Source: a virus
Length of the DNA stretch: 39,015 bases
IMG/VR virus record: IMGVR_UViG_3300005293_000011
Location: 988 to 40,002 of that record
Reading direction: 5' to 3' (one strand)
Both the position numbers and the translations under genes were made by a program. Positions 1-39,015 of the stretch are shown here, in pieces. How positions within the stretch are numbered: position 1 is the stretch's first letter; every line of letters begins with the position of its first letter. The notes under the pieces are model-generated. The model was not told the DNA's origin. It worked only from the letters and a program-made list of their open reading frames with translations, and did no database searches.

Positions 1-353
1 GTGTTAGCAAACGTCAAGGATTCATCTAGCTGGTGATACTGATCCGTAAGGTGCGCCATGTAATTTCGGAACTGCAGCCAGGTGTTACTAGAGAAGTTAC
101 CGAGCAGTTTACGACTGACCTCGAACATACCTTCAGTCTTTACGACGTGGGCCTGAATATCCTTGTCGACTAGACGCTGGACATCGTACTCGTCCGTAGT
201 CCAGAGGTTGGCCTCAGCGTCCCAAACTGCATAGAACCCCTTAGCGCGGATCATCAGATCTTTTGAGCGGACGATCTTGTAATCGGGGTAAACCTCGAGA
301 ACGGGCCGCTTGGCCGTACCGCCTTCTCGCTCTTTAATCTGATAAAAATCCAT
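1..353 (-). CDS. Conserved phage protein, 5' part only (runs off left edge)
   Basis: The frame stays open for 117 codons from an ATG at 353 to the window edge, so only the N-terminus is present. A strong ribosome site (GGGAGGTGAC) sits directly before the ATG, one base after the stop of the upstream gene. The start reads MDFYQIKERE, followed by EVYPDYKIVRSKDLMIR, FYAVWDAEANLWTTDEYDVQRLVDKD and WLQFRNYMAHLTDQYHQLDESL. I recognise this N-terminus from a large conserved protein of many Gram-positive phages. It is sometimes annotated near replication functions, but no catalytic motif is visible here, so I assign no function. Confidence 0.85.
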   Translation of the reverse strand, partial: MDFYQIKEREGGTAKRPVLEVYPDYKIVRSKDLMIRAKGFYAVWDAEANLWTTDEYDVQRLVDKDIQAHVVKTEGMFEVSRKLLGNFSSNTWLQFRNYMAHLTDQYHQLDESLTFAN

Positions 354-354
354 G

Positions 355-930
355 TCACCTCCCTGAATATGTTCGTGGACCGCCGTTTACGTAGTCGCCT
401 TCTAAAATATAGGAAGACATTTGATACAAGATTTCGACTTTCCTTTGGTCCCGAGGATCTAGCTGCACGGGAAATAACCCGCCTGTGCCGTCTCGGTCAT
501 ACGTCCGATTGATCAGTTTGTCGAGAGTCTCGTCAACTGTCTCCTGGATTGAGATCTCGTAAATATCGTCTGTATACTCTTTAAGCCCTAGATTCTCGAC
601 GAGTTTCCAGAACCAAGGAGCGGTTGTACCTCCAGCTTCGAAGGCCAACCGCTCCGCTAGGGCAATCATCATTTCTAGAACTGAGCACTCGAGTTCAAGC
701 CAGTCCTTATCGGGAACTTCTTGATCTGTTTCTCGAATCCAATTGATCCGTAGATCGAGTCCCTCAGCGGCACGATTGTCGTCATTTGGTACGTACCATC
801 CGAACGGTGTGCAATATAGCCGCTTAAGCAGTTCCCAATGGGTGTGTTCCGGGTTCTTTGCCCTGAGGCTTACAACCTTGGAACACACCCATTCGAAATA
901 TTGATCGTATACGCGATTAGCGTCCGTCAA
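355..930 (-). CDS. Conserved phage protein of unknown function, TTG start
   Basis: The product is 191 residues, soluble and acidic, with no signal peptide or membrane segment. The start is a TTG whose last two bases form the stop of the upstream gene (TTGA overlap). GAGG lies five bases before it and no ATG occurs early in the frame, so translational coupling is likely. The motif YVPNDDNRAAEGLDLR followed by ECSVLEMMIALAERLAFE is characteristic of a conserved family in Firmicutes and some actinobacterial phages. Its function is unknown to me. It belongs to the conserved block at 0.3-6.8 kb. Confidence 0.88.
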   Translation of the reverse strand: MTDANRVYDQYFEWVCSKVVSLRAKNPEHTHWELLKRLYCTPFGWYVPNDDNRAAEGLDLRINWIRETDQEVPDKDWLELECSVLEMMIALAERLAFEAGGTTAPWFWKLVENLGLKEYTDDIYEISIQETVDETLDKLINRTYDRDGTGGLFPVQLDPRDQRKVEILYQMSSYILEGDYVNGGPRTYSGR

Positions 931-1652
931 TCGTCCTCATCAGAGAAATCGCTCCCCTGAATGTGAGCGATCATGTCGGAGTACTTGCCGGTCTCCTTGA
1001 CAATCTCCCAGTCGATATCCAGCAGGGGGTTGCGAACGTAGACGATGTGGTCGCTGTCCGACATGACGCCGAAACGATCGAGGTTGATCGTACCGAAGTC
1101 CGAGTCAGGATCGAGCATGATGCTATCGTCTTCGAAGCACACAACGTTGTCACCAGCGAAGTAGGTGATCGTCTGCTTCTGGAAGTGCGGGTTGTCATCG
1201 AAGTACTCGCTGACCGAGATCAGATATGGCGCAGCGTCTGACCGTGTAGCCTTGAGGTTCTCGTAGAGCGTCTCGTTGGCGTCAGCCGGAAGAAGATCCT
1301 TGTCTCCGGTCTCGTTCTCGAATGCATTGAAGACGCTACCGGTCTGGTAGTTGGCAGCTTCTTCGGCAAGCTTTTCGTTCAGCTTCGCATGCTCCAAGAT
1401 GGCGTTGACCGTCTTCTCTTCCAGCACAGCAAGTTCCTCGTCCAGAATATCCGGGCGGTTCTCCTTGATGAAGTCCGTGGGCGTCTCGTAGTCGTCCTTA
1501 CGGATATAGCGGTAGTTCGCCTTCACGTCCTCGATCTCTCGGTCCAGCCGAGCTTCGAACTTACGCTTGGTAAACTGCCATACCGTGAGGGCTCCGAGGC
1601 CCGTTCCGATTCCGTAGGACAGCATGACGTTGAGTTGGTGGCGGTTGATCAT
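927..1652 (-). CDS. Conserved N-terminally anchored phage protein
   Basis: The product is 241 residues. A hydrophobic N-terminal segment (residues ~7-25, LNVMLSYGIGTGLGALTVWQF) is followed by a charged, coiled-coil-prone stretch at ~30-110. The C-terminal domain contains APYLISVSEYF, ITYFAGDNVV and DHIVYVRNPLLDIDWEIVK. I recognise the C-terminal domain from phage proteins found beside DUF6353 proteins; no activity is known to me. The predicted arrangement is a single membrane anchor with a cytoplasmic domain. The ribosome site AAGGAGAAAAACTG precedes the ATG and is identical to the one at 2218. The gene overlaps its downstream neighbour by four bases. Confidence 0.9.
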   Translation of the reverse strand: MINRHQLNVMLSYGIGTGLGALTVWQFTKRKFEARLDREIEDVKANYRYIRKDDYETPTDFIKENRPDILDEELAVLEEKTVNAILEHAKLNEKLAEEAANYQTGSVFNAFENETGDKDLLPADANETLYENLKATRSDAAPYLISVSEYFDDNPHFQKQTITYFAGDNVVCFEDDSIMLDPDSDFGTINLDRFGVMSDSDHIVYVRNPLLDIDWEIVKETGKYSDMIAHIQGSDFSDEDD

Positions 1653-1664
1653 CAGTTTTTCTCC

Positions 1665-1874
1665 TTATTTGCTTGCTTCGGCGAGTTGTGCCCAGGTCTT
1701 ACCACAGATACACTGATGGTCGCCGTCGTGATCGATACCGATCTTGCAGTGATGTGTAAGGGTAAGACCTTCGCCGCGAGCGACTGTAGCCTTACCCTTA
1801 CACTTGTAGCTACGCACAGGCACCGGAATCTTACCGTTGTCGTACGTAGCCTTACCCCACTGAGGAACTGCCAT
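1665..1874 (-). CDS. Small putative zinc-binding protein
   Basis: The product is 69 residues. Its ATG shares one base with the upstream stop (TGATG), so it is probably translated by reinitiation. Cysteine and histidine residues are spaced as SYKCKG, THHCKIG and HQCICGKTW, which could bind one zinc ion. No family is recognised. A GTG one codon upstream is an alternative start, but the TGATG junction repeats at several other junctions in this region and is preferred. Confidence 0.75.
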   Translation of the reverse strand: MAVPQWGKATYDNGKIPVPVRSYKCKGKATVARGEGLTLTHHCKIGIDHDGDHQCICGKTWAQLAEASK

Positions 1875-2218
1875 CACTTGCCCCCGTTACGCTTTCGCAG
1901 CGCCTCAAGACCCTGGATACGCTGCGTGAGATGCGGCTTCTGCTCGACAGGCGTGGTCAGCTTCTTGGCGTAGAACACCGTGATGCCGAGTTGCAATGCA
2001 ATCTCATCGACCAGCATGCCTTCGCGCTTGAGAGCGTTGGCGGCCTTACGCAAGGCTTTGCGCTTCTCAGCAGCCTCGGCGTGCCGGTTCGACTCATCGG
2101 CGTTGTACTTGCTGTCGATTGCCTCGATGAGCTTGTCCATTTCAGGGTTGGACTGCTCAGCTTCCTTTCGGGTGTCGATTGCGCGCTTGATGTTCAACGG
2201 CGTAACGGGGGTAGTCAT
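1874..2218 (-). CDS. Small helical protein with helix-turn-helix-like segment
   Basis: The product is 114 residues and mostly helical, rich in Ala, Lys and Glu. The segment LVDEIALQLGITVFYAKKL (residues ~69-87) has the spacing of a helix-turn-helix and suggests DNA binding. This is weak evidence and the protein has not been matched to a family. A strong ribosome site (AAGGAG) lies before the ATG. It is preceded by a small GTG-start gene and followed by the cysteine-containing gene with a one-base overlap. Confidence 0.8.
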   Translation of the reverse strand: MTTPVTPLNIKRAIDTRKEAEQSNPEMDKLIEAIDSKYNADESNRHAEAAEKRKALRKAANALKREGMLVDEIALQLGITVFYAKKLTTPVEQKPHLTQRIQGLEALRKRNGGK

Positions 2219-2230
2219 CAGTTTTTCTCC

Positions 2231-2377
2231 TTATGCGAAGTGGTTTACAGCTTTTGAGCAAGTGCAATCTTGTCGAGCGAACTTGATAAGATCACCTTCC
2301 TCGGTTCGAACAATCGCCAAATGTGGTTTTGCCGTCTGCTTCTTATCGAGCTTACGACGTCGACTCTTTGCGGTCAC
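2231..2377 (-). CDS. Small basic protein with CTC motif, GTG start
   Basis: The reading frame is 48 codons and fills the gap between its neighbours. It begins with GTG inside a four-base GTGA overlap with the DUF6353-like gene and ends with TAA just before the next ribosome site. The product starts VTAKSRRRKLDKKQTAK, contains LAIVRTEEGDLIKFARQ and then DCTCSK. The overlap geometry, base usage like the neighbours and lack of other content here support a real gene. There is no clear Shine-Dalgarno sequence, so coupling to the upstream gene is inferred. Confidence 0.65.
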   Translation of the reverse strand: MTAKSRRRKLDKKQTAKPHLAIVRTEEGDLIKFARQDCTCSKAVNHFA

Positions 2378-3237
2378 GACAGGACGTGGAGAATATCACC
2401 ATCAACGTTCGGGTTGAGCCAGATGCTGCGCTCGTGCCCGTTGATGAAGTCGACCTTCACATCGCTGTTCGCCTCGAAGATCCCGAGGTCGACGTAGCCG
2501 TCCCCCTTGCCATCGGTCGTCCAACCAACGATCTGGCCGGGCTTGGTGTCAGGGAAGCCGAGACCGCGGTGTACCTCGTTCAAGAACAGGTGTCCACGAA
2601 CGTTGAGCATGTCGTTGAAGTGCTGCTGCTTGATCACGAGCAACGACTTGTTGACCCCGGCGGAGTTCTCCCAGTACGGGTTCGACTCGTCGAAGAGCAG
2701 GGCGTACGGCGACAAATATCCCTCTTCAGGGAGACGCTTGACCGTGGTCTTCTTGCCCTTCTGCGTGACCGTCTCTTCGACGATACCGAGATATAGATCC
2801 TGCTCCCGCTCCTCACCGATGACCTCACGGACCCGGTTGCGGTAGTTGGAGAACGCCGTCTCGAGCACACCGTAGGCTGCGACAAGAGCCGCACTACGAC
2901 GACGCATGATGCCATGAGCCGCCAGAACCGAGGCAATCGATGCCAAGGCCAGCGAGACCGGTGCACCGTAGAGCTTCACGATGTCACCGGTGTTCTTCAA
3001 ATATGCCCGAACAACCACGATCTGGTTGCCACCTTCGGCAGCCTTGAGGTGTGCATCTTCGAGGCGCTGCTCTGCAACAGCGAGGGTGGGCTCCAGACGG
3101 AGCGTCGACTTGGCGATGAGGAACGTGGAAGCTCCAAAGCCAGCGATGCCGAGACCAGTGAGGATCTCGGGGGCGTACTTCTGTGCTACGAAAGCACCCT
3201 TGTAGCCAAGGGTCTTAACGCTGCGAACAATATCCAT
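2374..3237 (-). CDS. DUF6353-like phage membrane protein
   Basis: The product is 287 residues. The N-terminus carries the diagnostic segment APEILTGLGIAGFGAST (first membrane helix, ~22-45). A second hydrophobic region follows at ~92-115 (SLALASIASVLAAHGIM), then a soluble domain with YGVLETAFSNYRNRVREVIG, EEREQDLYLG and LNEVHRGLGFPD. This matches what I know of DUF6353, a phage membrane family of unknown role. A second member lies at 6028-6783. The ribosome site is AGGAG. The ATG overlaps the stop of the small upstream gene by one base. Confidence 0.88.
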   Translation of the reverse strand: MDIVRSVKTLGYKGAFVAQKYAPEILTGLGIAGFGASTFLIAKSTLRLEPTLAVAEQRLEDAHLKAAEGGNQIVVVRAYLKNTGDIVKLYGAPVSLALASIASVLAAHGIMRRRSAALVAAYGVLETAFSNYRNRVREVIGEEREQDLYLGIVEETVTQKGKKTTVKRLPEEGYLSPYALLFDESNPYWENSAGVNKSLLVIKQQHFNDMLNVRGHLFLNEVHRGLGFPDTKPGQIVGWTTDGKGDGYVDLGIFEANSDVKVDFINGHERSIWLNPNVDGDILHVLS

Positions 3238-3371
3238 CAGTTTACTCCTAGAGGGGTGGGAAGACTACGGCTTTTACCGCAGACGCAACAATATACTTGA
3301 CCTCCACGTCCAATGGCGAACGCAGAGGTCATGTGGCGGGTGTGCCACAGTTTCCAGATCTTCAGGCGCAT
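3237..3371 (-). CDS. Small protein with CCVCGK motif
   Basis: The product is 44 residues. The frame is bounded at both ends by TGATG junctions: its ATG shares a base with the upstream stop, and its own stop shares a base with the next ATG. The product starts MRLKIWKLWHTRHMTSAF and contains VYCCVCGKSRSLP, a half zinc knuckle. The frame can be extended upstream, but only by overlapping the neighbouring gene, so the 44-residue form is chosen. No family is recognised. Confidence 0.65.
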   Translation of the reverse strand: MRLKIWKLWHTRHMTSAFAIGRGGQVYCCVCGKSRSLPTPLGVN

Positions 3372-4015
3372 CAGGCGTCGTATTCTGGAGCGGGGAGGAC
3401 AATGATGTACTGTCCTCGAGATGGGCGGATGGAAGCCTGAGACAGGTTGGTCCAGCCCCACTTCTCATCAGTGAACTCAGCCGTGACGCCTACCAACTGG
3501 TAGAACTCCGGCACAGACACCCAGTCGAACCTCGAAATAAGGTCCTGCATGGTGTCGAGGACCATCTCAGCTTCGCCCCGTGTGTCGATCGAGATCTCAT
3601 CGAACTTGTGGTTCGTACGAACGTTCGAACTGACTTCGCGCCCTCGGTTTGCCGAAGACTGCGATGCTTTCTGGGTCGAGATCTGGTTGTAGTTCGTACG
3701 CGTTCGGGACTGAGCGTTTGCCACACCCGAACGAATAACGTCACGACCGCCGAAGAGCATACGGTCTGCACCCTGACTGATGGTGTCATACAGCATGGAC
3801 TTGATCGAAGGGATGATCACGTCGAAGAAAATATAAGCACCGGTAGTGCGTGCGTCTTCTCCGACGAAGGTCTCCTTGACTCGAGAGCCGACTGACGGCT
3901 TACGAACCGTGCCGACACCCTTCACAACCTTCTTGAGTTGCGGACGGACTTCGTCCTTACTCGGGGTTTCCTCAGCGCGCTGCTTCTTGGAGTTTCCGGG
4001 ATAGTTGTCAACCAT
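3371..4015 (-). CDS. Conserved phage protein of unknown function
   Basis: The product is 214 residues. It has a basic, disordered N-terminus (MVDNYPGNSKKQRAEE...). A helix-rich middle follows, TGAYIFFDVIIPSIKSMLYD then GADRMLFGG. The C-terminal domain has EISIDTRGEAEMVLDTMQDLI, VSVPEFYQLVGV and EKWGWTNLSQASI. I recognise this architecture as a widespread family in Firmicutes phages, usually close to the other conserved genes seen here. The role is unknown; the C-terminal domain may be a protein-interaction module. The ribosome site is AAGGA. Confidence 0.88.
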   Translation of the reverse strand: MVDNYPGNSKKQRAEETPSKDEVRPQLKKVVKGVGTVRKPSVGSRVKETFVGEDARTTGAYIFFDVIIPSIKSMLYDTISQGADRMLFGGRDVIRSGVANAQSRTRTNYNQISTQKASQSSANRGREVSSNVRTNHKFDEISIDTRGEAEMVLDTMQDLISRFDWVSVPEFYQLVGVTAEFTDEKWGWTNLSQASIRPSRGQYIIVLPAPEYDA

Positions 4016-4024
4016 TATGCGTCC

Positions 4025-4186
4025 TTAGTAGTAGTATCCGAGTGACCACAGCTGGTCGGTGTACTTCTCAACGTCGGCCCAACGCTCAAGGACCCGTGCA
4101 CGTTCGCGCAAGTCCTTAAGCTGGCGGATACTGAGCATTACGGGTGTAGCCATAACGGCAAACAACCTTTCTAGCACGTCGTTCAT
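4025..4186 (-). CDS. Small helical protein
   Basis: The reading frame is 53 codons and fills the gap between its neighbours. Its ATG at 4186 overlaps the upstream stop as ATGA. The product ends KYTDQLWSLGYYY and contains IRQLKDLRERARVLERWADVEK, a single amphipathic helix region. An internal ATG at 4153 with an upstream AAAGG, at long spacing, could be the true start and would give 42 residues. No family is recognised. Confidence 0.6.
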   Translation of the reverse strand: MNDVLERLFAVMATPVMLSIRQLKDLRERARVLERWADVEKYTDQLWSLGYYY

Positions 4187-4383
4187 ACGCCGGGGAGCGT
4201 TTCCGACGTGCCGTTCTCCTTGATGCGCTCGACCATAGCCGAGTCAACGTCCAGTTCGGGCCAACCTTCTCGAATCTGGTTACGGGCGTCCTGAAGCGAG
4301 GGCGCATAGATGTGCTCCGCTTCGTCGACGATGGTGGGGTCCTTCTTGTTCAGCCAGCGGAAGATATAGTGGTACGTTTCCAT
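4183..4383 (-). CDS. Small conserved-type protein of unknown function
   Basis: The product is 66 residues and starts at an ATG sharing one base with the upstream stop (TGATG). The sequence METYHYIFRWLNKKDPT...AEHIYAPSLQDARNQIREGWPEL suggests a compact alpha/beta fold of the type seen in many small phage proteins. No motif gives a function. The gene is tightly coupled to both neighbours. Confidence 0.75.
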   Translation of the reverse strand: METYHYIFRWLNKKDPTIVDEAEHIYAPSLQDARNQIREGWPELDVDSAMVERIKENGTSETLPGV

Positions 4384-4745
4384 CAGACGGCGTCCTTTTC
4401 CTGGATCTTGGTGATCTCGGTTGCCATCTCGTCGAGGACCTTCAGCTGCTCTTCGAGCGTGAGGTCAGCGAGGACCTTGACTGCGTGTTCTGCTGCCGTC
4501 TCGACTTCAGGCTTGGCCTCGAGACGCTTGATGAGGGTGTCGAACTTGCCTTCGACGCGGTCCGAGATGGCAGCGGAGATCGCGCTGGAGACGAAGAATC
4601 CGCCCGCCTTGACCATGAACTTCGAGTAGCGGTTGAGGTCATCCGGCGTGGTGTAGTTGATGACGTTGTGCACGACGGTGCTCGTGCCCGAGAATGCGAC
4701 GAGACCGGTGATGGGCTTTGCGAGCTTGAGGATGGAGATGATCAT
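4383..4745 (-). CDS. Membrane protein with two hydrophobic segments
   Basis: The product is 120 residues. Hydrophobic stretches at ~5-30 (LKLAKPITGLVAFSG...) and ~45-62 (VKAGGFFVSSAISAAISD) are followed by a soluble helical tail rich in Glu and Lys. The layout resembles small phage proteins I have seen beside DUF6353-type genes. A clear ribosome site (CTTGAAAGGGAAAC) precedes the ATG. The conserved 34-bp intergenic element lies about 40 bases upstream, so this is probably the first gene of a transcript that continues to the left. Confidence 0.82.
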   Translation of the reverse strand: MIISILKLAKPITGLVAFSGTSTVVHNVINYTTPDDLNRYSKFMVKAGGFFVSSAISAAISDRVEGKFDTLIKRLEAKPEVETAAEHAVKVLADLTLEEQLKVLDEMATEITKIQEKDAV

Positions 4746-4785
4746 TTTGTTTCCCTTTCAAGAGAAAATATAAAGGCCCAGGTAG

Positions 4786-4819
4786 GGTCTTCTATTACAG
4801 GGGGTGTCTTTGACGCGAG
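4786..4819 (-). promoter_or_regulatory. Intergenic repeat element, copy 1
   Basis: Copy of the conserved element read on the minus strand as CTCGCGTC-AAA-(spacer)-CTGTAATAGAA. It starts directly at the stop of the 4821-5069 gene and precedes the 4745 gene. The middle (ACACCCCC) diverges from the other copies, whereas CTCGCGT and CTGTAATAGAA are retained. A promoter or activator site is inferred from position. Confidence 0.6.
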
Positions 4820-4820
4820 G

Positions 4821-5069
4821 TCAGTTGATCTGTCGAACTTCGAAAGTATCGGCCCAGATGGGGTCAGAAGCCGTGAGACGGTGCAGGGCTTGTCCTACCG
4901 CCTTCTGTGACTTGAACTGACGACCGTTGAACGCGGCATGACCGGTCATTCGGTTGACGATAATATAACGACCAGAGACCGGCTCGTCATTGTAGAGATC
5001 CATTTGGCGGCAACCCACGTAGACAAGCACGCCAATCACGGCGAGGACGACGATCCAGAAAACAGTCAT
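4821..5069 (-). CDS. Small single-pass membrane protein
   Basis: The product is 82 residues with an N-terminal membrane helix (residues 2-20, TVFWIVVLAVIGVLVYVGC). A soluble domain follows (YIIVNRMTGHAAFNGRQF...). The cysteine at the end of the helix is not in a lipobox I would accept with confidence. The ribosome site TTTTGAAAGGAGC precedes the ATG. The tRNA-like gene lies immediately upstream. No family is recognised. Confidence 0.8.
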   Translation of the reverse strand: MTVFWIVVLAVIGVLVYVGCRQMDLYNDEPVSGRYIIVNRMTGHAAFNGRQFKSQKAVGQALHRLTASDPIWADTFEVRQIN

Positions 5070-5102
5070 TTTGCTCCTTTCAAAAGCATTGGAATATAAC
5101 GG

Positions 5103-5182
5103 TGCGCACGGCGGGATTTGAACCCACGACCTTGTATCGAGAATACCCTCGTACCTGCTCTGCCCAACTGAGCTACGTGCGC
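5103..5182 (-). tRNA. tRNA-like gene with aberrant anticodon arm
   Basis: The acceptor stem is perfect (GCGCACG with CGTGCGC). The D arm is GCTC-AGTTGGGCA-GAGC, and the T arm has a GTGGG/CCCGC stem and a TTCAAAT loop, with discriminator A and no encoded CCA. Between D arm and T stem there are 29 bases instead of the usual 22-23. The best fold there is GTA-CGAG, a six-base GGTATT loop, CTCG, a bulged A, and TAC. No standard seven-base anticodon loop forms, so the amino acid cannot be assigned. It may be a degenerate or unusual tRNA. Confidence 0.7.
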
Positions 5183-5190
5183 AACCCTAG

Positions 5191-5697
5191 CTAGGCCTGG
5201 CGTTCCCGACGAAGGGCCGGCTCGGGCACTGCCTGGGCGAACTGCTCACGAGCACCAGCGACATACTCCGAGTTGGCCTTGGTCTTCTCCTCCGCAGCCT
5301 TCTCGAAGTCGATCTTGTCCTGAGCCTTCTGGATGAGTGCAGCAGGAAGAACACCCTCGATGAAGGCGAGACCCTTCTCAGCATCGTTTTCGAAGAGCGA
5401 GAACAGCCAGTCCGAGTAATATACCGACTGTTCGAACTTCTTGGTGATCTCCGGGCTCTTCTCGAACGTGATGCCGTCGTCATGCTTGATGCCGTACGCA
5501 GCAGCGACGAGTTCGCGGATGAACTTGAGGATCGCTGTGAGGTTCTCGGTGGCGACCAAGTCCTGCATCTCTTCCTGGATGCCGGAAGCGTTGCGTCCGG
5601 AGAAGTCAACCACCTCGATGTCCGAGAGGTGGAAGTACATCACCGCCGTGCGCTTGTGGTCGTCGAAGTCGGTGAATTCAAAGGTCTGACGAATCAT
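5191..5697 (-). CDS. Conserved phage protein resembling tail-assembly-chaperone-type family
   Basis: The product is 168 residues. The N-terminal part reads TFEFTDFDDHKRTAVMYFHLSDIEVVDF. It continues with ENLTAILKFIRELVAAAYGIK, DDGITFEKSPEITKKFEQS and FIEGVLP. I know this pattern from a family in many siphophages that is usually placed with tail genes and proposed as a tail assembly chaperone or structural accessory. Here it lies in the small-gene region, far from the tail operon, so the role is uncertain. The ribosome site is AAGGAAC, and an ATATTC motif sits between it and the ATG. Confidence 0.8.
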   Translation of the reverse strand: MIRQTFEFTDFDDHKRTAVMYFHLSDIEVVDFSGRNASGIQEEMQDLVATENLTAILKFIRELVAAAYGIKHDDGITFEKSPEITKKFEQSVYYSDWLFSLFENDAEKGLAFIEGVLPAALIQKAQDKIDFEKAAEEKTKANSEYVAGAREQFAQAVPEPALRRERQA

Positions 5698-5725
5698 GAA
5701 TATAGTTCCTTAGTTGGGTTGGTTG

Positions 5726-5950
5726 TTACTCGGCGGGGGTGACGTCTTCGGGGTCGACGGTTTCGAGTTCGTCGATCTCGTACTCGTACTTCTCAGCAGG
5801 CTCGAGGGTACGGGCAAGAATATAGCCTCCGGCGGCGAAGCCGACAGCGACTGCGGTCCAGTACAGGACCTTCTTGAGGATGAGCTTCGAGGCCTTCTCG
5901 GCAACGATCTCGACCTCGGGCTCGGACTTGGTGTCAATTACTTCAGGCAT
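5726..5950 (-). CDS. Small single-pass membrane protein
   Basis: The product is 74 residues. An acidic N-terminus is followed by one membrane helix (~31-48, YWTAVAVGFAAGGYILAR) and a strongly acidic C-terminus rich in Glu and Asp. The ribosome site CTTGAAAGGGG precedes the ATG. The upstream 77 bases contain GCGTTC/GAACGC complementary arms and a possible weak relative of the 34-bp element, but I am not confident of it. No family is recognised. Confidence 0.8.
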   Translation of the reverse strand: MPEVIDTKSEPEVEIVAEKASKLILKKVLYWTAVAVGFAAGGYILARTLEPAEKYEYEIDELETVDPEDVTPAE

Positions 5951-6027
5951 TGCATTCCCCTTTCAAGAGAATATAGCGTTCTTACACGGGGCGCTCAACA
6001 ACAGTCGAACGCCATGGGGGTATCTCT

Positions 6028-6783
6028 TCAGCGCCAAATACGATCGTAGTTGAGCTTCGGCGGGTACTCGAAGGAAATATGGACGACGGGCTTCTTGGAG
6101 AGGTCATCCATGACAGGGGTCAGAACTAACGTACAGAAGTAGTCCGGATTCCAGCCAAGCTCGTCACCGATCTCGATCGTGGGGATACCGAGCCGGCTGT
6201 AGAAGTCGTTCAGCGATGCGGCATCCTCATGGAGCGCTCTCTGATTGACATCGTTCTCAGCCTTGCGCAGCGCCTCGTAATCCGACTCGAAATATCGCCC
6301 GGAGATCTTGTCGTAGCACGCCATCTTGGTGTCATTGGACACAATGAGGGTCGTGTTGGGGTGCGCGACAATATCATCCTGAGCGATCTCAGTACGAATC
6401 TGTGCTTCGCGCTTGTCACCAACGACGTGCTTCGTCTTCTCCCGGTATTCCCGGTATGACGACTCCGAGATGGAGAGTGCGCTCATGGCAACCGCTGTTC
6501 GCTTGGAACTGATCTGGTTGGCGCCAAAAATGCAGACCGTGGTCGTCACAGCGCTGGTTGCAGCGGGGACATACAACGGCCATACAAGCTTTGCCTTCTC
6601 CCAACGAGAAATATCCCTGTTGTGCTCCGTTTCGGCGTCCCAGACGCGTCTCAGGGCTTCTGGAGTAGCTTTCACGGCCAGGATCGTAGTCGTGAAAACA
6701 CCAGCGATTCCGAGGCCTGTGAGAATGGCCGGGGAATTGTCCTGAATTAAAGCACGAGCGTTTCTCGCGATTTCAGCGATCAT
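6028..6783 (-). CDS. DUF6353-like phage membrane protein, second copy
   Basis: The product is 251 residues. The N-terminus has NSPAILTGLGIAGVFTT followed by ILAVKATPEALR, the hallmark of this family. A second hydrophobic segment lies at ~50-70 (LVWPLYVPAATSAVTTTVC), and the soluble part contains SISESSYREYREKTKHVVG and FYSRLGIPTIEIGDELGWNPDYF. The C-terminus resembles that of the 2374-3237 protein (a glycine/tryptophan-containing domain). Two members in one phage suggest a hetero-oligomer or duplicated function, which is inference. The ATG lies within the last bases of the upstream GTG gene (11-base overlap). Confidence 0.88.
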   Translation of the reverse strand: MIAEIARNARALIQDNSPAILTGLGIAGVFTTTILAVKATPEALRRVWDAETEHNRDISRWEKAKLVWPLYVPAATSAVTTTVCIFGANQISSKRTAVAMSALSISESSYREYREKTKHVVGDKREAQIRTEIAQDDIVAHPNTTLIVSNDTKMACYDKISGRYFESDYEALRKAENDVNQRALHEDAASLNDFYSRLGIPTIEIGDELGWNPDYFCTLVLTPVMDDLSKKPVVHISFEYPPKLNYDRIWR

Positions 6784-6889
6784 CAGTTTCCTTCTTTCTT
6801 GCCCGGTATTCGATAAGTCCCCAGAGGACGAAAAGTACCGGGATTGCTACAGCTGCGAATGCGAGAGGGATCTCGTCTGGGTAGATCAC
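6773..6889 (-). CDS. Small single-pass membrane protein, GTG start
   Basis: The product is 38 residues: VIYPDEIPLAFAAVAIP, then VLFVLWGLIEYRARKKETDDR. The start is a GTG in a GTGA overlap with the upstream gene. One membrane helix is followed by a positively charged tail, predicting an N-out/C-in orientation. The gene fills the space between its neighbours exactly. No family is recognised. Confidence 0.72.
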   Translation of the reverse strand: MIYPDEIPLAFAAVAIPVLFVLWGLIEYRARKKETDDR

Positions 6890-7197
6890 GCGAATTCTCC
6901 TTCTGCGACGATTGCACGAAGCAGAAGCAGGTAGTTGATGTGATCGCCGATCTTCTCGTCCCACATCTCTTCGGTGTAAATATGGTTGCCGGAGATCATG
7001 TCGTAGACCGAGGTCGTGTGCTTCGCCATCATGCCGGCGAGCGCCTGCTTCTCGGTGATTCCCTGGAGGCGGGCTGCGACCTTGAAAGCACTGAGCCGGT
7101 CAGTTTCAGAGGCGTACTCTTTTTCTTTCCTGATCAGCGTCTCCGAACAGCGCTCGATCTGATCGCCGATGACTTGATTGAATTCTGTTGTCTTCAT
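6886..7197 (-). CDS. Nucleotide-modification-associated (DUF1599-like) protein
   Basis: The product is 103 residues. The sequence IERCSETLIRKEKEYASETDRL, then FKVAARLQGITEKQALAGMMAKH and SVYDMI, matches the pattern of the DUF1599 / Nmad1 family, small proteins common in actinobacteriophages. The family has been linked to nucleotide metabolism or modification. The biochemical role is not established by this sequence. The ATG at 7197 follows TTGAAAGGAG. An 11-bp inverted repeat plus T tract lies in the leader, downstream of a copy of the 34-bp element. Confidence 0.85.
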   Translation of the reverse strand: MKTTEFNQVIGDQIERCSETLIRKEKEYASETDRLSAFKVAARLQGITEKQALAGMMAKHTTSVYDMISGNHIYTEEMWDEKIGDHINYLLLLRAIVAEGEFA

Positions 7198-7227
7198 CAA
7201 TGCTCTCCTTTCAAGAGGCAAAAAGAA

Positions 7228-7277
7228 AATGAGAAGATCAGCCTGCAGTGCTGGCGATATGGGGATCTATCTTCTCA
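7228..7277 (-). terminator. Leader hairpin with T tract before the DUF1599-like gene
   Basis: AATGAGAAGAT (7228-7238 on plus) and ATCTTCTCATT (7267-7277) form an 11-bp perfect stem. On the minus strand it is followed by TTTCTTTTT. It lies between the 34-bp element and the ribosome site of the 7197 gene, so it could act as an attenuator rather than an end-of-gene terminator. Confidence 0.5.
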
Positions 7278-7302
7278 TTACAGGCCATGTTTTTCACGCG
7301 AG
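7271..7302 (-). promoter_or_regulatory. Intergenic repeat element, copy 2
   Basis: Minus-strand reading CTCGCGTGAAAAAC, a four-base spacer, then CCTGTAATGAGAAG. It agrees with the other copies except near its end, where TAATAGAACC is replaced by TAATGAGAAG. That changed part also forms one arm of the leader hairpin. It lies just after the stop of the 7313-7471 gene. Confidence 0.6.
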
Positions 7303-7312
7303 AATATCCCCG

Positions 7313-7471
7313 TTAGAAGAAATGAGGTGGCTGGAAGTCACCAACGTACGGATCTTCGTAACCGGTCATGAAAAGCTTGCCGTCGGCATACCACTTCCAG
7401 ACATAGAGCCACTGGTGAGGATATCCCGGGTTGGGGTAGCGGAAACGTTGAACTCGTCTATTCTTGCGCAT
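7313..7471 (-). CDS. Small aromatic-rich protein
   Basis: The reading frame is 52 codons with ribosome site GATCAAGGTAA before the ATG. It overlaps the end of the upstream gene by 14 bases. The product, MRKNRRVQRFRYPNPGYPH then QWLYVWKWYADGKLFMTGY, ends QPPHFF and is unusually rich in Trp, Tyr, Phe and Pro. Its codon use is like its neighbours. No family is recognised. Confidence 0.75.
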   Translation of the reverse strand: MRKNRRVQRFRYPNPGYPHQWLYVWKWYADGKLFMTGYEDPYVGDFQPPHFF

Positions 7472-7766
7472 TTACCTTGATCCTCGATGTGTGTCCCTCA
7501 GGATATGGCTCTTGGCGGTCCCAAACCGGTCCGGGGAATCGTCCCTTGATGCAGAGATCCGTGCCAGTAGCCTTGCAGGTGGGACAGGGGACAGGACCGT
7601 AGTCGAGGGGCTTCTCGGAAATAGCCCTGTCGTACTTACACGGGCCGTGCCGCAGGTCGGCGGGCACGAACGTCCCACAAGCCAAGCACAGGTACTGGCC
7701 CGCTTTGTCGTTAGCCCCCACGGGAACATCGACGCCACCCGCATTCTTTGTAAATATGTGTGTCAT
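7458..7766 (-). CDS. Small zinc-ribbon-like protein
   Basis: The product is 102 residues. Two cysteine pairs are clear: YLCLACGTFVPADL with a following GPCKYD, and VPCPTCKATGTDLC. This predicts one or two zinc sites. The second of two adjacent ATGs (ATGATG) is chosen because AAGGAG lies at proper spacing from it. A short hairpin lies just upstream in the leader. No specific family is recognised. Confidence 0.78.
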   Translation of the reverse strand: MTHIFTKNAGGVDVPVGANDKAGQYLCLACGTFVPADLRHGPCKYDRAISEKPLDYGPVPCPTCKATGTDLCIKGRFPGPVWDRQEPYPEGHTSRIKVNAQE

Positions 7767-7785
7767 CATTCTCCTTAAAAGAAAA

Positions 7786-7817
7786 AGAGAAAGCACAGGA
7801 TTAGTGTGCGTTCCCTT
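7786..7817 (-). terminator. Short hairpin with pyrimidine tract, copy A
   Basis: On the minus strand, stem GCACA and TGTGC (7793-7809, seven-base loop) is followed by TTTCTCTTTTTC. The 32-bp block is identical to 8454-8485. It lies after the stop of the 7824-8066 gene and before the ribosome site of the 7766 gene. A weak terminator or processing hairpin is inferred. Confidence 0.5.
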
Positions 7818-7823
7818 TTGGAA

Positions 7824-8066
7824 TTACTCTGCTTCGGGGGTGATCCAAAGCGAGTTCTTGGCTTCCTTGGCGGCCTTGCGGTTAACGTTCCAGGTACGTG
7901 CCTTGCCGAGAGCGGAAGCACCGACGGACAGGAGTCCGATGGCAGCGATCGGGATTGCGATGCTGACTACGGACACGAGTGCGGAGGTGGCGACCTGCTC
8001 TTTGACAGAGGGGTACATGTTGACGGTAACGGGCGTGGTCTCGGGGGAGGTTTCGATCTCGTTCAT
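7824..8066 (-). CDS. Small single-pass membrane protein
   Basis: The product is 80 residues. The ATG at 8066 follows CGAAAGGC and the 34-bp element. One membrane helix (~28-53, ATSALVSVVSIAIPIAAIGL...) is followed by a basic tail (KARTWNVNRKAAKEAK). Longer frames upstream overlap the repeat element and are rejected. The codons are strongly biased and lack the AATAT motif, as in the highly expressed structural genes, which hints at strong expression. Confidence 0.82.
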   Translation of the reverse strand: MNEIETSPETTPVTVNMYPSVKEQVATSALVSVVSIAIPIAAIGLLSVGASALGKARTWNVNRKAAKEAKNSLWITPEAE

Positions 8067-8091
8067 GGTATTGCCTTTCGTGGGTATGAGT

Positions 8092-8125
8092 GGGGTTCTA
8101 TTACAAGCCCGGTTTTTCCCGCGAG
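8092..8125 (-). promoter_or_regulatory. Intergenic repeat element, copy 3
   Basis: Minus-strand reading CTCGCGGGAAAAACC, then GGGCTTGTAATAGAACCCC. It lies between a hairpin (8138-8155) and the ribosome site of the 8066 gene. The TAATAG-to-ATG distance is about 30 bases, which would give a very short leader if this is a promoter. Confidence 0.65.
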
Positions 8126-8130
8126 GCAAA

Positions 8131-8164
8131 AGAGAAACCACAGGTTTAAGTGTGGTGTCCCTTG
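8131..8164 (-). terminator. Short hairpin with pyrimidine tract, copy C
   Basis: Stem CCACA and TGTGG (8138-8155), followed on the minus strand by TTTCTCTTTT. It is related to the hairpins at 7793 and 8461. The outermost pair is G-C in those copies and C-G here, a compensatory change that supports a real RNA structure. It lies between the stop of the 8183-8293 gene and repeat copy 3. Confidence 0.55.
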
Positions 8165-8182
8165 TGAGGTCTAACTGGGATG

Positions 8183-8293
8183 TCAGCGGGAATAGCGAAT
8201 TTCGCGAACTAGAATCCAGATGAGCCAGAGTCCACCGGTGAGGGTGAACAGGAGGGCATCTGCGATGAAGTTCCAAAAGCCGTACTTGCGCAT
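8183..8293 (-). CDS. Small conserved phage membrane protein (GGLWLIW type)
   Basis: The product is 36 residues: MRKYGFWNFIADALLF, then TLTGGLWLIWILVREIRYSR. The pattern FWNF...D...TGGLWLIW.LVRE is a widespread small membrane protein in actinobacteriophages. The role is unknown to me. The ribosome site ACGAAAGGAAAACCC precedes the ATG, with repeat copy 4 immediately upstream. Confidence 0.85.
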   Translation of the reverse strand: MRKYGFWNFIADALLFTLTGGLWLIWILVREIRYSR

Positions 8294-8310
8294 GGGTTTT
8301 CCTTTCGTAG

Positions 8311-8344
8311 GGGGTTCTATTACAGACCCGGTTTTCTACGCGAG
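8311..8344 (-). promoter_or_regulatory. Intergenic repeat element, copy 4
   Basis: Minus-strand reading CTCGCGTAGAAAACC, then GGGTCTGTAATAGAACCCC. It lies directly after the stop of the 28-residue cysteine protein and 18 bases before the ATG of the 8293 gene. No separate terminator lies between it and that stop. Confidence 0.65.
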
Positions 8345-8346
8345 GG

Positions 8347-8433
8347 TTAACCACAGCCAATCGCCGTACACATTCGACATGACACCGATTCCGTGATTGG
8401 GTCAATTTCTTTGTCGCAACATTTGCAATGCAT
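8347..8433 (-). CDS. Tiny zinc-knuckle-like protein
   Basis: The product is 28 residues: MHCKCCDKEIDP then ITESVSCRMCTAIGCG. Six cysteines, in C-x-CC and C-x-x-C pairs, predict a minimal zinc site. A convincing ribosome site (TTGAAAAGGAAAC) precedes the ATG. Similar short C-x-C-C...C-x-x-C proteins are common in phages. Frame and start are clear, but the short length limits confidence. Confidence 0.7.
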   Translation of the reverse strand: MHCKCCDKEIDPITESVSCRMCTAIGCG

Positions 8434-8453
8434 TCTAGTTTCCTTTTCAAAAA

Positions 8454-8485
8454 AGAGAAAGCACAGGATTAGTGTGCGTTCCCTT
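8454..8485 (-). terminator. Short hairpin with pyrimidine tract, copy B
   Basis: This is an identical 32-bp duplicate of 7786-7817. The stem GCACA/TGTGC lies at 8461-8477, followed on the minus strand by TTTCTCTTTTTT. It lies after the stop of the 8502-8720 gene and before the 28-residue gene. Confidence 0.5.
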
Positions 8486-8501
8486 GTAGTTCTCGTGAGG
8501 G

Positions 8502-8720
8502 TTACTTGGTGAGGTTGTGGACGGCGACTTCAGCACCGCTCTTGAGTGTGACGGCCGCGAGTACGGTCAGCACAGACGCGACGACGATGATCTTGACCGT
8601 TTCCTTTACTGTGGCAGTAAAGATGTTGGCTTGATCCTGGTCGATGAGTTTGTGGTTGACGTGGACTTGCAGGCCCTTCGTCTCGGAGGAGTCGGGGGTG
8701 GAGTGTTTGAACAGGCCCAT
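8502..8720 (-). CDS. Small single-pass membrane protein
   Basis: The product is 72 residues. A soluble N-terminal half (HSTPDSSETKGLQVHVNHKL...) is followed by a membrane helix at ~43-60 (KIIVVASVLTVLAAVTL) and a short tail. The ribosome site CGAAAGGAAACC lies between repeat copy 5 and the ATG. It has the same one-gene unit layout (element, ribosome site, gene, hairpin) as its neighbours. No family is recognised. Confidence 0.82.
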   Translation of the reverse strand: MGLFKHSTPDSSETKGLQVHVNHKLIDQDQANIFTATVKETVKIIVVASVLTVLAAVTLKSGAEVAVHNLTK

Positions 8721-8740
8721 GGTGGGTTTCCTTTCGTTGA

Positions 8741-8773
8741 GGGGTTCTATTACAGGCCCGGTTCTTGACGCGT
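8741..8773 (-). promoter_or_regulatory. Intergenic repeat element, copy 5
   Basis: Minus-strand reading ACGCGTCAAGAACC, then GGGCCTGTAATAGAACCCC, 20 bases before the 8720 ATG. The 8774-8837 stretch upstream holds no gene that I can support. It contains a short CCCGGGAGGGA region and then the terminator-like hairpin. Confidence 0.65.
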
Positions 8774-8837
8774 TTTGTTTTTCTGGAGAATCCCTCCCGG
8801 GGAATTTTCACATGTCGTTTTTCGAAAGGAAAAAGGA

Positions 8838-8876
8838 TAGTCCCTGTTCTAAGTGTTTAGTTTAGAGCAGGGACTA
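8838..8876 (-). terminator. Rho-independent terminator after the 8909-9187 gene
   Basis: Arms at 8838-8852 and 8862-8876 pair as TAGTCCCTG with CAGGGACTA, plus five more pairs after one mismatch. On the minus strand they are followed by TCCTTTTTCCTTT. This is the most convincing terminator in the window and separates the 8909-9187 gene from repeat copy 5. Confidence 0.75.
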
Positions 8877-8908
8877 CCATTTTGAATTGTCTGGGTCGGG
8901 GGAGCGGG

Positions 8909-9187
8909 TTAGCTCTTACGAATCCAACTGAATGCCTTGGAAGTGATGACGTTCAGACGCTCGTGATGCAGGACTGCCCCAATACCAACGAGATTTGTCA
9001 GCGAACCGATGACGACGTCGGTCGAGGGGACCTTGGACTGCGGTTTAGGCAGCAGTGGGGTCAACTTGACGACGGCATCGAGGTTCTTCTGATAGATGTC
9101 GGAGGTGGTGGGGAGTTCGGTCATCTCGGCGATGAGGCGGTCGATCTCTTCTTTGACAGGGTTGGGCTTACGTTCGATAGCGAACAT
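8909..9187 (-). CDS. Small protein of unknown function
   Basis: The product is 92 residues. The N-terminal half is charged and helical (PVKEEIDRLIAEMTELPTTS). The C-terminal half has a weakly hydrophobic stretch (TDVVIGSLTNLVGIGAVLHHE, ~57-77) that might be a membrane helix. The ribosome site TTGAAAGGAGAACC precedes the ATG. It is flanked by repeat copy 6 upstream and the terminator at 8838 downstream, so it is a likely monocistronic unit. Confidence 0.8.
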   Translation of the reverse strand: MFAIERKPNPVKEEIDRLIAEMTELPTTSDIYQKNLDAVVKLTPLLPKPQSKVPSTDVVIGSLTNLVGIGAVLHHERLNVITSKAFSWIRKS

Positions 9188-9203
9188 GGTTCTCCTTTCA
9201 AGA

Positions 9204-9237
9204 GGGTTTCTATTACAGGCCCAGTTTTTCGCGCGGG
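9204..9237 (-). promoter_or_regulatory. Intergenic repeat element, copy 6
   Basis: Minus-strand reading CCCGCGCGAAAAACTG, then GGCCTGTAATAGAAACCC, 16 bases before the 9187 ATG. It follows the long hairpin at 9256-9300 that ends the tail/holin operon. It is the rightmost copy found. Confidence 0.65.
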
Positions 9238-9255
9238 AAAATTAAAAGGCCCTGT

Positions 9256-9300
9256 TCGAGGCACGTGTAAGACGTCTAAACGTCCGTACACGTGCCTCGA
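9256..9300 (-). terminator. Long hairpin at the end of the tail-holin operon
   Basis: Thirteen base pairs are perfect (TCGAGGCACGTGT with ACACGTGCCTCGA). Inside the 19-base loop a further GACG/CGTC stem can form. On the minus strand it is followed by AACAGGGCC and then TTTTAATTTT. It begins five bases after the holin stop, so it most likely terminates the late operon. Confidence 0.7.
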
Positions 9301-9305
9301 CACTA

Positions 9306-9674
9306 TTAGGGCTTCGGTGCGTCGGTCGCAACCTTCAGCAGGACGTACCCCTTGTTTTCAAGGGCATCCAGGTCACCGACGTCGAAGTTGTACTTCGTGG
9401 GTACGGCGGGGTTCGCTACATCAGTGATAGCGAGCGTACCGTCGTACTTGCTGTCGCTGACGTCATACTGACGCTTCGAAATGAAGAGCAGCACACCGCC
9501 AAGCGTTGCCAGGATGGCGAGTGTTCCGACGACCTGCTCACCATAGGGCAAGCCCCAGATCTGAGCGAGACCGAAGTACGCGGTTCCGAGAGCCGGAAGG
9601 CCGAGCTTTACGATGTTGTTCAGCACGTCGTAGGCTCCATCCGACAGAATGGGCGTAGAGTTTTCATCAGGCAT
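9306..9674 (-). CDS. Putative holin (phage r1t type)
   Basis: The product is 122 residues. The core LGLPALGTAYFGLAQIWGLP, then YGEQVVGTLAILATLGGVLLFIS, closely follows the r1t holin family (PF16945 pattern): two membrane helices separated by a short WGLPYGEQV turn. The C-terminus is soluble. Holins of this class permeabilise the cytoplasmic membrane so that endolysin can reach peptidoglycan. It is the last gene of the tail operon. The endolysin lies 27 kb away at 36.6-37.6 kb. The ribosome site AAGGAGGAAC is strong. Confidence 0.85.
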   Translation of the reverse strand: MPDENSTPILSDGAYDVLNNIVKLGLPALGTAYFGLAQIWGLPYGEQVVGTLAILATLGGVLLFISKRQYDVSDSKYDGTLAITDVANPAVPTKYNFDVGDLDALENKGYVLLKVATDAPKP

Positions 9675-9683
9675 TGTTCCTCC

Positions 9684-10508
9684 TTATTGAGTGTTCTTAT
9701 ACACGCCGCCAGAGCGGACGAATGGCAGAACGATTTTGTATGCACCCGCTACACGCTGGTAGGGGATTGCTGTCTTGTAAACGCCGGCAACACGAATCCG
9801 ACCGCCCGAAAGCATCCGAATAACCGCATCACCAGACGGGTTTGAGTATCCGTTGTTATCCGCAGCCCCGTTGTGAGCGTAGACACGGAAACGGTAGTAT
9901 GAACCAGGCGTAAGGCCCGTAACAGTACGAGACGTGTTATTGGCCTGTGAGTGGTCAATGTAAGAGCCAGTACCTTCAGCATTTGGCCAGTATCGGAGCA
10001 AATATGCGTCGATAGCCGAGCCTGCGTTGTCTGAAGATCCAGCCCAGGACACTGTGACACTTGTGGGCAGAGCATTGGTGAACTGAGGCGTTCCCGGAAC
10101 ACTTGGTCGCTTGGGAATACGTCCAAGGTTGAATGTACCCGTGCCGATCGAAGCAGTGCCGACCGATGTACCGTATTTACCTTCAACGTTGACCCAAGAG
10201 CTACCATAGCCGTTAGCGTCGTGCGTAACATTGTACGAGCCGTCAAATATCCACCAGTCACCTGTAGAAGCACCATTCTGGAAGGACCAGCTAGTACCAC
10301 TGGAGTTGAATATGTCGTAGAGCCCGCCATTTGGCGTATCTCCACGAACATACCAACCATCTGTACCCGCATAACCAGTACCAGAGTACTTATGCACATA
10401 GCACTGCACTCGTACGTTCGTATAGTTTCCTGCCCAGTCTGCAGTGTTACCCCATACCGCCAGGTTCAAGCCGTACTGACTTTGACCGCTGAATCTTACT
10501 TCGGCCAT
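9684..10508 (-). CDS. Minor tail protein with fibronectin type III domain
   Basis: The product is 274 residues. Residues ~1-130 form a beta-rich domain (FSGQSQYGLNLAVWGN...). The next part is an FN3 domain (~135-230, PSVPGTPQFTNALPTSVTVSW to YYRFRVYAHN). The C-terminus has three short repeats, RVAGVYKTAIPYQ, RVAGAYKIVLPF and RSGGVYKNTQ, a pattern seen in phage tail proteins. It probably sits at the tail tip and contacts the host surface. The ribosome site AAGGTGATC precedes the ATG. Confidence 0.85.
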   Translation of the reverse strand: MAEVRFSGQSQYGLNLAVWGNTADWAGNYTNVRVQCYVHKYSGTGYAGTDGWYVRGDTPNGGLYDIFNSSGTSWSFQNGASTGDWWIFDGSYNVTHDANGYGSSWVNVEGKYGTSVGTASIGTGTFNLGRIPKRPSVPGTPQFTNALPTSVTVSWAGSSDNAGSAIDAYLLRYWPNAEGTGSYIDHSQANNTSRTVTGLTPGSYYRFRVYAHNGAADNNGYSNPSGDAVIRMLSGGRIRVAGVYKTAIPYQRVAGAYKIVLPFVRSGGVYKNTQ

Positions 10509-10509
10509 A

Positions 10510-10752
10510 CTAGATCACCTTGAAATATATGTCGCCATCAGCGCCAGTAGCATTATTCGGATCGGTCGTACCAGACCGAATACCCGCTGCTGCTCTGTAA
10601 CCACCCGGACCAATGGGAATAAGGGCTTTAACGAGGGCGATAAAGTCACGCGTGCGGTTAATCTCTCGAGCACCCCACTTGACCTTGCCTTCTTCACCAG
10701 TATCAGGCACGAGAGGATATCCCGCGGCGCCTGCGTCATCTCCAACTGCCAT
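10510..10752 (-). CDS. Small minor tail-type protein
   Basis: The product is 80 residues, with the pattern GYPLVPDTGEEGKVKWGAREIN, TRDFIAL and PNNATGADGDIYFKVI. Short proteins with this GADGDIYFK-type ending occur beside actinophage minor tail proteins. The role is inferred from position between Gp37-like and FN3 proteins. The ribosome site GAAGGAGGTG is strong. The stop is one base from the next ATG. Confidence 0.75.
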   Translation of the reverse strand: MAVGDDAGAAGYPLVPDTGEEGKVKWGAREINRTRDFIALVKALIPIGPGGYRAAAGIRSGTTDPNNATGADGDIYFKVI

Positions 10753-10767
10753 GTTACACCTCCTTCA

Positions 10768-11937
10768 TCATTGTTCTGCCCAGGTTCCGACTGCCACAGC
10801 CCATTCCTCGTTCGAGTCCCAAGCTAGCCAGGAGCCGGGCGTAATGAGGAGATCGACAGACAGCGTCGGATATGATCGTGAGCCCGTCGAGTCAGACACG
10901 AAGATCTGCTCAGTAACTCGCATCTGGTTGGTGACACCCATGCCGCTCTGCATCTCGACAATATCCCCAAGCTCATAGTCTACCCCGTAGGTGTACTGGT
11001 CCGCTTGAGAGATTTCACCGTCGAAGGCCGTGATGCTCCGGTTCTTAGCCAGTGCTTCCTTGCCTTTCTGGGTGAGGATGTTAGTCAGAGCCGGTTCAGT
11101 ATCCTCATCCACGGATGTCGCGTCAACCAAGAGGACACGACGGTTAAATCCCGCAGTGCTAGCGTCCGCCCCATCCGCGTAGACATAAATCGATTTCGTC
11201 TTAGAATATACAAAAGCAACGTTCTTGAGGTTCTCAATAGACGTAAGCTCTTGGATCTTTGCCAGGTTATCCAGGTTAGGACTGAATACCACCGGGTCCA
11301 GAACCGTCTGCTGAGTCGTCCGATCGTTGCCTGTGTAGATGTTGAAATATAGCTTCGAGGTATCGGGTCCGCGATAGAGCCGGAAGCCCATCTTGTACTG
11401 GTCACAGACATCCTTAATCCGTTCGTACACGGTTCCGATTTCAAATTCGAATGTCACCAGATCATCGGGCGGTGCAATCCCGTCAGGCGGATACATCGTA
11501 CCGGAGTTGTACAACGGAATCTTATCCGATACCGACATCACACCCGTCACACAGGTCTGAAGGAATATCTGGTCTGCCACATACTTAGGCGTGTGTGCCG
11601 TGAATACCCATTTAGGCGCCGTGTCCGAACCCGCAGTGGGGTTGGGCCAAGCTACCCGTTCCATGAGGACCTTCTCCATTGACCGACCAGTGACGGTAAG
11701 GACATCTCGCCCCTGTTCGTCCTGCTTGGCATCGTGAGTCTCGCAGATCATAACCCGCTTTGACTCGTTGATAGCCAAACGCTTGTCGATGGCCAGTAGA
11801 CCCCTCATCTCAGGAGTGTTGGGTACCACAAGCTCGAAGTCACCAACCGATGCAACACGTTCAGACCAAATAAAGGAATAGTACGTGTCGATAGCCGTTT
11901 CACGAATAAGCAAGTCGTTAAGGACGAATACATCCAT
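10768..11937 (-). CDS. Minor tail protein, ReqiPepy6 Gp37-like family
   Basis: The product is 389 residues. The N-terminus YYSFIWSERVASVGDFELVVP with DVLTVTGRSMEKVLMERV is typical of the siphovirus Gp37-like family named from a Rhodococcus phage (PF14594 pattern). These proteins have folds related to baseplate hub proteins and act at the tail tip. Its position after the Dit-like gene fits a tail-associated hub. The ATG overlaps the upstream stop by one base (TAATG), with ribosome site GGAGGTC. Confidence 0.9.
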   Translation of the reverse strand: MDVFVLNDLLIRETAIDTYYSFIWSERVASVGDFELVVPNTPEMRGLLAIDKRLAINESKRVMICETHDAKQDEQGRDVLTVTGRSMEKVLMERVAWPNPTAGSDTAPKWVFTAHTPKYVADQIFLQTCVTGVMSVSDKIPLYNSGTMYPPDGIAPPDDLVTFEFEIGTVYERIKDVCDQYKMGFRLYRGPDTSKLYFNIYTGNDRTTQQTVLDPVVFSPNLDNLAKIQELTSIENLKNVAFVYSKTKSIYVYADGADASTAGFNRRVLLVDATSVDEDTEPALTNILTQKGKEALAKNRSITAFDGEISQADQYTYGVDYELGDIVEMQSGMGVTNQMRVTEQIFVSDSTGSRSYPTLSVDLLITPGSWLAWDSNEEWAVAVGTWAEQ

Positions 11938-12758
11938 TAAAGACCTCCGTACCGCGAGGTGTACTTGAGCGTGTAAGGAATCGCAGCGCCAGTTACGCTA
12001 GACCGGAACTTGTTAGTACCCGGAGCCAGCTGCAGCCAGTCAGCCTGGGGTGACACACCAGCAAGAGCCGAGGTCTGCGTAGATCCGCGCAAGAGCGTTG
12101 CGTACTTGTTACCAGCGATAGTACTGATAGTCAGCACGTCGCCCGCAACCAGAGGATATACGAACTGGAACGTACGCTGGCTCGAGTCCGGCAGTGTCTG
12201 GTTCAAGGTGAACCCGGTAATTGACCGGTTGACATTCAACTGAAATACAAACCCCGTGTCAACAGATCCTGGATACACAATATCGGTATCCACACCAGTA
12301 GCGGTGGTCGAGCCATTGATCACAGTCTCTACCAGGGACAGGAAGTCCGGCTGGAAGTTGACGACAGATATAACGGCTTTCGGGTCCTGTACAAACAGTT
12401 TGGCGTCAAGATCTTCAATCGTGCCTCGGATAGAGACCGGCTCCATGTCGTCAGAAATGAAACGAAACGTAGCCTTAGACTTCGGCATGAAATATGTGTA
12501 CAACTGACGCCGCATCTGAGACACGGTACGTGAAATATAGTCGGGCTCGAGGCCCACCGTGAGAATGATGTTACGCTTCTCACGGCGGGCCCCTTGCTCT
12601 ACTTCACCGTCAAGTTGACCGAAGGGGGATGAGCTAGCATTGGCCGCAACCGGGTCTAGCCCATCGATGTCCTCGATATAGAAGCCACTGGATGTCTCAC
12701 CGATAGGCAAGATAATCTGTGTCCCCTGATCAGAGACTACTTCAACTTGGTTTAGCAT
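11937..12758 (-). CDS. Distal tail protein (Dit-like)
   Basis: The product is 273 residues. The N-terminal domain (IEDIDGLDPVAANASSSPFGQLDG, then EVEQGARREKRNIILTVGL) and SQMRRQLYTYFMPKSKATFRF match the siphovirus Dit N-terminal ring domain. The C-terminus is a beta-sandwich-like region ending KYTSRYGGL. It follows the tape measure gene as expected, with a 17-base overlap. Dit forms the hub that joins the tail tube to tip proteins. The assignment rests on motif shape and order. Confidence 0.82.
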   Translation of the reverse strand: MLNQVEVVSDQGTQIILPIGETSSGFYIEDIDGLDPVAANASSSPFGQLDGEVEQGARREKRNIILTVGLEPDYISRTVSQMRRQLYTYFMPKSKATFRFISDDMEPVSIRGTIEDLDAKLFVQDPKAVISVVNFQPDFLSLVETVINGSTTATGVDTDIVYPGSVDTGFVFQLNVNRSITGFTLNQTLPDSSQRTFQFVYPLVAGDVLTISTIAGNKYATLLRGSTQTSALAGVSPQADWLQLAPGTNKFRSSVTGAAIPYTLKYTSRYGGL

Positions 12759-15700
12759 TGGTTGTAGTCAGAGCCCCTTTCGCAACCGACAGTTGGTTCT
12801 TCGTCCTACGGTAGATCTCCTCGTTGGAGAGCGACTTCGGCGAAGTGTTGTTCTGAATGAACTGAATAGGCGCCTGAGGGGCGTCATCCGGGTTAGCCTT
12901 TGCATCTGCTGTAACCTGTACCGCATTGCGAGTGGCGAAAGCCATAGCCTTCATGCCTTCAACACTGAGATTCGGGTTACCGTATCCGCTTGCCATTGTC
13001 TTCTTGGCCTTGTTGAACTCAGCCAGGTCGAGAACCGGCTTGATCACAGGATCAGAGTCGATGTTGAGCATCGTTTCTTGACCGTACTTGGACATTGCCT
13101 TGTTGAGCGCCTTGATCGCGTTCTTAGCCACATCGGTGGATGCATCAGACACCTGGTCGCCCTCAGCGAGGATACCAAGAGCTTGACCCTCCGACGACCA
13201 CGCACCAACCTTGAAGAACTCCTTTGACGGTGAGTGAACACCAAGAGTAGCCTTCGAGGCGGCGAGCGCATTCTGAGCAACTGCACGCGCAGCGGAGGTC
13301 ACGTTGTTCTGGCCACTGCGCACACCATTAGCCATACCATCAGTGATGGCGCGACCGACGTTGTACCCAGCTTCACGCATACCACCAACAGAACCATTGA
13401 TTTCGTTGATGATACCAGGACCAACCGAGCGACCGATCTGCTGGGCAGAGGCCGCGATAGCTGGTGCTGCAGAAGCTAGTCCCATTTTGAATGCAGCAAG
13501 CGACGTGGTCATAGCGACCATAGCTGCAGCGAACCCAGTGGATGTAGACCGCGTGCTAGCAAGGATCACTGCCATAGCAGCGTTGATTGCCTGACCCGCG
13601 ACATTGACACCCTGTGCTGCCATGATTGAACTCGTAGCCATGAGTTGGAAGCCCATGGATGTGGCGTTCATTCCAGCAGCAGCACCGGACCCAGCTGCAC
13701 CAACCTTGTCGATAGCACTACCGAGGGCCTTGAAGTTACCGCCCAAGGCTCCGATGTTCTCGGTCTGGGGTAGCAGCTTCTCGATCGCGGCAGTGATCTT
13801 CTTAAACGAACTGTCGATCAACCCACCCAGCGGAACCAGGAGTGCCAGACCAACAGCGGTAAGAAGAGCACCGGCGCCCAGAACCAGCAGACCGGCCCCA
13901 AGGACCAACGTAGCGGCTCCGACAACGGTGAACGTGCCAGACATTGCCAGCAAGTTCGGCATCTGATCGGCCATCTTACCCAGTGCCTTCACGAAAGCAA
14001 CAAGTGCGATAGTTCCGATGGGCCCGAACACGCCGATCAAAGCGAGACCGGCACCGAGGACAACAAGACCAGCGCCAAGCACGAGAACACCAGCACCGGC
14101 TACCAACGCACCTGCACCGAACACGAGCAAGCCCGCGCCAATAGCAAGGAACGCCGGAACCTGAGCAGCAATCATTGGAGCTACCTGAGCGAATGCCAGG
14201 AGTCCACCAGTTGCGATCAGGAGTGCCGGGCCGAGCATTGTCAGTCCGAGAGCGAAGATCACGGTAGCGCCAGCCATCATGATCATAGCCAGACCGATGA
14301 TACCAAGGGCAATTGCGCCCGTCAGGATCAAAGGTGCAGCCAAACCCAGTAGTGCCGCAGCACCACCGACCAGAATCATGGCCCCGACAATAGCAATGAT
14401 CGAGCCGATAACAGCTTCCATCGGGATGCCTGCAACGATGTTGATTGCTGCCGCCAGGATCAATACTGCCCCGGCAACGACGATCATAGCACCCGCACCA
14501 ACGATGGCACCAGTCATAAGCATTGCTGCTACGACGAGTACAGCCATTGCACCAGCCAGACCAATAAGGCCTTGGACGAGTGTACCCAGATCCATCATAC
14601 CGAATATAGTGATCGGTGCGACAAGCATGTTGATAGCCGCAGCCATCGCCATCATACCGACTGCGCCAAGAGCCATCTGTGGACCGAGGTTTGCAATCAA
14701 CAAAGCTGCAAGAACAAGGATACCGAGAGCCGTAGCGAAGATGACCATACCCTGGGTGAGAACATCCAGGGGCATCAGACCAAATGCAGTGATAGGTACG
14801 ATGAGCATGTTGATAGCAGCAGCCATAGCCATGATACCCACAGCAGCAAGGACCATCTTCGGTGCGAACTGAGACAGAATAACCGCAGCACCTACGAGCA
14901 CGCCCAGGACAGTCGCAATAGCGATACCGCCCTGAATAAGCACATCCATAGGCATGTTGCCGAAGAGGAATACCGCGCCGGCCATGATGATGACAGCATC
15001 AGCCATCAGGATCATACCGACAGCACTCTTAGCCATCTGAGGCGCGAACTTGGACACGATAACTGCAGCGCCCACAAGGAGTCCCATAGCAACCGCAAGT
15101 CCAGTCATACCCCGAAGCAGTTCATCCCAACTCATTGAACCCATGATCTTGATCGCATTAGCCAGGATAGTTACCGCAGTAGCCATCTGAATAAGCGCAA
15201 CGCCGACAAGAATCATCTTGCCCGTGTCAGACCAGGAGCCGTCAGTCAGCTGACCCATGATCTTCATAGCAGCCATCAACGAACCCATGGCAACACCCAT
15301 GCCCACCGCAGCGGACATCAGTTTGTCAGAGTCGATCTGGGCCATGATAGCCAGGGACAGTGCCAAGATACCGATAGCGATGGCGATACTCACCAGTGCT
15401 TCAGCCTTGAGCTTCGTCTGCATACCCTTCAGAACGCCCGTAACACCGTCAAGTGCATCAGAGAACCCAGAGAATATAGACGACGCATCGTCGAAGACAC
15501 CCTTGATCTTATCGAACATCTTCTTGAATGCGACACCAACAGCCAGGAGAACTCCCGCGTTGAGCGCACCCAGGAGGTGTTCAATACCGACACCGGAGAG
15601 TGCTTCGCCGATAGCGTCCGTAATCTTCGAGAACATGGGGCCTGCATCGGAAGCCATCTTAGACAAATATGCCCAAGCACTACCGAGGACACCAGCAACA

Positions 15701-17571
15701 CCAGTACCTGCAGACTTGACGTTACCGAAGAAGTCCTTGATTGCGTTGGTTACTGCAATCGCACCCTCACGGATACGGAACAGAATATCAACGAACTTGG
15801 AGTCCTCCTCGAAGAACGGGTTGCCAGTAAAGTCGCCATGATCCAACACATTGTAGATCATCTGAACGACCTTGATCAGTCCCTCGAAAGTGGACTTGAT
15901 CTTGGCAACACGGTTAGTAACGCTATCCCCATTCAAGAACTCACTGAATGCGGTACCCAGCCTGGTGATCCAGTCGATGAGCGGCTGAATACCGCCCTTG
16001 ATGAACCCGGACAGAATATCCGCAAAGCTCTCCGTCTTCTTACCAGCAGTATCGATCGGCGGAATAAGCCCTACGAAGAAGCTGATAAGCGGCGTGATCA
16101 GCCCGATAAGACTACCAAGAAGCCCAAACCCCATGCTGATAATCGACCAGAGAACTTGGAACGCTCCGGCTATCACATCAATGATGAACTTGATTGGCAT
16201 CAAGAATATCTTTACGACCTGACCGAGTTTCTCGGAAGCCTCTTCGCTGATAATCAACCCAGCAGTGAACTTCTCAAAACCCTGTGTGATCTTGACTAGG
16301 GTGCTACCCCAAGACGGCGGGAATACCTCGGCGAACGCCTTCTTGATCGGATCAAGGACCCGCTCGATTGCCGTAAATATGTTCTTTAGGGATTGCACCG
16401 CAGCGGCATAACCACCGGTATCGTGCCAGATCTGAAGCTGAGCATTACGTGCGTCAGCGCTGGCGGATACGTATGCTCCGATCTTATCGTTGAGTAATGT
16501 GAATACCTCAGTTGCTTCTTCGAAGTTACCAAGGAGAAGTTCCCATGACTTGCCCCAACCGGAACCGGCCGACTCAGCGAGTGTACCCATAAGCTGCGAG
16601 AAAGTACGAACCTTGGTTGCCGCTGCGTTAGCAGTGACTGCCTGCTTAGCCAGAGAATCGGCTTGCTGATCGGTTAGGCCAATGGCCTTTGCTTGTGCAT
16701 ATGCCAGGTCATAGTTGTCCTGGGCCATGACCTGCAAATATCCCGACATGACATCGGCAGACAACCACTCCTTCTCGAGGCTACCCTTGAAGTCACCAGA
16801 AGCAGTAGCTGCGTCCGTCGTAGACTCGTTGAACTGCCCCATAGCGGAAGCAATGTCAATAAGTCCCGTCTGCATGTTCTTGTTACCCATGCCGGCGTTA
16901 GTGATGGAGAACCAGTCCTGCGCACGGACTGTACCAGCAGAGAGCGCCTGTGACAGCTGAGTAGCTGCACGTGCAGCAGCCTCTGCGCCAGCACCGGAAG
17001 CGGCCGCTTCGTTCGAGAAACCTTTGATCATGGTTGTCGCGTCTTCGAGCTTGATGCCCGCGTTCGTGAACAAACCGATGTTCTTGGTCATGTCACCGAA
17101 GTTATAGATCGTCTTGTCGGCGTACTTGTTCAGTTCCTCGAGGGAACCGGTAACGTCGTCGAGCGTCGTGCCGTACTTCGAGGTGTTCGCAAGAATCGTC
17201 TGAATCGAGCCCATCTTAAGCTCATACTCATCGAAACCAGCCTTGGACGCCTGCGTCATACTTCCGATTGCGTTCTGCCCCCAGGAGAGAGCAAGGTCCG
17301 CAACCTTAGAGCCGATAGACAGCAAGGCACCAACGGCGACAGTCTTGAGTGCACCAAACCGGTCAGAGACCTTGTCTGCTTCGCTGGCGAGACCATCAAG
17401 GTGCACGCCGTTTGCCGCGTTGGCAAGTTCGCCGAACTTCGACTTAGCTGCAGACATGTCAAGGCTGGCCTTGAGCTTGTCCAGGGCAGACATCGTACTA
17501 GCGACGCCGCTTTGGAAATTGTCATTCTTGAACGACATCTGTACGATGCGTTCGTCAATGCTTTTGCTCAT
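12742..17571 (-). CDS. Tape measure protein
   Basis: The product is 1609 residues, beginning MSKSIDERIVQMSFKNDNF at an ATG in a four-base ATGA overlap. A TTG seven codons upstream is less likely. The N-terminal domain (~90-300, GFDEYELKMGSIQTILANT, DWFSITNAGMG) is a classic tape measure start. Residues ~690-1330 are very hydrophobic and include tandem 60-residue repeats (MPMDVLIQG... to ...MLIVPITAFG, at least three in strict register). The C-terminus has GVHSPSKEFFKVGAWSSEGQ. The length predicts a tail of roughly 240 nm at 0.15 nm per residue. Confidence 0.95.
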   Translation of the reverse strand: MSKSIDERIVQMSFKNDNFQSGVASTMSALDKLKASLDMSAAKSKFGELANAANGVHLDGLASEADKVSDRFGALKTVAVGALLSIGSKVADLALSWGQNAIGSMTQASKAGFDEYELKMGSIQTILANTSKYGTTLDDVTGSLEELNKYADKTIYNFGDMTKNIGLFTNAGIKLEDATTMIKGFSNEAAASGAGAEAAARAATQLSQALSAGTVRAQDWFSITNAGMGNKNMQTGLIDIASAMGQFNESTTDAATASGDFKGSLEKEWLSADVMSGYLQVMAQDNYDLAYAQAKAIGLTDQQADSLAKQAVTANAAATKVRTFSQLMGTLAESAGSGWGKSWELLLGNFEEATEVFTLLNDKIGAYVSASADARNAQLQIWHDTGGYAAAVQSLKNIFTAIERVLDPIKKAFAEVFPPSWGSTLVKITQGFEKFTAGLIISEEASEKLGQVVKIFLMPIKFIIDVIAGAFQVLWSIISMGFGLLGSLIGLITPLISFFVGLIPPIDTAGKKTESFADILSGFIKGGIQPLIDWITRLGTAFSEFLNGDSVTNRVAKIKSTFEGLIKVVQMIYNVLDHGDFTGNPFFEEDSKFVDILFRIREGAIAVTNAIKDFFGNVKSAGTGVAGVLGSAWAYLSKMASDAGPMFSKITDAIGEALSGVGIEHLLGALNAGVLLAVGVAFKKMFDKIKGVFDDASSIFSGFSDALDGVTGVLKGMQTKLKAEALVSIAIAIGILALSLAIMAQIDSDKLMSAAVGMGVAMGSLMAAMKIMGQLTDGSWSDTGKMILVGVALIQMATAVTILANAIKIMGSMSWDELLRGMTGLAVAMGLLVGAAVIVSKFAPQMAKSAVGMILMADAVIIMAGAVFLFGNMPMDVLIQGGIAIATVLGVLVGAAVILSQFAPKMVLAAVGIMAMAAAINMLIVPITAFGLMPLDVLTQGMVIFATALGILVLAALLIANLGPQMALGAVGMMAMAAAINMLVAPITIFGMMDLGTLVQGLIGLAGAMAVLVVAAMLMTGAIVGAGAMIVVAGAVLILAAAINIVAGIPMEAVIGSIIAIVGAMILVGGAAALLGLAAPLILTGAIALGIIGLAMIMMAGATVIFALGLTMLGPALLIATGGLLAFAQVAPMIAAQVPAFLAIGAGLLVFGAGALVAGAGVLVLGAGLVVLGAGLALIGVFGPIGTIALVAFVKALGKMADQMPNLLAMSGTFTVVGAATLVLGAGLLVLGAGALLTAVGLALLVPLGGLIDSSFKKITAAIEKLLPQTENIGALGGNFKALGSAIDKVGAAGSGAAAGMNATSMGFQLMATSSIMAAQGVNVAGQAINAAMAVILASTRSTSTGFAAAMVAMTTSLAAFKMGLASAAPAIAASAQQIGRSVGPGIINEINGSVGGMREAGYNVGRAITDGMANGVRSGQNNVTSAARAVAQNALAASKATLGVHSPSKEFFKVGAWSSEGQALGILAEGDQVSDASTDVAKNAIKALNKAMSKYGQETMLNIDSDPVIKPVLDLAEFNKAKKTMASGYGNPNLSVEGMKAMAFATRNAVQVTADAKANPDDAPQAPIQFIQNNTSPKSLSNEEIYRRTKNQLSVAKGALTTTNAKPS

Positions 17572-17948
17572 GCAGAGATCACCGCCTTCCAAGCCTCATC
17601 AGCAATTTTATCGAATACCGGGGCAATAGCCGGGTTAATATAATCTCGGCCTTGAACGTAACCGCCGGTACCCGTACCGTGGCCATACTGAAGCAGGATC
17701 GCTAGCGGTGCGCCGCCAACAATATGCGAGTTGGTGAACACAATGGTCCACCGAGAGCCGCTGTTTGTGACTTTGTAGCCCCAAGAAGCAGCGGTTGCGC
17801 CGGACTCCCGAGGGGTGGCCGACGACAAGGCCGCCACCCCTACGGAGCCGAACTGTTCCAACCGTTTGAATAAGTCTGCATCGCTCAACGCTTTGAGGAA
17901 CTTTTCGGTTTTCTTAAAGTCACCTGTCTGCGTGAATTCGATAGGCAT
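17568..17948 (-). CDS. HK97 gp10-like tail completion/neck protein
   Basis: The product is 126 residues. The C-terminal part LLQYGHGTGTGGYVQGRDYI, then NPAIAPVFDKIADEAWKAV, fits the HK97 gp10-like family (PF04883 pattern), which normally caps the head-tail junction. Here the gene lies directly before the tape measure rather than with the connectors at 24 kb, so a tail-specific role is possible. The ribosome site GGAGTAAC is good. Confidence 0.82.
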   Translation of the reverse strand: MPIEFTQTGDFKKTEKFLKALSDADLFKRLEQFGSVGVAALSSATPRESGATAASWGYKVTNSGSRWTIVFTNSHIVGGAPLAILLQYGHGTGTGGYVQGRDYINPAIAPVFDKIADEAWKAVISA

Positions 17949-17950
17949 AG

Positions 17951-18208
17951 TTACTCCAACGTTTGAATTGCTGCCAAAATCATGCCATCAGTGATAACTG
18001 CTGGGTTTGAGCCAATAGGTGCGCCGGGAGGCTGGTTTTTAGCGTATTCCCACGCCTCGGCCCAACCTGGCGATGCTGCGAGGTCCCAACGATTCTCTTC
18101 TGTCCATTCCGAATATGGCTTGGACTTTTTCTCGACGGCGGCACAAGCTACCAATCGGGGGAATAGTTCATTATCCGCAGCAATTTCAGCTATGGTGTTA
18201 TACGACAT
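17951..18208 (-). CDS. Small tail-module protein of unknown function
   Basis: The product is 85 residues and mostly helical: AEIAADNELFPRLVACAAVEKK, then ENRWDLAASPGWAEAWEYAK and ITDGMILAAIQTLE. It resembles small proteins seen next to gp10-like genes, where some take part in tail assembly. No motif gives a function. The ribosome site AGGAG lies before the ATG. Confidence 0.8.
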   Translation of the reverse strand: MSYNTIAEIAADNELFPRLVACAAVEKKSKPYSEWTEENRWDLAASPGWAEAWEYAKNQPPGAPIGSNPAVITDGMILAAIQTLE

Positions 18209-18215
18209 TATACTC

Positions 18216-20051
18216 CTAGTTACCTGTCATCCACATAATATTGTCTAGCGCAACCCACGAGACTACTGTATTTCCTCCGGTCATGAACATGCCTGGATGG
18301 GTAGTATCGCCCGTGTCTCTTTCGCCTCTAAGGTTGAGTCGAGCAGTTACCTGCGCAGATACAGTAAGGAAAATAGTAGTCGTCTCCGGGAACATGTTCC
18401 TAGTCATGGTAGTAAACCTAGAGTTTGTCGTACCACTCTTCATAAGGCCTTTAGTTACAGCCAAACCATCTGCCCTACGAAGGAACGATGGTTGAGTAAA
18501 CGCGCCCGAATATATGGCCCAACTGCTAAATAGGACCATAGGTTTCCAGGACAGGGTGTCCGAGGTAACTGACGGAACCGCGAGACCACAAAGACTAATC
18601 CATGTATTAGAAGTTGTTCCCGTTTTCCAACCAAGACCGCCACTAGAACCTGGCATCGCGCTGGTAAATCCGAAATCGCCAGATGCGCCTACGGTGGCGT
18701 GGGTTTGTTGGCTAGGGTTATAGGCTGTAGGCATGCTAACCATAAGCAATCCATCGGTAGCCGTAGATCCACCGCCGACAAGGCCCGCATACCAAACAAA
18801 CCCATAAGGGTCTTTCCAGTAACGCGGCTGGCCCCAAATGCTAGTGTTATAGGCAGTCCACCCATTGACAAGCGCAGAGCCTGAGCCCGTAGCACCAATA
18901 TTAGTCCATGTTGCCACACCCTTTGCAGGAAATGCTATGCCATCCAAGGATAAGTATGTGTTACCACTAGTAGCGCTACTCTCCGTTACAATTTCACCAA
19001 TTGATGTAACTTTTATTGTTCTCGGAGTATCGCCATTGTTAACTGGGAACAACATAGTTGTATCGGGCCAGCATTCAGGCGGGAGTTGACCCACCTTGAC
19101 ACCACCGCCACCGGTACCATAACCAATCAAACCGGATAGCAATACGATACCGGAAGGAAGTCTCTGCGCTCTCGCATCAGCCCAGTTAAGCGCCGAATCA
19201 CCGTTACGAGTAGTGTAGTGTACCCAGTTATTAAATAGAGTAATACGCTGGATGCCACCATACATGGGATCTTGACTATGGCCCACGATAACCCAGGTGT
19301 TGTTTTCGCGCCTCAGAGTTACTGCTCGGTTACGCCAGGCTTTGTACTCGCTAACCCAGATATAGGCCTCGGTCGAGAGAGTAGTTCCAGGAAGAAATGT
19401 AACTTTAGCGGGGCCGGGACCCTCGTAGGCAGGGTCCAAGAGACCGGTGGCATAGATCTGACCTTGGGGGTATACCCGTATCGTGGTGTCGTCCAGTCCA
19501 CTAGGCAGATTCGTTGTGGCGGAGTCGTATACTACTGTCCCGTTCCATTCCGAAAGAACTTGCAGCTGAATGGGTCCATGATATACAGGCAGAGACACCC
19601 ACACATTAAACACATAAGTGCTGATTTGCTCTGTGTACCATAGAATACTACCTGAGATTTCACCATTCTCAAACACTTCTACCTGGACAAGATTGTCACC
19701 GCGTTGACCCACGTGTACTTTGGCCGAGTACTTAGATATAGTCCCGAAATTACCGCCGCCATTAAAGTCGAAAATAATTTGAGACCCATTGACCGCGTTG
19801 ACTCCGTTAACCGTAGCAACTCGAATGTACTTGCGTAGGGTTGAGCCGACGCCGCCGTTGCTACCAAGCGACTTCGGCATTGCGTCATCGCCTTTAGGCC
19901 CTTGCGGCCCTCGCACCACACCAGCATTCTGGGTAGTACCGTCATTGGTCTTGAGGATCAGGTTGCCGTTTACGTCAACGAGCCCTGAAACAATCGCTTT
20001 GTCCTCGATCGCCTTGGAACGAGCAGCGTTAAATACAGTTACTGAAGCCAC
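18216..20051 (-). CDS. Tail fibre protein with short collagen-like stem
   Basis: The product is 611 residues and starts at GTG with AAGGAG six bases upstream. The N-terminus, SVTVFNAARSKAIEDKAIVS, then NGNLILKTNDGTTQNAGVVR, is the attachment motif of many actinophage fibres. A short Gly-X-Y piece follows (GPQGPKGDD). The remainder is beta-rich with repeated ATGSGSALVNGW/TAYN- and MPTAYNPS-type segments. It probably binds the host surface. Its base composition is more A+T-rich than the capsid or tube genes, hinting at exchange. Confidence 0.85.
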   Translation of the reverse strand: MASVTVFNAARSKAIEDKAIVSGLVDVNGNLILKTNDGTTQNAGVVRGPQGPKGDDAMPKSLGSNGGVGSTLRKYIRVATVNGVNAVNGSQIIFDFNGGGNFGTISKYSAKVHVGQRGDNLVQVEVFENGEISGSILWYTEQISTYVFNVWVSLPVYHGPIQLQVLSEWNGTVVYDSATTNLPSGLDDTTIRVYPQGQIYATGLLDPAYEGPGPAKVTFLPGTTLSTEAYIWVSEYKAWRNRAVTLRRENNTWVIVGHSQDPMYGGIQRITLFNNWVHYTTRNGDSALNWADARAQRLPSGIVLLSGLIGYGTGGGGVKVGQLPPECWPDTTMLFPVNNGDTPRTIKVTSIGEIVTESSATSGNTYLSLDGIAFPAKGVATWTNIGATGSGSALVNGWTAYNTSIWGQPRYWKDPYGFVWYAGLVGGGSTATDGLLMVSMPTAYNPSQQTHATVGASGDFGFTSAMPGSSGGLGWKTGTTSNTWISLCGLAVPSVTSDTLSWKPMVLFSSWAIYSGAFTQPSFLRRADGLAVTKGLMKSGTTNSRFTTMTRNMFPETTTIFLTVSAQVTARLNLRGERDTGDTTHPGMFMTGGNTVVSWVALDNIMWMTGN

Positions 20052-20060
20052 TTCGTCTCC

Positions 20061-20810
20061 TTATAGTGAGGTGATCTGGTATGTCTGAGGTGCTACCTGC
20101 TTGACCGAAGGCCAGTCAATAAGCGATTGCTGAAGAGCCAAAGCCTGAATTGCCTCCGGGGGTCCGGTGATTGTAGCGGTTCCATCGCCGTTGTCTACGA
20201 CCTTGAGGATCGCATTGTCTTGGAATATGGTCTCAATCTCGGCCGGCGTCGGCATGTGAGCGATGACACCTTCGCCGCCGTACAGTTGTTCCTCGATCGC
20301 AGCAACGGTCCATTCATGGGCCAGGGCTGTGTCGATCACAATATGCGAAGAGGGCACACGTCCAGCAAGGTTAACAGGTTTAGAAGTAAGCTGCCATGAG
20401 AACGTAGTCGGGTCAAGTGCGTCTGCCAGCGTCGAAAAAACGACATCGTCAGGACTCGCCACGATGTTGTAGACCAGGTGGATACGATACGACGTCTCCC
20501 CGGTCATAACACGGTAGGCGAAACTGAACGGACGCAGCAACGAGGGGTTATAACCAGAATATGGTTCGAACTCGGGCGGGTAAGTGAATGCCGTCAGGCT
20601 AGCCTTGTAGTCCAAAGCTCGCTTGCGAATATAGACCTTCTGCCCATCGATGAACGACTGGTTCATCACAGTTTCAGGAGAGGGTTCATCAACGGAAACC
20701 AGACCGGTCCAGGCGATGCCCGGGGTGTCCGGAATATAGAACACACCACGATCAACACCCGTAGTGTACGGGCTAAGAACGTTGTCATTCCATTTAATTC
20801 GGAAATCCAT
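20061..20810 (-). CDS. Tail-tube-type protein, paralogue 3
   Basis: The product is 249 residues. Its core matches the main tail protein at 23149: TTGVDRGVFYIPDTPGIAW, SLTAFTYPPEFEPYSGY, YRIHLVYNIVASPDD, TFSWQLTSKPV and EEQLYGGEGVIAHMPTPAE. The C-terminal extension differs (LKVVDNGDGTATITGPPEAI, then DWPSVKQVAPQTYQITSL). It could be a tube variant, tail-tip or neck ring protein. Only the homology to tail tube proteins is clear. The ribosome site is GAGAGGG. Confidence 0.85.
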   Translation of the reverse strand: MDFRIKWNDNVLSPYTTGVDRGVFYIPDTPGIAWTGLVSVDEPSPETVMNQSFIDGQKVYIRKRALDYKASLTAFTYPPEFEPYSGYNPSLLRPFSFAYRVMTGETSYRIHLVYNIVASPDDVVFSTLADALDPTTFSWQLTSKPVNLAGRVPSSHIVIDTALAHEWTVAAIEEQLYGGEGVIAHMPTPAEIETIFQDNAILKVVDNGDGTATITGPPEAIQALALQQSLIDWPSVKQVAPQTYQITSL

Positions 20811-20833
20811 TGTTGAACCCTCTCTTGAATTAG

Positions 20834-21742
20834 TTACAGGTATGTAGCGTGAACCTGGATGCCAGCAACTGAGACTGCAACGTCAGTAGCCGCAGCAGCA
20901 GCCGTGATCGCAATACCGATACCCAAAGTGAACCGCTTCCCCATCGAGCCAAACTCGTAGAGGACTTCGTTGGTCGCAGCAGGAATTGCGATCGTGAGGA
21001 TCGGAATATCGGTACCAGGAACAGGCGCCGTGGCCTTGTTGTAGAGCTTGACGTACGCTGCTGTGGCAACCGCGCTAGAAAGGCTGATCTCGAACAACGA
21101 ACCAGCCGAGGCCTTGATGACCGCAGCGTTCGTAGACGCGGTAGAGATTGCCGAATAAGCAGTTACAGCCGTGTTCGGACTGACCAAGAATACGCCGGAG
21201 CCAGTCACAGGGTGCGTCTGAATAGCAGGGGCCGGCTCAGTCGCATAGGACCCACGGACAAGGGTAACCGTTGCGATCGACGAAGCAGTGACTGCGGTGG
21301 ACAGCCGAACTCGGAACCAATGATAAGCGTTTACCGACGCCTCCCATGCTGTTACGTAGCCAGCACCAACAGCCATCGACAGTGCGGGGGACACTAGTTC
21401 AACCGTGTTCGCGTTGGAACGGGAGGCCGTCACGCCAAACCACGTACCGTCGGTACCGTTAGTTGAGTCCAACGACCCTTCGAAAGTGATAACACCTGCG
21501 GACATCGTAGCAGTACCGGTGTTCTTGAGGTGGACTACTACGTTGGATGCGTCGGTGACATCTACAGCCACTTGCTGGCCGACAGTAATAAGGTTGCCCG
21601 CAACGTCCGGGAAATATCCCGGTTTGGTCGAGACTCGCAGTCGGCCGTCTGCGTTCATCGAGAGTTCCCCGACCTGGTTGGCCGAGTAGCTGGGGTCAGC
21701 AATGACGGCCTTTGCCGCCAACAGAAGTTTGGTAATTGCCAT
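20834..21742 (-). CDS. Structural protein, beta-rich
   Basis: The product is 302 residues. It begins with a helical MAITKLLLAAKAVIADPSYS segment. Long beta-strand regions rich in Ala, Thr and Val follow (VVVHLKNTGTATMSAGVITFEG, AIPAATNEVLYEFGSMGKRF). No cysteine or catalytic motif is seen. Similar beta-rich proteins serve as virion decoration or fibre components. The exact role is unknown, but its position between two tube paralogues supports a tail structural role. The ribosome site is AGGAG. Confidence 0.78.
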   Translation of the reverse strand: MAITKLLLAAKAVIADPSYSANQVGELSMNADGRLRVSTKPGYFPDVAGNLITVGQQVAVDVTDASNVVVHLKNTGTATMSAGVITFEGSLDSTNGTDGTWFGVTASRSNANTVELVSPALSMAVGAGYVTAWEASVNAYHWFRVRLSTAVTASSIATVTLVRGSYATEPAPAIQTHPVTGSGVFLVSPNTAVTAYSAISTASTNAAVIKASAGSLFEISLSSAVATAAYVKLYNKATAPVPGTDIPILTIAIPAATNEVLYEFGSMGKRFTLGIGIAITAAAAATDVAVSVAGIQVHATYL

Positions 21743-21743
21743 G

Positions 21744-22565
21744 TTAATCTCCTATGACGTAGTTGAGGAATCCGGCGTCAGGGTCACCAGATGTAGAAGT
21801 ATCGACCCAGAAGGTTTCTTCGCCGACTGCGAGTACCGGAACAGTAGCGCTCTTGTATGCCCGATACATAGCGGACGTGAATATACCGGAGTTATCCTGC
21901 TCCTCATAGAACTCAATCTCGAGGAAGGCATCGATGTAGTCCAGGAATTCTTGCATGGTGGTCAACTGACCAATAACGCCCTCGCCGCCGTAAAGGTGAT
22001 CCTCGATTGCCGAAAGCAGGGCGGGATCAGTGTTACGGGAGTCGATTACGAGATGCGCAGTAGGCCGCCGACCCGATATACGGGAAGGGACAGTCGTGAT
22101 GTCCCAGCTGAATGAGATTGGATCGACTGAACTTCCGATCGTCTGGTGTTGACGGTCGGACGGGGACGCGTAGGCGTTGAATACGACGTGGAGCTTGTAA
22201 GCACCCGAGTCCTCCCTGTCAATATCGTTACCGATAAGCGTACGAAAACTAAAGTTGAACGGTTTAATCGGCTGAAGGCCATACCCGATACCCTGGATGT
22301 CAAATGCGGTGCCATCATGTGCACCGAATTCAAACGGGGCAGAGTACGCCTCGATAGTCGCCTTGAAGTCACCGTAGAGACGGGCTTCCAAGATCTTAAT
22401 ACCGTCAAGATACAACGGCGTGACGGAGGCACTTTCTACAGATTCGGTAACACCGGTAACGCCGTTCCAGGCGACACCCATGCCATCCACTGAGTATAGC
22501 ACCATCCGGTCAACGCCGGTTTCAAACGTGTGTGTTCCCGGGGCATTCCAGGTAAGACGAGACAT
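21744..22565 (-). CDS. Tail-tube-type protein, paralogue 2
   Basis: The product is 273 residues. It shares with the 23149 protein the motifs FETGVDRMVLYSVDGMGVAW, NGVTGVTESVES, FSFRTLIGNDID, YKLHVVFNAYASPSD, SFSWDITTVPS and EDHLYGGEGVIGQL. The C-terminal ~60 residues are unrelated to the other two copies (FLDYIDAFLEIEFYEEQDNS...). It is presumably another ring-forming tail protein. The ribosome site is GAAAGGG. Confidence 0.87.
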   Translation of the reverse strand: MSRLTWNAPGTHTFETGVDRMVLYSVDGMGVAWNGVTGVTESVESASVTPLYLDGIKILEARLYGDFKATIEAYSAPFEFGAHDGTAFDIQGIGYGLQPIKPFNFSFRTLIGNDIDREDSGAYKLHVVFNAYASPSDRQHQTIGSSVDPISFSWDITTVPSRISGRRPTAHLVIDSRNTDPALLSAIEDHLYGGEGVIGQLTTMQEFLDYIDAFLEIEFYEEQDNSGIFTSAMYRAYKSATVPVLAVGEETFWVDTSTSGDPDAGFLNYVIGD

Positions 22566-22581
22566 TAATGGCCCTTTCTAC

Positions 22582-23124
22582 CTAGCCGGTGGTTGAGTAT
22601 TGCTTCAAACGAGCCTCGTTAAGAGCCCGTCGTTGTTCTGCAGCGCTCTGCGTGTTCTGCTTCTTCTTTGGCGCGTTCTTCTGATTGAGAACTCGAACCA
22701 GAGTAAAGAGGCGATTGAGGTGCCACTCTTCGCATTCGAGCGGGATCTGCAGGCTGATCATCCAGTAGTAGATGATCTCGGCTGTGATGATCTCACGATT
22801 CACTGGCTGGTTGGGCTCCTCGCGGAACCACGTTGCCGTTTGTGTTGCGTTGATGTACTTGTTAATGTCCTCGTAGTTGGGACCACTGAGGCGCTTAAAT
22901 GTTTCATCCGGAACACCCGGGGAAAGACACATCAACTTAATGTAGTCAATGATCTGTTCGTTAGTCTTGGCTTCCTTACCCAGAAAGGGTATCTGCCATT
23001 TTGACTCCCATTTTGAAAGTGAGACCAGGGAATGCTCGAGTTCAAGCACAGTTGTCTCAGTAGTACTGAACTTCTTCGTCTCGTCATTGAACAACTCGAC
23101 GCCGGGTACTGTGATTGTAAGCAT
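22582..23124 (-). CDS. Tail assembly chaperone-like protein
   Basis: The product is 180 residues. LELEHSLVSLSKWESKWQIPFLG, then IDYIKLMCLSPGVPDETFKRLS, is a pattern known from a phage family placed directly after the major tail protein and regarded as tail assembly chaperone. The C-terminus is basic and helical (NAPKKKQNTQSAAEQRRALN). I found no obvious slippery heptamer or overlapping extension, so no programmed frameshift is claimed. The ribosome site GAAAGGAGACC is good. Confidence 0.82.
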   Translation of the reverse strand: MLTITVPGVELFNDETKKFSTTETTVLELEHSLVSLSKWESKWQIPFLGKEAKTNEQIIDYIKLMCLSPGVPDETFKRLSGPNYEDINKYINATQTATWFREEPNQPVNREIITAEIIYYWMISLQIPLECEEWHLNRLFTLVRVLNQKNAPKKKQNTQSAAEQRRALNEARLKQYSTTG

Positions 23125-23148
23125 TCCCTGGTCTCCTTTCTTTGTGTG

Positions 23149-24030
23149 TTACGAGGTGCGCTTGAACGACCAGTCGTCGTCCGAGCCGGCTGCCCACTCG
23201 TAGCCAGCGTTCGGGGTTGCCCGAATGACAAGCGACTGACCGACGGTCGGGATGACAACGGTACCGGTGACGATAGCGTTGGTGTCCGCACGGCGGTAGG
23301 TGACACCGGTGGTCGGAACGATGGTGATCGTACCGCCAGCAGCAACGAACGTCGGGGATGCCGGCGTAACAGCCGTAACCGTGCCGGCGAAGATCGCGAT
23401 TACCTCATCGGGCAGCGGAAGGCGCGCGTTGGTGCCAGCCGTACCGTAGAGGAAGTTCTCGAGCGTGGTCAGGCCAGCGGCCGAAACCTTCGTCGAGTCG
23501 ATCGTGAGCAGGGCGGTCGGCTTGAGGCCGGTCACCGAAACGGGCGTGGTGGTGAACTCCCACGAGAACGTCATCGCCTCAGGCGAGTCGTTGATCGTAG
23601 CGTAAGCCTTCTCAGACGGGGCTGCGAGAGCGCCGTACACGAGGTGGAGCTTGTAACCGTTGTCCGTACCGTTGGTGTCGTTGCCGAGACGGGTGCGGAA
23701 CACAAAGCCGAAGCCCTTGCGTGACTGCTGTCCGACGGCGACGCCTGTCTGCGGGTAAGCCGTACCGTCGCACTGGGCGAAGGCGGGCGGGTACGTGAAT
23801 GCCTCGATGGTTCCACCGAAGTCTTCGGCAGAGATGAGGTTCAGGTACTTGATGTTGTCTGCGTACTGGGCAGTTGCCTCAGCACCGGTGGGAGTCTCGG
23901 TAACAGCCGTGAGGCCGTTCCAGGCGTAGCCCGTGTCGTAGACGCCAGCGGTCGGGATGTACAGGACACCCCGGTCGACGCCGGTTTCGAACAGACGTGC
24001 GCCCACGTCATCCCAAGTAAGAATAGCCAT
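23149..24030 (-). CDS. Major tail tube protein with Ig-like C-terminal domain
   Basis: The product is 293 residues. The tube core spans ~1-215 (FETGVDRGVLYIPTAGVYD to NARLPLPDEVIAIF). It is followed by an Ig-like domain (PTFVAAGGTITIVPTTGVTY...AGYEWAAGSDDDWSFKRTS) that resembles the C-terminal domain of the capsid protein. Choice as the main tube protein rests on position beside the connectors, on strongly biased codons and on absence of the AATAT motif. The ribosome site CTGAAAGGA precedes the ATG. Confidence 0.88.
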   Translation of the reverse strand: MAILTWDDVGARLFETGVDRGVLYIPTAGVYDTGYAWNGLTAVTETPTGAEATAQYADNIKYLNLISAEDFGGTIEAFTYPPAFAQCDGTAYPQTGVAVGQQSRKGFGFVFRTRLGNDTNGTDNGYKLHLVYGALAAPSEKAYATINDSPEAMTFSWEFTTTPVSVTGLKPTALLTIDSTKVSAAGLTTLENFLYGTAGTNARLPLPDEVIAIFAGTVTAVTPASPTFVAAGGTITIVPTTGVTYRRADTNAIVTGTVVIPTVGQSLVIRATPNAGYEWAAGSDDDWSFKRTS

Positions 24031-24042
24031 TATTTATTCCTT

Positions 24043-24351
24043 TCAGAAATAAAGATCGAAGATTGTGTGGTTTAACTCATCAGCCGTGAACTTACGCGAC
24101 ATGGCGCACTTAGGGAAGGCTGCGAGCTTGTCAACTAGTTGGCTGTCCGGGTCCTCATCAATTACTGTAACCTGGTACCGTTTTTCGATGGCATACGGAA
24201 AGTTATTACTGTGAATAACGTAGTTGTCATCGTGGCTATAAATAATAGTCGGATAGGTCAGCTCAACTGATGCAGGAGGCTGAAACCATGCCTTCTTTCC
24301 TGCTGGAAGAAGTCCTTCAAGGAGAGTCTGTAGCTGTAGGCGTGTTCCCAT
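24043..24351 (-). CDS. Head-tail connector / tail terminator protein
   Basis: The product is 102 residues and starts MGTRLQLQTLLEGLLPAGKK. The start at 24351 is set by GGGGAGGTG at ideal spacing; a TTG five codons upstream is rejected. The segment ELTYPTIIYSHDDN with YQVTVIDEDPDSQLVDKL resembles tail terminator and connector folds in siphophages. It lies between the capsid-proximal connector and the major tail protein, as expected. It overlaps the upstream gene by 35 bases. Confidence 0.8.
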   Translation of the reverse strand: MGTRLQLQTLLEGLLPAGKKAWFQPPASVELTYPTIIYSHDDNYVIHSNNFPYAIEKRYQVTVIDEDPDSQLVDKLAAFPKCAMSRKFTADELNHTIFDLYF

Positions 24352-24661
24352 TGTACACCTCCCCAAGCCTCAAAACGATGCGAGGGGGTGTGGAAGCATC
24401 GATGGTACTAACTTTCCATCGAATGCCCATCCATACAACGTATTTGATGAGCATAAAGTTCCCATAGGCGTAAGGGTCGGCCACAATGCTGATCTGACCC
24501 TGAATTCCCAAGTTGGGGTTCAGTGTGTCGGCCTCGACCAGCTTACCTGTGTTACCAAGAACGTCACCGAAGTACATACGTTCGACGATGACGTTCTTGG
24601 CAACTCCAGGTGCAGACTCTACGGTGTGGGAATATCCAACGGGTCCGTAGAATCTAGTCAC
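24317..24661 (-). CDS. Head-tail connector protein
   Basis: The product is 114 residues, starting at GTG seven bases after the capsid stop region. It contains KNVIVERMYFGDVLGNTGKL, VADPYAYGNFMLIKYVVWMG and IRWKVSTIDASTPPRIVLRLG. The pattern fits a family of small connector proteins that sit between portal ring and tail. It has no strong Shine-Dalgarno, so translation is probably coupled to the capsid gene. Confidence 0.8.
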   Translation of the reverse strand: MTRFYGPVGYSHTVESAPGVAKNVIVERMYFGDVLGNTGKLVEADTLNPNLGIQGQISIVADPYAYGNFMLIKYVVWMGIRWKVSTIDASTPPRIVLRLGEVYNGNTPTATDSP

Positions 24662-24666
24662 TTACT

Positions 24667-26661
24667 TCACGCCGTGTAAGTGAAGTTCCACTGAGTGGTG
24701 GAACCGGCGGGGAAGTAGTACGTGTCCTTCGCCTCAGCCTCGACCAGGGCGTCAGCCGTGATCACGACGGGTCCAGCGGGCTTAACCGTACCGTTCACGA
24801 GGTAGTCGACACCAGTGGTGGCGGGGATCGTGATGGTGTTGGTCGTGCCGTTGAACGACGGGGCTGCGGGGGTAGCCGCGGTGCCCTGCTGACGCTTGAT
24901 GACGAGCGCCGACTTCGGAACCGTCAGGGCACCCGATGCACGGGTCTCCATCAGGTACTTCTCCTGGTTGAAGTCGATGTCGAAGTCCTGGAAGAACGTG
25001 AGTTCTCCACCCTTGTTGGTACCGACCGTGTAGTCGACCAGGTTGACGATGATACCGAGCAGCTGAACCTCGTCAGCGAGAACCTCGACCGGGATGATCT
25101 CCTTGACGCGGAGAGCCGACGCGAGCGCAGCTTCCGTTTCGTAGAGACGACGGCCGATGTTGTCCTCGAGGAGGAGCATGTCAGTGATCTCAGCGTCCGT
25201 GGTGTAGAGCGACGGGGTGCCCGAACCACGGTAGAACCGACGAGACTTGGCGATCTCCTTGATGCGCGACTTGACGTCGATGTTCGCAGGAAGAACGACG
25301 TTGTGCGCGTACAGCTGGTCATCGTGAAGGATGGAACGGATACCGTTACCATCGTTGGAGCCAGCAGGGTCCTTGATCTTGTCCGGCGAAGCAGCCGAGC
25401 GGCCGTCACCGATGAGGATCGCGCGGGCGATTTCCTCGTCGATCATGTAGCGGATTTCCCACTTCAGCCATGCGACGACATCGAAGTCGGTGATGTCGAT
25501 GATGTCATCACGGTCGAGCTTCTGCTTCTTGTAGATGGTCGTCGGACCGGTCGTACGCTTCAGCAGCGCGATGACCTCGTCGACCTTTTCGTTGCCCTTG
25601 ACGTAACCCCGGGCACGAGCCTCGGGCGCAGTCAGGTCAGCCTGGACGGACTTGATCTTGCTGAACGGGCGACGGTTGACGCCACCGAGGACCTTGTCGA
25701 CCCACTCGACGCGACGCGAGATGACAGTCGGGCTGTTCTCGATCGTCTTGGCGTCGGGGAACAGGAGGTCGATCGAGTTGATCCCGTAGGTACCGGCGTG
25801 AGCCAGGTTCTCCAGGTAGTCCTTGGCGGAGCTTGAACGCTTGAGGGCGTTGAAGGTTGCCGCCTGGTCTTCGGTGCTCAGGGAGTGACGGAGTTCGCCG
25901 CCGTTGCTCTGTCCGCCGTTTTCAAAGATGTTGTGCATTTCGGTGAAACCTTTCTCGATTTCTCGGTTGATGTGTTCGAGGATCTCTTCGCCATCAAGCA
26001 GGACGTCCTGCTCAACGGAAGAATCCTCGGAGTTCTTCTGCGCGTCTTCCAGCGCTTTCTTGACGGCTTCCTCAGCGATGAAGTTAGTTGCTCCGCGCTG
26101 CTCGTCGGTCATACTGTCAAGAATGTCCTTGACGGTCTTGTCCGACGAGTCGGTGTCTTCGTTTGCCACTTCGGCTCCTTCAGGTTCGTCGGCCGCCGCA
26201 TCGGCGTGCTCGAGGGAAAGCCCGGTGGTGATAACTCCTTCTCCGTCAACGACGTCAAGGTCATCCCCGTGCTGAATGTAAACGTTCTCGATGCGAGCCC
26301 CGGGGTTTGCTCCCGCAAGAACGAGACTGACCTCCCGGATGTTCCCATGGAAAACCTGGTTGTTTCGCTTCGTCAGGTTGTTAGCAAAGATCGACATAGA
26401 GTCGATGTCGCCGTGAGCCACCATCTTCTTAGCGTGTATCCCGTCCTCGGTGTCATTGAAGAATGCGTGGGCGTAAACGCCACCCTTGCGATTCTCCAGC
26501 ATGACGTGTCCAAGAACGTTCGACACACCGTTGTGCTGGTGCTGCCAAACGAGCGGAACCTTCAGTTTGTCGTTGTGCTTGAATGCGTCTTCCATGATGG
26601 TGAGGCCATCAGCGCACTTAAGCCCCGACTTGGTAGCCCAACCGCTAAAGTCTGCTTCCAT
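24667..26661 (-). CDS. Prohead protease fused to major capsid protein
   Basis: The product is 664 residues. Residues ~1-130 are an HK97-type prohead protease: candidate catalytic His in WQHQHNG (41/43) and Ser90 in DSMSIF, plus IREVSLVLAGANPGARI. A charged helical linker (~135-260, VKDILDSMTDEQRGA, MHNIFENGG) resembles a scaffolding delta domain. The HK97-fold capsid follows (~260-585, WVDKVLGGVNRRPFSKI, DITDFDVVAWLKWEIRYM, ARAILIGDGR). An Ig-like domain ends it (~595-664). The ribosome site GAAAGGAG is strong. The protease should cut itself from the capsid during maturation. Confidence 0.93.
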   Translation of the reverse strand: MEADFSGWATKSGLKCADGLTIMEDAFKHNDKLKVPLVWQHQHNGVSNVLGHVMLENRKGGVYAHAFFNDTEDGIHAKKMVAHGDIDSMSIFANNLTKRNNQVFHGNIREVSLVLAGANPGARIENVYIQHGDDLDVVDGEGVITTGLSLEHADAAADEPEGAEVANEDTDSSDKTVKDILDSMTDEQRGATNFIAEEAVKKALEDAQKNSEDSSVEQDVLLDGEEILEHINREIEKGFTEMHNIFENGGQSNGGELRHSLSTEDQAATFNALKRSSSAKDYLENLAHAGTYGINSIDLLFPDAKTIENSPTVISRRVEWVDKVLGGVNRRPFSKIKSVQADLTAPEARARGYVKGNEKVDEVIALLKRTTGPTTIYKKQKLDRDDIIDITDFDVVAWLKWEIRYMIDEEIARAILIGDGRSAASPDKIKDPAGSNDGNGIRSILHDDQLYAHNVVLPANIDVKSRIKEIAKSRRFYRGSGTPSLYTTDAEITDMLLLEDNIGRRLYETEAALASALRVKEIIPVEVLADEVQLLGIIVNLVDYTVGTNKGGELTFFQDFDIDFNQEKYLMETRASGALTVPKSALVIKRQQGTAATPAAPSFNGTTNTITIPATTGVDYLVNGTVKPAGPVVITADALVEAEAKDTYYFPAGSTTQWNFTYTA

Positions 26662-26679
26662 TTTGAAGGTTCTCCTTTC

Positions 26680-27417
26680 TTAAGAATTCTTAATGTTCTG
26701 GTACTCACGGTCGGTGACCGCTTTGTACTTCTGGACAGATGCTTCTCGATCAGCCGTGTACTTCTTGGCTGCTTCTTCCCGAGAGGCTTTGTACGAGTCT
26801 CGAGCAGAAGTAAGACCCGAGCGCAAAGCCTCAGCGGTCTTCTTCCGTTCTTCGCTATACTCTTTTCGACCCGCAGTAGCCTTCTCTTGGGCGTCGGACT
26901 TGATCTTCTGAATGTTAGTATTCAAAGTCTCCGTGTACTCTTGCCGGATCTTTGAGTTCTGACGTTCAAGAAAAGCACGTCGTTCAGGCGTTGCAGTCTC
27001 AGGGATCTTACTGAGTCGGGATTCGAGACGAGCTTTCAGCCCCTCACGTTCCTTCTCTATCTGAGCATCTACATCAGCCTTAATGTCGCCAAGCAAACCC
27101 TTGATCTTAGCCACGAGTTGGTCACGGGCGGCGTTAGCAGTCGTTCGAAGGGTTTCCAACCGGGCCTTTTGGTCCGCTTGAGCCTTTTCGGAACTACTAC
27201 GTCGGTCCGCTTGAGCCTTTTCCGATTCGGCCTGTTTCTCTTTCGAGATGTTAGACCGAGTAACCGTCCATGCTTCTTTCTTATGCGCACTGTCGAGTTC
27301 AGCAGCCGAATTACGGCCCTTCAGTTCTTTGGTGCGCTCATAGTACTCCTTAGCTTTCGCCGGATCGTAGTACTTAGAAGCGTAATGGGCGATGTAGTCT
27401 TCGACCGGGTCACCCAC
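26680..27417 (-). CDS. Coiled-coil head-module protein
   Basis: The product is 245 residues and starts at GTG 27417, where GGAGG lies at good spacing. It overlaps the portal gene by eight bases. The N-terminus, VEDYIAHYASKYYDPAKAKE then YYERTKELKGR, is a motif of phage proteins found beside portal and capsid genes. The rest is a long, highly charged coiled coil (KAQADRRSSSEKAQADQKAR, then a region of many Lys/Glu/Arg). A scaffold or internal head protein is plausible. Upstream starts in the same frame are rejected for lack of a ribosome site. Confidence 0.82.
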   Translation of the reverse strand: MGDPVEDYIAHYASKYYDPAKAKEYYERTKELKGRNSAAELDSAHKKEAWTVTRSNISKEKQAESEKAQADRRSSSEKAQADQKARLETLRTTANAARDQLVAKIKGLLGDIKADVDAQIEKEREGLKARLESRLSKIPETATPERRAFLERQNSKIRQEYTETLNTNIQKIKSDAQEKATAGRKEYSEERKKTAEALRSGLTSARDSYKASREEAAKKYTADREASVQKYKAVTDREYQNIKNS

Positions 27418-28756
27418 CGGAACCTCCGGAGAGGTCGTCAATCGTTTTCTCAAGGTCGTCAAAGACACCGTTTACAATCTTGTCTTGTTCGGCCATGAAA
27501 GCGGGATCGTCGCCGGCGGGTGCAGGCGCAGGAGCTTCAGCGTCTGGTGAAAGCTGCTTGGACTCCGGCATGTTCGGGTTGCTGAGGACGTCAGCCTGAC
27601 CATCGTTGATCGGCTTGTAGCCAATGATCGAGCGGAACTCGTTCGGCGTGAGAATCTTGTTGCGGAGCAACTTGTCCCCCAGGTCGGCAAGGTCAGATAG
27701 CGGCACAAGACGGAACGGGTCCATCGAGTACATGATGCTTTGACCCTGCGTACGAGCAGTCTTCGATAGGAACGTACGTTCCATAGCCTCAGTGATCGCA
27801 GCGATGATAGGTTCGATGGCGCGGTTGCGGTAGTTGAGCATGACGACCTCATCGGCCGTACCGTCAAACACCGAAGGAGCCAAACCTAGCTGTGAGAACA
27901 GCTGCTCCGTCAACTTCTCCACCTGAGTCAGGAGGTTGTTCTCCGCGGGACGGTTAAGCTGCGTGATCTTCTCGGTTGCGTCGCTGTAGGCAATGCCGTA
28001 GCGAGAACCGGTAAGCTGCATCTCAATGTCCTTGCGGCGATTCTCCGCCTGCTCTCGACGCTGATCGTCACGAATCGTGTACGGCAACTGGATGATAATG
28101 TCCAGCTTGCCCGAACTCGTTTGCTCATCGATGGAGTCCAAATATGAAAGCTTTCGCATCAAGCGCTGAAGCGTACCGTTAGGTTCGTTCATCACCTGGT
28201 AGAAAGGATTCTCGACGATCGCAACGACCTTCTTCGAGAGTGTCATCTCTTGATAGCGGGCCGTACGCTCGTTCCAAATCTTCACACGCACGTGGTACGG
28301 ATACCACGCCACGATTTCACCAACGCGAAGCGTGATGATGTCGTAAGCTTCGGTCACATTAGGATCTGCCGTCGTATCCACCGGAACAATAGCGACGATA
28401 CCCTTATCAAAGAGCGAAAGTGCGATGTCCTGGCGGAATTGTCGGGCAGCCTGGTCGATGTTAGCTTCAACTTTGAGACAACTCTGCAGAGCACTGTCTA
28501 CGTCCTCGAGATACCGTCCCTGATCGTCATTCCTGACGTGCTCAATCGGAATTGCAGCCACGTCAATCGAAAGTCGAGTGTAGATAGACGAAACAAGCGA
28601 GCGATCCTGGCTCATTCGCCGGGTGCCGCGGTCTGGCCGCATACCATATGACGTGTATCCACCAGGCTGGTAGGTCTCTTGAACTGTGTTCTCAACCGCC
28701 TCAGAGCGTATGAACGCGTTTACTGAATTCTTAACACGATCAATGATGGATGCCAT
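27410..28756 (-). CDS. Portal protein
   Basis: The product is 448 residues. RSLVSSIYTRLSIDVAAIPIEH, LGLAPSVFDGTADEVVMLNYRN, AIEPIIAAITEAMERTFLS and KLLRNKILTPNEFRSIIGYKP together mark an HK97-type portal (PF04860 pattern). The C-terminus is Pro/Ala-rich and acidic. It forms the dodecameric ring through which DNA is packaged. It lies between terminase and capsid. The ribosome site AAAAGGGGGTG is good. Confidence 0.93.
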   Translation of the reverse strand: MASIIDRVKNSVNAFIRSEAVENTVQETYQPGGYTSYGMRPDRGTRRMSQDRSLVSSIYTRLSIDVAAIPIEHVRNDDQGRYLEDVDSALQSCLKVEANIDQAARQFRQDIALSLFDKGIVAIVPVDTTADPNVTEAYDIITLRVGEIVAWYPYHVRVKIWNERTARYQEMTLSKKVVAIVENPFYQVMNEPNGTLQRLMRKLSYLDSIDEQTSSGKLDIIIQLPYTIRDDQRREQAENRRKDIEMQLTGSRYGIAYSDATEKITQLNRPAENNLLTQVEKLTEQLFSQLGLAPSVFDGTADEVVMLNYRNRAIEPIIAAITEAMERTFLSKTARTQGQSIMYSMDPFRLVPLSDLADLGDKLLRNKILTPNEFRSIIGYKPINDGQADVLSNPNMPESKQLSPDAEAPAPAPAGDDPAFMAEQDKIVNGVFDDLEKTIDDLSGGSGG

Positions 28757-28810
28757 TACTCACCCCCTTTTCGTCTAATCCTTTGGACATATAAAGCCTC
28801 CAAGCGTTTG

Positions 28811-30556
28811 TCATTCGAAACCCTCCTTGTTAGCTTTGTATGCAATGTATGCATCCATAAGTGCGGAGACGTTATCGATCTTTTGGTCTGCACGCTTCTT
28901 ATACAGCTTACGGTTACCGTTGGTGTCCTCAAGGACAACCGAGTTTCCCATAGCAAACTGCATAAGTAGCTCATCGAATATGAGAGCGCGATCTTCGGCA
29001 AGGATCTTCAGTTCACCCAGGGGTACAGACTCAGTCTTCACACCCTGAATTACTTTCTGGATACCGTAAGCGCCGTTCTCTTGCTCCCAACGCTTGATAA
29101 ACTCGTTCGCGTTGTAGGGGTCATACCCAATAGCACGAACAGCGTAGCGATGCTGGATAATATGGCGATCAAGATCTTCATAGACCTCCATCATGTCGAG
29201 AACATTGCCGTCCAGAACATGTAGGCTGCCCTCTTCGAAGAACTCCTGGTACTTGAGCCGTGCTGAAGTATGAAGCTTCATCATGGTTCGTTCAGAAATA
29301 TAGCTTCGAGTCTTGACACCGAATCCGCCGTTAGACAGCGGGAAGAGGAAGGTAAACGCACAGAAGTCATCACCCTGCGAAAGGTCCGCACCAACGGTAC
29401 AGAGCATTCCATCAAAGTTCCGACGAGGGTGCACGATGGTTTCTTCGAATGGGAAGAAGTACGTGAAGCCCTCAAGCGGGATACCGAATCGCTTCGCCAG
29501 AATATCGTTACGAGTAGCCGGGTTCTGCTCTGCTCGCTCGACATCACGGTGGTAGGTTTCCCACTCAACCGTCTTACCAATGTTGGGCTGGGCTTTTGGC
29601 CACATAGCAGGCTTTCCGACTTCCTCAAGTTCATCCAGCTTGTAGTGCCAGATAGAAATATGAGGAGCGTAGTACTCACCCTTGAGGATCTTGGCTAGCT
29701 CGAGCTTGATCGTATCCCCAGCACCGTTACGAACCGTACCCTCTGAACTGATGGCCACAATCAAGTAGTCAGGATGCTTGGAAGCTCCCTGCTCAATTGC
29801 CCCGATGACATCCTCACGAATATCACCAGAAAGCCACTCATCCACCGTCGAGATCTTGGGTCGAAGACCCTGAAGCTTGTTGATGGACATCGGTCGGACC
29901 TCAAGGATTGACCCTGTGAGGAAGTTTTCGATGCCCTTCTTGGTGGAAGCCAGTTTGGCACGGTCCATCTTGGAACCGGTAGTATTCTGCAATGATCCCG
30001 CAGTAAGAAACTTGAACAGGGGTCCGGGCGCACGAGTGATTGCAGTCCTGAACGGTGACATGACCTCTTCGGCCTGTTTCATCGTAGGTGCGGTTGTAAT
30101 CTGGTGCGTGGTTGACGTGTCCACGTTTAGAAAATAAGCCTGGATGCATTCGGCGTACATTGACTTGGCTGCACCACGTGCAACGATCAAATACTGCTTC
30201 TGGATCAGGCGTCGTTTCGTACTCTTACGGACGAACTTAGTTCCGCGCCCATTCGGGTCGGGGATCTCGTATGTTCGTTCATCGAAGTAATACCATCCGA
30301 AGATTTGCTCAGCCCACACCTTGAATGTGTCGAGCATCTTCAGTGATTCACCGTCGGTCAGAGTGAGTTCAGTCTCGCAATAGAGAATGAACCCCTCGAC
30401 CGCGGCGTTGTCGAAGTAATAGTTGGGGTTGTCGATGAGGCCATCAATACGCTGCATTTCCAGGCCGATTTCACGGTTAACGGGAATATCGCCACGCATG
30501 ACGGATTCGCGGAACGCCGCGTAATACTTCGGGACTGCAGTGTTTGATAGCGTCAT
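28811..30556 (-). CDS. Terminase large subunit
   Basis: The product is 581 residues. The ATPase part has a variant Walker A (ARGAAKS, ~126-132), the coupling-type segment ITTAPTMKQAEEVM and a Walker B ISTVDEW (D239, E240). The nuclease domain has CTVGADLSQGDDFCAFTF (D391) and AIGYDPYNANEFIKRW. This is the Terminase_1 type. It packages DNA through the portal and cuts concatemers. No standalone small subunit is obvious; the 36277-36612 protein is a candidate partner. Confidence 0.95.
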   Translation of the reverse strand: MTLSNTAVPKYYAAFRESVMRGDIPVNREIGLEMQRIDGLIDNPNYYFDNAAVEGFILYCETELTLTDGESLKMLDTFKVWAEQIFGWYYFDERTYEIPDPNGRGTKFVRKSTKRRLIQKQYLIVARGAAKSMYAECIQAYFLNVDTSTTHQITTAPTMKQAEEVMSPFRTAITRAPGPLFKFLTAGSLQNTTGSKMDRAKLASTKKGIENFLTGSILEVRPMSINKLQGLRPKISTVDEWLSGDIREDVIGAIEQGASKHPDYLIVAISSEGTVRNGAGDTIKLELAKILKGEYYAPHISIWHYKLDELEEVGKPAMWPKAQPNIGKTVEWETYHRDVERAEQNPATRNDILAKRFGIPLEGFTYFFPFEETIVHPRRNFDGMLCTVGADLSQGDDFCAFTFLFPLSNGGFGVKTRSYISERTMMKLHTSARLKYQEFFEEGSLHVLDGNVLDMMEVYEDLDRHIIQHRYAVRAIGYDPYNANEFIKRWEQENGAYGIQKVIQGVKTESVPLGELKILAEDRALIFDELLMQFAMGNSVVLEDTNGNRKLYKKRADQKIDNVSALMDAYIAYKANKEGFE

Positions 30557-30596
30557 CGCGCCCCCTAACTATACGTCGATTGATTGAGTGTCGTGT

Positions 30597-31496
30597 CTAC
30601 TTCTTAGGGTGGTATGCGGCCGGAAGCTTAGCGTTCAGCTTCACACCGATTGCCTGCTGCAGATATGAAGAAGCAATGTTGGTGATGACCTGCTTAGCGA
30701 CCGACTTACCGGACTCAGCAAGAATGTCTTTGACGACACTCTTCGACTTAGCCTGAATCTCAGGTGCGGTCAGCTGCTTGAACTGCTTCTCCATCTGGAG
30801 ACGCGAGATCGAGTCCTTGAGTTCCGCGTCAGAAAGGTCCTTGACGGACTTCTTCTTCGGAGCGTGAGCGTCGTGCTCTTCCTTCTTGTCGTCAGTCACA
30901 GGCTTACGCTTGGACGCAGGAGTTCCCCCGCGCGTGCTGCGCTTGCGAATGCCCCACTTCTGCCCCTTGACACCGTGGTGTGCAAGTTCCTCATCCGACG
31001 GCTTGAAGCTTACAATGAAGCCATTCTCGTCGCGGGTGAGGTCAAGACTCCACGTGATTTCTTCTTCGTCGTCAGCGTGGGTCAGCATGTACGCACCGGC
31101 AACAACGCCCGCTACGAGCGTGAGCTTGACGCCCGTGATGATCCGCTTCTTGATACGAGCCTTTCGAGCATCTCGTTCAGCACCGGCCTGAGCCGAACGC
31201 TGATAGACATTGGAGCCCATGCTCAGAACTTCATTGTCGTAAGTCTTACGCAGAGCGCTGTTCTTACGATCGTTGAGGTTCTTGCCTGCGAATCGTGGGT
31301 CGGAGTTGAGCTTTTTGAGCCCAGATTCCATCTCCTTCTTTGCGGCCTTGTGTACTTTACCCCGGGCGTATGACGGAGCAGCTACGTGAGTAGCGCCCTC
31401 GACCTTACCCTTTGCGGTGCTGGCTTTACCGGAATCGTCACGAATGACGCCCCACTTCTGGCCCTTGACACCGTGGTGCTTAAGTGAAGTTCCCAT
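30597..31496 (-). CDS. Head-module protein with two HHGVKGQKWG motifs
   Basis: The product is 299 residues. The motif HHGVKGQKWG occurs twice, at residues ~7-16 and ~177-186 (ELAHHGVKGQKWGIRKRS). Between them lie a basic helical region and one membrane-like helix (~120-140, GVKLTLVAGVVAGAYMLTH). The C-terminus (KDLSDAELKDSISRLQMEKQ, SGKSVAKQVITNIASSYLQQ) is a conserved phage region. The motif is known near portal and capsid genes of Gram-positive phages, but its function is unknown to me. The ribosome site is AAAGGGGG. Confidence 0.85.
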   Translation of the reverse strand: MGTSLKHHGVKGQKWGVIRDDSGKASTAKGKVEGATHVAAPSYARGKVHKAAKKEMESGLKKLNSDPRFAGKNLNDRKNSALRKTYDNEVLSMGSNVYQRSAQAGAERDARKARIKKRIITGVKLTLVAGVVAGAYMLTHADDEEEITWSLDLTRDENGFIVSFKPSDEELAHHGVKGQKWGIRKRSTRGGTPASKRKPVTDDKKEEHDAHAPKKKSVKDLSDAELKDSISRLQMEKQFKQLTAPEIQAKSKSVVKDILAESGKSVAKQVITNIASSYLQQAIGVKLNAKLPAAYHPKK

Positions 31497-31521
31497 TGGT
31501 TACCCCCTTTCCAGAGGTGAG

Positions 31522-34359
31522 TTATGCGATAGCGACTTGGAATGCCAATCCACTTTGTGAGCTAATATCGCTAAAGACGCGAGTTTCAGCGGGTGCAAGA
31601 TAATCTCCGACCCATAGAGACGTATGGCTAGCAACGTTAGGGTATATCATGGTCCGCATTACGGTAGGTACATCCACCGTGGGCGGACCCGGTACCGCGG
31701 CGGCGCTCTTAGTAGCAGTAATTACCAAGGCTCGTTGACCTATAAGCATAGGTACCGCAAGGGCTGTTGTCTTACCACTAGAGCCTGGTCGAACTGTGAC
31801 TACGCCGGCAGTCATCGACGTAACACCCCGATAAACAGTCGTAGCGTACGTTGAATATCCACCTGCGGAGTTGTTATAGTTGACTGTTCCAGCCGTAATA
31901 TCCGAGGCCGAAAGAATCTTCCACCCAGCCCAGAAACTGCCGGTCCCCATGATCGTTGTTGGCACAAGCGTTGTAAACTCGGCAGCGGTGATCACGGTGC
32001 TAGTACCGTTACCGGCATTTACACAAAGGAATATAGCATCGCCCGCTATAGCGCCAGCAGGTATCGCGATGTTGTTGATCGTGTTTGGAACTTCTGCTGA
32101 GCGTGCCGAAATAAACACCGGCGTTGGCTGGGCCCCTGGTTGTGGAACCGGCGCAATAACTCCGGAACCGGAGCACTGCACCATTGTGGCGCCCTTAGCG
32201 ATAGCAGTATCGTACATTAGCTGCGTGCTAGCAATATGGCCGACAACGGGCTTACCAACAGCCAGTGCGGTGTCCCAATAGGACTGTGCTGCGTTGATGT
32301 CCATACCAATAGTCGTCCATGCAGGGTTTCCGGCCCAGGTAGCAAAGCCGCCATCATCCACATCTGTTGCGTAGAAATAACCCCAAGTGGCTGCCCATCC
32401 ACGGTTCAAAGCTTCCTGCGCGCGCAGTGCACCAGCGCTACTCGCCCCTGTGAACTTCCAAATAAGACGTGATTTGTCTACGCCAGAAGCGTCTACAACG
32501 TCCAAGAAGTTCGGATTCTGGTTGATCGAGTTCTTCGGATCAAGGATAAGCAAGTGAGTCTTGCCGTACTTGGCGAGGAACGCATCCAATCGGAAATAAG
32601 GACGCGAAGGCCAACCCGGAATCGGCCGTAGCACGTTGTTGTAGGTCGCCTGAATTTGAGCCCATGTAAGTGTGTTCGCATTCGGGGAACCAGTAACGCC
32701 GGCTGAGGCATCGAACGTGGGGTCGTGCATACCGAACCACACACCGTCGGAAGACCGCTGGCATGACATTTCGAGAGCACTGAATCCACGCATCACACTC
32801 TGGTCATAAGCGTATTCGCTCATCTCAGCGTAGTTTGCAGATCCACCACGATGCGCCCAAGCGGTTCCCGGTGTTGCGAGCATGGCTGCAACATTTGGAA
32901 GCCCCTTGTTCCAGATACGTAGAGAAGTCGGCGTAACTCGTTCACTAGCGCCGTTCAGCATGGACGCGTAAGCTCGAGAGCCATCGCCCTTCTTTACAAC
33001 AAGCCCGACTGGTGCAAACCCATTCAGAGCAATGCTGCTGATACGGTTAGCAGTCGACGGGGCAGTCCACAAAGTAGAATGTGCAGCCACAGTCAACGAT
33101 CCGCCAGCATAAATCGGGTTGTAGCCTAACCATGCGGTGGTTCGTGAACTGGCTGTACTCTCGATCAAGGTGTTCTGGAAGTTGGCCATGTGGGTGAAGC
33201 CTGGTGCAGTTGTCTCGGGACGGTAGGAAAGCCCCGCAGTACGCTCTTCCCCCGCAAAGGTCAAAGCCAAGTACGGCGTTTTCGTTACCGTGTATTCTGC
33301 GGTAGTCGTGTTCCCATAAGAATCACCCCCACCAACGGGGCTAGACAGATCTACATTCTTCACTACGAAGATCGCAGCAAGGCTTCGAGCACTCGTAAAG
33401 TTACCGAACGTGTAGTCGACAGCCGTCTCTGCCGCAGCAGAAGGAATCGGTTTGTAGAACAGTCCCTGTGCACGGTCAGCTGATCCGTTACCGCCCCCAT
33501 CGCCACCTCGAGCCCAACCTGCCGGTATAGCTACTTCGCCGCCGCTGGGTACTAGACCTTGCGAGCGGACAGCAGCAATCAGAAGATCACCGTCTACCAG
33601 GTTGGTTGGTTTTGGGATGGTGATTGACGTTCCAGAAGAGGTGCCGACATACGCTGGGGCGGTTGGCATAGGTACACCAACAGGTAGTGGTAGGTTGCCT
33701 CCGGGGATTCCAAGCTGCAGACCTGCACCGTTAGGTACAGTGTTCGCGGCAAACATTACAGAAACGTCGCCACTAGCGGTAGGCGCTGCCAACTCTTTCG
33801 TAAAGAAAGAACCCCACTCGATACTCAATTGCTGGTCGGTCTTCTCCAGGAGGAGATTGAAACCATTTTGAGTGATGTAGGACCAGGGGCCGGCAGCCGT
33901 CGTTGCTTCCTGCATGATTGCAAGAGCCAGCGACGGGACTGTCGGTGTGACGCTCGGCATGGTGATGTCGCCGCGGTTTACTGGCGCCTGGTTTCCTCGG
34001 TACCACACAGGGCCGACCAACACGTCTGAAAGTGTCGTTACGTTGTGGTCGTAGAAAGACGCAGAGAGTGCGAAGACGCCGACGGCCGTACTAAGTGAGA
34101 TGACATAGTCTGAGTACGGTGTAGCCAGAGAGTATCGCCGAATAGCAACGGTCATTCGACGTGTGTTGACAGAGTAATTCAGGACCGGAGTCCACCACCC
34201 CTTGGCTTCGATGTCTGTGAGGGTCGGCGTACCGCCCGCGCCCAGCAAGACTACAAGAAGATCGCCTTCTTGGGTGCCCTGGGGTACTGGCACCGTCACC
34301 GTAGTTGCGCCACCGTTCGTTAGTAGAACAGTCGTCGCTCGGACTTTAGGAACGGTCAT
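31522..34359 (-). CDS. Tail fibre/spike with glycerophosphodiesterase domain
   Basis: The product is 945 residues. Two related beta domains (~1-225 and ~230-450, each with a GDLL-type strand) precede a GDPD-like domain at ~490-740. That domain carries the expected motifs: HRG (503-505), Glu530 and HD (545-546). A further beta domain ends it (~745-945). GDPD domains in tail proteins are thought to cut glycerophosphate-type cell wall polymers such as teichoic acids, which would aid adsorption or entry. Target chemistry is inferred. The gene lies beside a collagen-like fibre gene. Confidence 0.88.
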   Translation of the reverse strand: MTVPKVRATTVLLTNGGATTVTVPVPQGTQEGDLLVVLLGAGGTPTLTDIEAKGWWTPVLNYSVNTRRMTVAIRRYSLATPYSDYVISLSTAVGVFALSASFYDHNVTTLSDVLVGPVWYRGNQAPVNRGDITMPSVTPTVPSLALAIMQEATTAAGPWSYITQNGFNLLLEKTDQQLSIEWGSFFTKELAAPTASGDVSVMFAANTVPNGAGLQLGIPGGNLPLPVGVPMPTAPAYVGTSSGTSITIPKPTNLVDGDLLIAAVRSQGLVPSGGEVAIPAGWARGGDGGGNGSADRAQGLFYKPIPSAAAETAVDYTFGNFTSARSLAAIFVVKNVDLSSPVGGGDSYGNTTTAEYTVTKTPYLALTFAGEERTAGLSYRPETTAPGFTHMANFQNTLIESTASSRTTAWLGYNPIYAGGSLTVAAHSTLWTAPSTANRISSIALNGFAPVGLVVKKGDGSRAYASMLNGASERVTPTSLRIWNKGLPNVAAMLATPGTAWAHRGGSANYAEMSEYAYDQSVMRGFSALEMSCQRSSDGVWFGMHDPTFDASAGVTGSPNANTLTWAQIQATYNNVLRPIPGWPSRPYFRLDAFLAKYGKTHLLILDPKNSINQNPNFLDVVDASGVDKSRLIWKFTGASSAGALRAQEALNRGWAATWGYFYATDVDDGGFATWAGNPAWTTIGMDINAAQSYWDTALAVGKPVVGHIASTQLMYDTAIAKGATMVQCSGSGVIAPVPQPGAQPTPVFISARSAEVPNTINNIAIPAGAIAGDAIFLCVNAGNGTSTVITAAEFTTLVPTTIMGTGSFWAGWKILSASDITAGTVNYNNSAGGYSTYATTVYRGVTSMTAGVVTVRPGSSGKTTALAVPMLIGQRALVITATKSAAAVPGPPTVDVPTVMRTMIYPNVASHTSLWVGDYLAPAETRVFSDISSQSGLAFQVAIA

Positions 34360-34361
34360 TA

Positions 34362-35474
34362 TCAGGCCTCGGCTTCGATGATCAGTGTGTAGGCGGGCGT
34401 ACCACCAGGCACTGTGCCACCTTTCGGAATGTAGACTGCACGAGCCCAGCCAACAACATTCTGCCCAGCGATCGGGAGAATGTCATTCCAGGGAGTCGTG
34501 CCAACGGGACGGTACTGAATGGCGGAGGCGCCGGCTTGCATCTCGGTGCCGGGACCGGTAGCCCCTTGCGGGCCAACGGAACCAACGTTGCCGGTGTCAC
34601 CCTTAACGCCTTGGACACCCTGAGTTCCCTGCGCGCCGGTGTCACCCTTAAGGCCTTGTGGACCCGTAGATCCGGTGAGACCAGTGTCGCCCTTGAGGCC
34701 TTGAGTACCCTGAGGCCCAGTGAGACCGATCGGACCTTGAAGCCCCTGAGGACCGGTGAGACCGATCGGACCTTGAAGCCCCTGAGGGCCGGTGAGTCCA
34801 GTGGGTCCGGTGAGTCCGGTGTCACCTTTAGCGCCTTGAGGACCAACGGGACCGACAGGACCCTGCGGACCGACCGGGCCTTCTGGACCCTGAGGACCCA
34901 TAGGTCCTACGTCGCCATCAAGTCCACCTTCAGCAGCTTCTGCACGATCGGCAGCAGCTTCTGCTCGGAGGGCTGCAGCTTCTGCTTCGTTCTTGTAGCC
35001 GATGACCTCGTCAGTGACAAGCACCCACTCAGCAATGTCGGCACCAGGGTTCGAAGCTACGGGAACAACCGTAGCGAGGTCGATGACCCCACCGTCGGAA
35101 CCGGTCAGTGCGAAGGAGCGAGAGGGCATCCGGTTGCCGGGGCGAATAACGACGTCCCAGGTCCAACCGGTCGGCGTGATCTCAGGGCTGAAGCCCCAGG
35201 CCAAGACGACACCAGGATTCACGTCACCCGGAACAACCAAATAACCGTTGGCGTCAGTCGTAGCAGTGATGACTTCCTGGAATACGGTTACTGGGTCGTC
35301 TGCTCCGGGGACGCGGAAAACCGCAGGCCGAAGAGTCGGGGTGAAGGTGACGATTGCACCCACGATGGGGAGCATCTCGGGAGCCTGGTCTGGATCGTCC
35401 GAGTCAATGACACCTTGAGCAAGACGACCAACGACGGTGAACGTCTTAACCTCGGCAGGATATGTCTCAGCCAT
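34362..35474 (-). CDS. Collagen-like fibre or appendage protein
   Basis: The product is 370 residues. The N-terminal ~175 residues form a carboxypeptidase-regulatory-like beta domain ([35 protein letters not shown]). A short Ala/Glu coiled coil follows ([20 protein letters not shown]). About 125 residues of uninterrupted Gly-X-Y triplets then form a collagen-like rod, and a ~45-residue C-terminal cap completes it. The repeat DNA is internally repetitive and prone to length change. It probably forms a trimeric fibre. Confidence 0.87.
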
Positions 35475-35856
35475 TGTAGTTCCTCACAGGAGTTGAGTGG
35501 TACGAGTGCGTGCTGTCGTCAGCAACGTTGAGTCGCCACTCCATCTCCTTGATCTCGGTACGGATAGCTTCGATACCGTAAGAAGTCTGAGGTGGGTCGA
35601 GAATAAGGCGAACACTCATGCAGACGAACGTCTTGACCATGTTGATGTTCTGCTTCCCCGCAAGGAAGTCAGCCCAGGTCTCAGTTGCGTCCTCGATTTG
35701 GAATGCGTAGTCCTTGGGACCGACGCCAAGCTGGAACAGCTTCGAGAATACGCTGTTGATGTGCATGATGATGTCTTCATCGAATGCAGTGTAGTCCTCG
35801 TCCATACCGATTACTTTCTTAACGGACGTGAGAATGCTTTGATCTGCGATAGGCAT
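35467..35856 (-). CDS. Conserved connector-like phage protein
   Basis: The product is 129 residues, starting [20 protein letters not shown] with ribosome site AAAGGAGGGATC; an in-frame start six codons upstream is less well placed. [34 protein letters not shown] and [10 protein letters not shown] match a family known as head-tail connector-like in Gram-positive phages. It lies outside the connector group at 24 kb, before the terminase, which is unusual. It overlaps the next gene by eight bases. Confidence 0.82.
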
Positions 35857-35870
35857 GTCGATCCCTCCTT

Positions 35871-36284
35871 TCACCAGAGGTTAGTGTCTCCAGGTCGCCG
35901 TTCGACGATCCGCATTGGCAAAGAATCCGGCGAGCCATAGTGGATGGCATTGTGCGTCGGATGAGTTGTGGTAATCAGGAATTCCGGGTCTAGGATCTCG
36001 GGGTTGTAGTCATAGACATCCTCGACCGTCATTGGGTTCATGTGGTGAACCGTGATACGATCGTGAATCTCATAGCCTTCAACCCCGAGATCGAGACCGC
36101 GGTCTCTTGCGATACAGTGGTTGCGAACTTGTCGCCACTCTCGAGAGATGTAGAACCGCTGATTGAGGTAGCGCTCATAGTTGAAAGTGGCTAGCCCAAC
36201 ACTTGATCGAATCGACAGGTACTCAAACCGTTCATCGAAGCTATCGAGTTGGACTAGCTCACTGTAGGTACGCTTCTTAGGCAT
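35871..36284 (-). CDS. HNH endonuclease
   Basis: The product is 137 residues, starting MPKKRTYSELVQLDSFDERF. The HNH-like core contains ITVHHMNPMTVEDV (H80, H81), then TTTHPTHNAIHYG (H108, H111, N112, H115). The family is common beside terminase genes in Gram-positive phages and is thought to aid DNA packaging or cleavage. An ATG three codons upstream (MGTMPKK) is an alternative start. It overlaps the upstream gene by eight bases, consistent with joint translation. Confidence 0.87.
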   Translation of the reverse strand: MPKKRTYSELVQLDSFDERFEYLSIRSSVGLATFNYERYLNQRFYISREWRQVRNHCIARDRGLDLGVEGYEIHDRITVHHMNPMTVEDVYDYNPEILDPEFLITTTHPTHNAIHYGSPDSLPMRIVERRPGDTNLW

Positions 36285-36612
36285 CGTACCCATGGTCTTC
36301 ACCGCGGTAAGCCTGCAAAGCTTGCAGCACCTTGGCGTAGTCTTCTTCTCGAGAGCGAGCAAGCGTGATGTCCTCGTTCTGTACACGAAGACGCTCAGCT
36401 TCCAAGCGCAGCTTAGTCTCTTCGAGACGGTTGCGAGTGCTTCCGAGTTTGAGATAGTGGCTGAGAACCTGGGACGACACGGTTCCCTCGGCGATCTGCC
36501 TTTCGGCAAGATCGGTAGCCGCAGCAATCAGCTGATTCTCACGCGCTTCCGGCGTCTTGGCCGGGGGACGTTGCCGTCGAACTGGTTGTGTGGCCTTGTC
36601 CGAGGAAACCAT
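36277..36612 (-). CDS. Coiled-coil partner of HNH, possible small terminase-type protein
   Basis: The product is 111 residues. PPAKTPEARENQLIAAATDL, HYLKLGSTRNRLEETKLRLEAE and NEDITLARSREEDYAKVLQAL match a conserved family next to HNH genes in Gram-positive phages. A helical N-terminal part and a long coiled coil resemble small terminase subunits, but that role is inference. The two genes overlap and probably act together. The ribosome site is GGAGGTGATGAC before the ATG. Confidence 0.8.
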   Translation of the reverse strand: MVSSDKATQPVRRQRPPAKTPEARENQLIAAATDLAERQIAEGTVSSQVLSHYLKLGSTRNRLEETKLRLEAERLRVQNEDITLARSREEDYAKVLQALQAYRGEDHGYDA

Positions 36613-36647
36613 GTCATCACCTCCTGGTTTCTATACCATTTTGAACG

Positions 36648-37562
36648 TTATCCGCGGCGGATTGCAGCGGGGTGGTTGCGAGTTCCGACCCAGACCGGAG
36701 TACCGTTCCAGTTCACCTTGACCGGCCCAGTGCCGGGGTTGTCGAGGACCTCGAGGGTACCAGCACTGGCGGGGATCAACTGGTTCGGCGCGAAGTTGCC
36801 GGTCAGTGCATTGCTGTAGTTGCGGTAGTAGTACTGGCCGTCGGACGGCGTGTCATACCACAGGCGCTGAGGCTTACCGGCCGGAGCCTGACCGCCATTG
36901 ACGACAGCAGGATGGTTGCGGGTACCAACCCAAACGAGATCGCCATCCGCAGCACGAACCTGAACCGGACCGGTGCCCGGGTTGTCGATGACATCAAGTG
37001 TCTGACCGCCACGGAGCATCTGGTTCGGTGCGAAGTTGCCCGAAAGCGCGTTCGCGTACTTCCAGTAGTAGTACTGACCCTCAGACGGGACGGAGAACTT
37101 CTGGCCGGAGACAGGAGCGCCACCGCTGGACGCTGCTTCGCCGCCGGTACCGGGAAGGTCCTTGGAGAAGTACAGCGCCGGGTCAACACGACCGCCATTG
37201 AGGTAGAGTTCGAAGTGGAGATGCGTGCCAGTGGCAGCACCCGACGAACCCATGTACGCAATGACCTGTCCAGCCTTGACCGGAGTGCCCGCTGCAACCA
37301 GAACTCCGCCGGGACGGATGTGGTTGTACGTGGTGACGTTGCCGTGACCGTGATCGATGCGGATGCGTCGACCCCAACCGCCGTTGAAACCAGATCCGGT
37401 GTACGCATCGATGACGGTACCGTCAGCAGCTGCGAGAATCTTCTGCGTCTCGCCGGGATTGGAGACCTGCCAGCCGTAATCGATGCCACGGTGGCCTGCG
37501 CCGGCCGTGGACCAGCCGCGAACGAGGTTGGTAGACGGAGTTGGCTTGATGAGAACAGTCAT
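36648..37562 (-). CDS. Endolysin: M23 peptidase with two cell-wall-binding repeats
   Basis: The product is 304 residues. The N-terminal domain has the M23 zinc motif pieces GHRGIDYG (H24, D28) and THLHFELY (H114, H116), plus NHIRPGG (H81). It should cut peptide bridges of peptidoglycan. Two ~65-residue repeats follow, each with GQYYY...NAL(S/T)GNFAPNQ...DNPGTGPV and WVGTRNHPA. They are likely cell-wall-binding modules of a type I cannot name. There is no signal peptide, so release through a holin is expected. The start overlaps the upstream stop as TAATG. Confidence 0.9.
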   Translation of the reverse strand: MTVLIKPTPSTNLVRGWSTAGAGHRGIDYGWQVSNPGETQKILAAADGTVIDAYTGSGFNGGWGRRIRIDHGHGNVTTYNHIRPGGVLVAAGTPVKAGQVIAYMGSSGAATGTHLHFELYLNGGRVDPALYFSKDLPGTGGEAASSGGAPVSGQKFSVPSEGQYYYWKYANALSGNFAPNQMLRGGQTLDVIDNPGTGPVQVRAADGDLVWVGTRNHPAVVNGGQAPAGKPQRLWYDTPSDGQYYYRNYSNALTGNFAPNQLIPASAGTLEVLDNPGTGPVKVNWNGTPVWVGTRNHPAAIRRG

Positions 37563-37834
37563 TACTTACCTTCCACTTCGTCAGCCTTGTTGAGGCCTTC
37601 TTCTCGAGTCGTGCCATCGTCGTCGGACTCCTCGACGACCGTGTGGTCGTAGTCGGACGGGTTGAACTCGACGGGCTCAGCGGCCTGCGTCTTGTCACCC
37701 TCGACGGTGATGGGCTTGGATGCCTTGGTCTCGTCGGGAGCGACTTCCTCAGCGGGGATCGGTGCCGAATCCTTGGGCTCGGACTTCGGAGCAGCCTTTG
37801 CGGTCTTAGCCGCGGGCTTCTTTGCAGCAGTCAT
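37562..37834 (-). CDS. K/A/P/E-rich low-complexity protein
   Basis: The product is 90 residues. The N-terminus is basic (AAKKPAAKTAKAAPKSEPK) and the remainder strongly acidic. The protein is probably disordered. It lies between the endolysin and a three-helix membrane protein, with 1- and 4-base overlaps and a strong AAGGAG ribosome site. Low-complexity proteins of this kind are common near virion genes in actinophages. No function is assigned. Confidence 0.8.
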   Translation of the reverse strand: MTAAKKPAAKTAKAAPKSEPKDSAPIPAEEVAPDETKASKPITVEGDKTQAAEPVEFNPSDYDHTVVEESDDDGTTREEGLNKADEVEGK

Positions 37835-38277
37835 GAGTTAATCTCCTTGATTGTCTTGATCTCATCAGTATCATGACGAGGTTTCACCAGTAGTTTGTCC
37901 GGAGCAGTCTTAAGTGACTCTGGACGGAATTTGCGCTTCCACAAGAATACGCTTAGAGCGGTGATTGTGTAAGCGACATAGCCGTAAGCGAAAAGCCTAA
38001 CGACTGGACGCCACCAGATAACGTCTGGCGGTAGGGTGTTCCATGAAATTTGCAGACGCGGGTCAACAAAGATGCCGATACCGACAACAAAGATAACGAG
38101 CAGCAAGGACAAAGCGAATCTGAAGATCATGCGTCCGCCGGTTGTTGACTTGGGATCAAAGAACACCTGATAGCTGATCACAAATCCAGTAAGTGCGATG
38201 GAGATGTAAAGCAAGATGACGTTAGTGAGTACCCATACCGCTGGATTTATAAACTCTAGGAATTCGATCATGTTCAT
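37831..38277 (-). CDS. Three-helix membrane protein next to endolysin
   Basis: The product is 148 residues with three membrane helices (~12-37, ~50-72, ~90-113) and a basic C-terminal tail. Its place next to the endolysin suggests a lysis accessory or second holin, but I recognise no holin family. The ATG overlaps the upstream stop as ATGA. A second in-frame ATG lies two codons downstream. Confidence 0.8.
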   Translation of the reverse strand: MNMIEFLEFINPAVWVLTNVILLYISIALTGFVISYQVFFDPKSTTGGRMIFRFALSLLLVIFVVGIGIFVDPRLQISWNTLPPDVIWWRPVVRLFAYGYVAYTITALSVFLWKRKFRPESLKTAPDKLLVKPRHDTDEIKTIKEINS

Positions 38278-38480
38278 GCGTGTCGCCTCTTCGGTTTCAG
38301 TGTGTATTCGAAATCATCCCCGAACCCATTGCGATTCTCGCGGTCTTTTAGCCAACCGTTGATTCGATCCACGTGTGGCTGTTGCTTTTTGGTCTGCTCA
38401 AGAGATGCTTCGGCTTGTCGAATCAGAGCGTCGGCGTTTGGCCCATGCTCTGCCTTCTTTCTACAGGTGAAGTATCCCAT
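38274..38480 (-). CDS. Small helical protein, DUF7620-like
   Basis: The product is 68 residues: ADALIRQAEASLEQTKKQQP, then NRNGFGDDFEYTLKPKRRHA. Small proteins with a similar EASLE...(N/H)xFxxx(I/F)E pattern occur before endolysin genes in many actinophages. The start is well supported by GGGGAGGCAACGGA. The gene overlaps its upstream neighbour by 58 bases in another frame, the longest such overlap here. Confidence 0.78.
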   Translation of the reverse strand: MGYFTCRKKAEHGPNADALIRQAEASLEQTKKQQPHVDRINGWLKDRENRNGFGDDFEYTLKPKRRHA

Positions 38481-38806
38481 TCCGTTGCCTCCCCTCTTTT
38501 TGGGGTCGTCTCTTGGAAGAAGTGTTTGGTAATCTCGTTAGCTGTAATAAGCTGACCGTTCTGTTGGGTCAATGCATCAACTGCAGCAGAGAGTTTGACA
38601 TTCGCTTCGACCTGGCGACGATGCTGTGCGCCGGGCACGATCTTTTCGTTTGCGAAGGCTCTTGGTATGTAGATAAGAAGCCAAACGGTAACCCCAATGA
38701 ACAACGACCAGCCACCAACGGCTGCCCAGTCCCTTTGGAAGATTGCATTGAATAGATCAGGGGAGGTTTCTTGAGAGACCGAAAGCATTACTGTCTGGTT
38801 AGACAT
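38423..38806 (-). CDS. Single-pass membrane protein with coiled coil, first gene of late operon
   Basis: The product is 127 residues, starting MSNQTVMLSVSQETSPDLFN. One membrane helix (~34-52, GWSLFIGVTVWLLIYIPRA) is followed by a helical cytoplasmic region (RRQVEANVKLSAAVDALTQQ). Membrane proteins of this layout precede lysis genes in many actinophages. The start at 38806 is set by GAGAGGAAAC; an upstream in-frame start lacks a ribosome site. The last 58 bases also encode the start of the next gene. Confidence 0.8.
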   Translation of the reverse strand: MSNQTVMLSVSQETSPDLFNAIFQRDWAAVGGWSLFIGVTVWLLIYIPRAFANEKIVPGAQHRRQVEANVKLSAAVDALTQQNGQLITANEITKHFFQETTPKRGEATEWDTSPVERRQSMGQTPTL

Positions 38807-38851
38807 GTTTCCTCTCTCGTTCTGGTCAGTTGTTGTACAGTTTCCGGTGAC

Positions 38852-38969
38852 TTCTAAAGGGGTGACAGGCAACCACAACGGAGACCCGAGGGCCTCGACG
38901 TCGCTCTTGAAAGGAGTAGGGCTGATGAAACCCCTATTTGTGCATAGTCGACTGTCACCCCATTAGAAG
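38852..38969. repeat. Large inverted repeat in the leader of the late operon
   Basis: CTTCTAAAGGGGTGACAG (38852-38869) and the complement of CTGTCACCCCATTAGAAG (38952-38969) match at 17 of 18 positions, separated by 82 bases. The segment lies in the 209-base gene-free stretch upstream of the first minus-strand gene. It could be a pair of binding sites (operator, terminase or replication protein) or a large hairpin. A plus-strand mini frame lies between the arms. No convincing minus-strand promoter was recognised. Confidence 0.75.
38925..38966 (+). CDS. Possible 13-residue leader peptide on the plus strand
   Basis: ATG to TAG encodes MKPLFVHSRLSPH. It is preceded by CTCTTGAAAGGAGTAGGGCTG, the same type of ribosome site used by several minus-strand genes of this phage (at 9187, 7197 and 4745). 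The quality of that site is the only support. It would be the first rightward reading frame and might couple to a gene beyond the window. Confidence 0.35.
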   Translation: MKPLFVHSRLSPH

Positions 38970-39015
38970 CAACCGGATTGTTTCTACGCCGAGTCCCCCC
39001 GGGGATATTTTTGGG

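Follow-up and report, generated by a model that had tools for sequence, protein, structure and literature searches.

The pentamer ATATT is a selected, directional and genome-wide DNA element in the ReqiPepy6/Rima/Kenosha lineage of siphoviruses. The window analyzed here, a viral DNA stretch of 39,015 nucleotides, covers about 40 kb of a genome of about 55 kb from this lineage. Its coding (minus) strand carries 75 ATATT and 4 AATAT by exact count, in agreement with the approximate numbers given by a sequence-only reading of the same DNA. As that reading had also noticed, three of the four reverse words overlap the motif in the palindromic AATATT; these are the only such places (897-902, 18237-18242 and 18897-18902). 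The motif is followed by C or T at 57 of the 75 sites. The array extends on the minus strand from 156 to 32237 (first AATAT of the plus strand at 156-160, last at 32233-32237), and all individual sites listed in the earlier reading are present, its coordinates being those of the high end (for example 14607 for the AATAT at 14603-14607).

Copies are found in genes and in leaders, all on the minus strand. The tape measure gene (12742-17592) contains eight, distributed over all codon phases, while the Dit and minor tail genes (10768-12758) and the gene of the terminase large subunit (28811-30556) contain seven each. Leader copies lie upstream of the genes starting at 4745 (4767-4771) and 5069 (5093-5097), immediately 5' of the start codon of the gene at 5191-5697 (5699-5703) and between genes at 5970-5974; a further copy lies shortly past the stop codon of the capsid-protease gene (24631-24635). 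This capsid maturation protease/major capsid fusion gene (24667-26661) has none, and the left genome end with its lysis and fibre genes (32238-39015, no strand assigned) is motif-free. The largest gaps, in the capsid region (24631-28141), at the tail tube (22221-24631), at 7753-10001 and from 32233 onward, coincide with the motif-poor stretches described before.

The window genes contain 68 ATATT, against 15.8-31.2 expected (sd 3.6-3.9) from four synonymous shuffles, all of which preserve the protein and the codon usage and two also the dinucleotides. This corresponds to z values of 10-14 and to the first rank among 1024 pentamers. The expectation of about 25 derived earlier from composition needs a slight correction, the codon-aware value being about 16-31 depending on the null. 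By codon phase, 13, 34 and 21 copies were observed vs 6.9, 7.7 and 4.6 in a dinucleotide-keeping shuffle, so that the motif is in excess in all three phases, as had been claimed. Conversely, AATAT occurs only 3 times in window genes vs 9-14.5 expected, and this reverse complement is the most depleted pentamer. In intergenic DNA, no other of the 1024 pentamers is as frequent as ATATT (62 copies, vs 2 of AATAT). The synonymous shuffles and the intergenic excess exclude a codon or dinucleotide artefact; the view that codon preference does not explain the motif is upheld, and the signal survives the codon- and dinucleotide-preserving shuffles that had been proposed as a refutation check. It is thus extremely improbable that ATATT is a by-product of composition, codon usage or mutation. 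The capsid gap does reflect codon usage, as such a reading would have it, but the four shuffles, the intergenic excess, and the site conservation and spacing exclusion presented below, for which control words are clean, contradict it.

Relatives were searched with the terminase large subunit as anchor. The window shares with the lineage, which is related to Lactococcus phage 1706, a homologous terminase, the capsid-protease fusion, twin major tail proteins and the Pol fusion, and its genes are likewise confined to a single strand. ATATT is enriched in 42 of the 44 lineage genomes, usually at rank 1 (176 ATATT vs 6 reverse words in Pepy6, 112 vs 3 in Rima), so that nearly all relatives keep the motif in the other proposed refutation check; the exceptions are genome G025 and Lactococcus phage CHPC971. 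No enrichment was detected in unrelated phages sharing hosts (R. equi phages Pine5 and DocB7, Streptomyces phage phiC31), and a host-specific effect is consequently rejected. A relative with genes on both strands was sought in order to part transcription from DNA polarity and none was found, the lineage being one-directional; its apparent minus-strand ORFs are probably antisense artefacts. The literature searched holds no description of the motif.

Polarity extends over coding and non-coding DNA and every codon phase. Conservation of individual ATATT sites reaches 82%, compared with 53% over all pentamers, which places ATATT first of 674, and no phylogenetic footprint was seen outside the pentamer. 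The sites yield a weak extended consensus, C-notA-ATATT-Y-Y with a G-rich/T-poor segment after it at +9 to +12; these flank preferences are independent of codon phase, including an equal C/T rule at +5. Weaker forms of the motif are ATATC, TTATT, ATTTC and ATTTT. Sites exclude one another within about 45 bp, with a reach of 45-70 bp, and control words are clean in this respect. In the window, the minimum spacing is 40 bp and 3 spacings fall below 50 bp, where a jitter null gives 9.4 (p 0.009). Across the lineage, enrichment falls symmetrically toward both genome ends: the last 2.5 kb carry 0.75 times the expected number of ATATT, and values increase inward from both sides. Placement in leaders looked strong at first in three annotated genomes. 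Since control AT words are placed equally (at -50 to -20 from genes, ATATT is enriched 1.7-2.0-fold and ATTTT 2.6-3.0-fold), it was not used as evidence.

Gene classes differ in their enrichment. Over 28 genomes, the tape measure class shows a 3.5-fold excess, and the Dit and minor tail class, at 5-fold, is among the most enriched of the lineage. The capsid family has 5 ATATT in these 28 genomes for an own-codon expectation of 1.6, and the absence of the motif from the capsid gene is accounted for by the codon bias of this gene family. In most of the 28 relatives, the first ATATT is found 30-400 bp past the capsid-protease gene. In the RNA polymerase (RNAP) gene, ATATT is not in excess and AATAT is not depleted.

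In the clade formed by G024, G010 and Arthrobacter phage Sporto, both orientations of ATATT are enriched, yet all genes lie on one strand, which argues against a purely sense-RNA role in G024. Moreover, opposite-strand sites in this clade exclude one another within 40 bp (3 observed vs 22 expected). Both properties point to DNA, not sense RNA, as the level at which the motif is read; together with the depletion of the reverse word they favor the DNA-level signal that had been put forward as one of two ideas. Bins of 4 kb had at first given the impression that polarity switches in G024, but this disappeared when expectations were taken into account. Taken together, the data suggest that ATATT is a site of a kind not described before, at which one of the phage's own DNA or RNA enzymes lands or starts in a strand-specific manner, and we infer that this is a phage-encoded DNA enzyme.

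Several candidate recognizers are encoded by the lineage. A helicase-primase-PolB fusion was detected in 43 of the 44 genomes, its SF3 helicase, AEP primase and PolB domains being read in relatives. The window edge cuts this gene, leaving the N-terminal part (3-353, minus strand); its start, extended with flanking record bases, shows 59.6% identity over 443 aa. A QDE-1-like RNAP (PHROG 4291) is a core gene, detected in 47 of 50 records, the remainder being probably truncated. It is encoded by motif-carrying relatives, the window contig ending before its locus. The AlphaFold model of this RNAP matches QDE-1 (E 2.6e-9) as well as RNAPs of the phage P23-45 type, and the protein has HTH domains at its N- and C-terminal ends. 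Near-core genes include an HNH endonuclease, present in 40 of the 44 genomes, and a ligase, present in 39. In Mantel tests, the motif profile tracks the polymerase weakly (0.20, p 0.04) and the RNAP not at all (0.02; 0.18, p 0.05 for its C-terminal HTH), and gives -0.08 and -0.03 for HNH.

Our first choice, to which we give a probability of only about 0.3, is that the fused SF3-helicase/AEP primase/PolB starts its primers at ATATT on the lagging-strand template. Forks would run in the gene direction, so that the coding strand would be the lagging template throughout; the pyrimidine beside the core would allow primers with a purine start, and sites would be favored where Okazaki fragments must begin and selected against on the leading template. 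In the two-orientation clade, forks would travel in both directions. Fork direction is assumed here: ATATT polarity is uniform in most genomes and third-position skew is uninformative. This proposal is consistent with polarity through coding and non-coding DNA, with site-by-site conservation and phase-independent flanks, with a lineage-specific motif accompanied by a near-universal primase-polymerase whose start lies within the window, with the Mantel results, and with both orientations in the co-oriented genes of G024. AEP primases, including that of phage NrS-1, are known to read short template motifs (PMC8718748), and T7 primase reads a pentamer together with 10 nt of 3' flank (PMC12839067). 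However, T7 primase pentamers are enriched only 1.19-fold and are non-polar (170 vs 192), so primase sites need not resemble the ATATT pattern. Priming does not predict the opposite-strand exclusion or the strong counter-selection of AATAT, and leaves the fading at genome ends and the loss in the RNAP gene unexplained. The Mantel signal of the polymerase is common to several early genes and is not strongest in the primase domain, and ATATT is not in excess in the Lactococcus relative, although its polymerase is homologous. In a bolder reading, which we put forward just as tentatively, ATATT would be a new type of directional code, in which minimal start sites for the phage's own two-barrel RNAP or primase-polymerase number in the hundreds and are mostly intragenic, spaced by a footprint of about 45 bp and purged in reverse.

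Programmed nicking is our second choice, possible but doubtful: a phage endonuclease would cut one strand at ATATT and a phage ligase would reseal it. Polarity is equally strict in Pseudomonas phage tf, where all 14 nick sites and all their one-mismatch relatives lie on one strand and positions recur in relatives even though genes are bidirectional (PMC3517423). Harm from close sites, as a gap on the same strand or a double-strand break on opposite strands, would fit both exclusions, and endonuclease and ligase are near-core. On the other hand, the known systems comprise about 14 sites, or a smaller number of major ones, vs 75-176 here, with no function assigned (PMC3517423); the exclusion reaches 45-70 bp, the endonuclease families do not track the motif profile, and neither the favoring of dense sites nor the genome-wide reverse depletion is explained. 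Dispersed promoters of the single-subunit two-barrel RNAP, with a start about 6 nt downstream of ATATT, come third and seem rather unlikely. They would explain the purging of reverse sites, which would yield antisense RNA, and are in line with a core RNAP bearing HTH domains, with the start-like G-rich/T-poor segment, with AATAT as the most depleted pentamer and with an RNAP-sized spacing; promoters of phiKZ-type virion RNAPs are likewise AT-rich and contain ATATT (in AR9, AAATATATATTAT-6N-G; PMC5312081). Against them stand the reverse enrichment in co-oriented genes of G024, the untracked RNAP divergence, an upstream preference not beyond the AT-word background, a separate promoter-like element, TATAATG, in early genes, and the RNAP gene itself without excess or depletion. 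About 150 intragenic promoters would also be unprecedented.

NusG recognizes a T-rich pause motif in non-template DNA, and a similar pause or coupling signal for the host RNAP, read in the non-template strand, would suit the T-rich core with G downstream, the co-oriented genes, the RNAP-sized spacing and the nearly site-free capsid gene. We consider it improbable: AATAT depletion, reverse enrichment in G024 and opposite-site exclusion are not predicted, unrelated phages of the same hosts lack the motif, and the capsid depletion is codon bias. Still less probable is an RNA processing or RNA-binding element AUAUU, the RNase E idea of the earlier reading, despite transcript co-orientation and occurrence in leaders. 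It predicts neither the reverse-word depletion nor the two-orientation clade, the motif is lineage-specific and not host-specific, and no accessibility bias was detected by RNA pairing (unpaired 0.636 vs 0.653 with shuffled flanks, p=0.30); RNase E processing is therefore not supported.

Among known systems, the interruptions of T5, phiKMV-like phages and tf resemble ATATT in being short one-strand motifs at positions common to relatives, with no function assigned, and in tf near-matches are absent from the opposite strand (PMC3517423). Such one-strand confinement is found in most lineage genomes, including the window, but not in the G024/G010/Sporto clade. Their sites are of at least 7 nt and number about 5-14 per genome, whereas the pentamer ATATT is present in 75-176 copies that exclude one another. 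T7 primase ((G/T)2GTC plus 3' flank), ORF904 and the NrS-1 polymerase share the pentamer-scale template motif and 3'-flank information (PMC12839067, PMC8718748), and the lineage encodes an AEP-type primase fused to PolB; T7 sites, in contrast, are not clearly enriched. AR9 virion RNAP promoters share the ATATT core and, a few bases past it, a G, and the lineage, like phiKZ-type phages, has an RNAP of its own that is related to cellular enzymes; yet in AR9 the early promoters number 41, are about 13 nt long and precede genes, while the pentamer is mostly intragenic (PMC5312081). The lineage RNAP is predicted to share the fold class of the single-subunit two-barrel RNAPs YonO and P23-45 gp64/gp96, but P23-45 has few promoters and that of YonO is not defined in the cited paper (PMC5467207, PMC10770324). 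EcoP15I sites in T7 also all lie on one strand (0/36); there, one orientation is avoided, whereas ATATT is enriched three- to five-fold with conserved spacing. Chi (including the Bacillus 5-mer AGCGG) and KOPS are oriented over-represented oligomers, short, polar, frame-independent and genome-wide like ATATT. A Chi-like site is rejected because a Chi-type enzyme would enter at the genome ends, which are sparse in sites, and we know of no exclusion zone of this kind for Chi.

These results reveal strong site-by-site directional selection on a pentamer across a large lineage of phages of Streptomyces (such as Rima), Gordonia (such as Kenosha), Rhodococcus and Arthrobacter, some of which are isolates common in laboratories, and indicate that selection for a DNA signal can mould codon choice across most genes of a genome. 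Whichever enzyme reads it, ATATT would provide a genome-wide map of its action and a testable substrate. The motif may bear on priming by fused AEP-PolB enzymes, on promoter choice by two-barrel RNAPs and on the unexplained nicking of T5 and tf.

Exact counting on the plus strand of the window gave 75 AATAT and 4 ATATT, three of the latter within AATATT, exactly the asymmetry that the sequence-only reading had claimed; the positions, gaps and trailing C or T that it had listed were also all correct on recount. Because all window genes lie on the minus strand, the coding-strand word is ATATT. Expected numbers were obtained from synonymous shuffles in which protein and codon usage stayed fixed and dinucleotides were either kept or not, run within or across genes. 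While the window genes contain 68 ATATT, the shuffled genes reached only 15.8–31.2 (z 9.7–14.4; rank 1 of 1024 under each shuffle), and the excess was left standing when codons and dinucleotides were both preserved. It was found in every codon phase (13/34/21 observed versus 6.9/7.7/4.6 expected, dinucleotides kept). The proposed occurrence in three phases and independence from codon preference are thus borne out. In the same genes AATAT was observed 3 times versus about 9–14.5 expected. A tRNA-Pro (anticodon AGG) is located at window 5101–5182 on the minus strand.

The source record is 40,002 bases long and the window spans its bases 988–40002. Its terminase is 74–77% identical to those of many relatives, and its gene order is shared with Rhodococcus phage ReqiPepy6, Streptomyces phages Rima, ClubPenguin and RosaAsantewaa and Gordonia phage Kenosha. 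The opening portion of a large replication gene lies at the low-coordinate edge; read with the 987 flanking record bases, it matches the DNA polymerase of ReqiPepy6 at 59.6% identity across 443 aa. In relatives this gene combines helicase-like (DUF5906) and PolB portions, between which our reading of the alignment suggests motifs typical of AEP primases. The record is the left-hand ~40 kb of a genome whose full length, judging from these relatives, is about 55 kb, and the lineage RNA polymerase gene would fall past its end.

Among 44 whole or nearly whole lineage genomes, ATATT was enriched in 42, mostly at rank 1 of 1024, showing that relatives retain the motif. ATATT and AATAT numbered 112 and 3 in Rima (50 kb at 60% G+C), 75 and 2 in ClubPenguin, 29 and 2 in RosaAsantewaa, 120 and 8 in Kenosha (50 kb) and 176 and 6 in the whole ReqiPepy6 genome. 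The two genomes in which enrichment was not found are G025, a relative's record, and Lactococcus phage CHPC971 (34% G+C). No signal was detected in unrelated phages of the same hosts, namely R. equi phages Pine5 (ATATT 3 versus 1.6 expected) and DocB7 (5 versus 8.3) and Streptomyces phage phiC31 (1 versus 2.5). The motif is therefore a property of the phage lineage.

Across 28 genomes, the excess was ×5 in Dit, minor tail and tail terminator genes, ×3.5 in polymerase and tape measure genes and ×2 in terminase. The capsid gene stood at ×0.19 because of its codon bias, and the RNA polymerase gene at ×1.0, with AATAT depletion also absent. Around the cos ends of 21 lineage genomes, enrichment stood at 0.75 within 2.5 kb of an end and rose to about 2 at 2.5–10 kb and about 4 past 20 kb, a gradient smooth over about 20 kb and almost mirror-like at both ends.

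Several further properties mark ATATT as an element selected in the DNA itself. Between genes of three annotated genomes, ATATT was the most frequent pentamer (62, versus 2 AATAT). In Gordonia phages 85% identical, 82% of ATATT sites were kept (rank 1 of 674), whereas pentamers as a whole reached 53%; the effect was weaker in a more distant pair and in a Rima-type pair. With every ATATT frozen, AATAT was the most depleted of the 1024 pentamers (140 versus 295, z −13). Among 1679 sites, no ATATT pair occurred within 10 bp versus 48 expected, and observed/expected ratios out to 100 bp were 0.10, 0.16, 0.35, 0.55, 0.67, 0.82 and 0.97; nothing comparable was seen for control words not overlapping the motif. 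In 14 strong genomes this exclusion was almost total up to 40 bp. The near-cognates ATATC, TTATT and ATTTC were likewise excluded close to ATATT, and an unbiased scan added ATTTT; TATCA and GATA[ACG] showed no such exclusion. Flanks were roughly the same across the three codon phases and in intergenic DNA: C at −2 and A missing at −1 upstream, then a pyrimidine at +5, scarce A at +6, a G-rich, T-poor stretch at +9 to +12 and no preference from +13.

Since all lineage genes are co-directional, orientation alone cannot tell transcription from DNA polarity. One relative, G024, is rich in both orientations (AATAT 54 versus 19.8, ATATT 44 versus 14.9), and Sporto and G010 are so in part, their genes nonetheless all lying on one strand. 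In this clade the motif takes the forms GRATAT and ATATYC. Across these three genomes, opposite-orientation sites within 40 bp formed 3 pairs versus 22 expected. A sense-RNA signal predicts neither two-orientation enrichment nor forward/reverse exclusion and is thus disfavoured; nor was any increase in AUAUU accessibility found in RNA. Of the two alternatives offered by the sequence-only reading, the DNA-level signal is supported and RNA processing is not. Together, these results show that ATATT is a lineage-wide, directional pentamer acting at the DNA level, under site-specific selection and with an exclusion zone of ~45 bp. No earlier description was found in the literature searched, which was confined to open-access papers.

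Other sequence elements were noted. A promoter-like element, roughly TCGCR-(AT-rich)-ACA-N-CTATAATGAGACCCC, lies upstream of many small early genes lineage-wide. It is nearly always on the coding strand, for example in ReqiPepy6 (L166/L167) and relative G008; TATAATG numbers 255 copies in 43 genomes, and about 10% have ATATT 13–15 bp upstream of TATAATG. On the coding strand of window genes CAGCTC, GAGCTC and GGATCC are absent (16.8, 9.3 and 9.4 expected), which resembles restriction-site avoidance. Palindrome avoidance differs by phage (L082, L083, L084, L085): Rima and ClubPenguin both avoid GCCGGC, Rima also CCGCGG, and RosaAsantewaa avoids CTCGAG; Sporto is nearly devoid of CCWGG (CCTGG 1 and CCAGG 0 versus ~93 expected).

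Genes labelled as HTH DNA-binding proteins in many isolates, such as those at 33543–36254 of L167 (ReqiPepy6) and 39649–42276 of relative L084, are QDE-1-like single-subunit RNA polymerases. The lineage enzyme, present in 47 of 50 records, is assigned to PHROG 4291, bears a DFDGD signature, an HTH domain at each end and an invariant N-terminal stretch resembling HYGILRRSGRYPWGSG. The AlphaFold model of the enzyme matches both QDE-1 and the P23-45-type phage RNA polymerases. Initiation by this enzyme at ATATT would fit the likeness to AR9 virion-RNAP promoters, where ATATT is followed by a downstream G, but the preference of ATATT for gene starts is no greater than that of other AT words and the two-orientation G024 fits poorly. 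Third in our ranking, this reading is rather unlikely.

We tentatively place lagging-strand priming at ATATT first, at a probability of about 0.3. The primase-polymerase is as widespread in the lineage as the RNA polymerase, and phylogenetic tests lean slightly to some replication and early genes (primase-polymerase 0.20, p 0.04; RNA polymerase 0.02), although this signal is weak and not centred on the primase domain. The known primase sites of T7, used as a control, showed no polarity and only ×1.19 enrichment, so that priming is possible but not compelled. Programmed nicking, a somewhat more doubtful second choice, finds a precedent for strict polarity in the documented nick sites of phage tf, which are confined to a single strand with the opposite strand cleared. 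Beyond these three readings, the probability is shared among minor alternatives or left unassigned. We infer that ATATT is a strand-specific site for a phage DNA or RNA enzyme.

Follow-up and report, generated by a model that had tools for sequence, protein, structure and literature searches.

A Repeated, Rigidly Spaced Intergenic Block as a Candidate Promoter of a Phage-Encoded, Single-Chain RNA Polymerase

Why would a virus place the same short block of DNA in front of one small gene after another? In the window (i.e., the whole 39,015-nucleotide stretch of viral DNA analyzed here), an array of small genes that follows the tail and holin genes contains six such blocks. A sequence-only reading had found their placement suggestive of a promoter and had offered a dedicated activator, a phage-modified polymerase, or a site comparable to the start-associated sequences (SAS) of cluster K mycobacteriophages as options. 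Here, we ask what the element is, how widely it occurs, and what might read it.

Six copies of one block

All six copies were located on the minus strand at the places first reported, and they share a single 30-bp block, CTCGCGnnAAAAACnnnnnnTGTAATRRRA, in which the spacing from CGCG to TGTAAT is the same in six of six (the CGCG box lies 14 nt before the hexamer). A PWM built from these copies scores each at 42 to 52 bits, and nothing else in the 39-kb window exceeds 3.1 bits, so the scan yields no seventh copy there; the string CTATTACAR is observed 5 times versus 0.19 expected from shuffles. The claim that TGTAAT is invariant holds for every copy, and the CTCGCG said to be shared gives way to AACGCG in the copy at 8745. 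Other details of the initial description need correction: AGAAC, reported as the usual continuation of TGTAAT, follows it in only three of six copies (the others have AGAAG, AGAAA, and GAGAA), and the copy at 7277 reads TGTAATGAGA, not TGTAATAG.

Each copy precedes a separate Shine-Dalgarno sequence. Counted from the first base 3' of TGTAAT, the ATG lies 24, 25, 28, 33, 48, and 79 nt away, in keeping with the 15 to 80 bases first estimated. The features are as follows (copies were located by PWM).

9208..9237, minus strand: candidate promoter element copy 1 (CCCGCGCGAAAAACTGGGCCTGTAATAGAA); leader of 24 nt; before gene 8909-9187
8909..9187, minus strand: small gene after copy 1; 92 aa, phrog_5818
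8745..8774, minus strand: candidate promoter element copy 2 (AACGCGTCAAGAACCGGGCCTGTAATAGAA); leader of 28 nt; before gene 8502-8720
8502..8720, minus strand: small gene after copy 2; 72 aa, hydrophobic segment
8315..8344, minus strand: candidate promoter element copy 3 (CTCGCGTAGAAAACCGGGTCTGTAATAGAA); leader of 25 nt; before gene 8183-8293
8183..8293, minus strand: small gene after copy 3; 36 aa, hydrophobic
8137..8156, minus strand: terminator-like stem-loop (ACCACACTTAAACCTGTGGT and TTCTCTTTTG); ends the unit upstream of copy 4
8096..8125, minus strand: candidate promoter element copy 4 (CTCGCGGGAAAAACCGGGCTTGTAATAGAA); leader of 33 nt; before gene 7824-8066
7824..8066, minus strand: small gene after copy 4; 80 aa, hydrophobic segment
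7273..7302, minus strand: candidate promoter element copy 5 (CTCGCGTGAAAAACATGGCCTGTAATGAGA); leader of 79 nt; before gene 6886-7197
7221..7276, minus strand: copy-5 leader hairpin, terminator-like (GAGAAGAT...ATCTTCTC); MFE -13.8 kcal/mol, z -2.26
6886..7197, minus strand: small gene after copy 5; 103 aa, phrog_6802
4790..4819, minus strand: candidate promoter element copy 6 (CTCGCGTCAAAGACACCCCCTGTAATAGAA); leader of 48 nt; before gene 4383-4745
4383..4745, minus strand: small gene after copy 6; 120 aa, phrog_7539

The copy-5 leader hairpin begins at the first base 3' of TGTAAT and has a U-rich tract at its end.

The element in other phages

The element is not a local repeat; it is shared with hundreds of phage genome fragments. 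The block, usually with TATAAT as its hexamer, is found in at least 119 stretches of viral contigs, compared with 3 for the reversed-pattern control (the first pattern used for collection was too strict and returned mostly unrelated matches). Cultured relatives with the element include phages of Streptomyces, Microbacterium, Arthrobacter, Gordonia, Rhodococcus, and Curtobacterium; the scan covered seven cultured actinophages, and in each of them the element lies within the same gene array. The window's proteins are about 30 to 73% identical to those of these phages, the terminase being 73% identical to that of LibertyBell. Thus, the search for copies in related phages that the sequence-only reading had proposed finds them in abundance. 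Other copies in relatives precede tRNAs and short structured RNAs without a start codon (an Rfam search assigned the short RNAs that follow some copies to no family), and one lies about 900 bp upstream of the operon of the polymerase discussed below. Pattern matches in bacterial genomes are mixed: some are polymerase-bearing prophages (L136, L142, and L149), and others look like chance in AT-rich genomes. Our literature search, whose reach did not extend to the ReqiPepy6 paper (Summer et al. 2011), found no published description of the element or its motif string.

The larger collection also shows how the element is built. The box and the hexamer are each conserved, the 5 to 6 nt that separate them are variable in sequence, and the spacing is rigid: searches with the box only found 309 hexamers at offset 6 and none at offset 5 or 7, and genomes not chosen by the element gave 57 and none, respectively. 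TATAAT is the most frequent hexamer (243 of 326 box matches), TGTAAT occurs in 20, and TCTAAT and TTTAAT are also seen. The second base of the hexamer differs among copies (91% of the 318 elements have A there), the third is almost invariant, and the RRRA directly after the hexamer is conserved. In Lactococcus phages 1706 and P118, there are 12 and 9 copies, respectively, of a diverged core, WWWWACAnnnnnTATARTRRR, without TCGC, and the polymerases of these phages show about 40% identity; that is, a diverged enzyme goes with a diverged site.

A polymerase that accompanies the element

What could read such a block? Relatives encode phrog_4291, a single-chain RNA polymerase of about 900 aa with a GADFDGD motif and HTH domains at both ends, one of them sigma-region-4-like (HTH_23 in 13 of 13; a sigma70_r4_2-type match in 12 of 13). 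A sequence search against solved structures returned only HTH-type and designed-protein matches and was uninformative on the fold, so a fold comparison was needed. The predicted structure matches QDE-1 (Foldseek 1e-9; Z 17) and also the polymerases of phages P23-45/P74-26 (Z 12.6 to 13.7); as modeled, the enzyme has a QDE-1-like, two-barrel fold.

Gene and element occur together. Of 50 viral records with the element (many are fragments), 38 encode phrog_4291; conversely, 22 of 30 records chosen by the polymerase alone contain the element (65 copies; reversed pattern, 0), on the strand of the polymerase gene in 22 of 22. Among 30 random viral records, neither was found (0/30 each), and every one of the seven cultured actinophages scanned has the polymerase. 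The window's own record, a 40-kb fragment, has no polymerase gene, so the link between the two rests on relatives; we infer from these that the window's phage carries the gene in the missing part. The phages with a close terminase and those with the polymerase form nearly one set (238 versus 250 records), which leaves no polymerase-less close relative for comparison and means that the co-occurrence could reflect shared ancestry. Nine genomes compared have in common tail, membrane, replication, recombination, and polymerase genes. Of the conserved proteins in this set, only the polymerase has recognizable HTH domains, and the comparison of the nine turned up no small, conserved DNA-binding protein; the conserved families phrog_4079 and phrog_2152 have no assigned function.

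Proposed mechanism and start site

The presence of the element in many relatives, its co-occurrence with a phage polymerase gene, and its rigid spacing all support the promoter reading, and we consider it likely that the element is the promoter of a phage-encoded, single-chain, two-barrel RNA polymerase of the QDE-1/YonO class. This enzyme would recognize the element directly. In this model, the polymerase's own HTH domains would probably read the TCGC-to-TATAAT block as one rigid site, the polymerase would melt its TATAAT end, and transcription would begin on the purine after TATAAT, give or take about one base (+1 being the G or A in RRRA). Six small genes in the window would be driven singly, one copy each; in relatives, other copies would drive tRNAs, short structured RNAs, and the polymerase operon itself, in which case the first polymerase molecules would have to come from another source. 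The proposal in its most general form seems to us moderately probable: a sigma-free promoter, present in hundreds of phages across several bacterial phyla, that a single-chain relative of cellular RNAP reads directly via its sigma-region-4-like and N-terminal HTH domains, with TATAAT abutting the start, and that serves small genes one at a time as well as tRNAs and short structured RNAs. Of the three options first offered, a phage-modified polymerase came nearest, with the amendment that the evidence favors a separate, phage-encoded, single-chain polymerase over a modified host enzyme.

The predicted start site draws on RNA folding. Terminator-like hairpins have their bases at -1/0 in 16 of 31 cases and none further upstream, and the RRRA bases take part in stems. 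Moreover, exchanging terminator arms among the 7-mers from base 0 weakens the pairing (z 11); the variable spacer upstream of the hexamer gives no such signal in the same comparison. This covariation would place the start at the TATAAT end rather than 7 nt further on, where sigma70 would have it. Two limits apply: the pairing test allows read-through RNA, and TATAAT itself does not vary, which leaves a range of about -7 to 0 for the start.

Alternative explanations

Could the host RNA polymerase do this work instead, its main sigma factor using TATAAT as a -10 and a phage activator on the TCGCRnnWWWWACA box replacing the -35, in the manner of MotA at T4 middle promoters? The commonest hexamer is indeed the sigma70 -10 consensus, box and hexamer are conserved separately, and phrog_4079 and phrog_2152 could supply the activator. 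The sigma70 scan, which seeks -35 and -10 boxes 16 to 18 nt apart, calls none of the six window copies, as the earlier observation of no standard -35 would lead one to expect. The layout would be compatible with that of a MotA-type promoter, an activator box near -30 plus a sigma70 -10. All six also lack A at hexamer position 2. In a sigma70 -10, the base at position 2 is the one needed most, and position 3 is best tolerated. The element shows the reverse, varying at position 2 and hardly at position 3; its spacing never shifts by even 1 nt; and RRRA, which would be untranscribed at a sigma70 promoter, is conserved and found in stems. The element is, in addition, common to phages of very different hosts, the nine-genome comparison brought no conserved small DNA-binding protein to light, and the pairing result disagrees with a MotA-type start. 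We therefore regard host polymerase plus activator as unlikely, and the dedicated activator suggested at the outset is less favored on the strength of the rigid spacing, the variable second base, the pairing that puts the start at the TATAAT end, and the polymerase being the one conserved protein with recognizable HTH domains.

Two further readings fare worse. That the element is no promoter, being a repressor operator or a posttranscriptional 5' leader element (stoperator or cluster K SAS-like), would suit its many intergenic copies in one orientation adjoining gene starts; we think it highly improbable given that the block is asymmetric, with a TATAAT-like box at its end and then purines, and that copies also stand before tRNAs and short structured RNAs, which have no start codon. 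Leader stems begin just 3' of the block, which would leave most of it outside the RNA, and the annotations read for these phages note no integrase or repressor. Least probable of all is a reading in which a phage sigma factor or a T7-type polymerase would use the promoter, in spite of the rigid single block ending in TATAAT and then RRRA, a layout like that of T7/SP6 promoters. The T7-type polymerase domain (PF00940) was found in 0 of 50 element-bearing records, a search run without a positive control, and in 0 of 15 related records, where the T7 control was found; sigma-70 region 2 was found in only 2 of 35 genomes with the element or polymerase.

Implications

Two-barrel phage polymerases resemble a simple ancestor of all cells' multisubunit enzymes, and the well-conserved element offers a candidate promoter for a large family sister to YonO, a type without a worked-out promoter. 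Given that this family occurs in phages that are easy to culture (Arthrobacter Circum, Gordonia Duffington, Streptomyces LibertyBell, and Lactococcus 1706), recognition without a separate sigma factor is directly testable. About 250 database entries now labeled "HTH protein" or "RNA-dependent RNA polymerase" are likely DNA-dependent transcription enzymes, and the element would mark which genes such polymerases control. Element and polymerase together could also become a new orthogonal pair for gene expression, comparable to T7.

Comparison with known systems

T7 and SP6 promoters are rigid blocks of about 20 to 30 bp with a TATA-like end before a purine start, present in many copies on one strand and read by a one-chain phage polymerase. 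The difference is in the enzyme, which here has a two-barrel, cellular RNAP-like fold rather than the T7 fold.

The cluster K SAS is likewise a repeated asymmetric element in one orientation before many small phage genes. It is, however, a 13-bp sequence, GGGATAGGAGCCC, directly upstream of the start codon, and about half of the SAS have a 17-bp inverted repeat (PMC3203893). The element matches neither this motif nor its position next to the start codon and has no sequence or layout in common with it, so the likeness first suggested proves to be poor. The gene arrays that harbor the element are the arrays of small membrane-protein genes described as unusual in Arthrobacter clusters AM/AU and Rhodococcus phages Pepy6/Poco6 (Klyczek et al. 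2017, PMC5513430), a paper from which the words promoter, motif, and intergenic are absent.

Also comparable are the virion and nonvirion polymerases of Thermus phages P23-45/P74-26, whose mapped starts are preceded by dedicated promoter motifs, AT-rich for the virion enzyme and GC-rich for the nonvirion enzyme (Chaban et al. 2024, PMC10770324). These phage enzymes too consist of a single chain with a two-barrel fold and have motifs of their own (compared here by description only), but they belong to other polymerase families and other hosts. YonO of SPbeta is a single-chain, cellular-RNAP-related enzyme that transcribes a set of phage genes and reportedly produces a single late operon from a single start; its promoter sequence and factor requirement were stated to be unknown in 2017 (Forrest et al. 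2017, PMC5467207). The element was absent from the 35 kb of SPbeta tested, the mapped YonO start not being placed exactly on the SPBc2 record. YonO belongs to phrog_8308 and the enzyme here to phrog_4291, their similarity being very distant and the profile comparison weak, and the two differ in use: YonO serves one operon from one start, whereas in phrog_4291 phages the element stands before many single genes.

The element and its geometry

The window covers most of a viral record of 40,002 bases, and its six copies of the element sit in an array of small genes located downstream of those for the tail and holin; the minus strand carries the array genes and the matched larger tail and packaging genes. 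In register on that strand, the copies read [CT]CGCG..[AG]A[AG]AAC......TGTAAT, with the same block-to-block distance in all six, and a small gene that has a Shine-Dalgarno sequence of its own begins (ATG) 24 to 79 nt downstream of each. A matrix built from the six scores them at 42 to 52 bits and the rest of the window, on either strand, at 3.1 bits or less; a sigma70 scan called none of them.

A search with the upstream box alone gave 326 distinct matches, in 318 of which a TATAAT-like hexamer follows at an offset of exactly 6 nt; no match has one at offset 5 or 7. The same holds in genomes that were not selected by the element (57 hexamers at offset 6, none at 5 or 7). Such rigid spacing is expected of a single protein reading one DNA face, not of sigma70. 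With the first base past the hexamer counted as base 0, conservation spans −25 to +3 and drops to background after that.

Features of the window
2374-3237 and 6028-6783, minus strand: two phrog_2152 phage membrane proteins (LibertyBell likewise has two)
5101-5182, minus strand: tRNA-Pro, anticodon AGG, in the small-gene region, no element directly upstream
7273-7302: element copy with a hairpin like those of the short-RNA copies (5′ bases after the hexamer in the stem)
7782-7817 and 8450-8485: two identical 36-nt terminator-like stem-loops (AAAAAGAGAAAGCACAGGATTAGTGTGCGTTCCCTT)
9306-9674: holin-like gene
34362-35474, minus strand: protein with long Gly-X-Y collagen-like repeats, encoded beside a 945-aa protein that is partly phosphoesterase-like

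On the coding strand of the window, ATATT outnumbers AATAT by 75 to 4 (whole minus strand), an extreme strand bias; no ATATT occurs in that strand's first 6.8 kb (plus 32237-39015). The bias recurs in LibertyBell (60:2), Damascus (56:0), Duffington (126:6), ReqiPepy6 (138:5), and Daddyjeff (37:0), is absent in Circum (83:100), and is about 1:1 in the Lactococcus phages. Codon bias may explain it, or a polar signal acting in recombination, packaging, or transcription.

Spread of the element

The relaxed pattern CGCGNNAAAAACNNNNNNTRTAATNRRA matched at least 119 viral-contig stretches, several of those among the matches listed having 2 to 10 copies; read backwards as a control, it matched 3. In bacterial genomes (257 Gb searched) it matched 48 stretches, some of them prophages carrying the phage polymerase discussed below (L136, L142, and L149). 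Seven cultured relatives chosen by homology, not by presence of the element (Streptomyces LibertyBell, Microbacterium Damascus, Arthrobacter Circum and Shepard, Gordonia Duffington, Rhodococcus ReqiPepy6, and Curtobacterium Daddyjeff), all have it, in about 4 to 14 copies each, all on the transcribed strand and nearly all within the equivalent small-gene array. In two Lactococcus phages the TCGC part is missing, and an inner core, WWWWACAnnnnnTATARTRRR, occurs in the forward direction 12 times in 1706 and 9 times in P118 (backwards pattern, 1 per genome; shuffles, 0.25 to 0.3); for natural variation, this diverged pair is the best case at hand. In Lachnospiraceae genomes and viral contigs (L131, L136, L142, L157, L158, L031, and L079), a near-identical element precedes a gene whose product begins MDYFLAVNDKQ; the polymerase, too, is encoded in L136, L142, L031, and L079.

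Putative short RNAs and the proposed transcript start

Downstream of 86 of 467 element copies, a T-tract precedes any Shine-Dalgarno sequence. We posit, from sequence, that these copies make short structured RNAs, tRNA transcripts among them; in ReqiPepy6, an annotated tRNA (L198:26207-26279) lies inside such a unit. The RNAs would be 25 to 110 nt, each closed by a stem that pairs its 5′ bases with the arm of the terminator, and Rfam assigned no family to those scanned.

Copies before structured RNAs or tRNAs, among others
L198:26198
L121:6853
L061:13107
L201:21387
L197:17169
L011:857
L015:9415

In these units, the descending terminator arm pairs with the first bases after TATAAT; stem bases reach −1/0 in 16 of 31 hairpins and lie further upstream in none. 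In a covariation test, the fit was better with a unit's own arm than with swapped ones; the signal peaks at base 0 (z 11), and the variable spacer upstream of it shows none. Most simply, the RNA would start directly after TATAAT; at sigma70 promoters, it starts about 7 nt later. This difference from sigma70 would favor recognition by the phage's own polymerase.

The candidate polymerase

In LibertyBell, the gp78 protein, which is listed as an HTH protein, is a member of phrog_4291, a family with the name "RNA-dependent RNA polymerase," and has the GADFDGD catalytic motif and two HTH matches, one near either end. A structure model of the member from L030, a contig that also bears the element (mean pLDDT, 80), matches QDE-1 (Foldseek, 1e-9; Z 17 over 351 residues) and, at Z 12.6 to 13.7, the Thermus phage polymerases. 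Helix-turn-helix matches occur in all 13 members scanned and sigma70_r4_2-type matches in 12.

In the annotated phage collection, 250 records contain the family. It is encoded in 38 of 50 element-bearing records, and 22 of 30 records selected by the polymerase have the element, always on the polymerase's strand (reversed pattern, 0); 30 random viral records had neither. A search of element/polymerase records found no T7-type polymerase, and sigma factors are rare in these genomes. Across nine genomes, the conserved genes are those for tail, membrane, replication, recombination, and polymerase, with no conserved small DNA-binding protein found. Every close relative found encodes the polymerase, so shared ancestry is not fully separable from function. 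No polymerase gene was found in the window's fragment, from which that region is missing; based on close relatives, its phage probably encodes one (its terminase is 73% identical to LibertyBell's, and most other matched proteins are about 30 to 55%).

We favor a model in which this single-chain polymerase would read the element directly and begin RNA at the base immediately after TATAAT. Copies about 900 to 940 bp upstream of the polymerase gene, whose operon contains a VRR-nuclease, an exonuclease, and the polymerase, suggest positive feedback once the first polymerase molecule is present. In most copies near the operon, TATAAT is followed by AGAAGG, where small-gene-array copies have GAGACCCC, and by a leader hairpin; this may reflect an attenuator or autoregulation.

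Copies near the polymerase operon
About 900 to 940 bp upstream of the polymerase start: L230:about 60, L214, L244, L236, L068, L108
Further copies: L196:39406, L201:43261, L202:41154

Comparison with known systems

A phage polymerase with dedicated promoters is already a known kind (T7, Thermus P23-45, and YonO). Thermus P23-45 has such promoters (PMC10770324), and the promoter of YonO is stated as unknown (PMC5467207). The element sequence, polymerase family, and layout reported here appear undescribed in the literature searched.
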